Assembly (NCBI RefSeq): GCF_001524445.2
Contig: NZ_CP013418.1
Location: forward strand, 2,046,001 to 2,110,000
Origin: Burkholderia savannae
GTDB taxonomy: Bacteria; Pseudomonadota; Gammaproteobacteria; Burkholderiales; Burkholderiaceae
Direction of reading: 5' to 3'
DNA: 64,000 nt
The position numbers and the translations under genes are program-made. The notes below the pieces were generated by a model, which did not search any database, was not told the origin of the DNA, and saw nothing but the letters and a program-made list of their open reading frames with translations. Of the stretch, positions 1-64,000 are shown piece by piece; the first letter of the stretch is position 1, and every line of letters starts with the position of its first letter.

Positions 1-854
1 GTCGAAACCGCGTTGTTTCGCTCGTCGAACACCACCCGGATCGCATGGCGCGCATGCGGCTCGCGACGGCAGTGCGGCCGCCGCGCCGATTTCGGCGCGC
101 CGCGAAGGCGTGACGGCGATTGCCTGATTCAGGCCGCGTCGGGCGGCGGTCCGCCCCTCGCTCCGCGAGGATGAAACCGGTTGCTCGCATGCGGCCCGCG
201 GCAACGCATCGTGCATCGTTCGCAAGACCGCAGCACCGCAACGAAGCCCGGCGGCGGCGCTCGGCGGCGATCGCGCGAAACAGATGAGATCGATTGCAGA
301 CATGCCTCCGTCATCCGCGAGCACGAAACGATCGCGTGAAGGCGGCGCGCGCGATCGCGCCGCGCACGGCGTCCGCGCAGGGTGCGACGGGACATACGAC
401 CACGACCGCGCGACACGGCACGCATCGATCTCCGGCGAATCGCCCGCAATCCGCGGACATGGAACCGGTTGCGCGAACGCAGCGCGAAACCGACCGGCAA
501 CGGCGCTCGCGCGCAGGCGATCGATGCGGCGGCGAGACTGGCCGCGCGGCGCCCGCGACGCAACGCCATTCCAGCGAAACCGCTCCGCGCATTCGCTGGC
601 GAAGCCGCGGCGATGACGGCGCGCGGAACGTCGCACCCGGCCAGAGCCGGGTCACGCTGATCGCAGGTTCTGGCGGGCGGTTGAAAACGGGGTTGCGAAG
701 TGCTCGCATGCGGTTTTTGGGGCTTCCTTACCGACGCCGCACGAGCAATTCGTCGCGCATTCCGAGAGGTCGACAATTTTCTCCGGCATCTCGCCGCAGA
801 GAATATCTATCGCCTGCCGGAAGCGCACCCGCTCGCCTTCGCCCCGCGCGCGCG
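1..854. other. No supportable gene; GC-rich intergenic or gene-edge sequence
   Basis: Several long open frames exist here on both strands, but all translate to Arg/Ala/Pro-rich low-complexity sequence typical of out-of-frame reading in a high-GC genome. None has a convincing ribosome-binding site or a recognisable domain. I see no RNA gene or clear repeat. A decayed gene cannot be excluded. Confidence 0.6.
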
Positions 855-1304
855 TCAACTCCGCGCCTTCTCCTCGAAGTGAATCTGGCGCCGGGAGATC
901 GACGCGATCTCGTCGAACAACGACGCCGCGCACGCCAGCACGTCGTCCACGGACACCATGCCGACGAGCGCGCCGCCCGCGCTCACGACCGGCATCCGGC
1001 GCGCGCCCGTCAGCCGCATCCGGTGCGCGATCGTCCACAGGCTGTCCTGCTCGTGCACGACGGTCGCCGGCGCGGACATGATCTCGCCGACGAACAGCGC
1101 GGCGGGGTCGATCTCCTTCGCGATCAGCGACAGCACGATGTCGCGGTCGGTCAGCATGCCGACCGGCTCTTGCGCGCGCCCCGCGTCGTCGACGACGATC
1201 AGGTCCCCGACATGGCGGTCGCGCATCAGGTGCGCGGCGTCGAGCACGGTGTCGGTGCGGCGACACACGGCGACGTCGCGGGTGCAGATTTCGGCAGCGT
1301 TCAC
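855..1304 (-). CDS. CBS-domain-pair protein
   Basis: A 149-residue protein made almost entirely of two CBS domains, about residues 7-65 and 75-135. CBS pairs bind adenine nucleotides and act as energy or redox sensors, so this is probably a soluble cytoplasmic regulator; its partner is unknown. The pattern is seen in blocks such as DRHVGDLIVVDD followed by MLTDRDIV in the first domain, and RRMPVVSAGGALVGMVSVDD in the second. The start is GTG at 1304, preceded at good spacing by a GGAGG-type ribosome-binding site. It is divergent from the nitroreductase at 1661, and the shared upstream region holds an FNR-type box. Stand-alone CBS proteins next to Hsp20 and nitroreductase genes recur in oxygen-limitation loci of Burkholderia (family knowledge). 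A role in the low-oxygen response is inference. Confidence 0.9.
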   Translation of the reverse strand: MNAAEICTRDVAVCRRTDTVLDAAHLMRDRHVGDLIVVDDAGRAQEPVGMLTDRDIVLSLIAKEIDPAALFVGEIMSAPATVVHEQDSLWTIAHRMRLTGARRMPVVSAGGALVGMVSVDDVLACAASLFDEIASISRRQIHFEEKARS

Positions 1305-1660
1305 GATCGGCCTCCGTTTTCATATGCAGGGCGCCCGCGCGCGGCGCGGCCGGCGCGCGACGGCGTTCCGGCAGCGCGGCGCGCAACGGCACGACACGAA
1401 ACGAAACGAGATGCGGTGAAGTGCCCGGTCCTGCGAGCGCTAAAGCGAACGGTCAGCGTCGCACGCGCGACCTTCGCGCATTCTGACGCACATCAACGTC
1501 AACGTCGGCGTCGGCGTCGGCGTCGACGTGGCGACGCGCACGCGCCGGCGCGCGACGCTTGATCGGGATCAGTTCGGCATCCGGCACACTCGCTATCGTT
1601 GACGAACGGACGCGCTCGCGCGCGGGTGCGGCGCGGCTTTCCCCTGTCTTGGAGACGGAC
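1305..1660. promoter_or_regulatory. Divergent promoter region between the CBS gene and the nitroreductase
   Basis: 356 bases without a gene. It contains the FNR-type box at 1559-1572, a weaker match (CTGACGCACATCAA) at 1483-1496 nearer the CBS gene, and a short run of GTCGGC hexanucleotides at about 1500-1525. The length and divergent layout suggest that both promoters lie here. Confidence 0.6.
1559..1572. promoter_or_regulatory. FNR/ANR-type box (TTGATCGGGATCAG)
   Basis: The sequence matches the FNR-family consensus TTGAT-N4-ATCAA at nine of ten positions. Its centre is about 95 bases upstream of the nitroreductase ATG at 1661, a reasonable distance for a promoter activated under low oxygen. 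The match is seen directly; occupancy by an FNR/ANR protein is inferred. Confidence 0.6.
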
Positions 1661-2332
1661 ATGAGCGAACCCGAATTGCTGACTTATCAACCGATCGCCG
1701 TAGCATTGCCCGCGCCTGCCGAAGCGCAGGCGCCCGCGATCATCGACCTGCCGCAACCCGATCTCGGCGCGGGCCTGCCGCTGATGGCCGCGCTGTCGCT
1801 GCGGGCGAGCGCGCGCGAATTCTCGTCCGCGGCGCTCGCGCCGACGACGCTCGGCGAGCTGCTGTGGGCGGCCGACGGCGTCAACCGCCCGGCAACGGGC
1901 GGCCGCACCGCGCCGTCCGCGCATGCGTTCAACGAAATCGACGTTTACGTCGCGCTGCCGGACGGCGTCTATCGCTACGACGCGCCGCTGCACCGGCTGC
2001 TGCTCAAACGCTCGATCGACGCGCGCAACCTGACCGGCTACCAGGATTTCGTCGGCGCCGCGCCGCTCGATCTCGTGTACGTCGTGCGGACGTCGCGGCT
2101 GCTGTCGATGCCCAAGCCGCTGCGCGAGGCGTTCCCGGCGGTGGCGGCGGGCGCGATCGCGCAGAACGTCGCGCTGTATTGCGCGTCGGCGGGACTCGGC
2201 TGCGTCGTGCGCGGCTGGATCAACCATCGGCTGCTCGCCGACGCGCTCAGCCTGAACGAAGACGAACTGCCGATCCTCGCGCAGACGGTCGGCAAGCCGG
2301 CGGCGCACGCGGGCGGCGCGCGGCACGCCTGA
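1661..2332 (+). CDS. Nitroreductase-family flavoprotein, SagB-like
   Basis: A 223-residue protein of the nitroreductase superfamily: FMN-binding, NAD(P)H-linked oxidoreductases that act as homodimers in the cytoplasm. Support includes the N-terminal SLRASAREF segment (the R-x-S/A-x-R-x-F block that contacts FMN), a central GRTAPSAHAFNEIDVYVALP stretch typical of the SagB-like subgroup, and a C-terminal GLGCVVRGWINH segment. A longer open frame begins at 1559, but the ATG at 1661 is preferred because GGAG lies seven bases upstream and similarity begins there. An FNR-type box lies about 90 bases upstream, so low-oxygen induction is likely. No peptide-cyclising partner (SagC/D) is adjacent, so a generic reductase role is more likely than thiazole formation. 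The natural substrate cannot be read from sequence. Confidence 0.85.
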   Translation: MSEPELLTYQPIAVALPAPAEAQAPAIIDLPQPDLGAGLPLMAALSLRASAREFSSAALAPTTLGELLWAADGVNRPATGGRTAPSAHAFNEIDVYVALPDGVYRYDAPLHRLLLKRSIDARNLTGYQDFVGAAPLDLVYVVRTSRLLSMPKPLREAFPAVAAGAIAQNVALYCASAGLGCVVRGWINHRLLADALSLNEDELPILAQTVGKPAAHAGGARHA

Positions 2333-2712
2333 ACGCATGACGATTCGGCGGCGGCGTCGCGGGTGGGAGCGGTGCGTGACGCCGCGCGTCGATCGGGGCT
2401 GGCGATGACGGGCGGTGGATGACCGGCAACGGATGACCGGCAACGGATGACCGGCAACGGATGACCGGCAACGGATGACCGGCGGCGCTCAGCACGCGCC
2501 GCGCGCCTCGCGCCGTAGCATGGAGCACGCGCCGCATTCAGCGCGCGCTTCGCCGTGCGCGACATATGCATCGCAGATCAATTGCGCGACGGCAACCGCG
2601 CGCGGGCCGCGTCAGGCCAAAAGGCACAAGCGGCACAAGCGCGGCCGACGCGCCGCCGAACGCGCGCCGGCCCGCATCGCGCAACGCCGCGTCAGCCGCG
2701 GCGCGCGCATGC
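2333..2712. other. Gene-free interval with a short tandem repeat
   Basis: 380 bases between the nitroreductase and the 3' end of hsp20. Apart from the 14-bp repeat at 2418-2483 I see no gene. The two flanking genes converge here. No clear stem-loop with a T tract was found. Confidence 0.6.
2418..2483. repeat. 14-bp tandem repeat, 4.7 perfect copies
   Basis: The unit GATGACCGGCAACG occurs four times exactly at 2418-2473, followed by ten bases of a fifth copy. It lies in the intergenic space between convergent genes. Perfect identity between copies suggests a recent or actively slipping variable-number repeat. Confidence 0.95.
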
Positions 2713-3147
2713 TCAACTGATCGCCAGCTTCTTTTTCTCCGCCGTCGCCTTCTTCGGCAGCGTCAGCGACAGCACGCCGTCCTGATACTGCGCGACCGCC
2801 GCGTCGCGGTCGATTTCGTTCGCAAGCGAGAAGGTCCGGCCGAACTCGCCCGAATAGCGCTCGCGCCGGATCACGCGCTCGCCTTCCTTCAGCTCCTTGT
2901 TGCGCTCGACCTTCGCGTTGATCGACACAGTGTTGCCTTCGATCTGCACGTTGATGTCGTTCTTGTCGACGCCGGGCAGCTCGGCCTTGACGATGTAGGA
3001 CTGATCGTTCTCGGTCACGTCGATCTTCATCGACGCGAGCTTCTCTTCTTCGACGTCGACCATGCTGCGCAGCGGACGGAACAGACCCTGGAACAGGTCG
3101 GACACGGGCTCCAGCGAAAACGGGTCGTAACGCGTCAAATTGCTCAT
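2713..3147 (-). CDS. Small heat-shock protein, Hsp20 / alpha-crystallin family
   Basis: A 144-residue ATP-independent holdase chaperone that forms cytoplasmic oligomers and binds unfolding clients. The alpha-crystallin domain spans about residues 38-135: it contains YIVKAELPGVDKNDINVQIE, the VERNKELKEGERVIRRER segment, and the C-terminal DGVLSLTLPKK block, followed by a short tail. The start is the ATG at 3147 (MSNLTRYDPF), preceded by GGAGAG; an upstream in-frame start at 3198 would only add Arg-rich sequence. A palindromic FNR-type box lies about 150 bases upstream at 3295-3308, and the neighbours are CBS and nitroreductase genes, suggesting a low-oxygen or general-stress role. No ROSE or CIRCE element was recognised. 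Confidence 0.95.
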   Translation of the reverse strand: MSNLTRYDPFSLEPVSDLFQGLFRPLRSMVDVEEEKLASMKIDVTENDQSYIVKAELPGVDKNDINVQIEGNTVSINAKVERNKELKEGERVIRRERYSGEFGRTFSLANEIDRDAAVAQYQDGVLSLTLPKKATAEKKKLAIS

Positions 3148-3657
3148 TGCTCTCTCCAGGAATTCGCAGCCGCGCACGATGCGCGGCCGACGCCGCACAC
3201 GGCGTCCGGCGCTCGCCGAACGCCTCTCGATTCGTTGATGCAGGCCGGATCGATACCGGCCGATTTCAGCGTAGCGCCGCAGGCCCGGCCGGCATTGACA
3301 TGAGTCAATCAGCGCTCATGGGTGTCCGAACGGGCCGCAGCGGCATCGATGTCTCGCGTCGGCGCGCCCGGTTCGTTTCGGTTCGTTTCGTTCCGTCCGC
3401 GCGCCGCGCCGGCTCGGCGGCGACCGGACGGCGAGCATCCGCCGCTCGCTCGCGCGACGTGCCCGGCCGCGCCGCACCGCACCGCGTATGAGGCTTGTGT
3501 GTGCGCACGCTCCGCCTGCATCGGCGATCTATCGGCCCCGCTGATGACTTCCGTTCGAAATCGCGATTTTTCATACGAGAACGTCGCACGTAGCATGCAA
3601 AGCGCGAGTCGACCACGGTCGCGCTCGCTTCGACAGGCCCCACGACAAAGAGCGAAC
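3148..3657. promoter_or_regulatory. Divergent promoter region between hsp20 and the molybdoenzyme operon
   Basis: 510 bases with no gene. It holds the palindromic FNR-type box at 3295-3308. The stretch at about 3535-3610 is locally richer in A/T than its surroundings and may carry the molybdoenzyme promoter. Open frames running through it are extensions without ribosome-binding sites. Confidence 0.55.
3295..3308. promoter_or_regulatory. FNR/ANR-type palindrome (TTGACATGAGTCAA)
   Basis: A perfect inverted repeat TTGAC-N4-GTCAA, eight of ten positions matching the FNR consensus. It lies about 150 bases upstream of hsp20 (minus strand) and 350 bases upstream of the molybdoenzyme gene (plus strand), so either or both could respond. 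Function is inferred. Confidence 0.5.
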
Positions 3658-6579
3658 ATGAACGATCGTGTGCGATCCGGCAACGAGAAACTCGAAGTCA
3701 AGACGACGACCTGCTACATGTGCGCGTGCCGCTGCGGAATCCGCGTGCATCTGCGCGACGGCGAAGTCCGCTACATCGACGGCAACCCTGATCACCCGCT
3801 CAATCAGGGCGTGATCTGCGCGAAGGGCGCATCGGGGATCATGAAGCAGTACTCGCCCGCGCGGCTCACGCAGCCGCTGATGCGCACGGCGCACGCCGAG
3901 CGCGGCAGCGCGCAGTTCGAGCCGGTGTCGTGGGAGCGCGCGTTCGGCGTGCTCGAAAAACGTCTCGCGCACCTGCGCGCGACCGATCCGAAGCGTTTCG
4001 CGCTCTTCACCGGCCGCGACCAGATGCAGGCGCTGACGGGCCTCTTCGCGAAACAGTACGGCACGCCGAATTACGCGGCCCACGGCGGCTTCTGCTCGGC
4101 GAACATGGCGGCCGGAATGATCTATACGGTCGGCGGCTCGTTCTGGGAATTCGGCGGCCCCGATCTCGATCGCGCGAAGCTGTTTTTCATGATCGGCACC
4201 GCCGAGGACCATCATTCCAATCCGCTGAAAATCGCGATCTCGAAGTTCAAGCGCGCGGGCGGCCGGTTCGTCGCGATCAATCCGATCCGCACCGGCTACG
4301 CGGCGATCGCCGACGAATGGGTGCCGATCCGCCCCGGCACCGACGGCGCGCTGTTCATGGCGCTGATCCGCGAGCTGATCGAGACGCAGCGCTACGATCG
4401 CGACTTCGTCACGCGCTACACGAACGCGGCCGAACTGCTCGACATGCGCGCCGACGCCGACACGTTCGGCCTGTTCGTGCGCGACGCGGCGACGCCCGAG
4501 CGCAATCCGCTGTTTCCGCAAAACCATCTGTGGTGGGATCTCGGCAGCGGCCGGCCCGTGCCGCATCACACGCGCGGCGCGACGCCCGCGCTCGAGGGCC
4601 GCTACGCGCTCGACGACGGCACGCCCGTCGCGCCGTCGTTCGCGCTGCTGCGCGAGCGCGCCGCCGAATGCACGCCGGAATGGGCGGAGCGGATCACGGG
4701 CATCCCGGCCGCGACGATCCGCCGGCTCGCGCACGAAATGGCGGACGTCGCGCGCGATCACCGGATCACGCTGCCGATCCGCTGGACCGACGCATGGGGC
4801 GAGACGCACGACACCGTCACCGGCAACCCGATCGCATTCCATGCGATGCGCGGCCTCGCCGCCCATTCGAACGGCTTCCAGTCGATCCGCGCGCTCGCGG
4901 TGCTGATGTCGCTGCTCGGCACGATCGACCGGCCGGGCGGCTTCCGGCACAAATCGCCTTATCCGCGCGCGGTGCCGCCTTCGGCGAAGCCGCCGAACGG
5001 CCCGGACGCGGTGCGCCCGAACACGCCGCTCGCGGCGGGCCCGCTCGGCTGGCCGGCCGCGCCCGAGGATCTGTTCGTCGACGAGCACGGCGGCCCGGTG
5101 CGGATCGACAAGGCGTTCTCGTGGGAATACCCGCTCGCCGTGCACGGCCTGATGCACAGCGTGATCACGAACGCGTGGCGCGGTGATCCCTATCCGATCG
5201 ACACGCTGATGATCTTCATGGCGAACATGGCGTGGAATTCGTCGATGAACACGGTCGAGGTCCGCAAGATGCTCGCGGACAAGCACGAGAACGGCGAATA
5301 CAAGATCCCGTTCATCGTCGTGTGCGACGCGTTCCAGTCCGAAATGACCGCGTTCGCCGATCTGATCCTGCCCGACACGACGTACCTCGAGCGTCACGAC
5401 GCGATGTCGATGCTCGACCGCCCGATCTCCGAATTCGACGGCCCGGCGGACTCGGTGCGCGTCCCGGTGGTGCCGCCAACAGGCGAATGCAAGCCGTTTC
5501 AGGACGTGCTGATCGAACTCGCGAGCCGGCTGAAGCTGCCGGCGTTCACGAATCCGGACGGCACACGCAAGTTCCGCGACTATCCGCACTTCGTCGTCGA
5601 CTATCAGACCGCGCCCAATTCCGGCGTCGGCTTCCTGATGGGCTGGCGCGGCGAGAACGGCGGCGACGCGCTCGTCGGCGCGCCGAATCCGCGCCAATGG
5701 GACGAATACGCGAAGCACGGCTGCGTGTTCCACCACACGCTGCCGGATACGCTGCAGTACATGCGCGGCTGCAACGGCCCGTATCTGAAATGGGCGGTCG
5801 AGAAGGGCTTTCGCAAGTTCGACGAGCCGATCGTGATCCACCTCTATTCGGACGTGATGCAGACATTCCGCCTCGCCGCCCAGGGCAGGACGAGCGGCCG
5901 GCAGCCGCCCGACCATTTGCGCGCGCGCATCGCGCGCTATTTCGATCCGCTGCCGTTCTGGTACGAGCCGCTCGAGCTCGGCGCGACCGATCTGCAACGC
6001 TACCCGCTCGCCGCCGTCACGCAGCGGCCGATGGCGATGTATCACTCGTGGGATTCGCAGAACGCGTGGCTTCGCCAGATTCATGGGGAGAACTATCTGT
6101 TCGTGAACCCGAAGGCCGCGCGCGAAGCGGGCATCGGCGACGGCGGCTGGATCTACGTCGAATCGCAATGGGGCAAGGTGCGTTGCCGCGCACGCTACAG
6201 CGAGGTTGTCGAGCCGGGCACCGTGTGGACCTGGAACGCGATCGGCAAGGCGGCGGGCGCGTGGAATCTCGGCCCGCACGCGAACGAATCGCAGCGCGGC
6301 TTCCTGCTGAACCACGTGATCACCGACGAGCTGCCCGGCGACGCCGCGCGTGCGCCGCGCATCTCGAACTCCGATCCGATCACCGGCCAGGCCGCGTGGT
6401 ACGACGTGCGCGTGCGCATCTACCCGGCCGAAGCGCACGCCGACCACACGCTGCCGCAATTCGCGCCGATGCCGGCGCTGCCGGGCGTGACGGGCGCGGT
6501 GCGACGCATCGTGCAGGGCTATTTCGCGGGCCGCGGCGAATTCGCCGCCCGGCTGCGCAACCCGGCGAAACGCCGTTGA
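3658..6579 (+). CDS. Molybdopterin oxidoreductase catalytic subunit, SoeA-like (DMSO reductase family)
   Basis: A 973-residue catalytic subunit of a three-subunit molybdenum enzyme. The N terminus carries a [4Fe-4S] motif with cysteines at 19, 22, 26 and 54, followed by a bis-MGD molybdopterin domain and a C-terminal dinucleotide-binding domain (from about residue 800). Cys146 in HGGFCSAN is the likely Mo ligand. There is no Tat signal, so the active site should be cytoplasmic, which is the arrangement of sulfite:quinone oxidoreductase SoeABC and unlike periplasmic DmsA or PsrA. Subunit sizes and order also match SoeABC. The start is the ATG at 3658; a longer in-frame opening reaches back to 3322 but reads as low-complexity sequence. 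The ferredoxin subunit follows after 13 bases. Sulfite oxidation is the best guess; another sulfur or organic oxide substrate is possible. Confidence 0.85.
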   Translation: MNDRVRSGNEKLEVKTTTCYMCACRCGIRVHLRDGEVRYIDGNPDHPLNQGVICAKGASGIMKQYSPARLTQPLMRTAHAERGSAQFEPVSWERAFGVLEKRLAHLRATDPKRFALFTGRDQMQALTGLFAKQYGTPNYAAHGGFCSANMAAGMIYTVGGSFWEFGGPDLDRAKLFFMIGTAEDHHSNPLKIAISKFKRAGGRFVAINPIRTGYAAIADEWVPIRPGTDGALFMALIRELIETQRYDRDFVTRYTNAAELLDMRADADTFGLFVRDAATPERNPLFPQNHLWWDLGSGRPVPHHTRGATPALEGRYALDDGTPVAPSFALLRERAAECTPEWAERITGIPAATIRRLAHEMADVARDHRITLPIRWTDAWGETHDTVTGNPIAFHAMRGLAAHSNGFQSIRALAVLMSLLGTIDRPGGFRHKSPYPRAVPPSAKPPNGPDAVRPNTPLAAGPLGWPAAPEDLFVDEHGGPVRIDKAFSWEYPLAVHGLMHSVITNAWRGDPYPIDTLMIFMANMAWNSSMNTVEVRKMLADKHENGEYKIPFIVVCDAFQSEMTAFADLILPDTTYLERHDAMSMLDRPISEFDGPADSVRVPVVPPTGECKPFQDVLIELASRLKLPAFTNPDGTRKFRDYPHFVVDYQTAPNSGVGFLMGWRGENGGDALVGAPNPRQWDEYAKHGCVFHHTLPDTLQYMRGCNGPYLKWAVEKGFRKFDEPIVIHLYSDVMQTFRLAAQGRTSGRQPPDHLRARIARYFDPLPFWYEPLELGATDLQRYPLAAVTQRPMAMYHSWDSQNAWLRQIHGENYLFVNPKAAREAGIGDGGWIYVESQWGKVRCRARYSEVVEPGTVWTWNAIGKAAGAWNLGPHANESQRGFLLNHVITDELPGDAARAPRISNSDPITGQAAWYDVRVRIYPAEAHADHTLPQFAPMPALPGVTGAVRRIVQGYFAGRGEFAARLRNPAKRR

Positions 6580-6592
6580 CGAGGAGCATGCG

Positions 6593-7348
6593 ATGACGCA
6601 AATGGCGCTCGTGATCGATCTGAACGTGTGCGTGGGATGCCATGCCTGCGTGACGAGCTGCAAGGAATGGAACACGTCGGGCGCGGCGGGCGCGCTGTCG
6701 GACGTGCGGCCGTACGACGCCGATCCGTCCGGCACGTTCTTCAACCGCGTGCAGACGTTCGAGGCGGGCGAGTTTCCGCTCGCCGACACGATCCACTTTC
6801 CGAAGTCGTGCCTGCATTGCGAAGACCCCCCGTGCGTGCCCGTGTGCCCGACGGGCGCGAGCTACAAGCGCAAGGAAGACGGGCTCGTGCTCGTCGATTA
6901 CGACAAGTGCATCGGCTGCAAGTATTGCGCGTGGGCGTGCCCGTACGGCGCGCGGGAGCTCGACGAGGCGCGCAAGGAAATGACGAAGTGCACGCTCTGC
7001 GCGGACCGCATCCATGACGACGCGCTGCCCGAGCGCGACCGCCAGCCCGCCTGCGTGCTCGCATGTCCGACGTCGGCGCGCCTGTTCGGCGACATTCACG
7101 ATCCTGATTCGGCCGTATCGCAAGCGATTCGCGAGCGCGGCGGCTATCAGCTGATGCCGGAATGGGGCACGCGGCCCGCGAATCACTATCTGCCGCGCCG
7201 CACGACGACCGCCTGCGGCGGCGGCGGCAACGCGTGCGCATGCGGATCGGCGGACGCGGCGGTCTCGCCTGCGCCCGCGCCCGCTTCCGCCGACGACGAC
7301 TTCGCGTACGCACCGGTGAATCTCGCCGCGCTCGCGAAGCGCGCCTGA
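6593..7348 (+). CDS. Four-cluster [4Fe-4S] ferredoxin subunit (SoeB/DmsB-like)
   Basis: A 251-residue electron-transfer subunit that links the molybdenum active site to the membrane anchor. Four cysteine groups are visible: CVGCHACVTSC near the N terminus, CLHCEDPPCVPVCP, CIGCKYCAWACP, and CTLCAD with a later ACVLACP; this is the classic DmsB/NrfC/PsrB pattern. An unusual tail after about residue 200 includes a Gly/Cys-rich patch with further cysteines and then an Ala/Pro linker; whether these extra cysteines bind metal is unknown. The ATG at 6593 is preceded by GAGGAG. It lies between the catalytic and anchor genes with short gaps (13 and 60 bases), so one transcript is likely. Confidence 0.92.
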   Translation: MTQMALVIDLNVCVGCHACVTSCKEWNTSGAAGALSDVRPYDADPSGTFFNRVQTFEAGEFPLADTIHFPKSCLHCEDPPCVPVCPTGASYKRKEDGLVLVDYDKCIGCKYCAWACPYGARELDEARKEMTKCTLCADRIHDDALPERDRQPACVLACPTSARLFGDIHDPDSAVSQAIRERGGYQLMPEWGTRPANHYLPRRTTTACGGGGNACACGSADAAVSPAPAPASADDDFAYAPVNLAALAKRA

Positions 7349-7408
7349 ACGCGCCGGACGCGCGCGTCACCGGCCATCGCCTTTGATAACGAATCCGGAG
7401 CACCACGC

Positions 7409-8359
7409 ATGAAACCCGCTTTCTCGGTCATCTTCCTGACGACGCTGTGCGGCGCGAGCCAGGGGCTCATGATCGCGCTGTTCGGCGTCGAGCTCGCGGC
7501 GCGGCTCGGGCTGTTCGCAGCGCCGCCGCAGGCGTTCTTCGTCGCGAACGCGGCGCTGTCGGTGCTGCTCGGCTCGCTCGGCCTGTTCGCGTCGTTCTTC
7601 CATCTCGGGCATCCGGAGCGCGCGTGGCGCGCGATCGCGATGTGGCGCACGTCGTGGCTCGCGCGCGAATGCATCGCGCTGCCGGTGTTTCTCGCGTGCA
7701 CGACCGCCTACGGCGGCGCGCATCTGCTCGCGCTGCCGTACACGCTCGCGCTCGGCCTGCTCGCGACGATCGCGGGCGGCGCGCTGTTCGTCTGCACCGG
7801 CATGATCTACATCTGTCTGCGCTTTCTGCAGGAATGGGCGACGCCGCTCACGATGACCAATTTCGTGCTGCTCGGTTGCGCGTCCGGCTTCACGCTCGCG
7901 ACCGCCGGCGCCGCGTGGTTCGTTCCGCCGCTCGTGCCCGCGCTCGCCGCGTGCGCATGCGCGCTGACCCTCGCGGGCGGCGCGACGCGCGTCGCGTCGC
8001 TCGCGCGCAACGCGCGGCTGCGGCCGCGCTCGACCGTGCAGAGCGCGACCGGCATTCGCGCGCGGCAGGTCGTCCAGCGATCGCGCGGCTTCACGGCCGG
8101 CGCGTTCAACCTGCGCGAGTTCTTTCACGGGAAAACGCCGCGCACGCTGCAACGCGTGAAGTGGACGTTCCTGATCTGCGCGTTCGCGTTGCCGTTCCTG
8201 CTGCTCGCGATCGGCGGCGCGGCCGCGCCGGCCGTCGCGTCGTTCGCGCTTGCGTGCGGCGCGTTCGCGATCCAGTATGCGGGGCTCGTCGCGGAACGCT
8301 GGTTTTTCTTCGCCGAAGCGCGGCATCCGCAAAACGTCTATTACCAGAGCGCCGCGTGA
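7409..8359 (+). CDS. Membrane-anchor quinone-reactive subunit, DmsC/SoeC-like
   Basis: A 316-residue polytopic inner-membrane protein with about eight hydrophobic segments, beginning with a helix in the first 30 residues and ending with two helices after a basic loop (about residues 205-245). The layout, length and position after the Fe-S subunit match the DmsC family, which anchors the complex and exchanges electrons with quinone. HLGHPERAWRAI after the second helix is a typical DmsC-family loop. It completes the molybdoenzyme operon; the next plus-strand gene is 760 bases away. No heme-binding pattern was identified. Confidence 0.9.
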   Translation: MKPAFSVIFLTTLCGASQGLMIALFGVELAARLGLFAAPPQAFFVANAALSVLLGSLGLFASFFHLGHPERAWRAIAMWRTSWLARECIALPVFLACTTAYGGAHLLALPYTLALGLLATIAGGALFVCTGMIYICLRFLQEWATPLTMTNFVLLGCASGFTLATAGAAWFVPPLVPALAACACALTLAGGATRVASLARNARLRPRSTVQSATGIRARQVVQRSRGFTAGAFNLREFFHGKTPRTLQRVKWTFLICAFALPFLLLAIGGAAAPAVASFALACGAFAIQYAGLVAERWFFFAEARHPQNVYYQSAA

Positions 8360-9121
8360 CGAACGGCGCGTGCGCATCGAGCGCATCGAGGTTGCGCTCG
8401 ATGCGCGCGTCCGGCATGCGGACGTTGCGCTCGGCCGAGGCGCTCGCCGCCTGACGTGACGCATGCGCCGCCCCGCAGCGCCCCGCCGCCCCGCCGACGC
8501 CGCCTGCCGATGTCTTTCGCGTCGCGCCCCGGTATCGTTCGTCTTTCCTCTTCGCTCGCGCCGCCGTCCGCGCGACCCGCGTCCGTCGAATTCGCGGCGC
8601 CAAGGCCGGCGTTATTGACCACGATCAATCGCCGCCGCTCAAACCATAGCAGCATGTTCGACATGGCGTAACCGGTTCGATTCGATGCGATCCGCCCGGC
8701 CACGCGCGCCGGCCGCTCACGTGGCCGCCGCAACGGCGTTCGGCGCCGCGGCGGTGAGTCTTTACGGGAGCTGACGTGAGCCTTTACGGGAACCGGTGGC
8801 GTCCACCGGCTCCGCTCGGCGCGCTGCCGTGACGGTCGCCCCCGGGCCGCCCGCAAGAGCGGGGTGAATCGGCCTCGTCGCGCTGCCGTGGCTCGCCGAC
8901 GGCGAATCATCGTGCCGCATGATGCATCGGGCATGCTTGCGCGGCGGGCATGCTTGCGCGGCGGGCTCGGTGAGCGCGGCCGCATGGCGAAAGCACCCGC
9001 CGATCGAGGCGAAGCGCACGGCGACGAAGCGTGCGCACGCATGCTCGCCGCCACTCGCGACGCCCCGGCGCAATCGCGATCGGTCCGCCCGAACAAGTTT
9101 CGAACAACCGAAGGAACGCCA
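8360..9121. other. Gene-free interval with an FNR-type box
   Basis: About 760 bases separate the anchor subunit from the deacetylase. Short Arg/Pro-rich open frames on both strands have no ribosome-binding site or domain and are not called. The only clear element is the FNR-type box at 8615-8628. The interval may be a degraded gene or a long control region. Confidence 0.5.
8615..8628. promoter_or_regulatory. FNR/ANR-type box without an obvious target (TTGACCACGATCAA)
   Basis: Matches TTGAT-N4-ATCAA at nine of ten positions. It is nearly 500 bases upstream of the next plus-strand gene and faces no nearby minus-strand gene, so its target, if any, is not visible. It may serve an unannotated transcript or a lost gene. 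Confidence 0.45.
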
Positions 9122-10039
9122 TTGCGACACTCAGGCTCCCGCTTCACCCGATTCCGGCTCGCGGCGGCGGCCTGGTGTCTCGCATCGGCGGCGAGCGTCG
9201 CATCGCCGGCGTTCGCCGGGGCAAACGCCGATGCCGCCGCACCGCCCGCCGACGGCGCGTCGCGCCCCGCGATTCTCGTCTATCACCGTTTCTCGATATC
9301 GGCGCCGCCCGACTCGATGACCATCCGAGTCAGCACATTCGAAGCGCAGCTCGCATTCCTCCGCTCGCATGGCTACACCGTCGTGCCGCTGCGCGAGGTC
9401 GTCGCATGGGCGGCGTCGCCGTCCGCGTCGCTGCCGGACAAGGCGGTCGCGATCACCGTCGACGACGGCCATCGCTCGGTGTACGAACTATTGCGGCCGA
9501 TCGTGCTGCGCGAGCGGCTGCCCGTCACGTTGTTCATCTATCCGTCCGCGATCTCGAACGCATCGTACGCAATGACGTGGGACGAGCTGCGCGCATTGCG
9601 CGACACCGGCCGCTTCGACATCCAGTCGCACACGTGGTGGCATCCGAACTTCCGCACCGAGCGGCGGCGTCTCGCGCCGGACGCGTTCCGCCGCTTCGCC
9701 GCGACGCAGTTCGCGCATTCGCGCGCGTTGCTCGAGCGCGAAGTCGGCGGCCGGATCGATCTGCTCGCATGGCCGTTCGGCCTCTACGACGACGAACTCA
9801 CGGCGCTCGCCGCTCAGGCGGGCTACGTCGCGGGCTTCACGCTCGACGCGCGCAAGGCCCGGCGCGGCGACGCGCCGCTCGCGCTGCCGCGCTTCCTGAT
9901 CGTCGAAGGTTGCACGCCGGCCGCGCTCGCGCGGCTGCTCGGCGAGCGCGACGATGTGCATGCCGCTTCTCACACCGCGTCTCACGCCGCGTCTCACGCC
10001 GATACTCATGGCGACATGCACGCGGAGGTTCCGCAGTGA
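9122..10039 (+). CDS. Exported polysaccharide deacetylase (NodB-fold)
   Basis: A 305-residue carbohydrate esterase 4 family protein. The NodB core shows the metal-binding ITVDDGH motif and the SHTWWH motif (H-x3-H), then AWPFGLYDDE, so a divalent-metal deacetylase acting on N-acetylated glycans is likely. I chose the TTG at 9122 as start: AAGGA ends six bases upstream, and the following residues form a clean signal peptide (basic N region, Ala-rich core, ASPAFA cleavage site). A longer in-frame opening from 8864 would bury that signal. The C terminus ends in a His-rich HAASHTASHAASHADTH run after the catalytic domain, which could bind metal. The next gene encodes another exported carbohydrate-active protein, so a cell-surface or extracellular glycan is the probable substrate. 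Confidence 0.85.
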   Translation: MRHSGSRFTRFRLAAAAWCLASAASVASPAFAGANADAAAPPADGASRPAILVYHRFSISAPPDSMTIRVSTFEAQLAFLRSHGYTVVPLREVVAWAASPSASLPDKAVAITVDDGHRSVYELLRPIVLRERLPVTLFIYPSAISNASYAMTWDELRALRDTGRFDIQSHTWWHPNFRTERRRLAPDAFRRFAATQFAHSRALLEREVGGRIDLLAWPFGLYDDELTALAAQAGYVAGFTLDARKARRGDAPLALPRFLIVEGCTPAALARLLGERDDVHAASHTASHAASHADTHGDMHAEVPQ

Positions 10040-10475
10040 ACGAAATCGACTCTCGGCCACGGGTGCGCGATCACTCGCACGCTCACGGCAACCACCTCCG
10101 CCGTAACCGCCACGGCGAGCGCCGATATTCACTCGAAGCATCGCTCATGCCCGAGTTCGATCATGGATCACGGACCAACGCCGCTGCGGACGCGCTCGCC
10201 GTCACGGCCGCCGCATCCGCCGGCGCGCTCGCCGCGACGCATGCGGGCGGGCCGGCGATGAACGCGTGTTCGCAATGGCTGAAAACCTGCGCATGTGCGC
10301 GCACATTCGCCATCGCCGCCCGCACTCATCGATGCGATCGCCGTGACGCACGCGGGAGATCGACCATGAACGGGCTCGCCCGACGGCTGCGAACGAGCCC
10401 TTGCACACGCGCGCTCGCCATTGCCGCCGCCGCGCCTACCGACGCGTTCGTCGCGACGCATGCAGAGGACCGCAC
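10040..10475. repeat. Degenerate ~110-bp tandem array of start-codon/leader segments
   Basis: Initiator-like codons at 10036 (GTG), 10147, 10258, 10366 and 10476 are spaced 111, 111, 108 and 110 bases. Translating from the last three gives related starts: MNACSQWLKTCACARTFAIA, MNGLARRLRTSPCTRALAIA and the real MNTIAQWLRTSARACVLAVA. The segments just before the codons at 10258, 10366 and 10476 are also alike: each reads A-x-x-[AV]-T-H-A in one frame, with a purine-rich patch. The copies at 10036 and 10147 are weaker. This looks like repeated duplication of the translation-initiation and signal-peptide region of the downstream gene, followed by decay. Confidence 0.7.
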
Positions 10476-11834
10476 ATGAACACAATCGCACAATGGTTGC
10501 GTACGAGCGCCCGTGCGTGCGTGCTCGCCGTCGCATTGGCAGCCGTGCCGCCGGCCGGCGATGCGCTCGCCGCCGACGCATCATCCGGCGCACCGGCGGC
10601 CGCATCGCCGACGCCGACGCCGACACCGACGCCAACTCCAACGCCCGCGCCCGCCGTCCGCGGCACCGTCGTCGACGCGCGAACCGGCAAGACGATCGCG
10701 GCCGCGGTCGTGACGATCGGCGGCCGCCCGATGCGCGCGGACGACCACGGCGCGTTCTCGAGCGGCGCGGCCGCCGCCGACATCGCCGTGCGCGCGCCCG
10801 GCTATCTCGCGACGCGCGCGGCCGTCGAAACCGGCAAACCCGTCACCGTCGCGCTCGCGCCGTTCCGGCCGAAGGCTGTCTATCTGTCCGTATTCGGGAT
10901 CACGAGCAAGACGCTGCGCGACGCCGCGACGAAACTCAAGGGCGACACCGCGATCAACGCGCTCGTCATCGACATGAAGGGCGATCGCGGCATCGCGCCG
11001 TATCCGAGCGCGGCGCGGCGCGCGTCGGGCGCGGCCGCGCAAACGCCGAACGCGCCCGTGGTGCGCGACTTCGCCGCGCTCGTCGGCGATCTGCATCGGC
11101 GCGGGTTCTATCTGATCGCGCGGATCGTCGTGTTCAAGGACGATCCGCTCGCCGCCGCGCATCCGGACTGGACGGTGCGCGATGCGGACGGCGACGTGTG
11201 GCACGATCGCGAGAAGCTGCGCTGGATCGATCCGACGCTGCGCGAGGCGTGGACGCACAACCTCGACGTCGCCGAGGAAGCGGCGAAGCTCGGCTTCGAC
11301 GAAATCCAGTTCGACTACGTGCGCTTTCCGGACGCGCGCGGGCTGCGCTTCAGCGTGCCGAACACGCGCGCGAACCGCACCGCGGCGATCACGGGCTTCC
11401 TGCAGGCGGCGCGCGGCCGGCTCGCGCCGTACAACGTGTTCGTCGCCGCCGATATCTTCGGCTACGTCTGCTGGAACGAGGACGACACCGCGATCGGTCA
11501 GCAGATCGAAATGCTCGGCGGGCCGCTCGACTACATTTCGCCGATGCTCTACCCGTCCGGCTTCACGTGGGGATTGCCGGGCTGCACGCAGCCGACTGCC
11601 GATCCGGGGCAGATCGTGCGCCGCTCGCTCGCCGAGGCGCGCTCGCGGACCGGGCTGCCGGGCGTGCGGTTCCGGCCATGGCTGCAGGCGTTTCGCGACT
11701 ATGCGTTCGACCGCCGCGATTTCGCGGCGGAGGAGATCCGCGCGCAGGTCGACGCCGCCGAGGCCGCCGACACCGACGGCTGGATGCTGTGGAACGCGCG
11801 CAATCGCTACGATCCGCAACAGTTGCCGAAATGA
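10476..11834 (+). CDS. Exported putative glycoside hydrolase (DUF4015 family)
   Basis: A 452-residue protein with an N-terminal signal peptide (hydrophobic run at about residues 10-30), a Thr-Pro repeat linker at about 45-60, a small carboxypeptidase-regulatory-like beta domain (about 60-130, VRGTVVDARTGKTIAAAV), and a C-terminal TIM-barrel-type DUF4015 domain (about 140-445). Conserved-looking acidic segments include ALVIDMKGDRG, EIQFDYVRFPD and AADIFGYVCW. Family members are predicted glycoside hydrolases with no firmly assigned substrate. The start is the ATG at 10476 with GAGGA seven bases upstream, although similar start-like segments precede it. Together with the upstream deacetylase it may modify a shared surface polysaccharide (inference). 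Confidence 0.85.
   Translation: MNTIAQWLRTSARACVLAVALAAVPPAGDALAADASSGAPAAASPTPTPTPTPTPTPAPAVRGTVVDARTGKTIAAAVVTIGGRPMRADDHGAFSSGAAAADIAVRAPGYLATRAAVETGKPVTVALAPFRPKAVYLSVFGITSKTLRDAATKLKGDTAINALVIDMKGDRGIAPYPSAARRASGAAAQTPNAPVVRDFAALVGDLHRRGFYLIARIVVFKDDPLAAAHPDWTVRDADGDVWHDREKLRWIDPTLREAWTHNLDVAEEAAKLGFDEIQFDYVRFPDARGLRFSVPNTRANRTAAITGFLQAARGRLAPYNVFVAADIFGYVCWNEDDTAIGQQIEMLGGPLDYISPMLYPSGFTWGLPGCTQPTADPGQIVRRSLAEARSRTGLPGVRFRPWLQAFRDYAFDRRDFAAEEIRAQVDAAEAADTDGWMLWNARNRYDPQQLPK
10606..10650. repeat. CCGACG-type hexanucleotide run encoding a Thr-Pro linker
   Basis: A degenerate CCGACG microsatellite inside the putative glycoside hydrolase gene encodes about six alternating Pro-Thr pairs that separate the signal peptide from the folded domains. 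Copy number is likely to vary between strains, changing linker length without breaking the frame. Confidence 0.8.
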
Positions 11835-12069
11835 GCGCGCGGCGGCACGGCGTGGCCGCGCGGAGCGGATCGACACGGCCGCTCTCGAACTCGTCTCGAG
11901 GCCGCAGTGTTTGCGTGTGCTCGACGGCGGCACGCGCCGCCGCGCCGATGTCCCGCGCCGCCGCGCACCGCCTGCTTGCGCGCCAGCCGGCGCGGGCCGA
12001 TCCGGCGACGCGCACGCCGCCGGCATGCGCGGGCGCGTCGCGACTCCGCCCCTCCTTCGCGCGGCGCCG

Positions 12070-14598
12070 CTAGTTGCCTGCGCCCGTTCCGCTCGCCGCC
12101 GGCGCGTCGGGCGTCGGCGTCGGCGACATCGGCGCGCTGTCGTTCGGCAAGCCGTTATCCGGCTGCGCGGCGGGCGGCGGCTGCACGGACGAAGGCGGCG
12201 TGGGCTGCAGCAGCGGCGGCATCTGAGGCGCGGATGCGCCGCCCGGCGCGAACGGCGCAACGCTCACGGCCGACGCGGCCGAGGCTGACGCTTCGGACGC
12301 GGCGCGCGCCGCCGCGGCTGCCTCGGAAGCCGCTTCGACCTCGGACGCCGGCATCACCTCCTCCACCGGCGCACGCGGCGCCTTCGGCGGCGGCGCGGCC
12401 TTCTGCGGCTCGGGCTTCCCGAACAGATAGCGATACCAGTCGCCGAGCTTGTCGCGGAACGTGTCGAACGCGCCCGGCGGCGCCTCGGTCGCGAAGCGCT
12501 CGCGCGTATCGACGATCCGCGCGCGAATCGCCCGCTGATAGAAGTCGCCGACGATCGGCAGCGCGCTCCTCGCCCCTTGCCCCCAGTCGCTGCCGAGCGT
12601 CACGTGGCCGTCGTCGAAGCCGACCCACGCGCCCGCCACGAGCTCCGGCTGCATCAGGATGAACCAGCCGTCGGTGTCGCCCTGCGTCGTGCCGGTCTTG
12701 CCGGCGACGTCCGCGCGAATGCCGTAGCGCGAGCGGATCGGCGCGCCGGTGCCGCGCTCGACGACGCCGCGCATCACGTCGATCAGCGTGCGCGCCGCCG
12801 CCGCGTCGAGCGCGCGCTCGGGCGACGCGCTCGCGAATTCGGCGAGCACCTCGCCGTTGCGATCCTCGATGCGCGTGACCATCCGCGGCTCGACGTATTC
12901 GCCGACGTTCGCGATCGTCGCGTACGCGGACACCATCTCCTTGAGCGTGACGGGGCTCGTGCCGAGCGCGAGCGCCGGCACCGCGTCGAGCTCGCTGTCG
13001 CGCACGCCCATCGCGCGCGCGAGCCGCGCGACCTTTTGCGGGCCGACTTTCATCATCAGCTGTGCGGTGATCCGGTTGCGCGAATACGCGATCGCGTCGC
13101 GCAGCGTCATCGGCTTGCCGGTCGGCGGCGCGTCGTCGTCGGGCCGCCAGATCTCGCCGCCCTTCAGCGCAATCTCGACCGGCTGATCGACGAACGTGTC
13201 GTCGGGCGTCGCGCCCGCCGCGAACGCCGCGCCGTAGACGAACGGCTTGAACGTCGAGCCCGGTTGCCGGCGCGCCTGCTGCACGTGATCGAACGGCTCG
13301 GTCGTGAAGTCGCGGCTGCCGACCCACGCCCTGATTTGCCCGTTGCGCGGATCGATCGCGAGAAAGCCCGCCTGCACGTCGGCCTTCGTCTTGCAGAGCG
13401 CGCGCGCGAAGCCGCGATCGGCGAGCAGGCGCTTGAGCGCCGCGCCCTCGGTCGCGCCGCCGTCGAGCGCCGCACGGAACTGCGGCGTCTCGCGCACGAA
13501 CGCGCGGAATAGCGGATTGCCCGGCGCGCAGCCGCTGCCCGCGTTCCACATCCCGTTCGCGACGCCCTGAAGCTGATTCGTCTGCCGCGCGAGTGCCTGC
13601 GTCGCGTACGTCTGCAGCCGCGAATCGATCGTCGTGCGCACGACGAGGCCGTCCGAGTAGATGTTGTAGTCGTTGCGGTCGGCCCACGCGATCAGCCACT
13701 TGCGCAGTTGCTGCGCGAAATGCGGCGCGGGGCCGGGCGGCTCCTTCTGCCGCTCGAAGTCGATCCGCAGCGGCTTCTTCTGCAGCGACGCATACGCGGC
13801 GGGCGACAACTTCCCGTACTTCACCATCTGCGCAAGCACCGTGTTGCGCCGCGCGAGCGCGCGCTCGGGGTTCAGCACCGGGTTGTAATAGCTGTTGCCC
13901 TTCAGCATGCCGACGAGCGTCGCGGCGTCGAGCGCGTCGAGCTGATCGGCCGATTTGTCGAAGTACGTGCGCGCCGCCATCTCGACGCCGTACGCGTTGT
14001 ACAGGAACGGCACCGTGTTCAGATACGTCTCGAGAATCTGCGGCTTGCTGTAGACCGCCTCGATCTTCAGCGCGGTGATCGCCTCTTTCAGCTTGCGCGT
14101 GAGCGTCGGCGCGCGGCCGATCTCGTCCGGATACAGATTGCGCGCGAGCTGCTGCGTGATCGTCGAGCCGCCCTGCCGCTCGCCCGAGAACGTGCGCAGC
14201 GCGGCGCCCGCGGTGCGGCGCCAGTCGAGGCCGTGGTGCTCGTAGAAGCGGTGGTCCTCGGTCGAGATCAGCGCATCGACCATCTTCGGCGAGATGCCCG
14301 CGAGCGGCACCCATTCGCGGTTCGACGGCTTGAACTCGGCGAGCAGCTTGCCGTCGGCGGACAGGATCTGCGCGGGCGCGTCGACGCGCGCCTTGCGGAT
14401 GTCGCCGATGCCCGGCGTGAACGGGATCAGCGCGAACACGTAGATCACGAACAGCGCGGGGACGGCGGCGAGCGCGAGCAGGACGCCGCGTCGCGTCGGA
14501 TGACGCAAGCGGCGCAGGACGTTGGCGGCGTGCGGCTTTGCGGCGGCGAGCCAGGCCGCGCAACGGTCGAGGAGGGACGACACGATTCGGCGATTCAC
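12070..14598 (-). CDS. Class A penicillin-binding protein (PBP1-type bifunctional murein synthase)
   Basis: An 842-residue inner-membrane enzyme that polymerises and cross-links peptidoglycan in the periplasm. A single transmembrane helix at about residues 38-57 is followed by a GT51 transglycosylase domain with STEDHRFYEHHGLDW (catalytic Glu114) and GGSTITQQLARNLY, then a transpeptidase domain with catalytic SxxK in GSTFKPF (about residue 447), SRN in AYSRNRITAQ, and KTGTT (about residue 634). The last 150 residues are an Ala/Pro/Ser/Glu-rich low-complexity tail, longer than usual and probably disordered. The start is GTG at 14598. No OB-fold insertion typical of PBP1A proper was clearly seen. 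It is transcribed toward the glycan-enzyme genes, with which it converges. Confidence 0.93.
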   Translation of the reverse strand: MNRRIVSSLLDRCAAWLAAAKPHAANVLRRLRHPTRRGVLLALAAVPALFVIYVFALIPFTPGIGDIRKARVDAPAQILSADGKLLAEFKPSNREWVPLAGISPKMVDALISTEDHRFYEHHGLDWRRTAGAALRTFSGERQGGSTITQQLARNLYPDEIGRAPTLTRKLKEAITALKIEAVYSKPQILETYLNTVPFLYNAYGVEMAARTYFDKSADQLDALDAATLVGMLKGNSYYNPVLNPERALARRNTVLAQMVKYGKLSPAAYASLQKKPLRIDFERQKEPPGPAPHFAQQLRKWLIAWADRNDYNIYSDGLVVRTTIDSRLQTYATQALARQTNQLQGVANGMWNAGSGCAPGNPLFRAFVRETPQFRAALDGGATEGAALKRLLADRGFARALCKTKADVQAGFLAIDPRNGQIRAWVGSRDFTTEPFDHVQQARRQPGSTFKPFVYGAAFAAGATPDDTFVDQPVEIALKGGEIWRPDDDAPPTGKPMTLRDAIAYSRNRITAQLMMKVGPQKVARLARAMGVRDSELDAVPALALGTSPVTLKEMVSAYATIANVGEYVEPRMVTRIEDRNGEVLAEFASASPERALDAAAARTLIDVMRGVVERGTGAPIRSRYGIRADVAGKTGTTQGDTDGWFILMQPELVAGAWVGFDDGHVTLGSDWGQGARSALPIVGDFYQRAIRARIVDTRERFATEAPPGAFDTFRDKLGDWYRYLFGKPEPQKAAPPPKAPRAPVEEVMPASEVEAASEAAAAARAASEASASAASAVSVAPFAPGGASAPQMPPLLQPTPPSSVQPPPAAQPDNGLPNDSAPMSPTPTPDAPAASGTGAGN

Positions 14599-14828
14599 GC
14601 GGTGATGCGAATGGGTGGGAAAGCGTGCATCGTACCAAACGCGGCGACGCGCCCGAAGGATGGCGGGGCCGGAGCGGCATCGCGATGCTGCCGCCGATGC
14701 CGCCGTTGACGCCGACGCGTCGCAACTGCGGCCCCGCCCGCGACGCCGCGGTTCACGCCCGTCGTTCCGGGCAACGGGCGCGCACCGCGGCGACGGCGGC
14801 GGCCGTCATCCGCGCCGCCGCATCGGCG

Positions 14829-15346
14829 TCAAAACTTGTCGTCCTTCTTGACCGCGACTTCCATGTACCGGTTCGAGAAGACGCGGCGCGCCGCCCCGAT
14901 CTCCGGGCGATGCAGGGCGTCGGCGAGCTTGTTGACAGGCACGTCGTCGACGCCGCCGAGCACGCGCGCCCGCGCGTCCGGCGGCAGGTTCGCGCGCCCG
15001 TCGCGCACGACGGACAGCGCAGTGCCCGCCTTCATGACCTCGCCGGCGAATGCCGTCCGGAGCGGCTGCGGCGTGCGCCCGGACAAGCGCGCGCATTCGT
15101 CCCGGCTCGGGCCTTCGATGTGCCGATCGAGCTTCGGCGTGCGCGCGAAACACATTTCGACGAGGCTGAGCCACGCGGTATCGCGCAAATGCGGATCGTC
15201 GAAATCGAAGCGAAACGATGCGCCGCCGAAGCGATCGTGCGCGGCGCTCCGGCGACGTCGAGACGCCCGGCGTTGCGCTCGGCCGCCGCGGCCGGGCCGA
15301 CGCCGGATTGCGTGGAAACGAACGGGGCCGAATCAAGCTCAAGCAT
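14829..15346 (-). pseudogene. Candidate type III secretion effector, frameshifted
   Basis: The ATG at 15346 overlaps the TGA of the upstream secretion-chaperone gene, the usual chaperone-effector arrangement. The first ~38 codons (MLELDSAPFVSTQSGVGPAA and on) show good codon use and a Ser/Thr-rich N terminus as expected of a type III signal. Coding character then moves to another frame near 15231, continuing as GGASFRFDFDDPHLRDTAWL to the stop at 14829. A single-base deletion or an equivalent indel would join them into about 172 residues. I do not recognise the product; motifs in the second part include VRDGRANLPPDARARV and RRVFSNRYMEVAVKK. Either a disrupted effector, a programmed frameshift or a sequencing error could explain it. 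The shorter downstream frame alone (TTG at 15188) lacks a good start signal. Confidence 0.55.
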
Positions 15347-15809
15347 GGGCGAGCGCATCGTATTCGCGGGTCGAGCGAAGCGCATCGTGCGACGCGGAAA
15401 ACGCCTGTTGCTCGATCGCGCAAGACTCGCGGCTCCAGGCCGCCAGCCATTCGACGAGCCCGGCGAATGCGCCCGTCAGACGTTCGAGCGTCAGGTTCGC
15501 GGGCGACAAATGACGCATCGCCACGAGCGCATCCGTTTGCGGATTCAGGCCGATGGTCGGCACGTGCTCGTGCAACGCGTCGAACTGGCGGGCGAGCACG
15601 AAGCGCGTCCACGCTTCGCGTTGCAGCGTGTCGACCGTCGGCATCGGCAATTCGGCGAGCAGCGTCAGACAGTCGAGCGCACGGTTGTCGTAAAGCGCGA
15701 GCTTCAGATCGTCGATTCGCAGCTGGCATACGCCGGTCGCGTCGAATTTCAGATCGGATAGCCCGATCCGCGCGCCGAATTCGCCCAGCAGGGCGTTCGT
15801 CATTTCCAT
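15339..15809 (-). CDS. Type III secretion chaperone, CesT/Tir family
   Basis: A 156-residue acidic protein of the CesT/Tir chaperone family, class I chaperones that bind the N-terminal part of one effector and deliver it to a type III secretion ATPase. The diagnostic N-terminal block is present: LLGEFGARIGLSDLKFDATG followed by CQLRIDDLKLALYD, the helix-then-beta pattern of the dimeric fold. Two in-frame ATGs lie close together (15809 and 15803) and either could be used. Its stop overlaps the start of the frameshifted candidate effector downstream, which supports a dedicated pair. No secretion-apparatus genes occur in the window, so the pair would depend on a system encoded elsewhere. Family assignment is firm; the cargo is inferred from position. 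Confidence 0.85.
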   Translation of the reverse strand: MEMTNALLGEFGARIGLSDLKFDATGVCQLRIDDLKLALYDNRALDCLTLLAELPMPTVDTLQREAWTRFVLARQFDALHEHVPTIGLNPQTDALVAMRHLSPANLTLERLTGAFAGLVEWLAAWSRESCAIEQQAFSASHDALRSTREYDALAHA

Positions 15810-16173
15810 CGATTGGCTCTTGGTTGCTCGTACGGCGCCAATGTTAGGCAGTCGGGCGCGAACCTCTTTCGAATACCGGGCGCTTGTTTCGATTTTGACC
15901 CGGAAAGTGCGTGGGCCGGCCGCGCGAACCGCTTCCGGGCACCGGCTTCGCGTGGCTTCAGTGCGGCCGGGCGGGCGCGGGCGCATTGCCGGCTCGCGCG
16001 ACAAACGATTTCGCATGAGCGACGACGCATGTTGCTTCCGGCCATGCGCCACGGAAATGCGCGACGTCCGCGCGCAATGCGCGCTCGCGGGCGCGCCGCT
16101 CAAGCGCGCCAACCCAGCGCGTCCCCCTCTCGCGCCCCGCGCGCGCCTGCACGCGAGGCGTCGTTCGACGCCG
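15810..16173. other. Gene-free interval upstream of the chaperone
   Basis: 364 bases. Open frames here are Arg/Ala-rich and unsupported. I looked for paired TTCG (hrpII-type) elements at 16-base spacing upstream of the chaperone and did not find one. The chaperone promoter presumably lies here. Confidence 0.5.
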
Positions 16174-17742
16174 TCATGCCCTCGCGCTCCTGATCAAGCT
16201 CTCGCAGGTCCCGACTTGCGGATCGCCCGCCGGCAGCTTCCCGCACACGCCTTCGAACTGCCTGACGACCGCGAGCGCCGCCACGTCGTGCGCGCCGCCC
16301 TGCCGCCAATGCGCGAGCTGCGTGACGACGCGCGTCAGCGCGCGCCGGTTCGCGCCGTAGAACGCGTTGCGCGTCTGGCTCGCCTGCGTCAGCACGTCGC
16401 TTGCGATCGCGCGGATTCGCTCGGCGTCGTCCGGCGCGAGATCGACCGCGTTCGCGAAGTACGCCGCGCCCCAGCGCAGCCGCGTCGCCGGGCCGGTCGC
16501 CGCTTCATACGCCTTCCTGTACCAAGCGAGCGCCGCCGCGCGGTCGCCGCGCGCCTTCGCATTCGCCGCGAGCCCCGACATGAAGTAGTACGGCGTCGGC
16601 GAACGTGCGATCTCCGCCTTCAGCAGCGCGTCGGCCGCATCGAACTGGCCGGCGTCGGTCAGCGTGTCCGCCGCCTCGCTGACGACCGCCTGCCGCCCAT
16701 AGACGTTCGTCGATTCGGCGAGCGCCGACGCGGTCTGCCGCCGCACCGCGTCGGCGAGCGCGGACGGCAGCGGCGCGCCCGGCTTCGCGTCGAGCCGCGC
16801 GATGCGCACGCGGCCGTGCAGCGCCATCGTCCGGTCGATCGCGGCGAGCGACCTATCGGTCGACAGCCGCGCGAGCGCCGCATCGTACTGCTTCGCGAGC
16901 GTCGCGCGCGCCGCCGCGTCGCCGCCCGCCAGATACTTGACGACGTCGTCCGGCGCGGCGACGAGCACGTCATAGTCCGCGCGCGCAAGCTTCGGGTCGC
17001 GCAGCGCGTCGCGCACGGCGGCCGCGCCCGCCGCCTTGTCGACATCGCCCCGCTGCGGCGGATCGCCGAGCGCCGCCGACACGACCGCCTTCAAATCGAG
17101 CCGCAGCCCCTCGGCGCTCGCATGGCCCGCGCGCGCGTGGCGGGCGAGCGTTTGCAGCGTCGTCGCGACGCGCTCGTTCGGCACCGGCAGATCGCCGTCG
17201 GTGTCCCACGAGTAGTCGGCGAGCACGCGCCAGTCGTCGGGCGTGACGCGCGCGCCGTCCTTCAGCGCGGCCGCGAGCGTCTGCTTGAACGGATGCGCGG
17301 CGTTCAGCCCGATCGACAGCGCCTGCATGTAGCGGTCGAGATCGACTTCGCCCGGCAGCCGCGTGACTTCGGCGCCGTCCGGCCGGAACAGGATCATCGT
17401 CGGATAGCCGCGCACCTTGAAGCGCTCGCCGATCTTCTGCGCATTCTCGGTGTCGCCGTCGAGATAAACCGGCACGAAGAACGACGAGCGCGCTTTGAAC
17501 GCCTGCTGGCTGAAGATCGTCGACTTCACCTGATTGCACGACGGGCACCAGACCGCGCCCCAATACAGGAACAGCGGCTTGTTCGTGCGCTTCGCCTCGG
17601 CGAACGCGGCGTCGACGTCGCCTTGCCGCCACGCGATGCCGGGCGGCAGATGCTCGGGCGCGTGCGGCGCGTCGGCGGCGAAGCACGCGCCCGCGGCGGC
17701 GACGAGCAGCGACGCCGTCAGCTTTCGAATCGCAGTTTTCAT
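16174..17742 (-). CDS. Exported thioredoxin-fold protein with C-terminal helical-repeat region
   Basis: A 522-residue protein with an N-terminal signal peptide (Ala-rich core, about residues 8-22), a thioredoxin domain (about 35-150) with the redox motif WCPSC (Cys66, Cys69) and cis-Pro segment VRGYPTMILF, and a long Ala-rich alpha-helical C-terminal half that resembles TPR-like repeats. It is likely a periplasmic thiol-disulfide or protein-folding factor. The ATG at 17742 is chosen because it starts the signal peptide; the open frame continues upstream into the intergenic tandem-repeat region, which is not coding. No strong ribosome-binding site precedes the ATG. The redox partner and substrate are unknown. 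Confidence 0.85.
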   Translation of the reverse strand: MKTAIRKLTASLLVAAAGACFAADAPHAPEHLPPGIAWRQGDVDAAFAEAKRTNKPLFLYWGAVWCPSCNQVKSTIFSQQAFKARSSFFVPVYLDGDTENAQKIGERFKVRGYPTMILFRPDGAEVTRLPGEVDLDRYMQALSIGLNAAHPFKQTLAAALKDGARVTPDDWRVLADYSWDTDGDLPVPNERVATTLQTLARHARAGHASAEGLRLDLKAVVSAALGDPPQRGDVDKAAGAAAVRDALRDPKLARADYDVLVAAPDDVVKYLAGGDAAARATLAKQYDAALARLSTDRSLAAIDRTMALHGRVRIARLDAKPGAPLPSALADAVRRQTASALAESTNVYGRQAVVSEAADTLTDAGQFDAADALLKAEIARSPTPYYFMSGLAANAKARGDRAAALAWYRKAYEAATGPATRLRWGAAYFANAVDLAPDDAERIRAIASDVLTQASQTRNAFYGANRRALTRVVTQLAHWRQGGAHDVAALAVVRQFEGVCGKLPAGDPQVGTCESLIRSARA

Positions 17743-18435
17743 CGATGAGAGTCCGGTTGGGGCGGCGCCGCGTCGTTCGGCATCTTGGTGGCGGCCCGCA
17801 TCGGGTTGACGTTCGAGCGCGCCGGCCGCGCGCTCCGTTCTTTCACGGCGCAATCGTATGAAGTATAGAAACAATCTCGGGCGCTGCGGGAGGCCTCGAT
17901 GTGTGACGCGAGAGACTCGGCGGGAACTCGGCGAGGGCTCGGCAAGAACGCGGCGAGAACTCGGCGAGAACTCGGCAAGAACGCGGCAAGGGCTCGGCGG
18001 GAAAAGGGTCGCGCAACGGACTCGCCAATGGGATCGGGCAACGGGCTCGTGTGCCGCGGCGGCTTGCTTGACCGCCGTGCCGCGGGCGCGGCGGCCGTCG
18101 ACACGAGCGCGTCGTTCACGACCAGCCGGGCAGCCGAGACGTCCGCGGCGGCGGACGGAGCCGACGTCGTCGCGATGGATCGACATCATCGACACGCGCG
18201 CGATTCGCGACGATCGCCGCAATGGCAGTCGGAGCGGCGGCGACGTAGATCTTCTCGATCGCTTCCCGCCCTTCGATCCCGACACCCGATCTGCGCGGCT
18301 CCGTCGCGCTTTCGTCCGCCGCATCGCGAGCATCGCTTGCGCCGATTCGCTCGATTCCATCGACGACGCGACGCGACGACGCCCGCGCGCAACCTCCCGC
18401 CCGGCCCGTCGCGCACCGCGAATCGCGCGCCCGGA
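17743..18435. other. Gene-free interval with an 11-bp tandem repeat
   Basis: About 690 bases between the thioredoxin-fold gene and the 3' end of the porin gene. It includes the 11-bp repeat array at 17913-18000. Open frames through it owe their length to the repeat (33 bases make 11 residues) and are not called. The thioredoxin-fold gene's promoter should lie at its left end. Confidence 0.6.
17913..18000. repeat. 11-bp degenerate tandem repeat, eight units
   Basis: Eight consecutive 11-base units of the form GAACTCGGCGA, with alternation at a few positions (AACTC, AACGC or GGCTC; GCGA, GCAA or GCGG). The array sits upstream of the thioredoxin-fold gene. Units differ by one to three bases, so the array is older than the perfect repeats elsewhere in the window. 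Confidence 0.9.
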
Positions 18436-19608
18436 TCAGAACTTGTGCCGAATCCCGACGATCGCGAGCTCCTGCGAATCGGTGCCCGAGTTCACGCCAT
18501 ACGAACCGACGGACGCCTGCGCATCGACCACCGAGCCGTTCGCGCCGAGCGTGCGGCCGCTCGCCTTCTGATAGCCGAACAGCGCATAGAGATCGGTGCG
18601 CTTCGACAGTGCGTAGCCCGCGCCGAGGTTCACCTGGTGATAGTGCGCGGAAGCGGGCCCCGTCAGCGACGTGTAGTTGTAGCCGACGCCCGCGCGCAGC
18701 GCCGGCGAGAACTGATAGTTGAAGAACGCGGAGCCGCTGTTGAACTTCGCGGTTTCGTTGAACGTCGACAGCGAATCGCGGCCGTAGTGCGTGTTCGAAT
18801 ACGCGAGGCCGAACGTCGCCGAGCCGAGCACGTACTGGCCGCCGACGCGCACGATCTGAATCGACTTCGCGCTCGCGAAGCCCTGGTTGATCACGGTGTT
18901 GAACAGCGTGTCCGAGCTGCCCGTCCACGTGCGCACGCCGTTCGCGGCGGTCGTGCCGCCGTCCGCGTACAGATAGCCGGCGCCGAGCGACAGCGGCCCG
19001 TTCGCGTAGCTCGCCGCGAAGCTGTACGTGCGGCCGCTGCCCGTCGCGCCGGCCACGCCGCCGAAGCCGTACAGCGCTTCGAACTGGAAGCCCGACAGCA
19101 CCGGGCTCGTGTACTTCACCGAGTTGCTCACGCGCAGGCTGTTGTCGTAGTTGTCGAGGTCGCCCGGCGTCGCGAACACGCCGCCGAAGTAATTGTCCTC
19201 GGTAAGCCCCTGCACGAGATCGACGACCGGATCGTATTGGCGGCCGAGCGTGACGGTGCCCCACGTGTTGCTCGCGAGGCCGACGATCGCCTTGCGGCCG
19301 AACTCGCGATTGCCGTTCTGCTGGCCGGTGCCGAGATTGAAGCCGTTTTCGAGCTGGAACAGCGCCGCGAGGCCGCCGCCCAGATCCTCGGTCCCCTTCA
19401 GGCCCCAGCGGCTGCCGGACAGGTTGCCGCTGCTGAATTTCACGAGCGACGACTGATTGCGGCCGTCGGTTCCCTGCGCGTTGTGCACGTATGCGATGCC
19501 CGCATCGACGATCCCGTACAGCGTGACGCTGCTTTGCGCGTGCGCGCCGGCGCAGAGCAGGAGGCCGGCCGGCACGGCGAGCGCGGCGAGGTGCTTCGTT
19601 TGCTTCAT
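18436..19608 (-). CDS. Gram-negative trimeric porin (OpcP/OmpC-like)
   Basis: A 390-residue outer-membrane general porin. It has a 24-residue signal peptide ending GAHA before QSSVTLYG, which is the standard mature start of Burkholderia porins. The ASNTWGTVTLGRQYDPV segment, alternating amphipathic strands and a C-terminal Phe (GIRHKF) fit a 16-stranded barrel recognised by the BAM complex. The start is the ATG at 19608 with GAGGA upstream. It is transcribed away from the biosynthetic cluster, and the AT-rich interval upstream serves divergent promoters. Diffusion of small hydrophilic solutes is the expected role; specific selectivity cannot be read. Confidence 0.95.
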   Translation of the reverse strand: MKQTKHLAALAVPAGLLLCAGAHAQSSVTLYGIVDAGIAYVHNAQGTDGRNQSSLVKFSSGNLSGSRWGLKGTEDLGGGLAALFQLENGFNLGTGQQNGNREFGRKAIVGLASNTWGTVTLGRQYDPVVDLVQGLTEDNYFGGVFATPGDLDNYDNSLRVSNSVKYTSPVLSGFQFEALYGFGGVAGATGSGRTYSFAASYANGPLSLGAGYLYADGGTTAANGVRTWTGSSDTLFNTVINQGFASAKSIQIVRVGGQYVLGSATFGLAYSNTHYGRDSLSTFNETAKFNSGSAFFNYQFSPALRAGVGYNYTSLTGPASAHYHQVNLGAGYALSKRTDLYALFGYQKASGRTLGANGSVVDAQASVGSYGVNSGTDSQELAIVGIRHKF

Positions 19609-20575
19609 GTGGTGGTTGTCCTCGTAGTCGACTTGTTGTTGGAATCGCTGAACGATACGGACAGGACGACGAACCGAAAACCAATTAATTCTGCGATGGT
19701 TATGATGGGCGCCGGATCGCCGAACTCGGCACGCGCCCGCGACAATGTCGCCGGCGCCGCGCCCGCCCGATTCGCCGCGCGCGACACCGACACCATATAT
19801 CGGGCACCGGAGCGTGCGCGCGCACGAACGCATCAGCCGAATTCACGACGCAACCGACGCGCATTGCAGATTTCGAATAGGCCAGTTGACGGCCGCGACG
19901 CGGTCATTCAAGTCGAAATCGGGTTCGCGCGCGCCTTACTCGGCCACATGACGGCGAAGGCCTTATTGCCCCAACGGCCCGCGCCGATCTTGATTACGCG
20001 GCCCCAGCCGCGCAATGCGAGCATCCCCGATCCACTTCGAACTCGATTCGCGGCGACCGAAGTCGATTAATGCCCACCCGACACATCAATCATAAATCCA
20101 CGCGCGGAAGCCGCATTAGCCGCCGACAGGTCGCAAAAGACAGCCGTCTCACATATCTCGGACAAGGATCACCATTCAGCTTCCACGAATCCCACATTAC
20201 CCTTTTAAATCAACCACTTCAAATACGATCAAAATTTTAGTTTCTAATTAACATCGGCTCTAATTCCGCTTTCAACACGTTATTGTCACAGATCAATTAC
20301 AAGATCCTTAAAAATTCATTAGACAGTTACGAGAATCCTATGGTTAAATTCACTCGACTCGCCGGGCCATCGTCTCTCATCGATTGAATTCATCCTGTTT
20401 GCAGGATTCAGTCGAATAACCGATATAACGATAAATTCCGGCAAAAGTGCCTCCGACATTCCTTCGAAAATAACAATAAATTCCAAGCTGTCAAATGTTG
20501 TGCGGGAAAGCAGCCTGCGGCAAGCGGATTATCAATGTCTGCTCATTTGATCTTGACTTCGACGGATATTTAGCA
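19609..20575. promoter_or_regulatory. AT-rich divergent control region between the porin and the glb cluster
   Basis: About 970 bases without a gene. From roughly 20080 to 20570 the G+C content falls well below the surrounding sequence, with runs such as TCAAAATTTTAGTTTCTAAT. It holds an inverted repeat at 20392-20407. The composition suggests promoters and possible H-NS-type silencing, and is compatible with lateral acquisition of the cluster. No regulator gene is present on this side of the cluster. Confidence 0.6.
20392..20407. repeat. Short perfect inverted repeat in the glb promoter region
   Basis: ATCCTG-TTTG-CAGGAT, six-base arms around a four-base loop, about 170 bases upstream of glbB. 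It could be an operator or a small hairpin. It is not a lux box: the CTG/CAG spacing is 4 rather than about 12. Function unknown. Confidence 0.4.
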
Positions 20576-21442
20576 ATGCTAATCGAGACGCAAACCCTAG
20601 CGGAAACATCCGGCTCCACACACGGAGGCATTCGAGGAAAGTTGCAACAGCAAGGTTGGGCCAGATTCGACGCCGCCGATCTCGACCACGTCGAAGCAAA
20701 ATCACACTGCCTCGCACAGCTCAGCCGTTACGCCGATCAGTTGCCTGTCGATCGCCACGGGGGTGCCGGCCGGCACCGCAGCTATGCGGAAGGCGTTCTC
20801 GCGCCGAACGACGGCCACGTCGCATGGAAGCCGGGCTTCGTCGGACTCGACGGCGCGATCGAAATCGAATATCGCCAGGAAATCGGTTTTCAACCCGAAT
20901 ACGGCGGCGTGCACCGCCGTTTCCTGCGAACGAGCGACAGCATTCTCGCACTGCCGCTGATCCGCAAGCTCATCCGCTTCGATCTCGCGCTCACGCCGCT
21001 GAGCGAACTCGACGAGCCGCTCCTGTGCGGTCTGCACGTGCTCCGGATGCGCGCGTTGCCGGGCGTCATGTCGAGAATCACGCCGGACTGCCTGCACCAG
21101 GACGGCCAGCCGTTCACGGCCGTCCATCTGATCGACCGCACCAGCGCGGTCGGCGGCGTCAATTACATCGCGCCGCCGCAGTATGCGGGCCGCCAGGTGG
21201 ACGACGTCCCCGACGAACAGGTTCGCGCATTCTCGCTTCACGTGCCGCTCGAGAGCTACATCATCGACGACGCAGCCGTCAGCCATCACGTGACGTCGAT
21301 CTCGTGCGCGCCCGGCGCGCCGTGCGGCATGCGCACCGTCATCCTCATCGATTTCACGCCGCTCGATGCAGTCGTCCGCTCACCGTCGGACGCCGCTCGC
21401 CCAATCGTGCCAACATCCAATCCGGAGCCCGTCCGTGACTAA
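20576..21442 (+). CDS. glbB: Fe(II)/2-oxoglutarate amino-acid hydroxylase, GlbB-like (lysine 4-hydroxylase)
   Basis: A 288-residue non-heme iron dioxygenase of the isoleucine/lysine 4-hydroxylase type rather than the TauD type. The HxD iron motif is HQDG (His174, Asp176), followed by PFTAVHLIDRTSAVGGVNYI; a distal His lies at 237 or 238 (SHHVTS), and an Arg in MRTVILIDF is the likely 2-oxoglutarate ligand. In glidobactin biosynthesis the homologue hydroxylates free L-lysine at C4 to supply the macrolactam residue. The ATG at 20576 is preferred over the one at 20495, which has no visible ribosome-binding site, though both are possible. The last eight bases overlap the GTG start of glbC, indicating translational coupling. 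Substrate is inferred from cluster context. Confidence 0.8.
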   Translation: MLIETQTLAETSGSTHGGIRGKLQQQGWARFDAADLDHVEAKSHCLAQLSRYADQLPVDRHGGAGRHRSYAEGVLAPNDGHVAWKPGFVGLDGAIEIEYRQEIGFQPEYGGVHRRFLRTSDSILALPLIRKLIRFDLALTPLSELDEPLLCGLHVLRMRALPGVMSRITPDCLHQDGQPFTAVHLIDRTSAVGGVNYIAPPQYAGRQVDDVPDEQVRAFSLHVPLESYIIDDAAVSHHVTSISCAPGAPCGMRTVILIDFTPLDAVVRSPSDAARPIVPTSNPEPVRD

Positions 21443-24400
21443 TCGCTCTACTCGATTGAAATCGCTCGAAGAAGTCGAGCGCGACACCGCCGCTGCCGGA
21501 CACGGGGTGCTCACGCTCGCCCCAACGGCGGCGCAGCGTCGTCTGTGGTTCATCACGAGCGGCGACGTTCGCTCGGCCACTTACAACATCGCAGCGGCAT
21601 TTCGAATCCGCGGTCACCTCGACGAAAGCGCGCTCGGCAGCGCATTCGTCTTCGTCGCGAACCGGCATCCGATTCTCGCGTCGCGTTTGCGCACCGTGGA
21701 CGGCGAGCTCGTCATCGACGTACGCCCCGCCGGCTCGCTGCTGCAGGTCGCGGACCTGAGCGAGCTCGCGGCCGACGCACAATCGGCCGCCGTGCAACAG
21801 CACGAGCGCGAGCTGGCCGCGCATCTGTTCGATCTCGAGAACGAAGCGCCGCTGCGCGCGACGCTGCTGCGCATCGGCGGCGATCGCCACGTGCTGCTCG
21901 TCAATATTCATCACATGGCGATCGACGCATGGTCGCTGGATCTCTTTTATCGCGAACTCGGCGACGCCTATCGCGCGCTGCGCGACGGCCGCGAGCCGGC
22001 GCTCGCCGCCGTGCGGTACGCGACGGTCGACGAGGCCATGGATCAGCTCGCCGACGCGGCGCTCAAAGACGAATCGCGCCAATACTGGCAGCGTCGTCTC
22101 GAAGGCATTCCGAACCTGCACAAGCTGCCGACCGACCGGGCCCGCCCGCCGCAGCAGCGCGGCGCGGGGGCCGTCGTCGAGCACGCGTTCTCGCCGTCGA
22201 TCGCCACCGGCATCGCGCGCCTCTGTCGCACGGCCGGCGTGACGCCGTACACGATCGGCGTCGCGGCGTTCGCCGCGCTGCTCCATCGGTATTCGAACGA
22301 AAGCGATATCGTCATCGGCAGCCCGTTCGCGAACCGCGCGACCGAGGATGAGCAGCGGCAAATCGGCTTTTTCATCAACTTGGCGCCGCTGCGCTTCGAC
22401 TTCAGCGGCGCACCGAGCTTTCTCGAGCTGCTCGCGCAAGCGACGACCACGGTGCTCGATGCATTCGAGCACATCGGCCTGTCGTTCGACGAAATCGTCG
22501 ACGCCGTGCAGCCGCCGCGCTCGCTGAGCCACGCCCCTGTCTTTCAGGTCATGTTCGATTACCTGAAGGGCTCGTCGCACGCGCTGTCGCTCGCCGGCGC
22601 GCAAGTCGAGGGGGCGCTGATCCACAACGGCACGGCGAAATACGATTTGACGTTGTCGCTCGAGGAAATCGACGACGCGTTGATCGGCTATCTCGAATAC
22701 GACACGGACCTCTACGACGAAGCGACGATCGCGCGCCTCGCCGGCCATCTCGATCAATTGCTGCAATCCGTGCTCGACGCGCCGAACGAGCCCGTGACGA
22801 AGGGCTCGCTGCTGAGCGATGCCGAGCTTGCCGACATTTTGCGGCTCGCCAAACCCGGCGAACCACTCGTGTCGGACGGATTCTCGCCGATTCCGCAGCG
22901 CATTCGCGCTGCGGCGCGACGCACGCCAGATGCGGAGGCCGTCGTTCATCGCGAGACGCGGCTCACGTACGCGCAACTCGATCGGCTGTCGGATCGCGTC
23001 GCGGCGCAGCTGCGCGCGCGAGGCGTGACGGCGGGCAGCCGCGTCGCGTCGTTCGTCTCATACTCGCACGAGGTCCCGATCGCATTCGTCGCGATCCTGA
23101 AAGCCGGTGGCGTCTATCTGCCGATCGGACCGGACGATCCGCGCTTTCGCGACAAGATCGACGACGCGAAGCCGTTCGCGATCGTCACGACGGCGCACGA
23201 TCTCGCGCGGCTCGACGGCGACCTTCGCGCGCTCGCGCTCGTGCTCGACGAAGCAGCCGGCGACCCGGCCCGCGACACCTCGAGCGCGCCGCCGTTCGAA
23301 ATCCCGGCATTGCAGGAGGATGATCCCGCCTATGTGATCTATACGTCGGGCTCCACCGGCAAGCCGAAGGGCGTCGAGGTGTCGCACGGCAACCTGAATC
23401 TGTCGTATCACGCGTGGCGTCAGGCCTATCGCTTCGATCAGCCCGGCCATCCGATCGCGCTGCAGCTCGCGGGGCCGACGTTCGACCTCGGTATCGGCGA
23501 CCTCAGCCGGACGCTCGGCTCGGGCGGCAAACTCGTGATGTGCCCGCGCGACTGGATGCTCGACGCATCCAGGGTGCATGCGCTGATCGAGCACGAGCGC
23601 GTCACGTTCGGTGATTTTCCGCCCGTCGTGCTGCGCGAGCTGATCCGCTACTGTCACGATCACGATGCGCGACTCGACGGCCTCGCGACCCTCGTGTGCG
23701 GCGCCGACGTCTGGTTCGGCCACGAACTGCAGGCGGCGCAAGCGCTGTGCGCGCCGCACGCGCGCGTGCTCGGCTCGTACGGCGTAACCGAAGCGACGAT
23801 CGACAGCTCCGTGTTCGATCCGGCCGAGCACGATCTCGCGCCCGGCAGCGTCGTTCCGATCGGCCGGCCGCTGTCGAGTTGCGAGCTCTACGTCGCCGAC
23901 GCCAGGCTGCAGCTCACGCCGATCGGCGTGCCGGGCGAACTGCTGATCGCGGGCCCCGCCGTGTCGCAACGCTATCTGAACAACCCCGAGCTCACGCGCG
24001 AGAAGTTCATCTCCGGCGCGTTCGATGCGCGCGGCCGCCTCGCGCAGGCCCCCGGCCAGACGCGCTTTTACCGCACGGGCGACATGTGCCGCATGCTGGC
24101 GGACGGCACGATCGAATTCCTCGGACGGCGCGATCATCAGGTCAAGATTCGCGGGTTCCGCGTCGAACTGGGCGAAATCGAAAGCACGCTCGCCGCGCAT
24201 CCGGACGTGCGCCAATGCGCGCTCACCACGAAAAACGAGCAGTTCGACGACGCCGTGCTCGTCGCATACGTCGTCAGCGACGCGCCGACTGCCGCGCTCT
24301 ATCACTTCCTGCGCGAACGCCTGCCCGCGCACATGTTGCCGACAGTGATCGAACAACTGCCGGAGCTGCCGCTGACGGCAAGCGGCAAGATCGATCGAAA

Positions 24401-27400
24401 GCGTTTGCAGGCGCTCGAGCTGTCGCCGCTCGGCGGCAGCCGGGCGGAGCCGCGCACCGAGACCGAGCGCCGCGTGCTCGAGCTCTGGCGCGCCGTGCTG
24501 CCCGCGCCCGTCACGGGCGTCGACGAAAACTTCTTCTTCTGCGGCGGCCACTCGCTGATCGCCGCGCGCCTGATCTCGCGCGTCAACGACGCATTCGATG
24601 TGCGTCTGCGGGTCGCGACGTTGTTCAAGCACCCGACCGTCGCCGAAATGGCCGAGCACGTCGACGACGCGCGACGCGCGTGCCCGCGGGCGAGCCACGC
24701 GCCGGAAGCGCCGCTCGCGAGCGCCGCGGACGCGCCGGCCCCCGGATCGGCCGCGCAGCGATCCGGCGATCCCCGCCGACTCTCGCTCGCGCAGAACAGC
24801 CTGTGGCTCGCGGCGAAGCGGCGGCCTCGGGATTTCACGTACAACATCCCGATGGTCTGGCGCCTCGACGGCGCGCCGGATCGCGACGCGCTCGCGCGTG
24901 CGCTCGACGATATCGCACGCCGCCATCCCGCGCTTCGCACGACGTTTTCCGCGAAGCTCGTGCCGCTCGACGACGAATCGGGCAACGCATCGCTCGAACC
25001 GGCGCAGATCGTCGCCGACGCGGCGCACGCGCCGTTGCGCATCGTCGACGTCGCCGACGACGAGACACTGTCCCGCCTGCTACACGACGAAGAAACCGCG
25101 CCGTTCGACCTGACGACGGGCCCGCTCGTGCGCGCCGTTCTGTTCGCTCGCGGCGAACGCTGTCACCTGCTATGCGTGACCGTCCACCACATCGTGTTCG
25201 ACGGCCCGTCGCTCAGCATCTTCTGGCGCGACCTGCAGGCTGCCTACAACGCCCGCGCGCGCGGCGAAGCCTTCGATCCGCCGCCGCCCGACGCGACGTA
25301 CGCGGATTTCGTCGCGCGACAGCGCGCACTCGCGAACGCGCCCGCGCTCGAACGGACGCTGTCGCACTGGCGTGAATGCCTGCGTGAACTGCCGCCGACG
25401 CTGCGCATTCCCGCCGACGACGCCGCGCGTGCGCAACCCGGATCGTCGAGCTTCGAGATTCCCGCGCCGCTCGCGGCGCGAATCGAGCAAACATCGCGGC
25501 AACTCAACTGCACGCCGCTGATGTTCTATCTGAGCCTGTTCGCGCAGGCGCTGCGTGACGAAACGGGCGACGACGACCTCGCGATCGGCATCCCGATTTC
25601 ATTGCGCCCGACCGAGGCGTTCGACTCCGTCATCGGTTTCTTCACGAACACGCTGCCGCTGCGCGTGCGCTTCGGCGAAGCCGGCACGTTCCGGAGCCTG
25701 CTGGAGCAGGTCAAGCAAACCTGCCTCGACGTGTTCGAGCACCGGGACGTTGCGTTCGAGCAATTGGTCCAGGCGCTCAATCCGGCGCGTCATCCGACGC
25801 GCAGCCCGATTTTCCAGGCGGGATTCTCGTACGACCTCGACGAAGTCGGCTCGCTCGATCTCGATGGCGTGCGCGCGACGCCTCATCCGCTCGAGACTTA
25901 CGTCGCGAAGCTCGACCTGGAGTTCGCCGTCACGCGGCAAGGCGACGCCGTGTTCGGGCACCTGATGTCGCGGCCCGGCTCGTTCGGCGGCGCGTCGCTC
26001 ACGCGGATGCGCGATCGCATGCTCGCGCTCGCGGCACGCGCGGCGGCTGACGTCGACTGGCGCACCGATGCGGCGCCGAACGGCCATGCGGCGGCCGCGA
26101 TCGCCGACGCGGACGGCGAAAGCGACGCCGGGCATGCCGACCTCTACGCGCTGTTCGCCGCGCGCGTCGCCGACGGCGGCGAGCGCGTCGCCGTCGAAGC
26201 GGACGATCTCTCACTGACGTATCGCGAACTCGATGCGCTGTCAGCGGCGATCGCCACGGCGCTGCGCAACGTCGGCGTTCGCGGCGGCGACCGCGTCGGC
26301 ATCTGCGTGGGCCGCCATCCGTACGCCATCGCGGCGATGCTCGCGATCGCGCGCATCGGCGCCGCATTCGTGCCGTTCGATCCGGATCAAAAGCCGCAGT
26401 GGAACCAATACATCGCGCACGACGCGGCGCTGCGCGCGATCGTGAGCCGCAACGCGCTCACCGCCAAGGTGTCGCACCTGAATCTGCCGCTCGTCGATGC
26501 CGATCTCGTCGACGTCGACGCATCCGCCGGCGCGCCCGCGCCCGACGCCGCGATCGCGCCCGGCGACACCGCTTACGTCATTTACACGTCCGGTTCGACG
26601 GGCATGCCGAAGGGCGTCGCGGTCCCGCATCGAAGCGTGTGCCACAACGTGCTCGCGATGCGCGACGCATTGGGCATCACGCACGGCTCGCGCATCGCGC
26701 AGTACCTTTCGCCGATCTTCGATGCGGTGCTCGCCGAGATATTCCCCCCGCTCGCGTCGGGGGCGGCGATCGTCTTCGGCGACCGCCAGAGGCTGCTGCC
26801 CGGCAGCGATCTCGTCGAATGGCTCGCGCAACGGCGCATCACGCATCTGGTTATCGTGCCGTCCACGCTCGCGCTCGTGCCGCACGCGCCGCTGCCCGCG
26901 CTGGAGGCGATCGTCGTCGGAGGCGAAGCGTGTCCGCGCGAAGTCGCGCAGCGCTGGGCGGCCGGGCGACGCCTCTTCAACGGCTATGGCCCGACGGAAT
27001 GCGCGATCGCCGTCTCGATGGCCGAATACTGGGCCGAAGGCGAACGTCTCGTGCTGCGCCCGCTCGGCGGCGCGCGCTTTTACGTGCTGGACGACGCGCT
27101 CGAGCAAACGCGGGACGGCGCCGCGGGCGAATTGTTCGTCGGCGGCGTCTGCGTGTCGCACGGCTATCTGGGCAAGCCCGCCCGCACGGCGTCGGCGTTC
27201 GTCGCCGATCCGTTTGCCGCGCGCCCGGGCGCGCGGATGTATCGCACCGGCGATGTCGTCAGACAGCTCGACGACGGCAGCGTCCAGTTCATCGGCCGCG
27301 CGGACCGCCAGGTGAAGATCCGCGGCTTCCGGATCGAGCTCGACGCAGTCCGCGCCGCGTTGATGGAAGCGCCGGGCGTGCGCGCGGCCGAAGCGCTCGT

Positions 27401-30400
27401 CCATCCCGATGCGCGCGGCCAGTCGGAGCTTGTCGGCTACGTCGTCGGCACGAGCGACCGGGATGCGATCGCCGACGCGCTGCGCGGCAAGATACCCGAC
27501 GTGATGATTCCAACCGCATTCGTGTTCCTCGACCGCCTGCCGACCGGACGCACCGGCAAGGTCGACCTGCAGGCGCTGAAGGCGATCAAGCCGACGGCGG
27601 ACGGCGCTGCGCGCGCGATCGCGCGCACGCCGCCCGACAAGCCGGCCTCGCCGCGCGCAACGCCCGCGGCCACGATCGCCAAGGTCTCGGCCATCTGGCG
27701 CGAACTGCTCGGACGCGCCGACATCGGCGACGACGAGAATTTTTTCGAGGCGGGAGGCCATTCGCTGCGCGCGGTCGCGCTGCATCAGCGCCTCGGCGAA
27801 GAATTCGGCAGTTGGGTCACGCTTACCGACGTGTTCGAATATCCGACCATTCACGCACTGTCCGCGCAAATCGACGTGTTGCGACGCCGGCACGAACCGG
27901 CCGCGAGCGAAGCGCCGCCGCCGGCGGAAACGGCGGCGGCCGCCGTCGACGAGCACGCGATCGCCGTCATCGGCCTTGTCGGGCGCTTCCCGCAGGCGCC
28001 GGATCTGCAAACGTTCTGGACGCGCCTGCTGTCGGGCTACGACGCCGGCGCTGATCTGTCTGACGACGAGTTGCGCGCCCGCGGCGTGCCCCCCGAGGTC
28101 ATCGCGCATCCGAACTTCGTGCGGCGCGCGAAAGTGCTCGACGGCGTCGCGGATTTCGACGCCGAGTTCTTCGGCTACTCCCCGCGCGAGGCTCAGGTGA
28201 TGGACCCGCAGCAACGAATCTTTCTCGAGCTCGCGTGGGAACTGCTCGAGGAGGCGGGCTACGGCGACCGCGACGCGCAGCGGCCCGTCGGCGTGTTCGG
28301 CAGCGTCGCGTTCAGTTATTACCTCGTCGAGAACGTGATTCCGAACATCCGCACGCACCGCCTCGACGCGGGTCAGTGGATGCTCGGCAACGACAAGGAT
28401 TTCGTCGCGACCCGCACCGCGTACAAGCTCGATTTGCGCGGCCCCGCCGTCAGCGTCGCGACGGCCTGCTCGTCGTCGCTGACGGCCGTTCACATGGCTT
28501 GCGCGAGCGTGCGCGCCGGCGAGTGCGCACTCGCGATCGCGGGGGCGGTCGGACTCGATCCGGAGCAGGCCGGCTACGTCTATTCGGAAGGCGGCATCAT
28601 GTCGCCGGACGGCCGCTGCAGGCCGTTCGACGCCGCCGCCAACGGCACGGCGGGCGGCAGCGGCGCGGGCCTCGTGCTGCTCAAGAAGCTATCCGCCGCG
28701 ATTCGCGACGGCGACACGATCCATGCGGTCATCAAGGGCTCGGCGATCAACAACGACGGCGGCAGCAAGGTCAGCTACACGGCGCCGAGCGTTAGCGGCC
28801 AGGCGGCCGTGATCGGCGACGCGCTGCGCGCCGCGGGCGTCGCCGCCGACACGATCGACTACGTCGAAGCGCACGGCACCGGCACGCCGCTCGGCGATCC
28901 GGTCGAAGTGCGGGCGCTGACGCAAGCGTTCGCGGCGGCTTCGAGCGAGGAAGCGAACGCCGCCGCGCCGTCCGCCCGCAAGTGCGGGATCGGCTCGGTG
29001 AAGGGCAATATCGGGCATCTCGACGCCGCGGCCGGCATCGCGGGCCTCATCAAGACGATCCTCGCGCTGCGCCACGAGACGATTCCGCCGAGCATTCATT
29101 GCAACGAGCCGAACCCGGAAATCCGCTTCGACGAAACGCCGTTCGAGGTCGTCCGCGCCGCGCGTGCGTGGGCGCGCGGCCCGAGGCCTCGGCGCGCGGG
29201 CGTGAGCTCGTTCGGCGTCGGCGGCACCAACGCGCACGTGATCGTCGAAGAAGCGCCGATCGCGCCGATCGAACGGCAGGACGCGGACGACGGCGCACAG
29301 TTGCTCCCGGTGTCGGCAAAATCGCCCGAGGCGGTCGGCGAGGCCGCGCGACGCTTGTCGGCGCGCCTGTCGAACGGCGTCGAAGGCGCGACGCTCGGCA
29401 ACGTCGCCCACACGCTTCAGGCCGGACGCACCGCGTTCGCGCATCGCGCCTTCGTCGTCGGCGACGACATGAGCGCGGTCGCCGCGCAGCTTGCGCGCGC
29501 CGCGGACCTGCCGATCGTCGGCGCGCGCAAGTCGGCGCCCGTCGTCTTCATGTTTCCCGGCCAGGGCAGCCAGCACGCGGGCATGGGACAGGCGCTGTAT
29601 CGCCGGTATCGCGTATTCCGCGATGTCGTCGACCACTGCGCGGACATCCTCATGCCGCATCTTCACGTCGACATCCGCGCGCTGATCCGCGGCGACAGCG
29701 ACGGCGGCGGCACGGCCGGCGCGGACCGGCTGCGCGAGACGCGCTACGCGCAGCCCGCGCTGTTCACGGTCGAATACGCGCTCGCGCGCCTGCTCGAGGA
29801 TTGGGGCATCGCCCCCGACGCGCTGATCGGCCACAGCCTGGGCGAACTGGTCGCCGCGTGCGTGTCGCGCCGGCTCGCGCTCGACGATGCGCTCGCGCTC
29901 GTCGCCGCCCGCGCATCGGCAATGCAACGGCAGCCGGCCGGCGCGATGCTCGCCGTCACCGCGTCGCCGGAGCATCTCGACGCGCTGTACGCGACCGGCT
30001 GCGAGCTCGCCGCCGTCAACGGCGACGACCAGTTCGTGCTGTCCGGCGCGCCCGGCGACATCGCAAAGCTCGAAGACGCGTGCGTGCTCGCCGGCCTGCC
30101 GTGCCAGCGCCTCGCGACCTCGCATGCGTTCCATAGCTCGCTGATGGAAAACGCGGTGGGCGAGATCAACCGCGTCGGCGCATCGCTGCGGACCGCCGAC
30201 GGCACCGTGCCGATGATCTCGAATCGCAGCGGCCGGTGGTTCGACGAAAGCGACCGACGGGACCCCGGCTACTGGGGTGACCACGTGCGCCGCACGGTTC
30301 GGTTCTCCGAAGGGTTGTCGACCGTGCTCGCCGCATTCGATCGCCCGCTGCTGCTCGAAGTGGGTCCCGGCCGCGCGCTCGCATCGCTTGCGGCCGGCGT

Positions 30401-33400
30401 CGACGGCCTCGAGCGTTCGCGCGTCGCGACGACGATGCGACATGCGCGCGAGCCGCGCACGGACGACGTGGCGTTGCTGACGGGCGTCGGCTCGCTGTGG
30501 GCGCACGGCGCGCACGTCGAATGGGAACGCCTGCGCGACGGCGCCGCCGCGCGCCGCGTCGCACTGCCCACTTATCCGTTCACCCGCAAACGCCACTGGC
30601 TGAGTCGCCCGGCAGCCGACGCCGCGCCGGCTCCCGCACCGCCGTCCTCGCCGGACGACGGCACGCTGCGCTTCGAGCGCAAGGAAATCGACGCGCAGCG
30701 CATCGACGTCTGCTTCACGTTGAGCGAGCGTTACTGGTTCGTCGACGAACATCGCATCTTCGGCGGCCACGGCGTGCTGCCGGGCACCGGCTGCCTCGAG
30801 CTCGTGCGGCGCGCGTTCGTCATCTCGCACGGCGCGTCGCAGCCCGTGCTGCGCGACGTTTATTTCCCGTCACCGCTCGTGTTCGACGCCGGCGTGCAGC
30901 GCAGCCTGCGCGCCGTGTTCAAGCAGCGCGACGGCGCGCTGGATTTCGTGCTCGAGAGCCGCCCCGACGACGCATCCGGCGCCTGGACGCCGCACGCGAG
31001 CGGCAACGTCTCGGCGACGCGCCTCGCCGACGCGCCAACGCTTTCCGACGGCTCGATCGACGCGCTGTGCGCCCGCCTGTCGCTGCAGCCGCTCGCCGAT
31101 GCGCCGGCGCAGTTCCGGCGCGCGTTCGCGGAGTACGGCCCGCGCTGGCACTGCATCGACGCGGTGTGGCTCGGCGAGCGCCAAGGCCTCGCCCGCCTGC
31201 GCCTGCCCCACACGTTCGAGCGCGACCTGCCCGCGTTCGCGCTGCATCCGGCGCTGCTCGATCTCGGCGTTGCGTTCCTGCATGCGTGCCTGCGCCCCGC
31301 CGACGCATCGCTGCCGTTCCGGTACGAGACGCTGACGGTTCATGCGCCGCTGACGGCCGAGTGCTACAGCCTCGCGATCGAACGCGCGCCGCGGACATTC
31401 GACGTCACGCTGTTCTCGTGGAACGCGCAAGCGCGGCGCGCGACGACGCTCGTCGAAGTCCGCGGATTCGGCCTGCGGGAAACCAACCGGGCCGGCGGCG
31501 CGACGCCGGCCGACTGGTGCCGCACGCCCGCCTGGGCGCGGGCGCCGCTGCCCGCGCACCAACGCGATACGGGCGCCTGGCTGACGTTCGCCGATGCGCC
31601 GGACGAACCGCTTGCCGCGCACGCGCCGCCGCGCAGCGTGCTGGTCGTCAAGGGCGACGCGTTCCGGCAGCTCGACGACGCGCGTTTCGCGTTGCGTGCC
31701 GGCTCCGGCGACGACTACGCCCGGTTGCTCGACGCGCTCGCCCGCGCCGGACGGCTGCCGTCGCAGATCGTCTACGCGTGGCGCGCCGACGAATCGCGCC
31801 CGGCGCTCGACGCAACGCTCGACGGCTTCACGCATCTCGTCACGCTGATTCAGACGCTCGCGCGCCGAGCGATCGCGCCGCGCGTGACGCTCGTCACGCG
31901 ACGATGGCGCCGCGCCGACGCGCCCGCCGCCTGCGCGACGGCAGCGACGGCGGCGTCGCTCAAGGCGGTGCAGTGGGAGTTTCCCGACATCGTCTGCCGG
32001 CATCTCGACGTCGACGACGACGAGCCGTCGACGCAACAGGCGCTGCACACGGAACTGTCGATCGTGCCGGAGATTTCCGAGAGCGGCATCGGCTACTTCG
32101 ACAAAGCGGCGACCGTCTGCCTCGCGGCCGGCTCACGCGAAACGCTCCGGTTCGTCGATGCGCCGGCGCCCGATACGACGCAAGGCGCGCCGCTGCGCGA
32201 CGGCGGCGTCTATCTAATCACGGGGGGGCTGGGCGGCATCGGCGGCGAGCTTGCCCGGCACATCGCGGAAACGGCGCCGGGCGCGAAACTCGCGCTGATC
32301 GGCCGCCAGCGCGAAGGGTTGACCGACAAGCAAGCGGCCAGGCTACGCGCGCTGGAAGCCGCGGGCGCCGACGTGCTCGTGCTGCGCGCCGACGTCGCCG
32401 ACGCGCGGCAGATGCGTACGGCGATCGCCGAACTGCATGCGCGCTTCGGTCAGGTGAACGGCATCGTCCACTCGGCAGGCGTCGAGGCGAGCGGCCTCAT
32501 CGAGACGGGCGCGCCCGACGCGTGGCGGCGCGTGCTCGCCGCGAAAGTCGCCGGCACGCACAACCTCATCGATCTCGTCGCAGCCGATCGCCTCGACTTC
32601 GTCGTGCTCTGCTCGTCGCTCGCGTCACTCGTCGGCGGCCTCGGTCAGGCCGATTACGCGGCCGCGAACGGCTACCTCGACGCGATCGCGCGCCACTGGA
32701 GCCGAGCGCGCATCCCGGTCGTTTCGCTGAACTGGGATGCGTGGACGGAAACCGGCATGGCCGTCGACTACACCGAGCGCACCGCGCATCGCGGTGCCGA
32801 CTCGGTGCGCGGCCTCACCAATCGCGAGGGCCGCGCGATCTTCGACCTCGCGATCCGCATGCCCGGCTCGGGCATCGCGCAACTCGCAGTCAGCAAGTTC
32901 GGCTTCGATCGCCAGCCATCGAACGCGCAGCGCAAAACGGCCGCCGCGCCGCCTTCGAGTGACGTGGAGCGCACGCTCGTCGGCCTTTGGCGCGACCTGC
33001 TCGGCGTCGACGACGTCGGCATCGACGACGATTTCTTCGATCTCGGCGGCCATTCGCTGCTGGCGACGCAGCTGATTTCGCAAGTGCGCGATCTGTATGG
33101 CCGCTGCCTGACGCTCGGCGAGTTTCTCGACGCGCCGACGATCTCGCGAATCCTGCGCTCGATCGACGCGACGGGCAACGCGACAAGCGACTCGCCGCAA
33201 TCGAACGACGCGGCGATCCGCTATTGCATCGTGCCGATGGTCGACGAGGGCCGCCGGGCGCCGTTCTTCTGCATTCCCGGCATGGGCGGCAACATCACGC
33301 AACTGCTGCCGCTCGCGAAGACGCTGCGCGCGGACCGGCCCGTCGTCGGGCTTCAATATCTCGGGCTCGACGGCATGGCCGAGCCTCACACGTCGATCGA

Positions 33401-34094
33401 ACAGATCGCCGCGCATTACATCGCCTGCATGCGGTCGGTGCAGCCGCAAGGCCCGTATCACTTCGGCGGTCATTCGCTCGGCGGCAAGATCGCCTATGAA
33501 ATCGCCCGGCAGTTGATCGACGCCGGCGAACGCATCGGGCTCGTCGTGCTGTTCGATTCCGCCGCGCCGCCCTATGCGCCCATGGTGTATCAAGACGATG
33601 CAGAGATGGCTCGCCTCATCCTCGGCATCTTCGCGTATTACGCGGACAAGCCCGAGCTCGTCGACGGCATCGACGCCGCGCTCGCGCCGCTTTCGCGCGC
33701 CGCGCTGCTCGAGTTCATCGGCGAACGGCTCGCGGCATCCGGCGTCGTGCACTCGCAAGCGGACAGCAATTCGATCCGCGGGCTGTTCAACGTCTATCGA
33801 GCGGCCGCCGACCTGTCGCCGAAGTACGATCCGCCGCGCGTGCAGCGGCCGATTCCGATGCTGCTGGTGAAGGCGGCGGGCCCGACGCCGGAAGGCTTCA
33901 ATCTGCCGGAGATCCGCGACACCGCCGCGTGGGGTTGGGAACGGTTCACGAGCCTGCCGGTCGAGTGCCGCGAAGTGCCGGGCAATCACTACTCGTGCCT
34001 GATGCCCGACTACGTCGAGCACGTGTCCGCCTGCGTGCGCGCGGCGCTCGCTTCGGCCGACGCGGCCTCTGCCGCGAATCCCGCCGTCGCATGA
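21435..34094 (+). CDS. glbC: Hybrid NRPS-PKS, GlbC-like: C-A-T-C-A-T-KS-AT-DH-KR-T-TE
   Basis: A 4,219-residue assembly line. Domains by residue: C1 ~25-450 (HHMAIDA at 159), A1 ~485-1000, T1 (Ser1040), C2 ~1112-1540 (HHIVFDG), A2 ~1570-2050, T2 (Ser2110), KS ~2172-2600 (Cys2345; EAHGTGTPLGDP), AT ~2690-3010 (GHSLGE; HAFH at 2897 implies malonyl-CoA), DH ~3070-3360, KR ~3580-3780 (YAAAN), T3 (Ser3874), TE (GHSLGG, Ser4014). A1 pocket residues read D-L-G-D-V-G-S-I-D-K, close to the ornithine code DVGEIGSIDK, fitting a Lys-like basic residue. A2 reads about D-A-A-V-V-G-G-I-A-K, a small pocket fitting Ala. With malonate, KR and DH this yields 4-amino-2-pentenoate; the TE should close the macrolactam. 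The start is GTG 21435 with GGAG seven bases upstream. Confidence 0.92.
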   Translation: MTNRSTRLKSLEEVERDTAAAGHGVLTLAPTAAQRRLWFITSGDVRSATYNIAAAFRIRGHLDESALGSAFVFVANRHPILASRLRTVDGELVIDVRPAGSLLQVADLSELAADAQSAAVQQHERELAAHLFDLENEAPLRATLLRIGGDRHVLLVNIHHMAIDAWSLDLFYRELGDAYRALRDGREPALAAVRYATVDEAMDQLADAALKDESRQYWQRRLEGIPNLHKLPTDRARPPQQRGAGAVVEHAFSPSIATGIARLCRTAGVTPYTIGVAAFAALLHRYSNESDIVIGSPFANRATEDEQRQIGFFINLAPLRFDFSGAPSFLELLAQATTTVLDAFEHIGLSFDEIVDAVQPPRSLSHAPVFQVMFDYLKGSSHALSLAGAQVEGALIHNGTAKYDLTLSLEEIDDALIGYLEYDTDLYDEATIARLAGHLDQLLQSVLDAPNEPVTKGSLLSDAELADILRLAKPGEPLVSDGFSPIPQRIRAAARRTPDAEAVVHRETRLTYAQLDRLSDRVAAQLRARGVTAGSRVASFVSYSHEVPIAFVAILKAGGVYLPIGPDDPRFRDKIDDAKPFAIVTTAHDLARLDGDLRALALVLDEAAGDPARDTSSAPPFEIPALQEDDPAYVIYTSGSTGKPKGVEVSHGNLNLSYHAWRQAYRFDQPGHPIALQLAGPTFDLGIGDLSRTLGSGGKLVMCPRDWMLDASRVHALIEHERVTFGDFPPVVLRELIRYCHDHDARLDGLATLVCGADVWFGHELQAAQALCAPHARVLGSYGVTEATIDSSVFDPAEHDLAPGSVVPIGRPLSSCELYVADARLQLTPIGVPGELLIAGPAVSQRYLNNPELTREKFISGAFDARGRLAQAPGQTRFYRTGDMCRMLADGTIEFLGRRDHQVKIRGFRVELGEIESTLAAHPDVRQCALTTKNEQFDDAVLVAYVVSDAPTAALYHFLRERLPAHMLPTVIEQLPELPLTASGKIDRKRLQALELSPLGGSRAEPRTETERRVLELWRAVLPAPVTGVDENFFFCGGHSLIAARLISRVNDAFDVRLRVATLFKHPTVAEMAEHVDDARRACPRASHAPEAPLASAADAPAPGSAAQRSGDPRRLSLAQNSLWLAAKRRPRDFTYNIPMVWRLDGAPDRDALARALDDIARRHPALRTTFSAKLVPLDDESGNASLEPAQIVADAAHAPLRIVDVADDETLSRLLHDEETAPFDLTTGPLVRAVLFARGERCHLLCVTVHHIVFDGPSLSIFWRDLQAAYNARARGEAFDPPPPDATYADFVARQRALANAPALERTLSHWRECLRELPPTLRIPADDAARAQPGSSSFEIPAPLAARIEQTSRQLNCTPLMFYLSLFAQALRDETGDDDLAIGIPISLRPTEAFDSVIGFFTNTLPLRVRFGEAGTFRSLLEQVKQTCLDVFEHRDVAFEQLVQALNPARHPTRSPIFQAGFSYDLDEVGSLDLDGVRATPHPLETYVAKLDLEFAVTRQGDAVFGHLMSRPGSFGGASLTRMRDRMLALAARAAADVDWRTDAAPNGHAAAAIADADGESDAGHADLYALFAARVADGGERVAVEADDLSLTYRELDALSAAIATALRNVGVRGGDRVGICVGRHPYAIAAMLAIARIGAAFVPFDPDQKPQWNQYIAHDAALRAIVSRNALTAKVSHLNLPLVDADLVDVDASAGAPAPDAAIAPGDTAYVIYTSGSTGMPKGVAVPHRSVCHNVLAMRDALGITHGSRIAQYLSPIFDAVLAEIFPPLASGAAIVFGDRQRLLPGSDLVEWLAQRRITHLVIVPSTLALVPHAPLPALEAIVVGGEACPREVAQRWAAGRRLFNGYGPTECAIAVSMAEYWAEGERLVLRPLGGARFYVLDDALEQTRDGAAGELFVGGVCVSHGYLGKPARTASAFVADPFAARPGARMYRTGDVVRQLDDGSVQFIGRADRQVKIRGFRIELDAVRAALMEAPGVRAAEALVHPDARGQSELVGYVVGTSDRDAIADALRGKIPDVMIPTAFVFLDRLPTGRTGKVDLQALKAIKPTADGAARAIARTPPDKPASPRATPAATIAKVSAIWRELLGRADIGDDENFFEAGGHSLRAVALHQRLGEEFGSWVTLTDVFEYPTIHALSAQIDVLRRRHEPAASEAPPPAETAAAAVDEHAIAVIGLVGRFPQAPDLQTFWTRLLSGYDAGADLSDDELRARGVPPEVIAHPNFVRRAKVLDGVADFDAEFFGYSPREAQVMDPQQRIFLELAWELLEEAGYGDRDAQRPVGVFGSVAFSYYLVENVIPNIRTHRLDAGQWMLGNDKDFVATRTAYKLDLRGPAVSVATACSSSLTAVHMACASVRAGECALAIAGAVGLDPEQAGYVYSEGGIMSPDGRCRPFDAAANGTAGGSGAGLVLLKKLSAAIRDGDTIHAVIKGSAINNDGGSKVSYTAPSVSGQAAVIGDALRAAGVAADTIDYVEAHGTGTPLGDPVEVRALTQAFAAASSEEANAAAPSARKCGIGSVKGNIGHLDAAAGIAGLIKTILALRHETIPPSIHCNEPNPEIRFDETPFEVVRAARAWARGPRPRRAGVSSFGVGGTNAHVIVEEAPIAPIERQDADDGAQLLPVSAKSPEAVGEAARRLSARLSNGVEGATLGNVAHTLQAGRTAFAHRAFVVGDDMSAVAAQLARAADLPIVGARKSAPVVFMFPGQGSQHAGMGQALYRRYRVFRDVVDHCADILMPHLHVDIRALIRGDSDGGGTAGADRLRETRYAQPALFTVEYALARLLEDWGIAPDALIGHSLGELVAACVSRRLALDDALALVAARASAMQRQPAGAMLAVTASPEHLDALYATGCELAAVNGDDQFVLSGAPGDIAKLEDACVLAGLPCQRLATSHAFHSSLMENAVGEINRVGASLRTADGTVPMISNRSGRWFDESDRRDPGYWGDHVRRTVRFSEGLSTVLAAFDRPLLLEVGPGRALASLAAGVDGLERSRVATTMRHAREPRTDDVALLTGVGSLWAHGAHVEWERLRDGAAARRVALPTYPFTRKRHWLSRPAADAAPAPAPPSSPDDGTLRFERKEIDAQRIDVCFTLSERYWFVDEHRIFGGHGVLPGTGCLELVRRAFVISHGASQPVLRDVYFPSPLVFDAGVQRSLRAVFKQRDGALDFVLESRPDDASGAWTPHASGNVSATRLADAPTLSDGSIDALCARLSLQPLADAPAQFRRAFAEYGPRWHCIDAVWLGERQGLARLRLPHTFERDLPAFALHPALLDLGVAFLHACLRPADASLPFRYETLTVHAPLTAECYSLAIERAPRTFDVTLFSWNAQARRATTLVEVRGFGLRETNRAGGATPADWCRTPAWARAPLPAHQRDTGAWLTFADAPDEPLAAHAPPRSVLVVKGDAFRQLDDARFALRAGSGDDYARLLDALARAGRLPSQIVYAWRADESRPALDATLDGFTHLVTLIQTLARRAIAPRVTLVTRRWRRADAPAACATAATAASLKAVQWEFPDIVCRHLDVDDDEPSTQQALHTELSIVPEISESGIGYFDKAATVCLAAGSRETLRFVDAPAPDTTQGAPLRDGGVYLITGGLGGIGGELARHIAETAPGAKLALIGRQREGLTDKQAARLRALEAAGADVLVLRADVADARQMRTAIAELHARFGQVNGIVHSAGVEASGLIETGAPDAWRRVLAAKVAGTHNLIDLVAADRLDFVVLCSSLASLVGGLGQADYAAANGYLDAIARHWSRARIPVVSLNWDAWTETGMAVDYTERTAHRGADSVRGLTNREGRAIFDLAIRMPGSGIAQLAVSKFGFDRQPSNAQRKTAAAPPSSDVERTLVGLWRDLLGVDDVGIDDDFFDLGGHSLLATQLISQVRDLYGRCLTLGEFLDAPTISRILRSIDATGNATSDSPQSNDAAIRYCIVPMVDEGRRAPFFCIPGMGGNITQLLPLAKTLRADRPVVGLQYLGLDGMAEPHTSIEQIAAHYIACMRSVQPQGPYHFGGHSLGGKIAYEIARQLIDAGERIGLVVLFDSAAPPYAPMVYQDDAEMARLILGIFAYYADKPELVDGIDAALAPLSRAALLEFIGERLAASGVVHSQADSNSIRGLFNVYRAAADLSPKYDPPRVQRPIPMLLVKAAGPTPEGFNLPEIRDTAAWGWERFTSLPVECREVPGNHYSCLMPDYVEHVSACVRAALASADAASAANPAVA

Positions 34095-35377
34095 GCGCGC
34101 CTCCGACGCAAAGGCGTGCCCCCCGCCCGCCTAGGCAGGTCGCCGTGGTGCTGCTGACGCTCGCGGTGGATGCGATCGGCATGGGCGTCGCGGTGCCTGT
34201 GCTGCCGCAGCTGCTGCGGGCGATCGGGTACGGCGCCGCGAACGTGCCACTGCTGATCGGCGTGCTGATGACGTGCGCCGCGCTCATGCAGTTCGTGTTT
34301 GGGCCGCTGCTCGGCACGCTGAGCGACGCAAAGGGAAGGCGGCTGGTGCTGCTGGCAGCCCTGTTCGGCAACGCGACGGCATTCCTGCTGCTCGCCGCCG
34401 CGCGCGACTTCGCGTGGTTGCTCGCCGGCCATTTGCTCGTCGGCGCCACCGCGGCCAGCACGGGCGTCGCGACCGCCTATCTCGCCGACGTCACACCGCC
34501 CCACCTGCGCGCCGCGCGGTTCGGCTTCGCGAGCGGCGTGGTCGCCCTCGGTCTCGTGGCCGGCCCCGCGTTCGGCGGCCTGCTCGGCACGCTCGGGCCG
34601 CGCGCGCCGTTCTACGCGGCGGGCGCGCTTGCGCTCTGCAACGGCGCGTGCGCGCTGTTCGCGCTGCCCGAGAGCCTGCCCGCGACGCGGCGCAGCCCGT
34701 TTGCGCGGCGGCGCGCGAATCCGTTCGGCAGCCTCGCGCTGCTGCGGCAGGACAGTGACTTTCGCCGGCTGTCGTTCGCCGTGTGCTGCGGCATGATGGC
34801 CTACGGCATCTTCCTCACCTGCTTCGTCATCTCGAACGAGCAGCGGATCGGATGGGGACCGAGAGAGAACGGCCTGGCGCTCGCGATGCTGGGTCTCGGC
34901 ATCGCGCTCACGCAAAGCTTCGTGCTGCCGCGCCTCGTGTCGCGGCTCGGCGAGCGCGGGACGGCGGCCGCCGGCTATGCGCTGTTCGTGCCGGCCTATC
35001 TCTGCTACAGCATCGCCGCGTCGCCTGCCGTCGTGATCGTCGCGATCGCGCTGCACGCTCTCGCGCTCGTCAGCGATCCCGCCGTGCGCACGATGATCTC
35101 GCTGCGCGCCGGCAGTGACCGGCAAGGCGAATATCAGGGCGCGCTCGTCTGCCTGATGGGATTGGCCGCATCCTGCGCGCCGCTCGCCGGCGCGAACCTG
35201 TTTCACTTCTTCGCGGGGCCATCGTCCCCGCTTCGCCTTCCCGGTGCACCCTTCCTGGTTGCCGCGGCGCTGTACGTGCTGTCGCTCGCCGCCATCCTGC
35301 GCGGCGGCTCCGGCGCGCACGCGCGCGCTCCGGCACCGTCGCTCCCACCCTACGCTAGAGAGGATAGCCATGACTAA
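34091..35377 (+). CDS. glbD: MFS exporter, GlbD-like (TetA-type drug:H+ antiporter family)
   Basis: A 428-residue inner-membrane transporter with 12 predicted helices. Motif A is visible as GPLLGTLSDAKGRR in the loop between helices 2 and 3, and the helix-5 region carries GLVAGPAFGGLLG as in DHA1 antiporters. Its ATG overlaps the glbC stop by four bases (ATGA) and its own end overlaps the glbE start by eight, so it belongs to the same transcript. Export of, or self-protection from, the cluster product is the natural role (inference). Note that bacteria with no proteasome have no obvious target to protect. Confidence 0.85.
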   Translation: MSAPPTQRRAPRPPRQVAVVLLTLAVDAIGMGVAVPVLPQLLRAIGYGAANVPLLIGVLMTCAALMQFVFGPLLGTLSDAKGRRLVLLAALFGNATAFLLLAAARDFAWLLAGHLLVGATAASTGVATAYLADVTPPHLRAARFGFASGVVALGLVAGPAFGGLLGTLGPRAPFYAAGALALCNGACALFALPESLPATRRSPFARRRANPFGSLALLRQDSDFRRLSFAVCCGMMAYGIFLTCFVISNEQRIGWGPRENGLALAMLGLGIALTQSFVLPRLVSRLGERGTAAAGYALFVPAYLCYSIAASPAVVIVAIALHALALVSDPAVRTMISLRAGSDRQGEYQGALVCLMGLAASCAPLAGANLFHFFAGPSSPLRLPGAPFLVAAALYVLSLAAILRGGSGAHARAPAPSLPPYAREDSHD

Positions 35378-35570
35378 TCTGCTCGACGATCCCGACGGCA
35401 CGTTCGTCGTGCTGTCGAACGCCGAAGGACAACACTCGCTCTGGCCGGCGTCGATCGCGCCGCCCGCCGGCTGGAGCGTCGTGTTCGGACAAGCCGCGCG
35501 TCAGCCCTGCGTCGACTACCTCGATGCGCACTGGACCGACCTGACCCCGCGCCGCCCGCACGCCGCCTGA
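35370..35570 (+). CDS. glbE: MbtH-like protein, GlbE
   Basis: A 66-residue MbtH-family chaperone of NRPS adenylation domains. The signature is intact: [10 protein letters not shown], then PAGW and later [14 protein letters not shown]. MbtH proteins bind A domains and raise their solubility and activity; in the glidobactin system the partner is the Thr-activating module GlbF, encoded next. The ATG at 35370 follows GAGAGGA and overlaps the glbD stop. A longer in-frame opening upstream lies within glbD and is not used. Confidence 0.93.
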
Positions 35571-35677
35571 CGTCGCGCACGCGCACGCCGACGCTTCACC
35601 GCGGAACGCGGACGCCGCGCGCCGCCGTCGCGGCGGCGATCGCCCGATCACGCGCCGCCCAACGAGGACACGCCGAC

Positions 35678-38600
35678 ATGACGAACGAGTTCGCCCCCCC
35701 ATCCCACCCGCTGCTGCCTGCGCAGCAGGAAATCTGGTTCGCGGAGCAGCTCGCGCCGGGAACCAGCGCGTACAACACCGCCGCCTATCTCGACATCGAC
35801 GGTCCGATCGACGCCGGACGCTTCGACGCGACCGTCCGCCGCCTCGTCGCCGAAACCGAGTGTCTTCGCGTCGCGTTCGCGGAGCGCGGCTCGATACCGG
35901 TGCAGATCGCGCGCGCACGCGACGACCGGGACGTCGTCCATCTCGATTTCGGTTTCGCGGACGATCCGCACGAAGCCGCCGAGGCATGGATGGCCGCCGA
36001 TCGCGTTCGCCCGACGGATCTCACCCGCGATCCGCCGTTTCGCTTCGCGCTGCTGCGCGTCGCGCCCGACCGGTTCTACTGGTATCTGTTCTTTCATCAC
36101 ATCGTGATCGACGGGTTCGGCATCTCGCTGCTGATCCGGCGCGGCGCCGAGATCTACACGGCGCTCGCCGCCGGCGAGACGCCGGCGCCGACGCCGTTCG
36201 GCACGCTCGCCGACCTGCTTCGGATCGACGCGGCATATCGCGCGTCGCCGTCGTTCGCGCTCGACCGCGAGTACTGGAGCGCGCGGCTCGCCGGCCGGCC
36301 GTCGCCCGCGAGCCTCGCGAGCGACGCGAATCCCGGCGAGTTCTCGCCGCTCGGCCGGTTTCGCCGCGAATGGGAGCACCTGTCGGCCGACACGAGCCGC
36401 GCGCTGCGCGCGCTCGCGCAGGCCGAAGGCACGGGCGTCCCGCAATTGATGATCGCGCTGGCGGCCGCCTATCTGCATCGCGCGCTCGGCCAGGACGAAA
36501 TCGTGGTCGGCATGTCCGCCACCGCGCGCACCGGGCCCGACCTGCGCAAAACGCCGGGCATGTGCGCGAACGTGCTGCCGCTTCGTTTCGCGTTCGACGC
36601 GGCGACGTCCCTGCGGGCCGTCGCGCGCCAGGCCGCGCGAGAGGTTCGGCAGGCGCTGCGCCATGCGCGCTACCGCAGCGTCGAGCTGTTCCGCGACGCG
36701 CAGCAAAAGGGCGAGAGCACCCGGCTCTTCGCGCACGTCGTCAACGTGATGACATTCGACTTGGACGCCCATTTCGCCGGCCATCGCGCGCGCTTTCGCC
36801 ACTTGTCGGCCGGCCCGGTCGACGATTTTTCGTGGACCGTCTACGCCCACGGCGGCGACGAGGAGCTGTGCATCGCGTTCGACGCGAACGCCGCGCAGTA
36901 CGGCGACGACGAGCTCGGCCGCCACCGGGAACGCTTCGTGCGGCTCATCGAGGCGGCAGTGGCCGAGCCCGCGCGGCCAGTCGCGACGATCGCGCTGACG
37001 AGCGCCGCGGAGCGGCACCGCATCCTGCACGACTGGAATGCGGTCGTCACGGCGCCGACGGGTACCGTGCCGGCCGCGTTCGAGCAGCAGGCGGCCGCCA
37101 CGCCGGACGCGATCGCGCTCACCTTCGGCACGCAGCACCTGTCCTACGCGACGCTCAACGCACGCGCGAATCGCATCGCGCACCGGCTGATCGCGCTCGG
37201 CGTCGGTCCCGGCGCGATCGCCGCCGTGTGCGTGCCCCGCTCGGCCGAGCTCATCGTGGCGCTGCTTGCGATCCTGAAGGCGGGCGCCGCCTATCTGCCG
37301 CTCGATCCTGACTATCCGCCGGAGCGGCTCGCGTTCATGCTCGCCGACGCCAGGCCCGCTGCGACGCTGACCACCGCGGCGCTTGCGGCGCGCGTCGGCG
37401 GCGGCGGCGACGTGCTGTACGTCGACAGCCCCGCCGAAAACGACGCATCGCCCGCCGCCGCACACGATCCGGCCGACGGCGACCGGCTCCGGCCGTTGCT
37501 TGCGTCGGACCCGGCGTACGTCATCTACACGTCCGGGTCGACCGGCAAGCCGAAAGGCGTCGTCGTGCCGCACGCCAACGTGATCCGTCTGTTGACGAGC
37601 ACCGATCGATGGTTCGGCTTCGGCGCCGACGACGTCTGGACGCTGTTCCATTCGTGCGCATTCGATTTCTCGGTATGGGAATGCTGGGGGGCGCTGCTAC
37701 GCGGCGGCCGGCTCGTGATCGTGCCGTTTCCGGTCAGCCGCTCGCCCGTCGAATTTCTGAGCCTCCTCGCGCGCGAGCGCGTGACCGTGCTGAATCAGAC
37801 GCCGTCGGCGTTCCAGCAGCTGATGCAGGCGGATCGCGACGATCCGGCGCTCGGCCGGTCGTTGCGGCTGCGCTACGTGATCTTCGGCGGCGAGGCGCTC
37901 GACATGCGCAAGCTCGACGACTGGTACGCGCGCCACGCCGAAAACGCGCCGCAACTGATCAACATGTACGGCATCACGGAGACGACCGTGCACGTCAGCT
38001 ATCTCGAGCTGACGCGGCGCATGGCCGCCGAGCCCGCTCACAGCCTGATCGGCAGCAAGATTCCCGACCTGCGCCTCTACGTCCTCGACGGCGCGCTCAA
38101 TCCCGTGCCGCCCGGTGTCACGGGCGAAATCTACGTCGCCGGCGCGGGACTCGCGCTCGGTTATCTCCGACGACCAGGCCTGACGGCGCAGCGCTTCGTC
38201 GCGGACCCGTTCGGCGCGCCGGGCGCGCGCATGTACCGCTCCGGCGACCTCGCGCGCTGGCGCGCCGACGGCACGCTCGACTTCATCGGCCGGCAGGATG
38301 ATCAGATCAAGATCCGCGGGTTTCGCGTCGAGCTGGGAGAAATCGCCCACGCGCTGATGCGGCACGAAAGCATCGCGCAAGCGGAAGCCGTCGTTCGCGA
38401 GGACCGGCCCGGCGAGAAGCGCCTCGTCGCCTACGTCGTCGCGGCGGCGGGCTTTTCCGCGCAGCCGCAGGCGCTGCGCGAGGATCTCTCGCGGCATCTG
38501 CCCGAGCACATGGTGCCCTCCGCGATCGTCGCGCTCGATGCGCTGCCGTTGACGCCGAACGGCAAGCTTGATCGTCGCGCGTTGCCCGCACCTGTTTTCT

Positions 38601-38890
38601 CGAGCCACGGCACGCGCACGCCCGCCGGCGAGCAGGAACGCGCGCTTTGCGTGCTGCTCGCGGACATTCTCGGCGTCGACACCATCGGCCCGGACGACAA
38701 TTTCTTCGAGATGGGCGGCGATTCGCTGGCCGCGATGCGCGTCATCAATCGCGTGCGGGCGACATTCGGCGTCAAGCTGTCGATCCGCGATCTGTTCGCC
38801 GCGCCGAGCGTCGCACGGATCGCGCCGATCCTCGACGCGAAACGATCACCGCCCGCGCGCGCCGAGGCGCACGTCGTGCAGAACGCATGA
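35678..38890 (+). CDS. glbF: NRPS module C-A-T, GlbF-like, threonine-activating and N-acylating
   Basis: A 1,070-residue single module: condensation domain ~10-430 (HHIVIDG, His140), adenylation domain ~460-960 ([14 protein letters not shown] at 614), thiolation domain with Ser1016 in GGDSL; no TE. The ten pocket residues read D-F-W-N-I-G-M-V-H-K, the classical threonine code. As the initiating module its C domain would be a starter type that attaches a fatty acyl-CoA to Thr before transfer to C1 of GlbC, which is how glidobactin gains its lipid tail. The ATG at 35678 has GAGGA upstream. A 107-base gap follows glbE. Expected dependence on the adjacent MbtH protein is family knowledge. Confidence 0.9.
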
Positions 38891-39112
38891 GCCGGCACGG
38901 CATCGGGCCGTCCGATTTTTCAACGAAGCCGGTGACCGCCGATCAACGAACGTCGACCGCAGCCTGCTCGCTCGGTTGTGCGCGCGGCGCATCGAGTCCG
39001 CTGCGATTCGTCCTGCGCGTGACGTTCTTTCAGATCGCGGAATCGGCAGTCATCCAAGGCAGCGCCGGGCTTGCCCGGGGCACGCGGCGCGCCGTTCAGA
39101 CGAGGAGCAAAC

Positions 39113-39382
39113 GTGGTGAGGAAAAGCAAATACACCGACGAGCAGATCGCCGATGCGCTGAGGCGCGCGCAGCAGGGCGCACCGATAGCGGACGTGTGCC
39201 GCGATATGGGGATCAGCGAAGCGACTTTCTACAACTGGCGCGCCAAATTCGGCGGCCTGACGCCGACGAAGGTGAATCACGTCAAGCAACTGGAGAAAGA
39301 AAACGCGAAGCTCAAGCGGCTCGTCGCAAACCTCTCGCTCGACAAGGCGATGTTGCAGGATGTCCTGTCAAAAAAAGCCTGA
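39113..39382 (+). CDS. IS3-family transposase OrfA (IS407-like)
   Basis: An 89-residue OrfA with a helix-turn-helix (KYTDEQIADALRRA, then VCRDMGISEATFYNWRAKFG) and a C-terminal leucine-zipper segment (LEKENAKLKRLVANLSLDKA), the standard IS3/IS407 layout. The start is one of two adjacent GTG codons (39113 or 39116) after GAGGA. The gene ends in an A7 run at 39370-39376, the slippery site used for -1 frameshifting into OrfB. It sits 222 bases after glbF, suggesting that the element helped shape this edge of the cluster. Confidence 0.88.
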   Translation: MVRKSKYTDEQIADALRRAQQGAPIADVCRDMGISEATFYNWRAKFGGLTPTKVNHVKQLEKENAKLKRLVANLSLDKAMLQDVLSKKA

Positions 39383-39690
39383 AGCCTTCCCGGCTGCGCG
39401 AACTCGCCGTCGACCTGATGCATCGCTTCGACGCGAGCCAACGCCAGGTGTGCGCGGCGCTCAAACTTTCGCGTTCGGTCTTCAGCTATCGGCCGATCGC
39501 ACCCGACTCGAGCAAGCCTGCGGCGCGCGTCGGCGAAATCGCGCAGGCAGGCAGACGCCACGGCTACCGCCCTCTGCATCTGCCGAGCCGGGAAGGCTGG
39601 CGAGACGCTCACGCGCGCATTCCGCGCGCGCATGGCGAGCAGGGCTCGCCGCAGGCAGGCAAGCGGCCGCGTTCCGAAGAAACCGACTAG
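39370..39690 (+). pseudogene. IS3-family OrfB remnant, truncated
   Basis: In the -1 frame from the A7 slippery run, the sequence KPSRLRELAVDLMHRFDASQ, QVCAALKLSRSVFSYRP and RRHGYRPLHLPSREGWRD matches the N-terminal region of IS407-type OrfB. Similarity then breaks down through frameshifts and the frame stops at 39690. The DDE catalytic core is absent or unrecognisable, so the element cannot move by itself. Faint similarity may continue to about 39800. Confidence 0.8.
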
Positions 39691-40108
39691 CCGGGCAACC
39701 CGAACAACCAGTGAACAGGTTCGTCCGAGCGTCGGTGGCCCGGGCGCGGCTTCGCGCCGGCCGGGCGTGCGCTCTCTTCATGCGCGCGTGAAGCGGCGCG
39801 ACGCCGGGTTCTTGCCGTGCCAAGAACCCGCGTGCTCCGCCGTCTCGGCGGCCGCCCGCCAATCGATCGGCCGCGTTGCGCAAATGCGCGTCGCGTTTGT
39901 CCCTCGATCGGGCGGTGGCCGGCAAATTCGTTCGACGACGCCTCGCGCCGCCGCACATCCGCCGAACGGTCCGCATGGCATGCGCATCACCGGCACCGAG
40001 GCGGGTCGCGGCCGGCCGCCGCCATGCGGCCGGCCGACATCGCCCGCGCGCCGAGACGGCGCGTCGCGCACGCCAGGCAGTCGCGGGCGGCGAGCCGCCC
40101 GTCGCGCA
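39691..40108. other. Decayed sequence after the IS remnant
   Basis: About 420 bases without a supportable gene between the IS remnant and the amidase stop. The first 100 bases may be further eroded OrfB. The rest shows only Arg/Ala-rich frames. No IS terminal inverted repeat was recognised. Confidence 0.5.
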
Positions 40109-41695
40109 TCACGCATCGACCGCCGGCACGTTCGAGCGCTCGACGAACCGCGGCTCGCGCCGCCACTGCGTCGCCTGCTCGAACGCGTAGCCGAGCGCGA
40201 GCAGCCGCGCCTCGCTCCACGGCGCGCCGACGAACGACACGCCGACCGGCAAGCCGCGCACCAGCCCCGCGGGCACGGTCAGATGCGGAAAGCCCGCGAC
40301 GGCCGCAGGCGTCGAGAAGCCGTCGGTGCCGCTGTCGCCGTTGATCAGGTCGATCAGCCATGCGGTGCCCTCGGTCGGCGCGACGAGCGCGTCGAGCCGC
40401 GCGTCGCGCAGCACGCGCGCGAGCCCCTCGTCGCGGGCGCGGCGGCCGCAGCGAGCGAGCGCGTCGCGATAGGCCGCCGCGTCGAGCCCGCCCGCTTCCT
40501 GCGCGCGCAATAGCAGCTCCTGCCCGAAGTACGGCATCTCCTTCGCGCGCTGCGCCGCGTTGAACGCGATCACGTCGGCGAGCGTGCGCACGCGCGCATG
40601 CGGCGCGAACGCGTGCAGCCACAGCGGCAAGCCGTGCTTGAACTCGTGCAACAGCACGGTCTTCTCGTCGTCCTCGTAGTCGGGCTTCGGCAGGTCGACG
40701 GGATCGATCACCACCGCGCCGAGCCGCTGCATCCGAGCGATCGCGCGCTCGATCTGCGCGTCCACCTCGTCATGCCCGGTGAAGAACGCGCGCGCGATGC
40801 CGATCCGCGCGCCGCGCAGCGCGTTCGCGTCGAGCGCGGCGACGTAGTCGGCGGGAGGCGGCGCGCCCGCCGTCGCGGGATCGTTCGCATCGCCGCCCGC
40901 GAGCGCGCCGAGTAGCCGCGCCGCGTCGCGGACCGTGCGCGCGATCGGCCCCGCCGTATCCTGCGTGTGCGACAGCGGCACGATCCCGTCGCGGCTCACG
41001 CGCCCGACGGTCGGCTTCAGCCCGACGCAGCCGTTGATCGCGGCGGGCGACACGATCGAGCCGTCGGTCTCGGTGCCGACCGCCATCTCGACGAGCCCCG
41101 CCGCGACCGCCGCCGCCGAGCCCGAGCTCGATCCGCTCGCCGTCCGGTCGAGCGCGTACGGATTGCGCGACAGCCCGCCGCGCCCGCTCCACCCGCTCGT
41201 CGAGCGCGTCGAGCGGAAGTTCGCCCACTCGCTCAGGTTGGTCTTCGCGACGATCACCGCGCCCGCGCGCCGCAGCCGCGCGACGAGATGCGCATCGCGT
41301 GCCGCGCGCACGCCGTCGAGCGCGAGCGAGCCGGCCGTCGTCGCCATCCGGTCGCCCGTCGCGATGTTGTCCTTCAGCGCGACGCTCACGCCGTGCATCG
41401 GGCCGCGCACGGCGCGCGCCGCCCGCTCGGCGTCGAGCGCGTGCGCGATCGCCTCGGCGTCCGGATTCAGTTCGATGATCGCGTTCAGCCGCGGGCCGCC
41501 GCGATCGATGCGCGCGACGCGCTCGAGCGTCTCGCGCACCGCCTGCGCCGCGCTGCGCTCTTCGCGCGGCGACACAAGCGCCGATTGGCCGCCGCGCTCG
41601 CCGCCAGCGGTCGTCGCCGATGCCGGCGCGCTCGCGAGCACCACATGCGCCGAACTCAGCGCGCCGAGCGAGTGAAGGAAATGGCGTCGTTTCAT
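40109..41695 (-). CDS. Amidase-signature hydrolase with Tat-type signal
   Basis: A 528-residue amidase-signature enzyme. The Ser-cisSer-Lys triad is visible: Lys in VALKDNIATG, the Gly/Ser-rich TASGSSSGSAAAVAAG, and GTETDGSIVSPA containing the nucleophile. Such enzymes hydrolyse amides using no metal. The N terminus (KRRHFLHSLGAL, then an Ala-rich core) resembles a Tat signal peptide, so export to the periplasm is likely, unlike housekeeping amidases such as GatA. The ATG at 41695 is chosen because it begins this signal; the open frame upstream of it reads as Ala/Pro/Arg-rich sequence. The promoter region borders the large 10-bp repeat array. Substrate unknown. Confidence 0.88.
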   Translation of the reverse strand: MKRRHFLHSLGALSSAHVVLASAPASATTAGGERGGQSALVSPREERSAAQAVRETLERVARIDRGGPRLNAIIELNPDAEAIAHALDAERAARAVRGPMHGVSVALKDNIATGDRMATTAGSLALDGVRAARDAHLVARLRRAGAVIVAKTNLSEWANFRSTRSTSGWSGRGGLSRNPYALDRTASGSSSGSAAAVAAGLVEMAVGTETDGSIVSPAAINGCVGLKPTVGRVSRDGIVPLSHTQDTAGPIARTVRDAARLLGALAGGDANDPATAGAPPPADYVAALDANALRGARIGIARAFFTGHDEVDAQIERAIARMQRLGAVVIDPVDLPKPDYEDDEKTVLLHEFKHGLPLWLHAFAPHARVRTLADVIAFNAAQRAKEMPYFGQELLLRAQEAGGLDAAAYRDALARCGRRARDEGLARVLRDARLDALVAPTEGTAWLIDLINGDSGTDGFSTPAAVAGFPHLTVPAGLVRGLPVGVSFVGAPWSEARLLALGYAFEQATQWRREPRFVERSNVPAVDA

Positions 41696-42404
41696 TCGAG
41701 TACGTCCTGAGTACGTCCTGTTGTCGTGATGCGGCCGGGGCCGGGCCGGGGCCGGGGCTGACGGCGCGGGTGTCGCGCGTCGCCGGGCGCACGCGCCGGT
41801 GGAGTGTAGGCGAAAGGCAATCGATGCGCACGCAACGTTCGCGCGCCGGGCGAAGCGATCTCGCCGCTTCGCGCCGTTCATAGTGAACTTCCGCGACGAA
41901 TCGCGATCCCTTTATCGCGTGTCGTCGCGTGTCGTCGCGTGTCGTCGCGTGTCGTCGCGTGTCGTCGCGTGTCGTCGCGTGTCGTCGCGTGTCGTCGCGT
42001 GTCGTCGCGTGTCGTCGCGTGTCGTCGCGTGTCGTCGCGTGTCGTCGCGTGTCGTCGCGTGTCGTCGCGTGTCGTCGCGTGTCGTCGCGTGTCGTCGCGT
42101 GTCGTCGCGTGTCGTCGCGTGTCGTCGCGTGTCGTCGCGTGTCGTCGCGTGTCGTCGCGGGTCGTCGCGGGTCGTCGCGGGTCGTCGCGGGTCGTCGCGG
42201 GTCGTCGCGGGTCGTCGCGGGTCGTCGCGGGTCGTCGCGGGTCGTCGCGGGTCGTCGCGGGTCGTCGCGGGTCGGCGCGGGCCGGCGCGGGCCGGCGCAA
42301 GTGCGCGAGTCACCGTCGGCGGCCGGCTTCCGCTGCGAAACCGGCCGCATCCGCCCACGGCGCGCGCACGATCATCGAAAGCCACTGTTTTTTTGAAGGA
42401 CTCA
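41696..42404. other. Intergenic region dominated by a 10-bp repeat array
   Basis: Between divergent genes. 41921-42300 is the tandem array; the flanks (41696-41920 and 42301-42404) presumably carry the promoters of the amidase and of the small protein gene. Every frame on both strands stays open through the array simply because the unit contains no stop codon; those frames are not genes. Confidence 0.75.
41921..42300. repeat. 10-bp tandem repeat, 38 uninterrupted units in two homogeneous blocks
   Basis: Twenty-three perfect GTCGTCGCGT units (41921-42150) switch abruptly to twelve perfect GTCGTCGCGG units (42151-42270), followed by three diverging units to 42300. The 10-base period is close to one DNA helical turn. 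The sharp boundary between two homogenised variants indicates repeated local expansion by slippage or unequal exchange. It lies between the amidase and small-protein promoters. Confidence 0.97.
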
Positions 42405-42728
42405 ATGAAGAAGATTCTCGCTGTCATCGCTTTTCTCGCCGTCGTCGGCTGGCTCGCCGCGACGACGACCATCCTGCTCGCGCCCACCTCGCAACCGTGC
42501 ACCGACGCATGGTTCGACGCGGTCGACAAGCAATTCCACATCACCGACGACGGCGGGCACGGCCCCGATCCCGGCAGCGGCGAATGGCTCGGCGCGGTCG
42601 AGCGCAAGGCGAAGCTGCCCGAAAACGACCATCTGCCCGAGCAGCAGCGTTGCGAGGCGATTCAGCGCGAGCTTTCGCATCGCACGTACATCGTCAACCC
42701 GCGCCTCGGCCTGCGATTCTCGCTCTGA
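42405..42728 (+). CDS. Small exported or membrane-anchored protein of unknown function
   Basis: A 107-residue protein beginning MKKILAVIAFLAVVGWLAAT, a clear N-terminal hydrophobic segment that may be a signal anchor or a signal peptide, followed by a polar, acidic domain with two cysteines (PCTDAW and QQRCEAI) that could form a disulfide. I do not recognise a family. The ATG at 42405 is well supported by GAAGGA five bases upstream. It is downstream of the 10-bp repeat array, whose length could affect its transcription, and converges with the RND pump gene. An inverted repeat follows its stop. Confidence 0.8.
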   Translation: MKKILAVIAFLAVVGWLAATTTILLAPTSQPCTDAWFDAVDKQFHITDDGGHGPDPGSGEWLGAVERKAKLPENDHLPEQQRCEAIQRELSHRTYIVNPRLGLRFSL

Positions 42729-42749
42729 CGCTCGCGCACCCTTGCTCGC

Positions 42750-42781
42750 TCGCCGGCCGCGTCGCCGTCGCGAGCCGGCGA
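42750..42781. terminator. GC-rich inverted repeat between convergent genes, possible bidirectional terminator
   Basis: Perfect eight-base arms TCGCCGGC (42750-42757) and GCCGGCGA (42774-42781) with a 16-base loop, located between the stops of the small protein gene and the RND pump gene. There is no T tract, so termination is only suggested by position. Confidence 0.4.
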
Positions 42782-42834
42782 ACGGGCGAGTGCGCGAGCA
42801 CAACGCCGATGCGCGCCCGCCCGCATCGGCGCGC

Positions 42835-45800
42835 TCATTCGTTCGCCGCTACCCCGTGCTCGCCCGATTCGCGATCGCGCTCGACAGCCCGCCGCCCGCG
42901 CCGCCCGAGCGACGCGACCACCTGAAACGCGACCGGCGCGAACACGAGCCCGAACAGCGTCGCGGCGAGCACGCCGCCGAACGCGCCCGTGCCGATCGAG
43001 CGGCGGCTCTCGGCGCCCGCGCCCGTCGCGCTCACGAGCGGCACGACGCCGAGCACGAACGCCATCGACGTCATCACGATCGGCCGAAAGCGCGCCGACG
43101 CCGCGTCGACCACCGCCTGGCGCAGCGCGACGCCGCGCGCGTGCAGATCGCGCGCGAACTGCACGATCAGGATCGCGTTCTTCGCGGACAGCCCGATCAC
43201 CGTAATCATCGCAACCTTGAAATACACGTCGTTCGGCATGCCGCGCAACTGCACGGCCGCCACCGCGCCGATCACGCCGAGCGGCACGACGGTCAGCACC
43301 GACAGCGGAATCGTCCAGCTTTCGTACAGCGCGGCGAGCGCCATGAACACCGCGAGCACGGATAGGCCGATCAGCAGCGGCGTCTGCCGCGCGGCGACGG
43401 TTTCCTCGCGCGCCGCGTCGACCCAGTCATAGCCGACGCCCGTCGGCAGGTTCGCGGCGAGCCGCTCCATTTCGGCCATCGCCGCGCCGAGGCTGTATCC
43501 GTTCGCCGGACGGCCGACCACGTCGAGCGACGGATAGCCGTCGAAGCGGTTCAGCGCGACGGGCCCGACGCTCCAGCGCCGCGACGCGATCGCCGACAGC
43601 GGCACCATGTCGCCCGTCTTGTTCGGCACGGAAAGCGCCATCAGTTGATCGTCGGTGCTGCGCGCGCCGGCGTCCGCTTCGATGATCACGCGCCGCATCC
43701 GCCCCGCCGCCGGAAAATCGTCGACGTAGTTCGAGCCGAGCAGCCCGCCGAGCAGGCCCGCGATCCGCTCGAACGGCACGCCGAACGCGTACGCCTTCGC
43801 GCGGTCGACGTCGAGCTCGACGCGCGGCGCGTCCGGCAAATCCTCGGTGCGCACGGACGCGAGCGCCGGATCGGCCTTCGCCGCGTCGGCGAGGCGCTCG
43901 CGCGCCGCCTTCAGCACGTCGACACCGATGCCGCCGCGATCCTCGAGCCGCAGCGTGAAGCCGTCCGAATGCCCGATGCCGGGCACCGACGGCGGCAGCG
44001 ACGCATCGACGTCGCCGTCGCGAATCCGCGCGAACGCGCCGTTCAGCCGATCGCGCAGCGCGGCCGCATCGACGCCGCGCTTCGCCCAGTCCTTCAGCTC
44101 GACGAACGCCATCGCGACGTTCTGCCCGCTGCCGGCGAAGCTCCAGCCGATCACGCTCGTCACGTTCGCGACGGCCGGCTGCGCGTGCAGGATCGCCTCC
44201 ACCCGCTCGACGACCGCCATCGTGCGCGCCTGCGTCGCGCCCGCCGGCAGCTGGATCATCACCTGCAGTTGCCCCTGGTCCTCGGTCGGCAGGAAGCCGT
44301 TCGGCATCGCCCAGTACAGCGCCGCGCCGCAGACGAGCAGCGCCGCGTAGATCGCGGCCATCGGCCCGATGCGCGCGACCGTGCGCGCGGTGAGCGAGCG
44401 ATAGCCCGCCGACGCGCGCGCGAAGCCCGCCGCGAAGCGGTCCGCCGCCCACGCGCCGAGCCCGCGCACGCCGCGCCGCCGCCCGATCCGCGCCCGCGCG
44501 CCGCCGGGCGGCAGCGGCTTGAGCAGGTTCGCGCACAGCGCGGGCGTGAGCGACAGCGCCATGAACGACGATACGAGCATCGACGCGATCATCGCGACCG
44601 AGAACTGCCGATAGATCCCGCCGACGCCGCCCGGAAAGAACGCCATCGGCACGAACACCGCGGTCAGCACGGCCGTCACGCCGACGATCGCGCCGACGAT
44701 GCGCTTCATCGCGCGGCGCGTCGCCTCGCGCGGCGACACGCGCTCCTCCTCCATCACGCGATGCACGCTCTCGACGACGACGATCGCATCGTCGACCAGA
44801 ATGCCGATCGCGAGCACGAGGCCGAACATCGTGAACACGTTGATCGACAGCCCGAACGCCCACATCGCGACGAACGCCCCCATCAGCGTGACCGGAATCA
44901 CGATCGTCGGCACGAGCGTGCAGCGCAGGTCGCGCAGGAACAGCCACATCACGAAGAACACGAGGACGATCGCCTCGACGAGCGTCAGCACGACCTCGTC
45001 GATCGCGATGCGGACGAAATGCGCGCCGTCGAACGGAATGGCCACCGCGACGCCGGGCGGCAGCCGCTTCGACAATTCGGCGAGGCGCGCGCGAATCGCG
45101 TTCGACGTCTCGAGCGCGTTGCCGCGCGGGCCGAGCTGGATGCCGACCGTCGCGGCCGTCTTGCCGTTCAGCCGCGACGAGAACGAATAGTCGTCGCGGC
45201 CGAGCTCGACGCGCGCGACGTCCGCGAGCCGCACGACGGAGCCGTCCGGCTTCGCCTTCAGCACGATCCGGCCGAACTCGGCGGGCGATGCGAGCTGGCC
45301 CTTCACGATCACCGACGCGGTCGTCTGCTGGCCGGCGACGAACGGCGCATCGCCGATCGCGCCCGCCGTCACCGCCGCGTTCTGCGACGCGACGGCCGCG
45401 ATCACGTCGTCGGCGCCGAGCCCGTACTCGCGCAGCTTCATCGGGTCGAGCCAGATCCGCAGCGCCTCGTCGGCGTCCCACAGCTGCGCGGAGCCGACGC
45501 CCGGCGTGCGCTTCAGCTCGCGCAGCACATAGCGGCTCAGGTAGTCGCTCAGTTGCGCGGAATCGCGCGTGCCGTCGGTCGACGTCAGCGCGACGAGCAT
45601 CAGGAACGTGTTCGCCGCCTTGAACACGCCGATGCCCTGCTGGACGACCTGCTGCGGCAGCCGCGGCTCGACCTGCTTGAGCCGGTTCTGCACGTCGACG
45701 AGCGCGAGGTCCGGATCGGTGCCGGGCGCGAACGTCACGTCGATCTCGAGGTTGCCGTGGCCGTCGCTGCTCGTCTCGTAATAGAGCAGCCCGTCCGCGC

Positions 45801-46011
45801 CGTCGAGGCTCTCCTCGATGATGCTGCCGACGTCGCCGTCGACCGTCTCCGTCGACGCGCCCGGATAAGTCGCGTTGATCACGACGCGCGGCGGCGCGAG
45901 GCGCGGATACTGCGCGACCGGCAGTTGCGGAATCGCGAGCACGCCCGCGACGACGATCGCGAGCGCGACGATCCACGCGAAAACGGGGCGGTCGATGAAG
46001 AACGACGGCAT
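42835..46011 (-). CDS. RND-family efflux pump inner-membrane transporter (HAE1 type)
   Basis: A 1,058-residue proton-driven exporter of the AcrB/MexB family. It starts FFIDRPVFAWIVALAIVVAG as these pumps do and shows two large periplasmic loops and twelve helices; GILVDDAIVVVESVHRVMEE carries the paired Asp residues of the proton relay in helix 4, and FFPGGVGGIYRQFSVAMIAS is the conserved mid-protein motif. It is the last gene of the minus-strand operon that begins at yejA, starting 13 bases after the small protein gene. No membrane-fusion protein or outer-membrane channel lies in the window, so it must borrow them. Substrate unknown; context suggests a peptide-derived compound. Confidence 0.93.
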   Translation of the reverse strand: MPSFFIDRPVFAWIVALAIVVAGVLAIPQLPVAQYPRLAPPRVVINATYPGASTETVDGDVGSIIEESLDGADGLLYYETSSDGHGNLEIDVTFAPGTDPDLALVDVQNRLKQVEPRLPQQVVQQGIGVFKAANTFLMLVALTSTDGTRDSAQLSDYLSRYVLRELKRTPGVGSAQLWDADEALRIWLDPMKLREYGLGADDVIAAVASQNAAVTAGAIGDAPFVAGQQTTASVIVKGQLASPAEFGRIVLKAKPDGSVVRLADVARVELGRDDYSFSSRLNGKTAATVGIQLGPRGNALETSNAIRARLAELSKRLPPGVAVAIPFDGAHFVRIAIDEVVLTLVEAIVLVFFVMWLFLRDLRCTLVPTIVIPVTLMGAFVAMWAFGLSINVFTMFGLVLAIGILVDDAIVVVESVHRVMEEERVSPREATRRAMKRIVGAIVGVTAVLTAVFVPMAFFPGGVGGIYRQFSVAMIASMLVSSFMALSLTPALCANLLKPLPPGGARARIGRRRGVRGLGAWAADRFAAGFARASAGYRSLTARTVARIGPMAAIYAALLVCGAALYWAMPNGFLPTEDQGQLQVMIQLPAGATQARTMAVVERVEAILHAQPAVANVTSVIGWSFAGSGQNVAMAFVELKDWAKRGVDAAALRDRLNGAFARIRDGDVDASLPPSVPGIGHSDGFTLRLEDRGGIGVDVLKAARERLADAAKADPALASVRTEDLPDAPRVELDVDRAKAYAFGVPFERIAGLLGGLLGSNYVDDFPAAGRMRRVIIEADAGARSTDDQLMALSVPNKTGDMVPLSAIASRRWSVGPVALNRFDGYPSLDVVGRPANGYSLGAAMAEMERLAANLPTGVGYDWVDAAREETVAARQTPLLIGLSVLAVFMALAALYESWTIPLSVLTVVPLGVIGAVAAVQLRGMPNDVYFKVAMITVIGLSAKNAILIVQFARDLHARGVALRQAVVDAASARFRPIVMTSMAFVLGVVPLVSATGAGAESRRSIGTGAFGGVLAATLFGLVFAPVAFQVVASLGRRGRRAVERDRESGEHGVAANE

Positions 46012-46024
46012 GCGTGCGGCTCCG

Positions 46025-46321
46025 TCAGCGCGACGCGTTCAATTCGGCGCGCACGGTCGCGCCGATCACGCGGCGCGCGGCGGCCGCGCTCGCGCCGAGG
46101 CGCCCGAAGCAATCGAAGCAATCGAAGTACTTGAAGCGCCTGAAGCGCTCACCGCGGCGCAGATCCGCGAAGAGCCCGCGCGGATCGCCGTGAAAATGCA
46201 GGAACGCCTTCGCGCGACGGGCGAAGACGCCGCGCGCCCGCTCGCTCAGCCAGGGCAGCCGGCGATTCTCGCTCGGCAGGTTTTCAAGCCGGTCCAGCGC
46301 CGCTGCGTCGGCGTGCTTCAT
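46025..46321 (-). CDS. Small conserved hypothetical protein
   Basis: A 98-residue protein. The core (LPWLSERARGVFARRAKAFL, then HFHGDPRGLFADLR) resembles a small uncharacterised family found in actinobacteria and proteobacteria, in which a RGVF-x-R-x-x-AFLHFHxDP-x-GLFAD pattern recurs; I recall this only as conserved and unnamed. The C terminus deviates: a 9-bp tandem repeat encodes FDCFDCF, followed by an Ala-rich tail. The ATG at 46321 is 62 bases after the GNAT gene and the stop is 13 bases before the RND pump start. Function unknown. Confidence 0.7.
   Translation of the reverse strand: MKHADAAALDRLENLPSENRRLPWLSERARGVFARRAKAFLHFHGDPRGLFADLRRGERFRRFKYFDCFDCFGRLGASAAAARRVIGATVRAELNASR
46106..46150. 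repeat. 9-bp tandem repeat within the small conserved protein gene
   Basis: Five consecutive nine-base units of the form GAAGCAATC, two identical and three diverged. They preserve frame and encode the repeated Phe-containing triplets near the C terminus of the small protein on the minus strand. Confidence 0.85.
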
Positions 46322-46383
46322 CGATGTCTCCGTGATTGCGCAATCGTCGTTCGAATGGGGCGCGCCGGCATCCGCTCGCGCGC

Positions 46384-46959
46384 TCAGCGCGGCGCAAACG
46401 GCGGCGCGTCGGCGAGCCGCGCCATGTGCAGCACGTCGACCAGCTCGCCGGCGCGGATCGCGTAGCCGCGCGAGCGCCCCTCCTCGGTGAAGCCGAAGCG
46501 GCGATACAGCGCGATCGCACGCGCGTTGTCGGCGAACACCGTGAGCTCGACGCGGCGCAGGCCGAGCGCGCGGTCCGCGCAGTCGACGATCGCGGCCATC
46601 AGCGCGCCGCCGACGCCGCGCCCCGCATACGCGTCGTGCACGCCGATGCCGAGCAGCGCGCAGTGCGCGCGGCGGCCGGAAAACGTCTCGAGCCCGCCGT
46701 GACCGACGACGCGCCCGTCCACCTCGGCGCACAGGTTGACGCCGCCGCCTCGCCGCGCCGCGACCCGCATGAGCCACGCGGCGACCGCGTCGGCCGACGC
46801 GTGCGGCATCGCGAGCGTGCCGCGCTGCACGAGCGGCTGGTTGCGCATCTGCGCGATGGCCGCCGCGTCCGCCAGCTCGGCCGCACGCACGATCACGCGG
46901 CTCGCGCCCGCGCGCGACGGGTTCGCATCGGTCCGATCGCCTGCTCGTTGCGTCGTCAT
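46384..46959 (-). CDS. GNAT-family N-acetyltransferase (second of two)
   Basis: A 191-residue acetyl-CoA-dependent acetyltransferase. The acetyl-CoA loop is AYAGRGVGGALM (R-x-x-G-x-G/A) and the C-terminal beta-strand/helix is ELTVFADNARAIALYRRFGF, a RimI/PhnO-like arrangement. The ATG at 46959 overlaps the stop of the preceding GNAT gene by four bases. The two GNATs are paralogues with similar layout (compare HRRGVGGALM in the other), so a local duplication is likely. In this peptide-handling operon, acetylation of an amino terminus or amino side chain of an imported or processed peptide is plausible; MccE-type detoxification of processed microcin C is a known precedent for the family. Confidence 0.9.
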   Translation of the reverse strand: MTTQRAGDRTDANPSRAGASRVIVRAAELADAAAIAQMRNQPLVQRGTLAMPHASADAVAAWLMRVAARRGGGVNLCAEVDGRVVGHGGLETFSGRRAHCALLGIGVHDAYAGRGVGGALMAAIVDCADRALGLRRVELTVFADNARAIALYRRFGFTEEGRSRGYAIRAGELVDVLHMARLADAPPFAPR

Positions 46960-47516
46960 GCCGGAGTCTCGGAGGGGGCCGCCGCAAGCGGCGGCGAGTC
47001 CTTCAGGCGCGCGATCAGACAGCCGTCGACGAGCACGCCGTCGCGCAGCGCCGCACCGCGCTGCGTCGCCTCGATCTCGAAGCCGAACTTGCGATGGAAC
47101 GCGAGCGCGACGAAATCGTCCGCGTAGAGCTGCGCCTCGATCCTGCGCAGCCCGAGCCAGTCGTCGGCGATCGCGAGCGTCTCGCGCATCAGCGCGCCGC
47201 CGACGCCGCGACGATGCCACGCGTCATGCACGGCGATCGAGATCGACGCCGCATGCGAGCGCCGCAGCTTGCCCGGCGCGAGCTCGCTCCAGCCGACGAG
47301 CGCCTCGCCGATCCATGCGCCGAGCGCGTATTGCTCGCGCATCAGCGCATCGAGCCATTCGCGCCGCCTGTCGAGCGATGCGTGAGGCGCGCTCGCGAAG
47401 CGCCCGTCGATCGACGGCTGCCGCGCGAGCGCGTGCAGCGCGTCGGCGTCCGCCGCGCGCAGCGCGCGGATCGTCACGTCCGGCGGCGGCGGTGAACTCG
47501 CGGCGCGCTCCATCAC
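46956..47516 (-). CDS. GNAT-family N-acetyltransferase (first of two)
   Basis: A 186-residue GNAT with the acetyl-CoA signature AWHRRGVGGALMRE and the downstream strand/helix EAQLYADDFVALAFHRKFGF. GTG at 47516 or the immediately following ATG at 47513 may be the start. It begins one base after the TAA of the tldE-like gene and ends overlapping the second GNAT, so the genes are translationally linked. The substrate is unknown; context suggests a peptide product of the TldD/TldE pair. Confidence 0.9.
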   Translation of the reverse strand: MMERAASSPPPPDVTIRALRAADADALHALARQPSIDGRFASAPHASLDRRREWLDALMREQYALGAWIGEALVGWSELAPGKLRRSHAASISIAVHDAWHRRGVGGALMRETLAIADDWLGLRRIEAQLYADDFVALAFHRKFGFEIEATQRGAALRDGVLVDGCLIARLKDSPPLAAAPSETPA

Positions 47517-47517
47517 G

Positions 47518-48888
47518 TTACAGCGTCAGCTCGAACGAGCGCGCGAGCAGGCCCGGCAGCCTCGCGCCGCCCGTCGGCCGCTCGCCCCACGATTCGTCGC
47601 TCAGCAGCACTTCCGGCGTCGCGCCGAGCTGCTCGAGCTCGCCGCCGAGCAGCCGGTACAGGCTGTCGTCGAAGCGCATCGCATCGACGGGCGCGACGAT
47701 CCTGCCGCCTTCGGCCCAGAACGTCGCGAAGCGCGTCATCCCGGTGATCCGGCAATTCATCTTGTCCGAGAAATTCAGATACCAGAGATTGCCGATGTAG
47801 AGGCCCGTGTCGAGCGCCGCGAGCACGTCGGCGTCGGCGAGCGCGCCGCCCGCGATCGACAGCGTCTCCGGCATCTCGTCCGCAGACGCGCCGTTCGGGC
47901 TCAGGCCGTGCTCGCGCGCGGTGCGCGCGCTCACGAGCCGCCCCGCGCTGCGCCCCTCGACGACGAGCGGCACGCTGTCGCGGCGATAGCCGTCCGCGTT
48001 GAACGCGGGCGCGACGCCGAGCGAAAAATCCTCGGTGATCGTCACGCGCGGATCGAGCGCCGCCTCGCCCGCGTGCAGCCGGTGCAGGCTGCTGCGCGCG
48101 CTCGCGTTCGCGCGCGCCGAAAAGCCGTCCCAGCGCAGCAGGCGGACGATCTCCGCGACCGCGGCCGGCGCGAGATACGCGCGGTAGCGGCCGGGCGCGA
48201 GCGCCTTCGGCGCGCGGCCGAGCACCGGCAAGCGCGCGGCGGCCTCCTCGACCTTGCGCGCGAACGCGGCGTCGCTCCACGCGTCGCCCGCGTAGACGGT
48301 CTTGATCGCACGGCCGCTCGGGTCGTACAGCGACCAGCTGAAATCGAAATTCTCCACCTCGTGCCAGCCGCGGCTGCCCGCCGACGACGCGAAGCCGCGC
48401 ACGAGCGAGCCGCCCGCGTAGAAGCCGACGAAGTCGAGCCCGCGCGCCGCTTCGGCGACGACGCGCGCGAGCGCGTCGGGGTCGGGCAGGCTGCCGGCGC
48501 GGCGGGTCGACTGCCGCCACGTCGACGTATCGAACAGCAGATGCGGATCGTCGGGCGCGTCGCGCAGGCCGTCGCGCAGCGTCGCGAGCGCATCCGCGAG
48601 CTCGGGCACGTCCGTCGCCGGATCGCCGCTCACCGTCTGCGTGAACGACGCCTGCCGCGCGTGCGCCACGAGCCGCACGCCGAGCTTGCCTTGCAGCACG
48701 CGCCCGGTCTGGCGAATTCTGCCCGCGTTGAAGCGGATGAAATCGGACGTCTCGCCGGCGAACCACAGCAGCACCGTCTCGCCCGGCTGCTTCAGTCGTT
48801 CGGCTTCGTCCGCGAGCCGCGCGAAATGCGCGTGCCAGTCGATCGGGGCGATCGGGGCCGCGCGCCCCGGCTTCGCGAAGTCGGTCAT
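47518..48888 (-). CDS. TldE/PmbA-like metalloprotease subunit
   Basis: A 456-residue protein of the TldD/PmbA fold, length as in E. coli TldE/PmbA (450). It lacks the HExxxH motif, as TldE does, and is expected to pair with the TldD-like protein encoded immediately upstream into a heterodimeric protease that threads unfolded peptides. Segments such as GFYAGGSLVRGFASSAGSRG and the C-terminal TGLYIGNLWYLNFSDKMNCR belong to the family. Its ATG and the tldD stop share one base (TGATG). Characterised TldD/E removes the microcin B17 leader and degrades CcdA. This pair looks divergent and is probably additional to a housekeeping set. Confidence 0.85.
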   Translation of the reverse strand: MTDFAKPGRAAPIAPIDWHAHFARLADEAERLKQPGETVLLWFAGETSDFIRFNAGRIRQTGRVLQGKLGVRLVAHARQASFTQTVSGDPATDVPELADALATLRDGLRDAPDDPHLLFDTSTWRQSTRRAGSLPDPDALARVVAEAARGLDFVGFYAGGSLVRGFASSAGSRGWHEVENFDFSWSLYDPSGRAIKTVYAGDAWSDAAFARKVEEAAARLPVLGRAPKALAPGRYRAYLAPAAVAEIVRLLRWDGFSARANASARSSLHRLHAGEAALDPRVTITEDFSLGVAPAFNADGYRRDSVPLVVEGRSAGRLVSARTAREHGLSPNGASADEMPETLSIAGGALADADVLAALDTGLYIGNLWYLNFSDKMNCRITGMTRFATFWAEGGRIVAPVDAMRFDDSLYRLLGGELEQLGATPEVLLSDESWGERPTGGARLPGLLARSFELTL

Positions 48889-50321
48889 CACGCGCCTCCG
48901 AACACGTCGACGTCGGCGAACACGCAGGCGGGCGACGCGTGGCCGACACGGATGATCTGCGCGGGCTCGCCCTTGCCGCAGTACGGCGTGCCGTACACGC
49001 GGAACGTGCTCGCGTCGCCGACCGCGCGCAGGCTGCGCCAGAAGCTCGCGGAAACGCCGCGATAGTTCGGCCGCTTGACGACCTGCGTCAGCTCGCCGTT
49101 TTCGATCAGTTGCCCGAATTCGCAGCCGAACTGGAATTTGTTGCGGTGATCGTCGATCGACCACGACGTGTTCGTGCGCATCATGACGCCGCGCTCGATG
49201 CCCGCGACGAGCGCCTCGAACGAATGCGAGCCGGGCTCGACGTTCAGGTTCGCCATCCGGTCGATCGGCGGCCGGTTCCAGCTCGACGCGCGCGCGTTCG
49301 CGACGCCCGGCAAGCCCGCACGCGCCTGCGACAGCGCGCCGCCGAGCGGCCGCTCGAGCACGCCGTCGCGGATCAGGTATTGCTTGCGCGCGGCGCTGCC
49401 GTCGTCGTCGAACGCGTACGACGCCGCCTCGCCGGGCATCGCGGGATCGAACGTGACGTTCAAGAGCGGCGAGCCGTACCGGTACGAGCCGAACATCTCC
49501 GGCTTCACGAAGCTCCAGCCCGCGAAATTGCGCTCGTCGCCGAGAATCCGGTCGAGCTCGAGCGGGTGGCCGATCGATTCGTGGATCTGCAGCATCATCT
49601 GGTCCGGCATCAGCAGCAGGTCGCGTGTTCCGGCGGGGCAGTTCGGCGCGGCGAGCAGTTGCAGCGCCTCGCCGGCGACGCGCGCGCCCGCGCCGTCGAA
49701 GCCGTAGCGCGCGAGCACGTCGAGGCCGCCCTGCGCGAGCGTGCCCGCGTTGCCGAGCGTGCGCACCTGCGTATCGCCGCGCGCGTGCGCGACGACGCTC
49801 AGCTGCGGCATCACGTGGCGAAAGCGCTGATCGATCCGCACGCCGTCGCTCGTCACGTAGAGCTGATCGGCATGCACGAGCATCACGCCCGCCGTGCGCT
49901 CGACGATCCGCGCATCGACGGCCGCCGCCGCGCATTCATGCGCGAGGCGCTCGATCCATTCCGCGCGGGACGGCAGCGCCTCGTCCGCGTGCGGCGACGC
50001 ATAGCCGCCGCTCGCGTCCGGCCGCGCAACCGCGCGATGGTCGATCAGCGACAGCGCCGCGCTCGCCTTCGCGCGCGCGGCGGCCGCATCGAGCGCCGCC
50101 TGCAGGCCGGCCGCCGACAGATCGGCCGTCGCCGCGTAGCCGGCGCCCGCGCCCGACCACGCAATCAGCATCGCGCCGCGGTCGCGCACGCTCGCGAGCG
50201 GCTGCGCGACGTCGTTGCGCACCGCGTGTTCGTCGATCCGTTCGTCGACGACGCGCAGCGACCAGAAATCGGCGTCGCTGCGCAATAGTCGGGCGGCTTG
50301 CGCCCAGCGTTCGTCAATCAT
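48888..50321 (-). CDS. tldD: TldD-like zinc metalloprotease subunit
   Basis: A 477-residue TldD homologue (E. coli TldD has 481). The catalytic HExxxH is intact in MMLQIHESIGHPLELDRILG, and the family's late segments are present (NLNVEPGSHSFEALVAGIER; FGCEFGQLIENGELTQVVKR with a metal-ligating Cys). TldD with TldE degrades small, mostly unstructured peptides in the cytoplasm. The ATG at 50321 overlaps the end of yejF by eight bases, tying it to the peptide importer; such linkage of a TldD/E pair to a Yej transporter suggests that imported peptides are its substrates. A GTG-like opening at 50339 adds six residues and is less likely. Confidence 0.9.
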   Translation of the reverse strand: MIDERWAQAARLLRSDADFWSLRVVDERIDEHAVRNDVAQPLASVRDRGAMLIAWSGAGAGYAATADLSAAGLQAALDAAAARAKASAALSLIDHRAVARPDASGGYASPHADEALPSRAEWIERLAHECAAAAVDARIVERTAGVMLVHADQLYVTSDGVRIDQRFRHVMPQLSVVAHARGDTQVRTLGNAGTLAQGGLDVLARYGFDGAGARVAGEALQLLAAPNCPAGTRDLLLMPDQMMLQIHESIGHPLELDRILGDERNFAGWSFVKPEMFGSYRYGSPLLNVTFDPAMPGEAASYAFDDDGSAARKQYLIRDGVLERPLGGALSQARAGLPGVANARASSWNRPPIDRMANLNVEPGSHSFEALVAGIERGVMMRTNTSWSIDDHRNKFQFGCEFGQLIENGELTQVVKRPNYRGVSASFWRSLRAVGDASTFRVYGTPYCGKGEPAQIIRVGHASPACVFADVDVFGGA

Positions 50322-51948
50322 CCGCCCTCTCTCGCACACTGCGCCGCGGCGTCAGCATCGACGACGCCAGCAGCGACCGCGTATACGGGTGCGACGGCGC
50401 GCCCAACACGTCCAGCGTGTCGCCCGCCTCGACCACGCGCCCTTCCTTCATCACGAGCACCCGATGGGCCATCGCCCGCATCACCGCCAGGTCGTGCGTG
50501 ATGAACAAGTAGCTGAGTTTGTACTTTTTTTGGAGATTCGTCAGCAGGTTCAACACCTGTTTCTGGATCGACACGTCGAGCGCGCTCGTCGGCTCGTCGA
50601 GCACGAGCAGTTCCGGCTCGACCGCGAGCGCGCGCGCGATCGCGATCCGCTGCCGCTGGCCGCCGGAAAACTCGTGCGGATAGCGCAGCATCGCCTCGGC
50701 AGGCAGGCCGACTTCCTGCAACAGCCCGGCGATCCGCGCACGCCTCGCGTCGCCGGTGACTTCCGGCCGATGCACGGAAAGCCCCTCGCCGACGATCTGC
50801 TCGATCGTCATCCGCGGCGACAGCGAGCCGAACGGGTCCTGGAACACGACCTGCATGCGCCGGTACAGGCCGCGCCGGCCGCGCGCCGAGCGCAGCGCTT
50901 CGAGCGGCAGCCCGTCGATCTCGATTCCGCCCGCCGCCGGCCGCTGCAGCCCGAGCACGGCGGACGCGAGCGTCGATTTGCCCGACCCCGATTCGCCGAC
51001 GATGCCGATCGTCTCGCCGCGCCGCAGCGCAAACTGCGCGTCGTGCACCGCGCGAAACGTCGTCTTGCCGAACAGCGCGCGCCAGCCTTTCGGCGCGATC
51101 CGGTAATCGACCGCGAGCGACTTGACGTCGAGGATCGTCCGCGCGGACGGCGCGACGGTTTCGATCGCGCGCTGCGGCTCGCTGTCGAGCAGGCGCTGCG
51201 TATACGGATGCTGCGGATTCGCGAACAGCGCATCGGTGTCGCCCGTCTCGACGAGCTCGCCGTGCTCCATCACCGCGACGCGCTGCGCGAAGCGCCGCAC
51301 GAGATTCAGATCGTGCGTGATCAGCAGCACCGCCATCCCGCGCGCCGCCGCCTCCTGCTCCTGCAGCTCGATCAGCAGATCGACGATCTGCTCGCGCACC
51401 GTCACGTCGAGCGCGGTCGTCGGCTCGTCGGCGAGCAGCAGGCGCGGCCGGCACGCGAGCGCCATCGCGATCATCGCGCGCTGCCGCTGGCCGCCCGACA
51501 GTTGATGCGCGAAGCTGTCGATCCTGCGTTCGGGCTCCGGAATGCCGGTGCGCCGCAGCAGCTCGATTCCGCGCGCGCGCGCCTCGCCCGGCCGCAACCC
51601 TTCGTGCAGCCGCAGGCTTTCGGCGATCTGCTTGCCGATCGTGTAAAGCGGGTTGAGCGCCGTCATCGGCTCCTGGAACACCATCGCGATGTCCGCGCCG
51701 CGGATGCCGCGCATCTGCTGCTCGGTCTTCGTCAACAGGTCTTCGCCGTCGAACAGCATCCGTCCGGACAGCGTCGCGTGCTGCACGAGCCGCAGGATCG
51801 ACAGCGCGGTGACACTCTTGCCCGAGCCGGATTCGCCGACGAGCGCGACGCGCTCGCCGCGCGCGATCGACAGACTCAGTTCGCGCACCGCGATCTTCTC
51901 GCCGAACGCCGCGGAGAAACCGTCGATTTCGAGAAGCGGCCGGTTCAT
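50314..51948 (-). CDS. yejF: Peptide ABC importer dual ATPase, YejF
   Basis: A 544-residue protein with two complete ABC ATPase domains (about 5-265 and 280-530). Walker A is GESGSGKSVT in the first and GESGSGKSTLA in the second; ABC signatures are LSGGQRQRAM and FSGGQRQRIA, with Walker B LLLADEPTTALDV and LLVLDEPTSALDV. The fused dual-ATPase form and gene order yejA-B-E-F match the E. coli Yej system, which imports peptides including microcin C. It overlaps yejE by four bases and tldD by eight. Confidence 0.93.
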   Translation of the reverse strand: MNRPLLEIDGFSAAFGEKIAVRELSLSIARGERVALVGESGSGKSVTALSILRLVQHATLSGRMLFDGEDLLTKTEQQMRGIRGADIAMVFQEPMTALNPLYTIGKQIAESLRLHEGLRPGEARARGIELLRRTGIPEPERRIDSFAHQLSGGQRQRAMIAMALACRPRLLLADEPTTALDVTVREQIVDLLIELQEQEAAARGMAVLLITHDLNLVRRFAQRVAVMEHGELVETGDTDALFANPQHPYTQRLLDSEPQRAIETVAPSARTILDVKSLAVDYRIAPKGWRALFGKTTFRAVHDAQFALRRGETIGIVGESGSGKSTLASAVLGLQRPAAGGIEIDGLPLEALRSARGRRGLYRRMQVVFQDPFGSLSPRMTIEQIVGEGLSVHRPEVTGDARRARIAGLLQEVGLPAEAMLRYPHEFSGGQRQRIAIARALAVEPELLVLDEPTSALDVSIQKQVLNLLTNLQKKYKLSYLFITHDLAVMRAMAHRVLVMKEGRVVEAGDTLDVLGAPSHPYTRSLLASSMLTPRRSVRERADD

Positions 51949-53060
51949 CGCGGACCTCCTCCGAACGCCGAGCCGCGCGTGCGCGTATCGAGCGCGTTGC
52001 GCAGCGCGTCGCCCATGAACGTGAGCAGCAGCAGCGTGACGACGAGCGCCGCGAACGCCGACATCGAGATCCACCACGCGTCGAGATTGTTCTTCCCTTC
52101 CTGCAACAGCTCGCCCAGGCTCGGCGTCGGCGGCGGCACGCCGAGACCGAGAAAATCGAGGCTCGTCAGCGACAGGATCGCCGCGCTCATCCGGAACGGC
52201 AGGAACGTGATGACGGGCGTGAGGCTGTTCGGCAGCACGTGCCGCCAGATGATCTGCCAGTTCGTGAGCCCCATCGTGCGCGCGGCCTTCACGTAGTCGA
52301 GCGCGCGGTTGCGCAGGAACTCCGCGCGCACGTAGTCGGACAGCACGAGCCAGCCGAACATCGACAGCAGGACGAACAGCAGCCACAGCGTCGGCTCGAA
52401 GATCGCCGCGAAGATGATCAGCAGGTACAGGTCGGGCAGCGCGCTCCAGATCTCGATCAGGCGCTGCCCGATCAGATCGGCGCGGCCGCCGTAGAAGCCC
52501 TGCAACGCGCCCGTGAGCACGCCGATCGTGACGCCCGACACCGTCAGCGCGATCGCCATCAGCACCGACAGCCGGAAGCCGTACAGAAGACGCGACAGCA
52601 CGTCGCGGCCGAACTGGTCGGTGCCGAGCCAGTTGCTCGCGGACGGCGGCGCCGGATACGGGCGCGACGCGAAATAGTCGATCGTGTCGTAGCGATAGCG
52701 GTTCGGCGGGTAGATCGCGAAGTTGCCGTTCGCTTCGATCTTCGAGCGGATGTACGGATCGAGATAATTCGTCTTCGCCGGAAAATCGCCGCCGAACTGC
52801 GCCTCCGGATAATCCTTCAGGATCGGAAAATAATAATGCCCTTCGTAGCGGACGACGAGCGGCCGGTCGTTGGACAGCACGTCGGCGAACAGGCTGATCG
52901 CGAACAGCGCGGCGAAGATCACGAGGCTCCAGTAGCCGAGCCGCTGGCTGCGAAAGCGCAGCCACGTGCGCCGCCACGGCGACGGCGACGCCGCGCACGC
53001 GACGCACGCGGGATCAGTGGTCCACGCGGTGGAATTGGATGCGGGGGTCGACGAGGACAT
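51945..53060 (-). CDS. yejE: Peptide ABC importer permease, YejE
   Basis: A 371-residue inner-membrane permease. A long N-terminal region precedes the first helix (about residue 45), and a periplasmic domain of about 80 residues (YEGHYYFPILKDYPEAQFGG onward) is typical of YejE. The EAA loop with RTMGLTNWQIIWRHVLPNSL contacts the ATPase. The ATG at 53060 lies 47 bases inside the 3' end of yejB, an unusually long overlap. Confidence 0.92.
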   Translation of the reverse strand: MSSSTPASNSTAWTTDPACVACAASPSPWRRTWLRFRSQRLGYWSLVIFAALFAISLFADVLSNDRPLVVRYEGHYYFPILKDYPEAQFGGDFPAKTNYLDPYIRSKIEANGNFAIYPPNRYRYDTIDYFASRPYPAPPSASNWLGTDQFGRDVLSRLLYGFRLSVLMAIALTVSGVTIGVLTGALQGFYGGRADLIGQRLIEIWSALPDLYLLIIFAAIFEPTLWLLFVLLSMFGWLVLSDYVRAEFLRNRALDYVKAARTMGLTNWQIIWRHVLPNSLTPVITFLPFRMSAAILSLTSLDFLGLGVPPPTPSLGELLQEGKNNLDAWWISMSAFAALVVTLLLLTFMGDALRNALDTRTRGSAFGGGPR

Positions 53061-54066
53061 AGCAGACGTCAGCGATGAGTTTAGTGACGAGACCGATCAG
53101 CGTGAACAGGAACAGCGAGCCGAGCACGACCGGATAGTCGCGGCGGATCACCGAGTCGTACGACAGTTGCCCCATGCCGTCGAGCGAGAACAGCGTCTCG
53201 ATCAGCAGGTTGCCGTTCAGGAACGCGCCGACGAACGCGGCGGGCAGGCCGGTGACGAGCGGAATCGCCGCGTTGCGCAGCACGTGCTTCCACAGCACGT
53301 CGCGCTCGGGCGCGCCCTTCGCGCGCGCGGTCAGCACGTATTGCCGGCCGATCTCTTCGAGAAACGTGTTCTTCGTCAGGATCGTGACGATCGCGAAGTT
53401 GCCGACGACCGATGCGGTGACGGGCAGCACGACGTGCCACAGATAATCGAGCGCCTTGCCGAGCGCGGTGAGCTCGTCGAAGTTGTCCGACGTGAGGCCG
53501 CGCATCGGGAACACCTGCCAGAACGTGCCGCCGCCGAACAGCATCAGCAGCAGCACGCCGAGCACGAAGCCGGGAATCGCGTAGCCGGCGAGCACGAGCA
53601 CGCTCGTCACGGTGTCGAAGCGCGAGCCGTTGCGCACGGCCTTCGCGATGCCGAGCGGCACCGAGATCAGATACGTGAGGATCACGGTCCAAAGCCCGAG
53701 CGTGATCGATACCGGCAGCTTCGAGCGGATCACGCCCCACACGCTCTCGTGCGCGTAGTACGACTGCCCGAGATCGAACGTCGCGTAGCTCTTCAGCATC
53801 ATCACGTAACGCGTGAGCGGCGGCTTGTCGAAGCCGAACTGCTTCTTGATCTGCTCGATCTGCTGCGGATCGACGCCCTGGCTGCCGTGATAGCCGCCCC
53901 CGCCGCCGCCCGCCTCGCCGCCGCGCGCGGTGCCGTGGCGCAGTTGCGTCAGCACCTGCTCGACCGGGCCGCCCGGCACGAACTGCGTGACGACGAACGT
54001 GATCGTCACGACGCCGACGAGCGTCGGCACCATCAGCAGCAATCGTCTGAGAATGTATGCAAGCAT
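53014..54066 (-). CDS. yejB: Peptide ABC importer permease, YejB
   Basis: A 350-residue permease of the DppB/OppB type with six helices: N-terminal YILRRLLLMVPTLVGVVTIT, a periplasmic loop with a Gly-rich stretch (about residues 50-60), and the EAA motif in TARAKGAPERDVLWKHVLRN. It partners YejE in the channel. The ATG at 54066 is 12 bases after the yejA stop. Confidence 0.93.
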   Translation of the reverse strand: MLAYILRRLLLMVPTLVGVVTITFVVTQFVPGGPVEQVLTQLRHGTARGGEAGGGGGGYHGSQGVDPQQIEQIKKQFGFDKPPLTRYVMMLKSYATFDLGQSYYAHESVWGVIRSKLPVSITLGLWTVILTYLISVPLGIAKAVRNGSRFDTVTSVLVLAGYAIPGFVLGVLLLMLFGGGTFWQVFPMRGLTSDNFDELTALGKALDYLWHVVLPVTASVVGNFAIVTILTKNTFLEEIGRQYVLTARAKGAPERDVLWKHVLRNAAIPLVTGLPAAFVGAFLNGNLLIETLFSLDGMGQLSYDSVIRRDYPVVLGSLFLFTLIGLVTKLIADVCYVLVDPRIQFHRVDH

Positions 54067-54078
54067 CGTCGCTCCCCG

Positions 54079-55995
54079 CTAGGCGGCCGGTTCCGGCTCT
54101 TGCGCAACCGCGCCGGCCGCCGGCTTCTTCCTGAACCAGTAATCGATGATCCAGTCCTCGTATTGATAGGATGCCGGAATGACCGGCGGATGCCCATACG
54201 TCGTCTTGTAGGCGATCCGCGCGTTCGGCAGGTAATACTGCGGCACGAGGATGTACAGGTTGATCAGCACGCGGTCGAGCGCGTGCGTCGCCGTCTTCAG
54301 CTCGTCGAGCGTGTTCGCCGCGAGCGCCGCTCGGATCAGCGCGTCGACCGCCTTCGAGCGCACGCCCGGGTAGTTCTCCGAACCGACTTCCGACGCCGCC
54401 GCGCTGCCGAAGCGGCGCACGAGCTCGGCGCCGGGAATCGTGACGGGCGGATAGATGAGCGTCGTCATGTCGTACTGGAAGTTGTCGAGGCGCTTCTGAT
54501 ACAGCGCGCTGTCGATCTCGTGCATGTGCGCATGGATGCCGAGCATCCCGAGCGCCTGGATGTACGGCAGGATCAGCCGGTCCATGCCCGGCTCGTCGTC
54601 CATGATCTCGATCGTCATCGCCGTGCCGCTCGCGTCGCGCAGCGCGCCGTCGCGATAGTGCCAGCCGGCCTGCGCGAGCAGGTCGCGCGCCTCTTTCAGG
54701 TTCGCGCGCAGCGAGCCGGGCGGCACCGTCGACGGCTGCTTGACCATCGGGCCGAACACTTCGGGCGGCAGTTCCGCGCGAAACGGTTCGAGCAGCGCGA
54801 GCTCCTCGCTGCTCGGCATTCCGGACGCGCCGAACGGGCTCGCCTCCCAGAAGCTGTTCGTGCGGCGATATTGCCCGTAGAACATCATCCGGTTCATCCA
54901 GTCGTAATCGAACGCGAGCGCAAGCGCATGACGCACGCGAGCGTCGCGGAACTTCGGTTCGCGCATGTTGATGAGGAAGCCCTGCATCTGCGCGGGGCCG
55001 TCCGGGAACTCACCCTTCTTCAGCATGCCGTTTCGGAAGTTCTTGCCGACGTAGCGGCGCGCCCATTGCGTCGAGCTGTATTCCATCCGCACGTCGACAT
55101 CGCCCGCCTTGAACGCTTCGAGCATCGTGTATTGATCGAGATACAGCTTGAACGACACGCGCGCGAAGCGGAACATCCCGCGCCGCGTCGGCAGATCGGC
55201 CGCCCAGTAACGCGGATTGCGCACGTAGGCGATCTGCTTGTCGTTCTTGCGCTGCTCGATCAGGTACGCGCCGCTCGCGATCGGCGGCTCGCTCACGATC
55301 TGGTCGAACGGCGGCCGCGTGCCGTCCGCCCGCATCCCCCATTTCGGCGAGAACACCGGCAGGTCGCCCGCGATCAGCGGAGCCGCGCGTTCGGGGCGCT
55401 TGAAGTCGAAGCGCACCGTCAGCCGGTCGACAACCGTCGCGCGCTTGATGACCGCGAACTGCGCGTTGACGAGCGGCGACGCCTGCGGGCTCGTCAGCAT
55501 GTCGAACGAATACTTGACGTCGGCCGCGGTGATCGCCTCGCCGTTCGAGAAGCGCGCGGCCGGATTGATGTGGAACGTCGCCGAGCCGCCGTCGGGCGCG
55601 ACGTCGACGTTGTCCGCGATCAGCGGATATTCGGAGGCGAGCTCGTCCCAGCTGCGCTGCATCAGCGTGTCGAACATCAGGTTCTGGATGTCCGGCGCGG
55701 GCGAGCCGCGCACGAGGAACGGATTCAACGAGTCGTAGCTCTGCGCCTCGTTGTAGTTTTCGAAATTCAACGGGCCGTCGTTCGGCGCGTCGGGGTCCGC
55801 ATAATCGAAATGCGTGAAGGTCGGCGGATACTTCGGCTCGCCGTATTGCGCGAGCGCCGTGGCGGCGAGCGCGTGCGACGGCGCGGCGGCGCTTGCGACG
55901 AGCATCCCGCACGCGATGGCCGCGATCCGCACGGCCGCCCAAGCGCGCATCGCCCAGCTCGCGTCGAACGGCAAACGCAACTTCGTTGGTCTCAT
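54079..55995 (-). CDS. yejA: Periplasmic peptide-binding protein, YejA
   Basis: A 638-residue solute-binding protein of the SBP family 5 (OppA/DppA fold) and of YejA length. The N terminus carries a signal peptide after a short basic region (hydrophobic run about residues 20-45, ending in SHALAA). Family segments include WDELASEYPLIADNVDVAPD and YSFDMLTSPQASPLVNAQFA. It delivers substrate to YejBEF. The ATG at 55995 has AGGTGA close upstream. A terminator at 56135-56180 separates it from the receptor gene, so it should have its own promoter at about 55996-56134. Confidence 0.93.
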   Translation of the reverse strand: MRPTKLRLPFDASWAMRAWAAVRIAAIACGMLVASAAAPSHALAATALAQYGEPKYPPTFTHFDYADPDAPNDGPLNFENYNEAQSYDSLNPFLVRGSPAPDIQNLMFDTLMQRSWDELASEYPLIADNVDVAPDGGSATFHINPAARFSNGEAITAADVKYSFDMLTSPQASPLVNAQFAVIKRATVVDRLTVRFDFKRPERAAPLIAGDLPVFSPKWGMRADGTRPPFDQIVSEPPIASGAYLIEQRKNDKQIAYVRNPRYWAADLPTRRGMFRFARVSFKLYLDQYTMLEAFKAGDVDVRMEYSSTQWARRYVGKNFRNGMLKKGEFPDGPAQMQGFLINMREPKFRDARVRHALALAFDYDWMNRMMFYGQYRRTNSFWEASPFGASGMPSSEELALLEPFRAELPPEVFGPMVKQPSTVPPGSLRANLKEARDLLAQAGWHYRDGALRDASGTAMTIEIMDDEPGMDRLILPYIQALGMLGIHAHMHEIDSALYQKRLDNFQYDMTTLIYPPVTIPGAELVRRFGSAAASEVGSENYPGVRSKAVDALIRAALAANTLDELKTATHALDRVLINLYILVPQYYLPNARIAYKTTYGHPPVIPASYQYEDWIIDYWFRKKPAAGAVAQEPEPAA

Positions 55996-56134
55996 CGTCA
56001 CCTGCGTACGATCGCATCGGCGCTGTGCCGACGCAGAGTCAATTCTCGCGCGACGCGGCGGCATGAACAGCAACGCGCGTCCAGTCCCGTTTCGTCGCTG
56101 TTTGCCTGCTGCATCGCAGTACTCCGGCATCGGA

Positions 56135-56180
56135 TAAAAAGAGGCCGCTCCAAAGGGGTGGTTAGGGAAGCGGAGCGGCC
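56135..56180 (-). terminator. Rho-independent terminator after the TonB-dependent receptor gene
   Basis: Perfect nine-base arms GGCCGCTCC (56143-56151) and GGAGCGGCC (56172-56180) around a 20-base loop. Read on the minus strand the stem is followed by CTCTTTTTATCC, a T tract, just after the receptor stop at 56213. Confidence 0.85.
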
Positions 56181-56212
56181 CGTCGAATGCCAAAGGACGA
56201 TGCGAAACGGCG

Positions 56213-59038
56213 TCAGAACTTATAAGTCGCGCCGACCTGGATCACCCGCCCGTAGTACATGTACAGCGACTGGTCGTAGCCGTTCTGGTTGAGCGCGTTC
56301 TGCCAGACCGGATCGAACGGCGGCGCACGGTCGAAGATGTTGTTGATCCCGCCGTACAGCGTCCAGTTCTTGAAGCCGGTGTAGCTCGCGTACAGGTTGA
56401 ACTGGCTGTACGAGCCCACGTGGTCCGCCGCCTGCGTCGGCGCGGCCACGCCGAGCGCCTGTGCGTACGGGCCCGTGAATTCCCAGCTCAGCGTCGCGTT
56501 CCACTTGCGATACGCCCAGTTCAGCGACGTATTGCCCTTCCAGCGCGGGATGCTCGCGCCGAAAGGCTGCGTGATCGCGAAGTTGTTGCCCGCCGAATCG
56601 ACGGTCGCCGAGCCCGGGAAGCCGATGTTGAAGTGATGCACGTATGCCCAGTCGGCCGACAGCGTGAACGTGCCGTACTTCGTCGGCAGCGCCTGGCGGA
56701 ACGTCATCTCGAAGCCATCGGTTTCGAGCGTGCCGAGGTTCTGATACGGCAGCACGACGTATGTGATCTGCCCCGTCGCCGGATCGCGCACGACCTGCGA
56801 CGGGTTGTTCGCCGCGATCACCGAGTTCAGGCTCGCCTGGCCGATCACGTTGTCGATGAAGATCTTGTAGAAGTCGAAGCCGAAATCCGTATAGCGCGTC
56901 GGCGAAGCCTGGAAGCCGAGGTTGATGTTGCGCGTGCGTTCGGGCTGCAGGCTCGTGTTGCCGGTCTGCAGCGTGTTGACGAGCGTGTTGCCGAACGTTT
57001 GCAGGCCGATGTTCTGCGACGGCGTGTTCTCGACGAACGTCGGCGCGCGGAAGCCGCGATTGTACGAACCGTACATCGTGAATTCCTTGATCGGCTGGTA
57101 GCGCAGCGCAAAGCGGGGCGAGAACGCGCCGCCGAAATCGCTGTAATGGTCGTAGCGGCCCGATTGGCTGAACGTCAGGTTCTTGATGATCGGGATATCG
57201 AACTGATAGTAGACCGCCGCGACGTTGCGCGAGCCGTTCACCGATTGCGTCAGCGGGTTCAGCACCTGCCCGCTCAGCGCCTCGGAGCCCTGCCCGATGA
57301 ATTCGCTTTCGTGCAGGAACTGCGCGCCGAGGCCGAAGCCGACGTCGCCCGTGGGCAGCTTGAACAGGTTCGGCGTTGACAGCGTCGCATCGACCGCGTC
57401 GAGCTTCGACACGCCGAGGTTGGTCGTCGACATGTACAGCCCGTTGAACGCGTTGGGCGTCGCCGACGGGTTCGCGAAGTTCAGCGTGCCGTTCTGATAG
57501 ATGTCGTTGACGACGGACGCGTTCAGCACGTTATTGAACGTGTTGGACACGACGCTCTGCGAATGCGAGTAGGCCGCCGACCAGTCCCAATCGCCGTACG
57601 GCAGCGTGAACGAACCCTTGACGCCCGTCGCGGCGCGCCAGAAGTTCGAGCTCGTCCGGTCGGACGCCGCAGCCGGAAACGTATAGGCGAGCGGCGTATC
57701 GACGCCGAACGGGTTGTACGGATTGCTCGCGGGCACGACCGAATTGAACTGGCTCAGCTTGCCGGTCGCCGGATTGAGGACGAGGCTCGGCGACGTCGGG
57801 CTGCCCACCGTCAGCACGCCGTTGTTCTGCACCGTCGTATTGTTGCTTTCCCACAGATCGGCGAACGCTGTCGTCTTGTCGTCGATCTTGAAGTCCGCAT
57901 GCACCTTCGCGCTCAGACGCTCGGTCCACGGCGCGATCGACGTCGATTCCGCCGAATTGAAACTGCACACGGTGCCGCCCATGCCGGCACCCGCGCTCAG
58001 ATAGTTGCTCGCGGCGGGGCGCACGGCGCCGCCGAACGGGCAGCCGCTGAGCGCCTGCGCGGTCGCGCCACCGTTGGTCTGCCAGAACGACGGCGCGAGC
58101 AGCGAGAGGCCGCCCGCCTGGTTCGTGAAATCCTGGTTCTTCGTCGTGTCGCGATCGGCGATCGTGAAGCCGTTCGCCTTGTAGTAGCTCGCGGCCGCCG
58201 TGATGTTGAAGCGGTCCGAGTTCAGATCGCCGAAGCCGCCGAGAATGCTGAACTTCGTCGTGCCGTCGCCGCCTTGCGTCGCGCCCGAGTAGCTGCCGTC
58301 GAGCTGCAGCCCCTGATAGTTGTGCTTCGTGATGATGTTGACGACGCCCGCGATCGCGTCCGAGCCGTACTGCGACACGGCGCCCGTCTTCACGATCTCG
58401 ATGCGGTCGATGATGTTGAGGGGAAGCGTGTTGAGGTCGAAGAACGTGTCGGTGCCGTTCGACGCGAACGCGTACGGCGCGACGCGCTGGCCGTCGACCA
58501 TCACAAGCGAGTATTTCTCGCTCAGGCCGCGCAGCGCGATGCCCGCGCCGCCCGCGGCGAAGCCGTTCGTCTGCCCTTCGCTCCAGCTGCTCGCGGAGTT
58601 CGCCGACACGCCGCGCAGGAAGTCCGCGACGTTCGTGTAGCCGCTGTCCTGGATGTCCTTCGCGGTGACCGTCTGCACTTGCTGGAAGCCGACCTTGTCG
58701 GCACTGCGAATCAGCGAGCCCGTCACCTCGAAGCGCTTGATCTGCGCGACGCCGTTCTTCGCGGCCGGTGCAGCCGGTGCAGCCGGCGTCGCGCCCGCCG
58801 CTTCGGCGGCGCCCGAGGCGGCCGCGGGCGCCGCCGCGGCCGGCGCGGAAACCGCGCCCGTCGCGCTCGCCGCCGCATCCGCCTGCGCGAGCGCGACGCT
58901 CGCGCCTTGTGCCGATGCCGCCGCGCCGGCAGATGCCGGCTGGCTCTGCGCGAACGCGGGCGCCGCCAGCGTGGCCGTCAACGCCAACTCGGCCCAGACG
59001 ATCCGCTTGATCGCCAACGCCAATGCTCTTTGCTTCAT
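56213..59038 (-). CDS. TonB-dependent outer-membrane receptor
   Basis: A 941-residue receptor: signal peptide ending APAFA before QSQPAS, an unusual Ala-rich low-complexity stretch (about residues 27-95), a TonB-box-like [11 protein letters not shown], a plug domain ([20 protein letters not shown] through the [11 protein letters not shown] segment), and a 22-strand barrel ending in Phe (VGATYKF). It resembles the large nutrient-type receptors of proteobacteria rather than classical siderophore receptors. The ATG at 59038 follows GAGAGGGGAAAG. It has its own terminator, lies directly upstream of yejA, and has a divergently placed XRE-cupin regulator and a TonB/ExbB/ExbD set nearby. A peptide or amino-acid conjugate is the likely ligand (inference). 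Confidence 0.92.
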
Positions 59039-59352
59039 CTTTCCCCTCTCACTCGTCAGTAAGACCCCACCCGTTGCGCGCGGCAATCTTGTGAACCCCG
59101 CGCCCGACTCGCGGCACTCGCGTACCGCCCCCGCTGCCGCCCGACTGCCCGCCGGACGCCGCCAAACGATCGACGCGCTCGCGTCTTCACGGCCCTTCGC
59201 TTCTTTTCAATTTGTTAGGTTCACGAAATTTCTACGAAGCGAGCCCTGTTATTCGTTTCTTTTCATCCCGTCTGCTTCGGCATCTCACCGCCTCATGACA
59301 TCAGGATTCCTTACATTTACATTCGAAGATCAAACCGAGTTGCCAGGCTTGC
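59039..59352. promoter_or_regulatory. Receptor promoter region
   Basis: 314 bases between the regulator stop and the receptor start, locally AT-rich at about 59200-59340. It should hold the receptor promoter and could contain an operator for the XRE-cupin regulator. No convincing palindromic operator was identified by eye. Confidence 0.5.
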
Positions 59353-59928
59353 TCAGAACAACCTGGGCGTCCCCACCCAGACGACCAGCGCCTCGCTGTC
59401 TCCGCCGTTGCGCCACGCATGCGGCGTCGTCGATTCGTAATGCGCGGTGTCGCCCGCCGCCAGCGAGAACGTCACGTCCTCCAGCGTCAGTTCCACGCGG
59501 CCGCTCACCACGTACAGAAACTCCTCGCCCGCGTGCGTCGTGACTTCCGAAAGCGGTTGCGCGGCCGGCATCCGCACGAGAATCGCGTCGAGTTGCCGGC
59601 CGTCGACAACGTTCGTCAGGCGCGCGAACGCGTTCGTCGAGTTCGCGAGGCTGAAATACTGCAGCGCCTCGCTGCGGCATACCGAACGCGCTTCGGTCGG
59701 CGCATCGACGAAGTAATGCATCGTCACGCCGAGCGCACGCGCGATCCCGACGAGCGACGTGATAGACGGCGTCGCGCGTCCGCGCTCCACCTGCGACAGA
59801 AACGGCTTCGAAATGCCGGCCGCCGCCGCTGCTTCGTCGAGCGTGAGCTTGAGCCGCTGGCGCAGCGCTCGTATCTTGTTTCCAATCGAGGCTGCGACTA
59901 CCGCCGATTCGTCGAGTGGCAAAACCAT
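59353..59928 (-). CDS. XRE-family transcriptional regulator with C-terminal cupin domain
   Basis: A 191-residue regulator: helix-turn-helix at about residues 14-70 (KIRALRQRLKLTLDEAAAAA, then GISKPFLSQVERGRATPSIT), and a cupin at about 110-190 (THAGEEFLYVVSGRVELTLE, then GDTAHYESTTPHAW). This PuuR/SutR-like architecture senses a small molecule through the cupin and usually controls an adjacent uptake or catabolic gene; the receptor and yej operon downstream are the obvious candidates. The ATG at 59928 is chosen since the domain begins there; the longer opening upstream is not supported. Confidence 0.9.
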   Translation of the reverse strand: MVLPLDESAVVAASIGNKIRALRQRLKLTLDEAAAAAGISKPFLSQVERGRATPSITSLVGIARALGVTMHYFVDAPTEARSVCRSEALQYFSLANSTNAFARLTNVVDGRQLDAILVRMPAAQPLSEVTTHAGEEFLYVVSGRVELTLEDVTFSLAAGDTAHYESTTPHAWRNGGDSEALVVWVGTPRLF

Positions 59929-60201
59929 GGCAACACACAATCCCGCGATCAAGAATCGTTTTTGATGAAGAAGCCGGCTGCGCTGCGCCCGCGCAGCCCG
60001 CATCGCGAAGCGGCGACCCGCCATACGCGATGCGGGCCGCGCGGGCGACGTGCACGCCTTGCGCAAGCTGTCCGGGAACGTCCCGAGCCCGGATGCGCCG
60101 CGCAAGATGGCACCGTTCGTTTCACCGATCAGCAAAGCCGCTCCTTTCCCCGTGTTTCGCCGATAACCGCCGTTCCCGCCCCTCCAAGCGCGCGAGCGCC
60201 G

Positions 60202-61401
60202 CTATCTCGCCGCGACGAGCGCCCACAGTCTTGCGAGATCCGCCGAGCCGTCGCCGCCCTGCACGCTGCGGAAGGTCTGCACCGCGCGCGCCTTCTCGCC
60301 CGCCACGTAGTACGCTTCGCCGAGCCGCAGCCGCGCTTCGTCGACATGCTCGATGCCGCCCTTCGCAAGCGCCGCCTCCATCGCCGCGATGCCCTGCTTC
60401 GTCTGCCCGGCGAACACGAGATTCATCCCGGCGTCGATCGGCGCGACGGGATTCGCGTTGTCGGCCGGCGCCTGCGCGCGCTTCGCCGCGAGCGCCTGCA
60501 GCCGCTTCTCGCGATCCGCGCCGGCATCGCGCCCGAGCGTGCCGGACGCGAAGCCCTGATCGATCACCTGCTTCGCTTCCGCCGCCGAACCCGCGACGAG
60601 CGCCAGCTGCGTCATCTCCATGTATGCGTCGGCGCCGTTCAGCGCGCCTGTCGCGCGCCGCAGCCGATACATGTCGAGATCGAGCGACGACAGATAGCCG
60701 GGCTTGTCGCGAATCGAACGAAACAGTTCGTCCCAGTACGCGGGGTTCGGGTGATACGCGACGAGCTTCTCGAGCGACGCCCGATAAGTCGCCCCATCCT
60801 TCATCTTCTGCGCGCATGTGCCGAGCATCTGCAACTGCGCCTCGTCGGGCGCGTGTCCGGCGCGCGCCTGCGCGTCGACGCTCGGCTTGAGCTGGCCCAT
60901 CACCGCCGCGCAATCGTTCGACAGGTAGTACGACTGAACCAGCAGCGTGCGCATGTCCGGATCGCCCCCCCCTGCCTTCAGATAGCGCTGCGCGATCTTG
61001 ATCGCCTGCGGATAATTCCGCTGCTGGAAGTAGACGCCGGCGAGCGCCGCCGTCGTGCGCTGCTCGTCGTCCTTCGACAGCCGGCCGGAACCCAGCACCG
61101 CCTCGTACGCCTGGATCGCCGCGCCGGTATCGCCCGCCGCCATCGCCGCCGCGCCGCGCATCTCCTCGACCATGTAGGTCTCGTACGGCGTCTTGTTCGG
61201 CACCGCTGCGGCCTGCGCGATCTTGCCGAGCGCATCGCGGTACTTGTGCGCTCGATACAGGTCCTGCGCGGCGCCGAGCGGCCGCGCGACGTCCGGGCGC
61301 AACGTTTCGGCAGCGGCCGCCGCGCCGAACGGCGCGGCGACGACGCAGCAGCCCCCGAGCGCGGCCGCCAGCACGGCGCACTTCAACCATCGTTGGATCA
61401 T
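60202..61401 (-). CDS. Exported TPR-repeat protein of a TonB operon
   Basis: A 399-residue protein with a signal peptide (about residues 1-31) followed by Ala-rich helical pairs typical of tetratricopeptide repeats, for example AAALAGVYFQQRNYPQAIKI near residue 115. It is likely periplasmic. It ends the tonB-exbB-exbD-exbD set, 17 bases after the second ExbD gene. TPR genes occur beside TonB-ExbB-ExbD operons in other proteobacteria; their role, perhaps scaffolding or regulating the TonB complex, is not established. The ATG at 61401 begins the signal peptide. Confidence 0.85.
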   Translation of the reverse strand: MIQRWLKCAVLAAALGGCCVVAAPFGAAAAAETLRPDVARPLGAAQDLYRAHKYRDALGKIAQAAAVPNKTPYETYMVEEMRGAAAMAAGDTGAAIQAYEAVLGSGRLSKDDEQRTTAALAGVYFQQRNYPQAIKIAQRYLKAGGGDPDMRTLLVQSYYLSNDCAAVMGQLKPSVDAQARAGHAPDEAQLQMLGTCAQKMKDGATYRASLEKLVAYHPNPAYWDELFRSIRDKPGYLSSLDLDMYRLRRATGALNGADAYMEMTQLALVAGSAAEAKQVIDQGFASGTLGRDAGADREKRLQALAAKRAQAPADNANPVAPIDAGMNLVFAGQTKQGIAAMEAALAKGGIEHVDEARLRLGEAYYVAGEKARAVQTFRSVQGGDGSADLARLWALVAAR

Positions 61402-61418
61402 GGGACACGCTCGCTTCG

Positions 61419-61844
61419 TTATTGCATGTACTGCTCGTTGCCGATCAGCCCGATCTTCGTCGCGCCGATGCGCTGCGCGGACGCGAGCACCGCGGCGACG
61501 TCCCTGTACGGCACGAGCTTGTTCGGCCGCAGGTGAATCTCCGCCTGCACCGGCTCGGCCGCGACCTGCGCGAGCTTCGCCTCGAGCGCCGCGCGGTTCG
61601 GCACGGGCGCGCCGTTCCACGTCGTCGTGCCGTCGAAATCGATGTCGATCTGCACGATTTCCGGCTGCGTCGCGGGCGGCGGCGGATTGCCGACCGGCAG
61701 ATTCATCTTGATCGAGTGCATCTGGATCGGGATCGTGATGATCAGCATGATCAGCAGCACCAGCATCACGTCGATGAGCGGCGTCGTGTTGATGTCGACC
61801 ATCACGTCCGGCTCGCCGCCGCCCGAAGATACGTTCATTCCCAT
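61419..61844 (-). CDS. exbD: ExbD-type TonB energiser subunit (paralogue 2)
   Basis: A 141-residue ExbD: short cytoplasmic tail, one transmembrane helix (INTTPLIDVMLVLLIMLIIT, with the essential Asp in PLIDVML), and a periplasmic domain. It is the second of two adjacent ExbD genes, nine bases after the other. The periplasmic domain differs clearly from that of its neighbour, so this is not a recent duplication. Confidence 0.93.
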   Translation of the reverse strand: MGMNVSSGGGEPDVMVDINTTPLIDVMLVLLIMLIITIPIQMHSIKMNLPVGNPPPPATQPEIVQIDIDFDGTTTWNGAPVPNRAALEAKLAQVAAEPVQAEIHLRPNKLVPYRDVAAVLASAQRIGATKIGLIGNEQYMQ

Positions 61845-61853
61845 CGTCGCCTC

Positions 61854-62276
61854 CTAGCCGCCGCGCGCGGGCGGTTCCGTGATGAACGAGACTTTCGCGA
61901 TGCCGGCCCGCTCGCATGCGGTGATCACGCGGCCGATGAACTCGTAGCGCGTGCTCTGATCGCCGCGCACGTGCACGTCCGGCTGCGGATTCATCACCGA
62001 TACGGTCTTCAGCTTCGACAGCAGCGTCGAAGCGTCGACGAGCGTCTCGTTCCAGAAGACATCGCCGTCGCGATTGACCGCGATCTCGACGCTCTTCGGC
62101 GTGGTCTGCAGCGGCTGGATCGTTTCCTTCGGCAGTTGCAGCTGAATCGTGTGCGTGACGACCGGAATCGTGATCAGGAAGATGATCAGCAGCACCAGCA
62201 TCACGTCGACGAGCGGCGTCGTGTTGATGTTGGAGATCACCTCGTCGTTATCGTCCTGCCCGACGCTCATGCCCAT
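61854..62276 (-). CDS. exbD: ExbD-type TonB energiser subunit (paralogue 1)
   Basis: A 140-residue ExbD with INTTPLVDVMLVLLIIFLIT as its membrane helix and the conserved Asp in PLVDVML. The start is the ATG at 62276, or the second ATG at 62270. It lies 13 bases after exbB. With ExbB it forms the proton channel that powers TonB. Confidence 0.94.
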   Translation of the reverse strand: MGMSVGQDDNDEVISNINTTPLVDVMLVLLIIFLITIPVVTHTIQLQLPKETIQPLQTTPKSVEIAVNRDGDVFWNETLVDASTLLSKLKTVSVMNPQPDVHVRGDQSTRYEFIGRVITACERAGIAKVSFITEPPARGG

Positions 62277-62289
62277 GGCGCACCCCGCT

Positions 62290-63186
62290 TCAGCGAACGA
62301 GCGACGCGGCCTGCACGTTCGCTCGCGAGGCCCGCTTTCCGCCCGCGAGCAGCACCGTGTGCAGTTGCGCGCCGAAGTTGCGCACGCGCTCCATCACCGA
62401 TTTGTTGCGACGCACGAGGAAGTTGTAGCCGAGCACCGCCGGCACCGCGACAGCGAGGCCGATCGCGGTCATGATCAGCGCCTCGCCCACCGGCCCCGCG
62501 ACCTTGTCGATCGACGCCTGGCCCGCGATGCCGATTGCCGTCAGCGCGTGATAGATGCCCCACACGGTGCCGAACAGGCCGACGAACGGCGCCGTCGAGC
62601 CGACCGTGCCGAGGAACGCGAGCCCGTCCTGCAGGCGGTTCGACACGTTGGTGATCGCCCGCTCGACCGACACGTCGATCCACGTATTGCGATCCACCGC
62701 TTCGAGCAGCGCTTCGTCGTGATGCTCGCCCGCCTCGATCGCCGTTTCGGCGATGAAGCGGAACGGCGACGCTTCGTCGAGCCGCTTCGCGCCTTCGGCA
62801 AGCGACGGCGCGCTCCACAGCTGCTCGTCGGCGACCTTCGCGCGGCGGTTCGCGCGCAGCTGATCGAGGAACTTGGTGATCATGATGTACCAGCTGCCCA
62901 TCGACATCACGACGAGCAACAGCAGCACGAAGCGAGCGACGAAATCGCCGTTCTTCCACAACGCGCCGAGGCCGTACGGATTCTCGACAGCTTCGGTCGC
63001 CGCGGGCGCGGGCGGCGGCGCGGGTTCTGCCGCCGTGTTCGCCGTCTGAGGTGCCGTGGCCGCGGACACCGCGACCGCCGCGTCGCTCGCCTGCGCAAAG
63101 GCCTGCTGCGGCGCGACAAGCGCGTCAACCGCAGCGACGGAGATCAACATGCTTGCCGCCAGAGCGGCCAGTGAACGCTTGGTCAT
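62290..63186 (-). CDS. exbB: ExbB-type TonB energiser subunit
   Basis: A 298-residue MotA/TolQ/ExbB-family proton-channel protein. An N-terminal signal-like hydrophobic segment and an Ala/Pro linker precede three membrane helices (about residues 80-100, 185-210 and 225-250); FLGTVGSTAPFVGLFGTVWG is the conserved helix-2 block. The ATG at 63186 follows TTGGAGTGGGGT. The N-terminal extension is the form seen in ExbB proteins of Burkholderia and pseudomonads. Confidence 0.93.
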   Translation of the reverse strand: MTKRSLAALAASMLISVAAVDALVAPQQAFAQASDAAVAVSAATAPQTANTAAEPAPPPAPAATEAVENPYGLGALWKNGDFVARFVLLLLVVMSMGSWYIMITKFLDQLRANRRAKVADEQLWSAPSLAEGAKRLDEASPFRFIAETAIEAGEHHDEALLEAVDRNTWIDVSVERAITNVSNRLQDGLAFLGTVGSTAPFVGLFGTVWGIYHALTAIGIAGQASIDKVAGPVGEALIMTAIGLAVAVPAVLGYNFLVRRNKSVMERVRNFGAQLHTVLLAGGKRASRANVQAASLVR

Positions 63187-63258
63187 ACCCCACTCCAAAT
63201 TTTTCGTTGAACTGATTAACCGGGTTCGCTCCCGATCCTGTCCGGCCCGCGTACGGGC

Positions 63259-63957
63259 TCAGTTCAGGTTGAACGAGAACGGAACCTGCACGCGCACCGA
63301 CTGCCCTTGCGCTACGCACTTGAACTGCTTGACCGCATTGAACGCCGCACGATCGAGCACCGGATCGGCCGATTGCGCGACGCGCTCGCTCGTGATGCGC
63401 CCTTCCGCATCGACGACGAATTCGATCGTCACGTCGCCCGTGATGTTGTTCTCCTGGGCTTCCTTCGGATACTGCATCGATGCGCGGATCTGGTCGGAAT
63501 TCGGACACACGACGCCCACTTCATGGCTGACCGCCTTCGCCGGCGCGGGCGCGGCGGCCACCGGCGCCTGCACGGCGGGCGCGGATTGCACGGGCGCAGC
63601 TTGGTGCGTGATCGTCGGCTGGGTCGGCGCCTGCACCGGCACTTCCGGCGGCGGCACGAACGGAGGCGGCGGCGGCGCGAACTTCGGCGGCGGGAGCTTG
63701 ACCGTCGGCATCGGCGGCGGGGGCGGCGGCTTCACCGGTTCGATGATGCGCGTCTCGATCGGATGCTGGATGACTTGCACGACCTTCGTCGCGAGGCCGT
63801 TGAGGAGCGCATAAACCAGCACGATGTGCAGCGCGAGCACGATCGCGAGGCCGCCGAAGCGCCGAGCCGGGTTCTGCTGCCTTTTGCCGAATTCGCGCGG
63901 ACGACCGAGCCGAGCGAGTCCGTCGTTTGAAACAGCCAAGCCTTCGTCGACTTTCAT
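63259..63957 (-). CDS. tonB: TonB energy-transducing protein
   Basis: A 232-residue TonB: cytoplasmic N terminus, one membrane helix (LAIVLALHIVLVYALLNGLA, with the conserved His), a Pro-rich periplasmic spacer (about residues 70-150) and a C-terminal TonB domain (YPKEAQENNITGDVTIEFVV). The ATG at 63957 follows a GGGGGTG-type site. It is 72 bases upstream of exbB and probably heads the operon; its promoter lies at or beyond the window's right edge. Confidence 0.93.
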   Translation of the reverse strand: MKVDEGLAVSNDGLARLGRPREFGKRQQNPARRFGGLAIVLALHIVLVYALLNGLATKVVQVIQHPIETRIIEPVKPPPPPPMPTVKLPPPKFAPPPPPFVPPPEVPVQAPTQPTITHQAAPVQSAPAVQAPVAAAPAPAKAVSHEVGVVCPNSDQIRASMQYPKEAQENNITGDVTIEFVVDAEGRITSERVAQSADPVLDRAAFNAVKQFKCVAQGQSVRVQVPFSFNLN

Positions 63958-64000
63958 ACCCACTTTCACCCCCAAAGCACGATTCGTCCAGCCGTCCAGC

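What the first reader, a model, noticed from the sequence alone, without database searches (positions are those of the whole stretch)
42835..63957. Candidate complete peptide uptake-processing-export system: TonB receptor, TonB/ExbBD, YejABEF, TldD/TldE, two GNATs, RND pump
Seen: ten minus-strand genes from yejA (55995) to the RND pump (42835) are packed with overlaps of 47, 4, 8, 1 and 4 bases at the yejB/E, yejE/F, yejF/tldD, tldD/tldE and GNAT/GNAT joints. Upstream are a TonB-dependent receptor, a cupin regulator, a TPR protein and tonB-exbB-exbD-exbD. Known: Yej imports peptides including microcin C; TldD/TldE cleaves small peptides and the microcin B17 leader; GNATs such as MccE acetylate processed microcin C. 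Inferred: the locus imports a modified peptide across both membranes, trims it, acetylates it, and exports a product. It could be nutrient scavenging, immunity to a rival's antibiotic, or recovery of a metallophore or self-made peptide. I know of no characterised system with this whole set.
Basis: partly seen in the sequence, partly recalled or inferred. Interest (0 to 1): 0.75.

Follow-up and report, generated by a model that had tools for sequence, protein, structure and literature searches.

The report
Conserved peptide-import operon in Burkholderia kin
Many soil bacteria related to Burkholderia keep a row of genes that look built to pull a peptide-like molecule in through both membranes, with optional enzymes that would cut and cap it and a pump beside them; what the molecule is remains unknown.

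Summary
The genes and all five overlaps (47, 4, 8, 1, 4 bases) are real. One correction: eight genes (yejA to GNAT2) are packed; the RND pump lies 372 bases further on here, against 0-21 bases in 41 of 44 measured joints. The linkage is not chance: yejF sits directly before tldD in 61 of 80 related loci, overlapping it in 54 of 60 measured joints, in Burkholderia, Paraburkholderia and Trinickia. The genome keeps a separate Yej and two other TldD-family genes, so this is an extra set. But it is not one indivisible system: 13 fetched loci have receptor, Yej and pump with no TldD/E or GNAT, and TldD/E stands without Yej in 19 of 80. The stable core is receptor-YejABEF-RND; TldD/E is an added module, and GNATs were seen only with it (0 of 14 cassettes without). 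Best reading: uptake of a peptide-like ligand, cleavage by an intact TldD/E, N-acetylation of a fragment, with the pump as safety valve or re-export. Ligand, order of steps and export are inferred. New variant of a known kind.

The parts
63259..63957 (-). TonB
   Evidence: Pfam TonB_C 59.2 bits
62290..63186 (-). ExbB
   Evidence: Pfam MotA_ExbB 111.5 bits
61854..62276 (-). ExbD, first copy
   Evidence: Pfam ExbD 97.3 bits
61419..61844 (-). ExbD, second copy
   Evidence: Pfam ExbD 89.9 bits
60202..61401 (-). TPR-repeat protein with N-terminal hydrophobic stretch, function unknown
   Evidence: Pfam TPR_16 and others
59353..59928 (-). HTH-cupin regulator, PuuR-like but far under the PuuR cut-off
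   Evidence: HTH_3 and Cupin_2; PuuR 55.1 against cut-off 211
56213..59038 (-). TonB-dependent outer-membrane receptor, ligand unknown
   Evidence: Plug and barrel; 57-69% identical to the 25 receptors aligned from the same place in other loci
54079..55995 (-). YejA-type substrate-binding protein
   Evidence: SBP_bac_5; closest solved sequences include E. coli YejA and MbnE
53014..54066 (-). YejB permease
   Evidence: BPD_transp_1
51945..53060 (-). YejE permease
   Evidence: BPD_transp_1, OppC_N
50314..51948 (-). YejF, two-domain ATPase
   Evidence: ABC_tran, two stretches
48888..50321 (-). TldD, catalytic subunit; HExxxH at residue 247, third metal ligand Cys 448
   Evidence: PmbA_TldD domains; motif and alignment to E. 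coli TldD
47518..48888 (-). TldE, partner without the motif
   Evidence: PmbA_TldD_3rd; model pLDDT 92.6 matches TldE/PmbA structures
46956..47513 (-). GNAT acetyltransferase 1
   Evidence: Acetyltransf_1
46384..46959 (-). GNAT acetyltransferase 2, 42% identical to GNAT 1
   Evidence: Acetyltransf_1; identity
42835..46011 (-). AcrB-type RND permease, no adaptor or outer-membrane channel among the 17 proteins scanned
   Evidence: ACR_tran 1050 bits; NF000282 above cut-off; AcrB/MexB structures

Best explanation
A dedicated uptake route for a peptide-like ligand. The TonB-ExbBD motor drives the receptor; YejA catches the ligand in the periplasm and YejBEF carries it whole into the cytoplasm (inferred from families and linkage). 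In genomes that carry it, the TldD/TldE peptidase cuts the ligand there (active site shown, substrate inferred), and the GNATs then acetylate the amino group of a product (inferred). The AcrB-type pump, borrowing an adaptor and channel from elsewhere, clears ligand or product from the periplasm (inferred). The ligand is most likely a foreign modified peptide taken for food, with the cutting, capping and pumping modules guarding against harmful cargo; which modules a genome keeps would follow the ligands it meets.
For: Linkage: tldE next to tldD in 80 of 80 loci; yejF directly upstream in 61 of 80; of those 61, RND in 54, GNAT in 45, receptor seen in 54 (loci are cut at 10 kb). Overlap of yejF and tldD by 1-8 bases in 54 of 60 joints, the window included. 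Nested modules: of 75 cassettes with all four yej genes, GNAT in 45 of 61 with TldD and 0 of 14 without. A second, different motor (ExbB-like, ExbD-like, and a third gene that is TonB_C by Pfam in L030, the one scanned) sits between receptor and yejA in L026, L030, L033, L048, L053 and L137, and before yejA in L052, L059, L068, so the motor was replaced yet stayed linked. TldD: HExxxH and the C-terminal Cys in 83 of 83 rows (81 distinct loci); HExxxH in 0 of 82 TldE rows (80 distinct). The genome has a separate Yej (YejA 54% identical; locus) and two other TldD-domain genes, so this copy is spare for a special use.
Against: No ligand, expression or mutant data. The core occurs without TldD/E or GNAT in 13 of the 15 fetched loci of genomes that have cassette-type yejA but no tldE, and TldD/E occurs without the importer in 19 of 80, so neither needs the other. 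The 0-of-14 GNAT result leans on lineage: 13 of those 14 loci come from the Burkholderia-genus search, and there GNATs are also missing from most loci that do have TldD. The receptor model was too poor to compare (pLDDT 59.1).
Confidence: 0.5

Rival explanations
1. Metallophore uptake and recycling: receptor and Yej import a peptide metallophore, TldD/E or GNAT modify it to free the metal, and the RND pump returns the remainder.
For: MbnE, the methanobactin binding protein, is among the closest solved relatives of the window's YejA (323 bits), and receptor plus binding protein plus exporter is a metallophore-like set. FiuC-type acetylation of ferrichrome is a recalled parallel; the search for it was seen as a listing only.
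Against: E. coli YejA scores the same (322 bits) and two other family members higher (362 and 332), so the likeness is not specific. No Fur-like site better than chance in five intergenic stretches (a stricter scan of the window also found none; consensus recalled). No MNIO or metallophore gene among the 17 proteins scanned.
Confidence: 0.17
2. Plain nutrient scavenging of peptides, with TldD/E as a digesting peptidase and the GNATs and RND pump only neighbours.
For: TldD/E degrades unfolded peptides (PMC5810440, passages); YejABEF is called a promiscuous peptide transporter (PMC10128002, abstract and passages); the cupin regulator is nearest to PuuR, a metabolic regulator, though far under its cut-off.
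Against: The RND gene stays beside the importer with or without TldD/E: 54 of 61 yejF-tldD loci and 13 of 15 fetched loci without tldE; a neutral neighbour should drift away.
Confidence: 0.2
3. Immunity to a Trojan-horse peptide antibiotic: imported toxin is cut, acetylated (as MccE does to processed microcin C) and pumped out.
For: MccE acetylates processed microcin C (PMC7680869, passages); GNAT appears only with TldD; a different GNAT lies directly before tldD in two loci without the importer (L007, which is the same locus as L142, and L140).
Against: A pure immunity locus has no reason to carry its own receptor, motor and importer. Of seven proteins scanned against PADLOC the TldD, TldE, GNATs, pump and TPR protein match nothing; the regulator matches only HTH models, at most 44.4 bits. 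GNATs resemble PRK10140 below its cut-off, not a named immunity family.
Confidence: 0.1
4. Uptake of muropeptides from other cells through Yej, as YejBEF-YepA does in Agrobacterium.
For: YejBEF can carry muropeptides (PMC9790009, passages).
Against: There the binding protein is YepA, reported only from Alphaproteobacteria; no peptidoglycan enzyme is among the 17 proteins scanned.
Confidence: 0.03

Closest known systems
Fus and YddB/PqqL 'protease-associated import systems' (PMC6793856, passages)
   Same: TonB-dependent receptor genetically tied to a peptidase that would process what is imported
   Different: There the peptidase is a periplasmic M16 protease; here it is TldD/E, with no export signal visible to the eye, together with a peptide ABC importer, GNATs and an RND pump
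YejABEF peptide importer (microcin C, phazolicin; PMC10128002 and PMC7680869, passages)
   Same: All four subunits, order yejA-B-E-F
   Different: Second copy with its own receptor and motor; another Yej is elsewhere in the genome
TldD/TldE of E. coli (PMC5810440, passages)
   Same: HExxxH plus Cys in TldD, partner with the TldE fold and without the motif
   Different: Distant subfamily: 72.5 bits against an NCBIfam cut-off of 513 for TldD, and no PDB sequence match for TldE
Methanobactin uptake MbnT-MbnE (MbnE named; MbnT recalled)
   Same: Receptor plus YejA-like binding protein
   Different: No biosynthesis gene among the 17 proteins scanned, and added peptidase, GNATs and RND
Microcin C self-immunity (MccE acetylase, MccC pump; PMC7680869, passages)
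   Same: GNAT and exporter acting on a Yej-imported peptide
   Different: MccC is not an RND pump (recalled); here the importer and a receptor are in the locus, and no microcin C genes were named among the 17 proteins scanned

Membership tests
YejABEF ABC transporter | binding protein, two permeases and one two-domain ATPase in order A-B-E-F | tested here: met
YejABEF ABC transporter | carries peptides | not testable with these tools
   needs uptake assay
TldD/TldE peptidase | HExxxH and third Cys ligand in TldD; HExxxH absent from TldE | tested here: met
   83 of 83 TldD rows (81 distinct) with both; HExxxH in 0 of 82 TldE rows (80 distinct); alignment to 5nj5
TldD/TldE peptidase | TldE has the PmbA/TldE fold | tested here: met
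   model pLDDT 92.6; 5njb chain B E 3.5e-25, TM 0.74
TldD/TldE peptidase | passes the NCBIfam TldD equivalog cut-off | tested here: not met
   87.4 against 635 and 72.5 against 513: a sister subfamily, not the E. coli equivalog
Fus-type protease-associated import | TonB-dependent receptor in the locus | tested here: met
   whether it is of the FusA/YddB kind was not tested
Fus-type protease-associated import | periplasmic M16 protease | tested here: not met
   no M16 among the 17 proteins scanned
Iron-regulated siderophore uptake | Fur box upstream | tested here: inconclusive
   best matches no better than random stretches in five regions; the consensus is recalled, and of the stretch before tonB only 43 bases were scanned
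Tripartite RND efflux | RND permease of the AcrB class | tested here: met
Tripartite RND efflux | adaptor and outer-membrane channel in the operon | tested here: not met
   none among the 17 proteins scanned nor among five flank proteins of two other loci
MccE-type immunity acetylase | GNAT acetylates a processed peptide | not testable with these tools
   GNAT family only

The most novel reading that the evidence does not exclude
A family-wide pathway that deliberately takes in peptide natural products made by rivals or hosts, cuts them with a dedicated TldD/E, caps the fragments by acetylation and uses its own RND pump as a safety valve: an 'eat the antibiotic' system assembled from interchangeable modules.
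Probability: 0.2. Interest if true: 0.78.

Novelty: new variant of a known kind. Interest (0 to 1): 0.52.

Why it matters
TldD/E has few known natural substrates (recalled), and Yej is best known as the door through which peptide antibiotics such as microcin C and phazolicin enter (passages). A conserved operon that couples a receptor, Yej, TldD/E, GNATs and an RND pump gives a direct handle on both questions: whatever binds this receptor and YejA should be the substrate of this TldD/E. It would also show import and export machinery being kept as one unit around a peptide ligand.

Tried and rejected
Ten-gene count: the extra gene would be a 98-aa ORF without family match; rejected. Precursor peptide inside the block: joints are mostly overlaps or short gaps, the widest being 34 bases (yejA/yejB), 168 (tldE/GNAT1) and 63 (GNAT1/GNAT2), so there is little room; not searched for elsewhere in the genome. 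The neighbouring NRPS-PKS as source of the ligand: related loci have the amidase followed directly by the porin gene without it (L005, L006; L144); rejected as a necessary partner. UvrA-like gene next to tldDE (L029, L040) as a functional clue: the same downstream genes (clusters c12, c13, c17, c20) flank cassettes elsewhere, so it looks like a site where the importer was lost; set aside. Fur regulation: not supported. Receptor structure search: model too poor, not run. tRNA-Arg at 46547-46636: inside GNAT2, no Rfam match in 38000-64000; treated as a false call.

Spread beyond Burkholderiaceae: TldE relatives in 29 of 368 other sampled genomes of the class and 42 of 398 of the order. I fetched stretches around 40 of these 71 (up to 20 kb, shorter at contig ends). 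No receptor-Yej-TldD/E row was seen, but partial likenesses were: L122 has a receptor-like ORF (31%) directly before tldD, L112 has two peptide-ABC-like ORFs (26% to YejE, 45% to YejF) three ORFs before tldD, L120 an ABC-ATPase-like ORF (31% to YejF) beside tldD. The simple ORF picker there sometimes missed tldD or tldE, so this is not proof of absence.

Novelty: no listing from the searches (open-licence PMC only, titles and abstract starts) pointed to a paper on this combination; none of those papers was read whole.
Full report
WHAT WAS CLAIMED AND WHAT IS THERE. The minus-strand genes and their overlaps are as described. From upstream to downstream: tonB, exbB, two exbD, a TPR protein, an HTH-cupin regulator, a TonB-dependent receptor, yejA, yejB, yejE, yejF, tldD, tldE, two GNATs and an AcrB-type RND permease; family matches are. 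Gaps in the window: tonB-exbB 72, then 13, 9, 17; TPR-cupin 273; cupin-receptor 314; receptor-yejA 217; yejA-yejB 12; then overlaps 47, 4, 8, 1; tldE-GNAT1 4; overlap 4; GNAT2-RND 372. So eight genes form the packed block. A terminator-like hairpin lies in the GNAT2-RND gap (46231-46203), but such hits are no more frequent than in shuffled sequence (5 found, 8.7 expected).

THE GENOME. The window lies on a 2.82-Mb contig of a 7.43-Mb genome in three contigs. Its closest named loci are Burkholderia; the species was not identified. The genome has a second yejABEF on contig 1 (YejA 54%, YejB 68%, YejE 72%, YejF 63% identical) and two other TldD-domain genes on contig 1; the one in L147 is 26% identical to the window's TldD. 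The window's set is therefore an extra one.

CONSERVATION. A scan of GTDB species genomes with TldD found 534 relatives, of which the best 80 were kept: mostly Burkholderia, Paraburkholderia, Trinickia and Caballeronia. tldE follows tldD in 80 of 80. yejF lies directly before tldD in 61 of 80; among those 61, RND in 54, a GNAT in 45, receptor seen in 54, TonB/Exb genes seen in 20 (the last two are limited by the 10-kb flanks). yejF and tldD overlap by 4 or 8 bases in 53 of 60 measured joints and by 1 in one more; in six they are 14-31 bases apart. yejB and yejE overlap by 47 bases in 77 of 78. GNAT2-RND is 0-21 bases in 41 of 44, otherwise 48, 61 and 372 (the window). Starts were picked by a script, so single values may be off by a few codons.

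MODULES. In 65 genomes of the genus, TldE was found in 25 and a YejA at least 73% identical in 42; 22 genomes have both, 3 have only TldE, 20 only YejA (Fisher p 0.003, which ignores kinship). I fetched 15 of the 20 YejA-only loci: in 13 yejF is followed by RND with no TldD/E or GNAT between; 2 lack RND too. Over 75 loci with all four yej genes: TldD+GNAT+RND 44, TldD+RND 10, RND only 12, TldD only 6, TldD+GNAT 1, none 2 (one of the 13 drops out there for an incomplete yej match). On a tree of YejB, E and F the fewest changes are 4 for TldD, 7 for GNAT and 5 for RND (quick tree, SH-aLRT only; the RND label also depends on where a locus is cut). On a tree of TldD+TldE the cassette/stand-alone label needs at least 8 changes (it warned of long branches). 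Importer and TldD/E thus come apart repeatedly in both directions. Even among the window's nearest kin they differ: L150 has no GNAT match but an intact pump, and in L149 the pump gene is in fragments and no GNAT matches.

The pump is the surprise. It stays next to the importer with or without TldD/E, and in L008 (the same locus as L141) it follows tldE where the importer is gone. GNATs were never seen in a cassette without TldD (0 of 14, against 45 of 61), and a different GNAT lies before tldD in two loci lacking the importer (L007 = L142, and L140). This fits cleavage followed by acetylation, but lineage may explain part of it.

TONB MOTOR. In L026, L030, L033, L048, L053 and L137 an ExbB-like gene, an ExbD-like gene (30-32% identical to the window's) and a third gene, TonB_C by Pfam in the one scanned (L030), lie between receptor and yejA; L052, L059 and L068 have the trio before yejA with the receptor match on the other strand. 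Two different motors tied to the same receptor-Yej pair argue that the receptor feeds Yej.

ENZYMES. TldD keeps HExxxH (residue 247) and the third-ligand Cys (448); both are present in 83 of 83 rows (81 distinct loci), while HExxxH is in 0 of 82 TldE rows (80 distinct). The residues match those shown for E. coli TldD (His262, His267, Cys454; PMC5810440 passages). TldE has no sequence match in the PDB even at E 1, but its model (pLDDT 92.6) best matches PmbA/TldE structures. The GNATs are 42% identical to each other, nearest to the solved PA1377 acetyltransferase and to PRK10140 below its cut-off. The pump is of the AcrB/MexB class.

LIGAND. Unknown. YejA is as close to E. coli YejA as to the methanobactin-binding MbnE. 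The receptor's only PDB matches at E 1e-5 are weak and mainly to the plug domain, and its model failed. No Fur-like site stands out. The receptor (51-67% identity to the window in 52 loci) varies far more than YejB (86-94% in 61 loci), as expected if ligands differ between species, though surface receptors often vary for other reasons.

PAPERS. Passages only were read of PMC5567900, PMC6793856, PMC9040570, PMC5810440, PMC10128002, PMC9790009 and PMC7680869; other papers were seen as search listings.

VERDICT. Real and conserved; the searches made found no description of the set.

Noticed in passing
window 20741-38890 (+): NRPS-PKS cluster: 2OG-Fe dioxygenase, 4195-aa NRPS-PKS, MFS, MbtH, 1070-aa NRPS. 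Gene order recalls the glidobactin/syrbactin cluster (name recalled; a syrbactin cluster is reported in a Burkholderia, PMC9040570 passages). Absent between amidase and porin in L005, L006 and L144, so probably inserted here.
   Followed up: partly
L143: 4223-12568: A third Yej set: a 208-aa gene (not scanned), TonB receptor, yejA (51%), yejB, yejE, then a GNAT and a PhzF-like gene; no yejF was picked there. Receptor-Yej-GNAT linkage thus recurs without TldD/E.
   Followed up: partly
L125, L126, L128, L130, L131, L132: A second receptor, 55% identical to the window's, downstream of the RND gene in loci without TldD/E.
   Followed up: no
L029: 4026-9941; L040: 4029-9965: A UvrA-like protein (L029) and its relative of about 1970 aa (L040) directly before tldDE that stands without the importer.
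   Followed up: partly
L122, L112, L120: Outside Burkholderiaceae: a receptor-like ORF directly before tldD (L122), peptide-ABC-like ORFs near tldDE (L112) and an ABC-ATPase-like ORF beside tldD (L120).
   Followed up: no
window 46547-46636 (-): ARAGORN calls a tRNA-Arg inside GNAT2; Rfam finds nothing there. Probably false.
   Followed up: yes
window 41900-42350: Short repeated unit between amidase and pump, seen as a repetitive translated frame.
   Followed up: no
window 40109-41695 (-): Amidase with a signal-like N-terminus, above the NCBIfam PRK08137 cut-off, near the pump in L005, L006, L079 and L144 too.
   Followed up: partly
L034, L057: Two yejA copies in a row before yejB.
   Followed up: no
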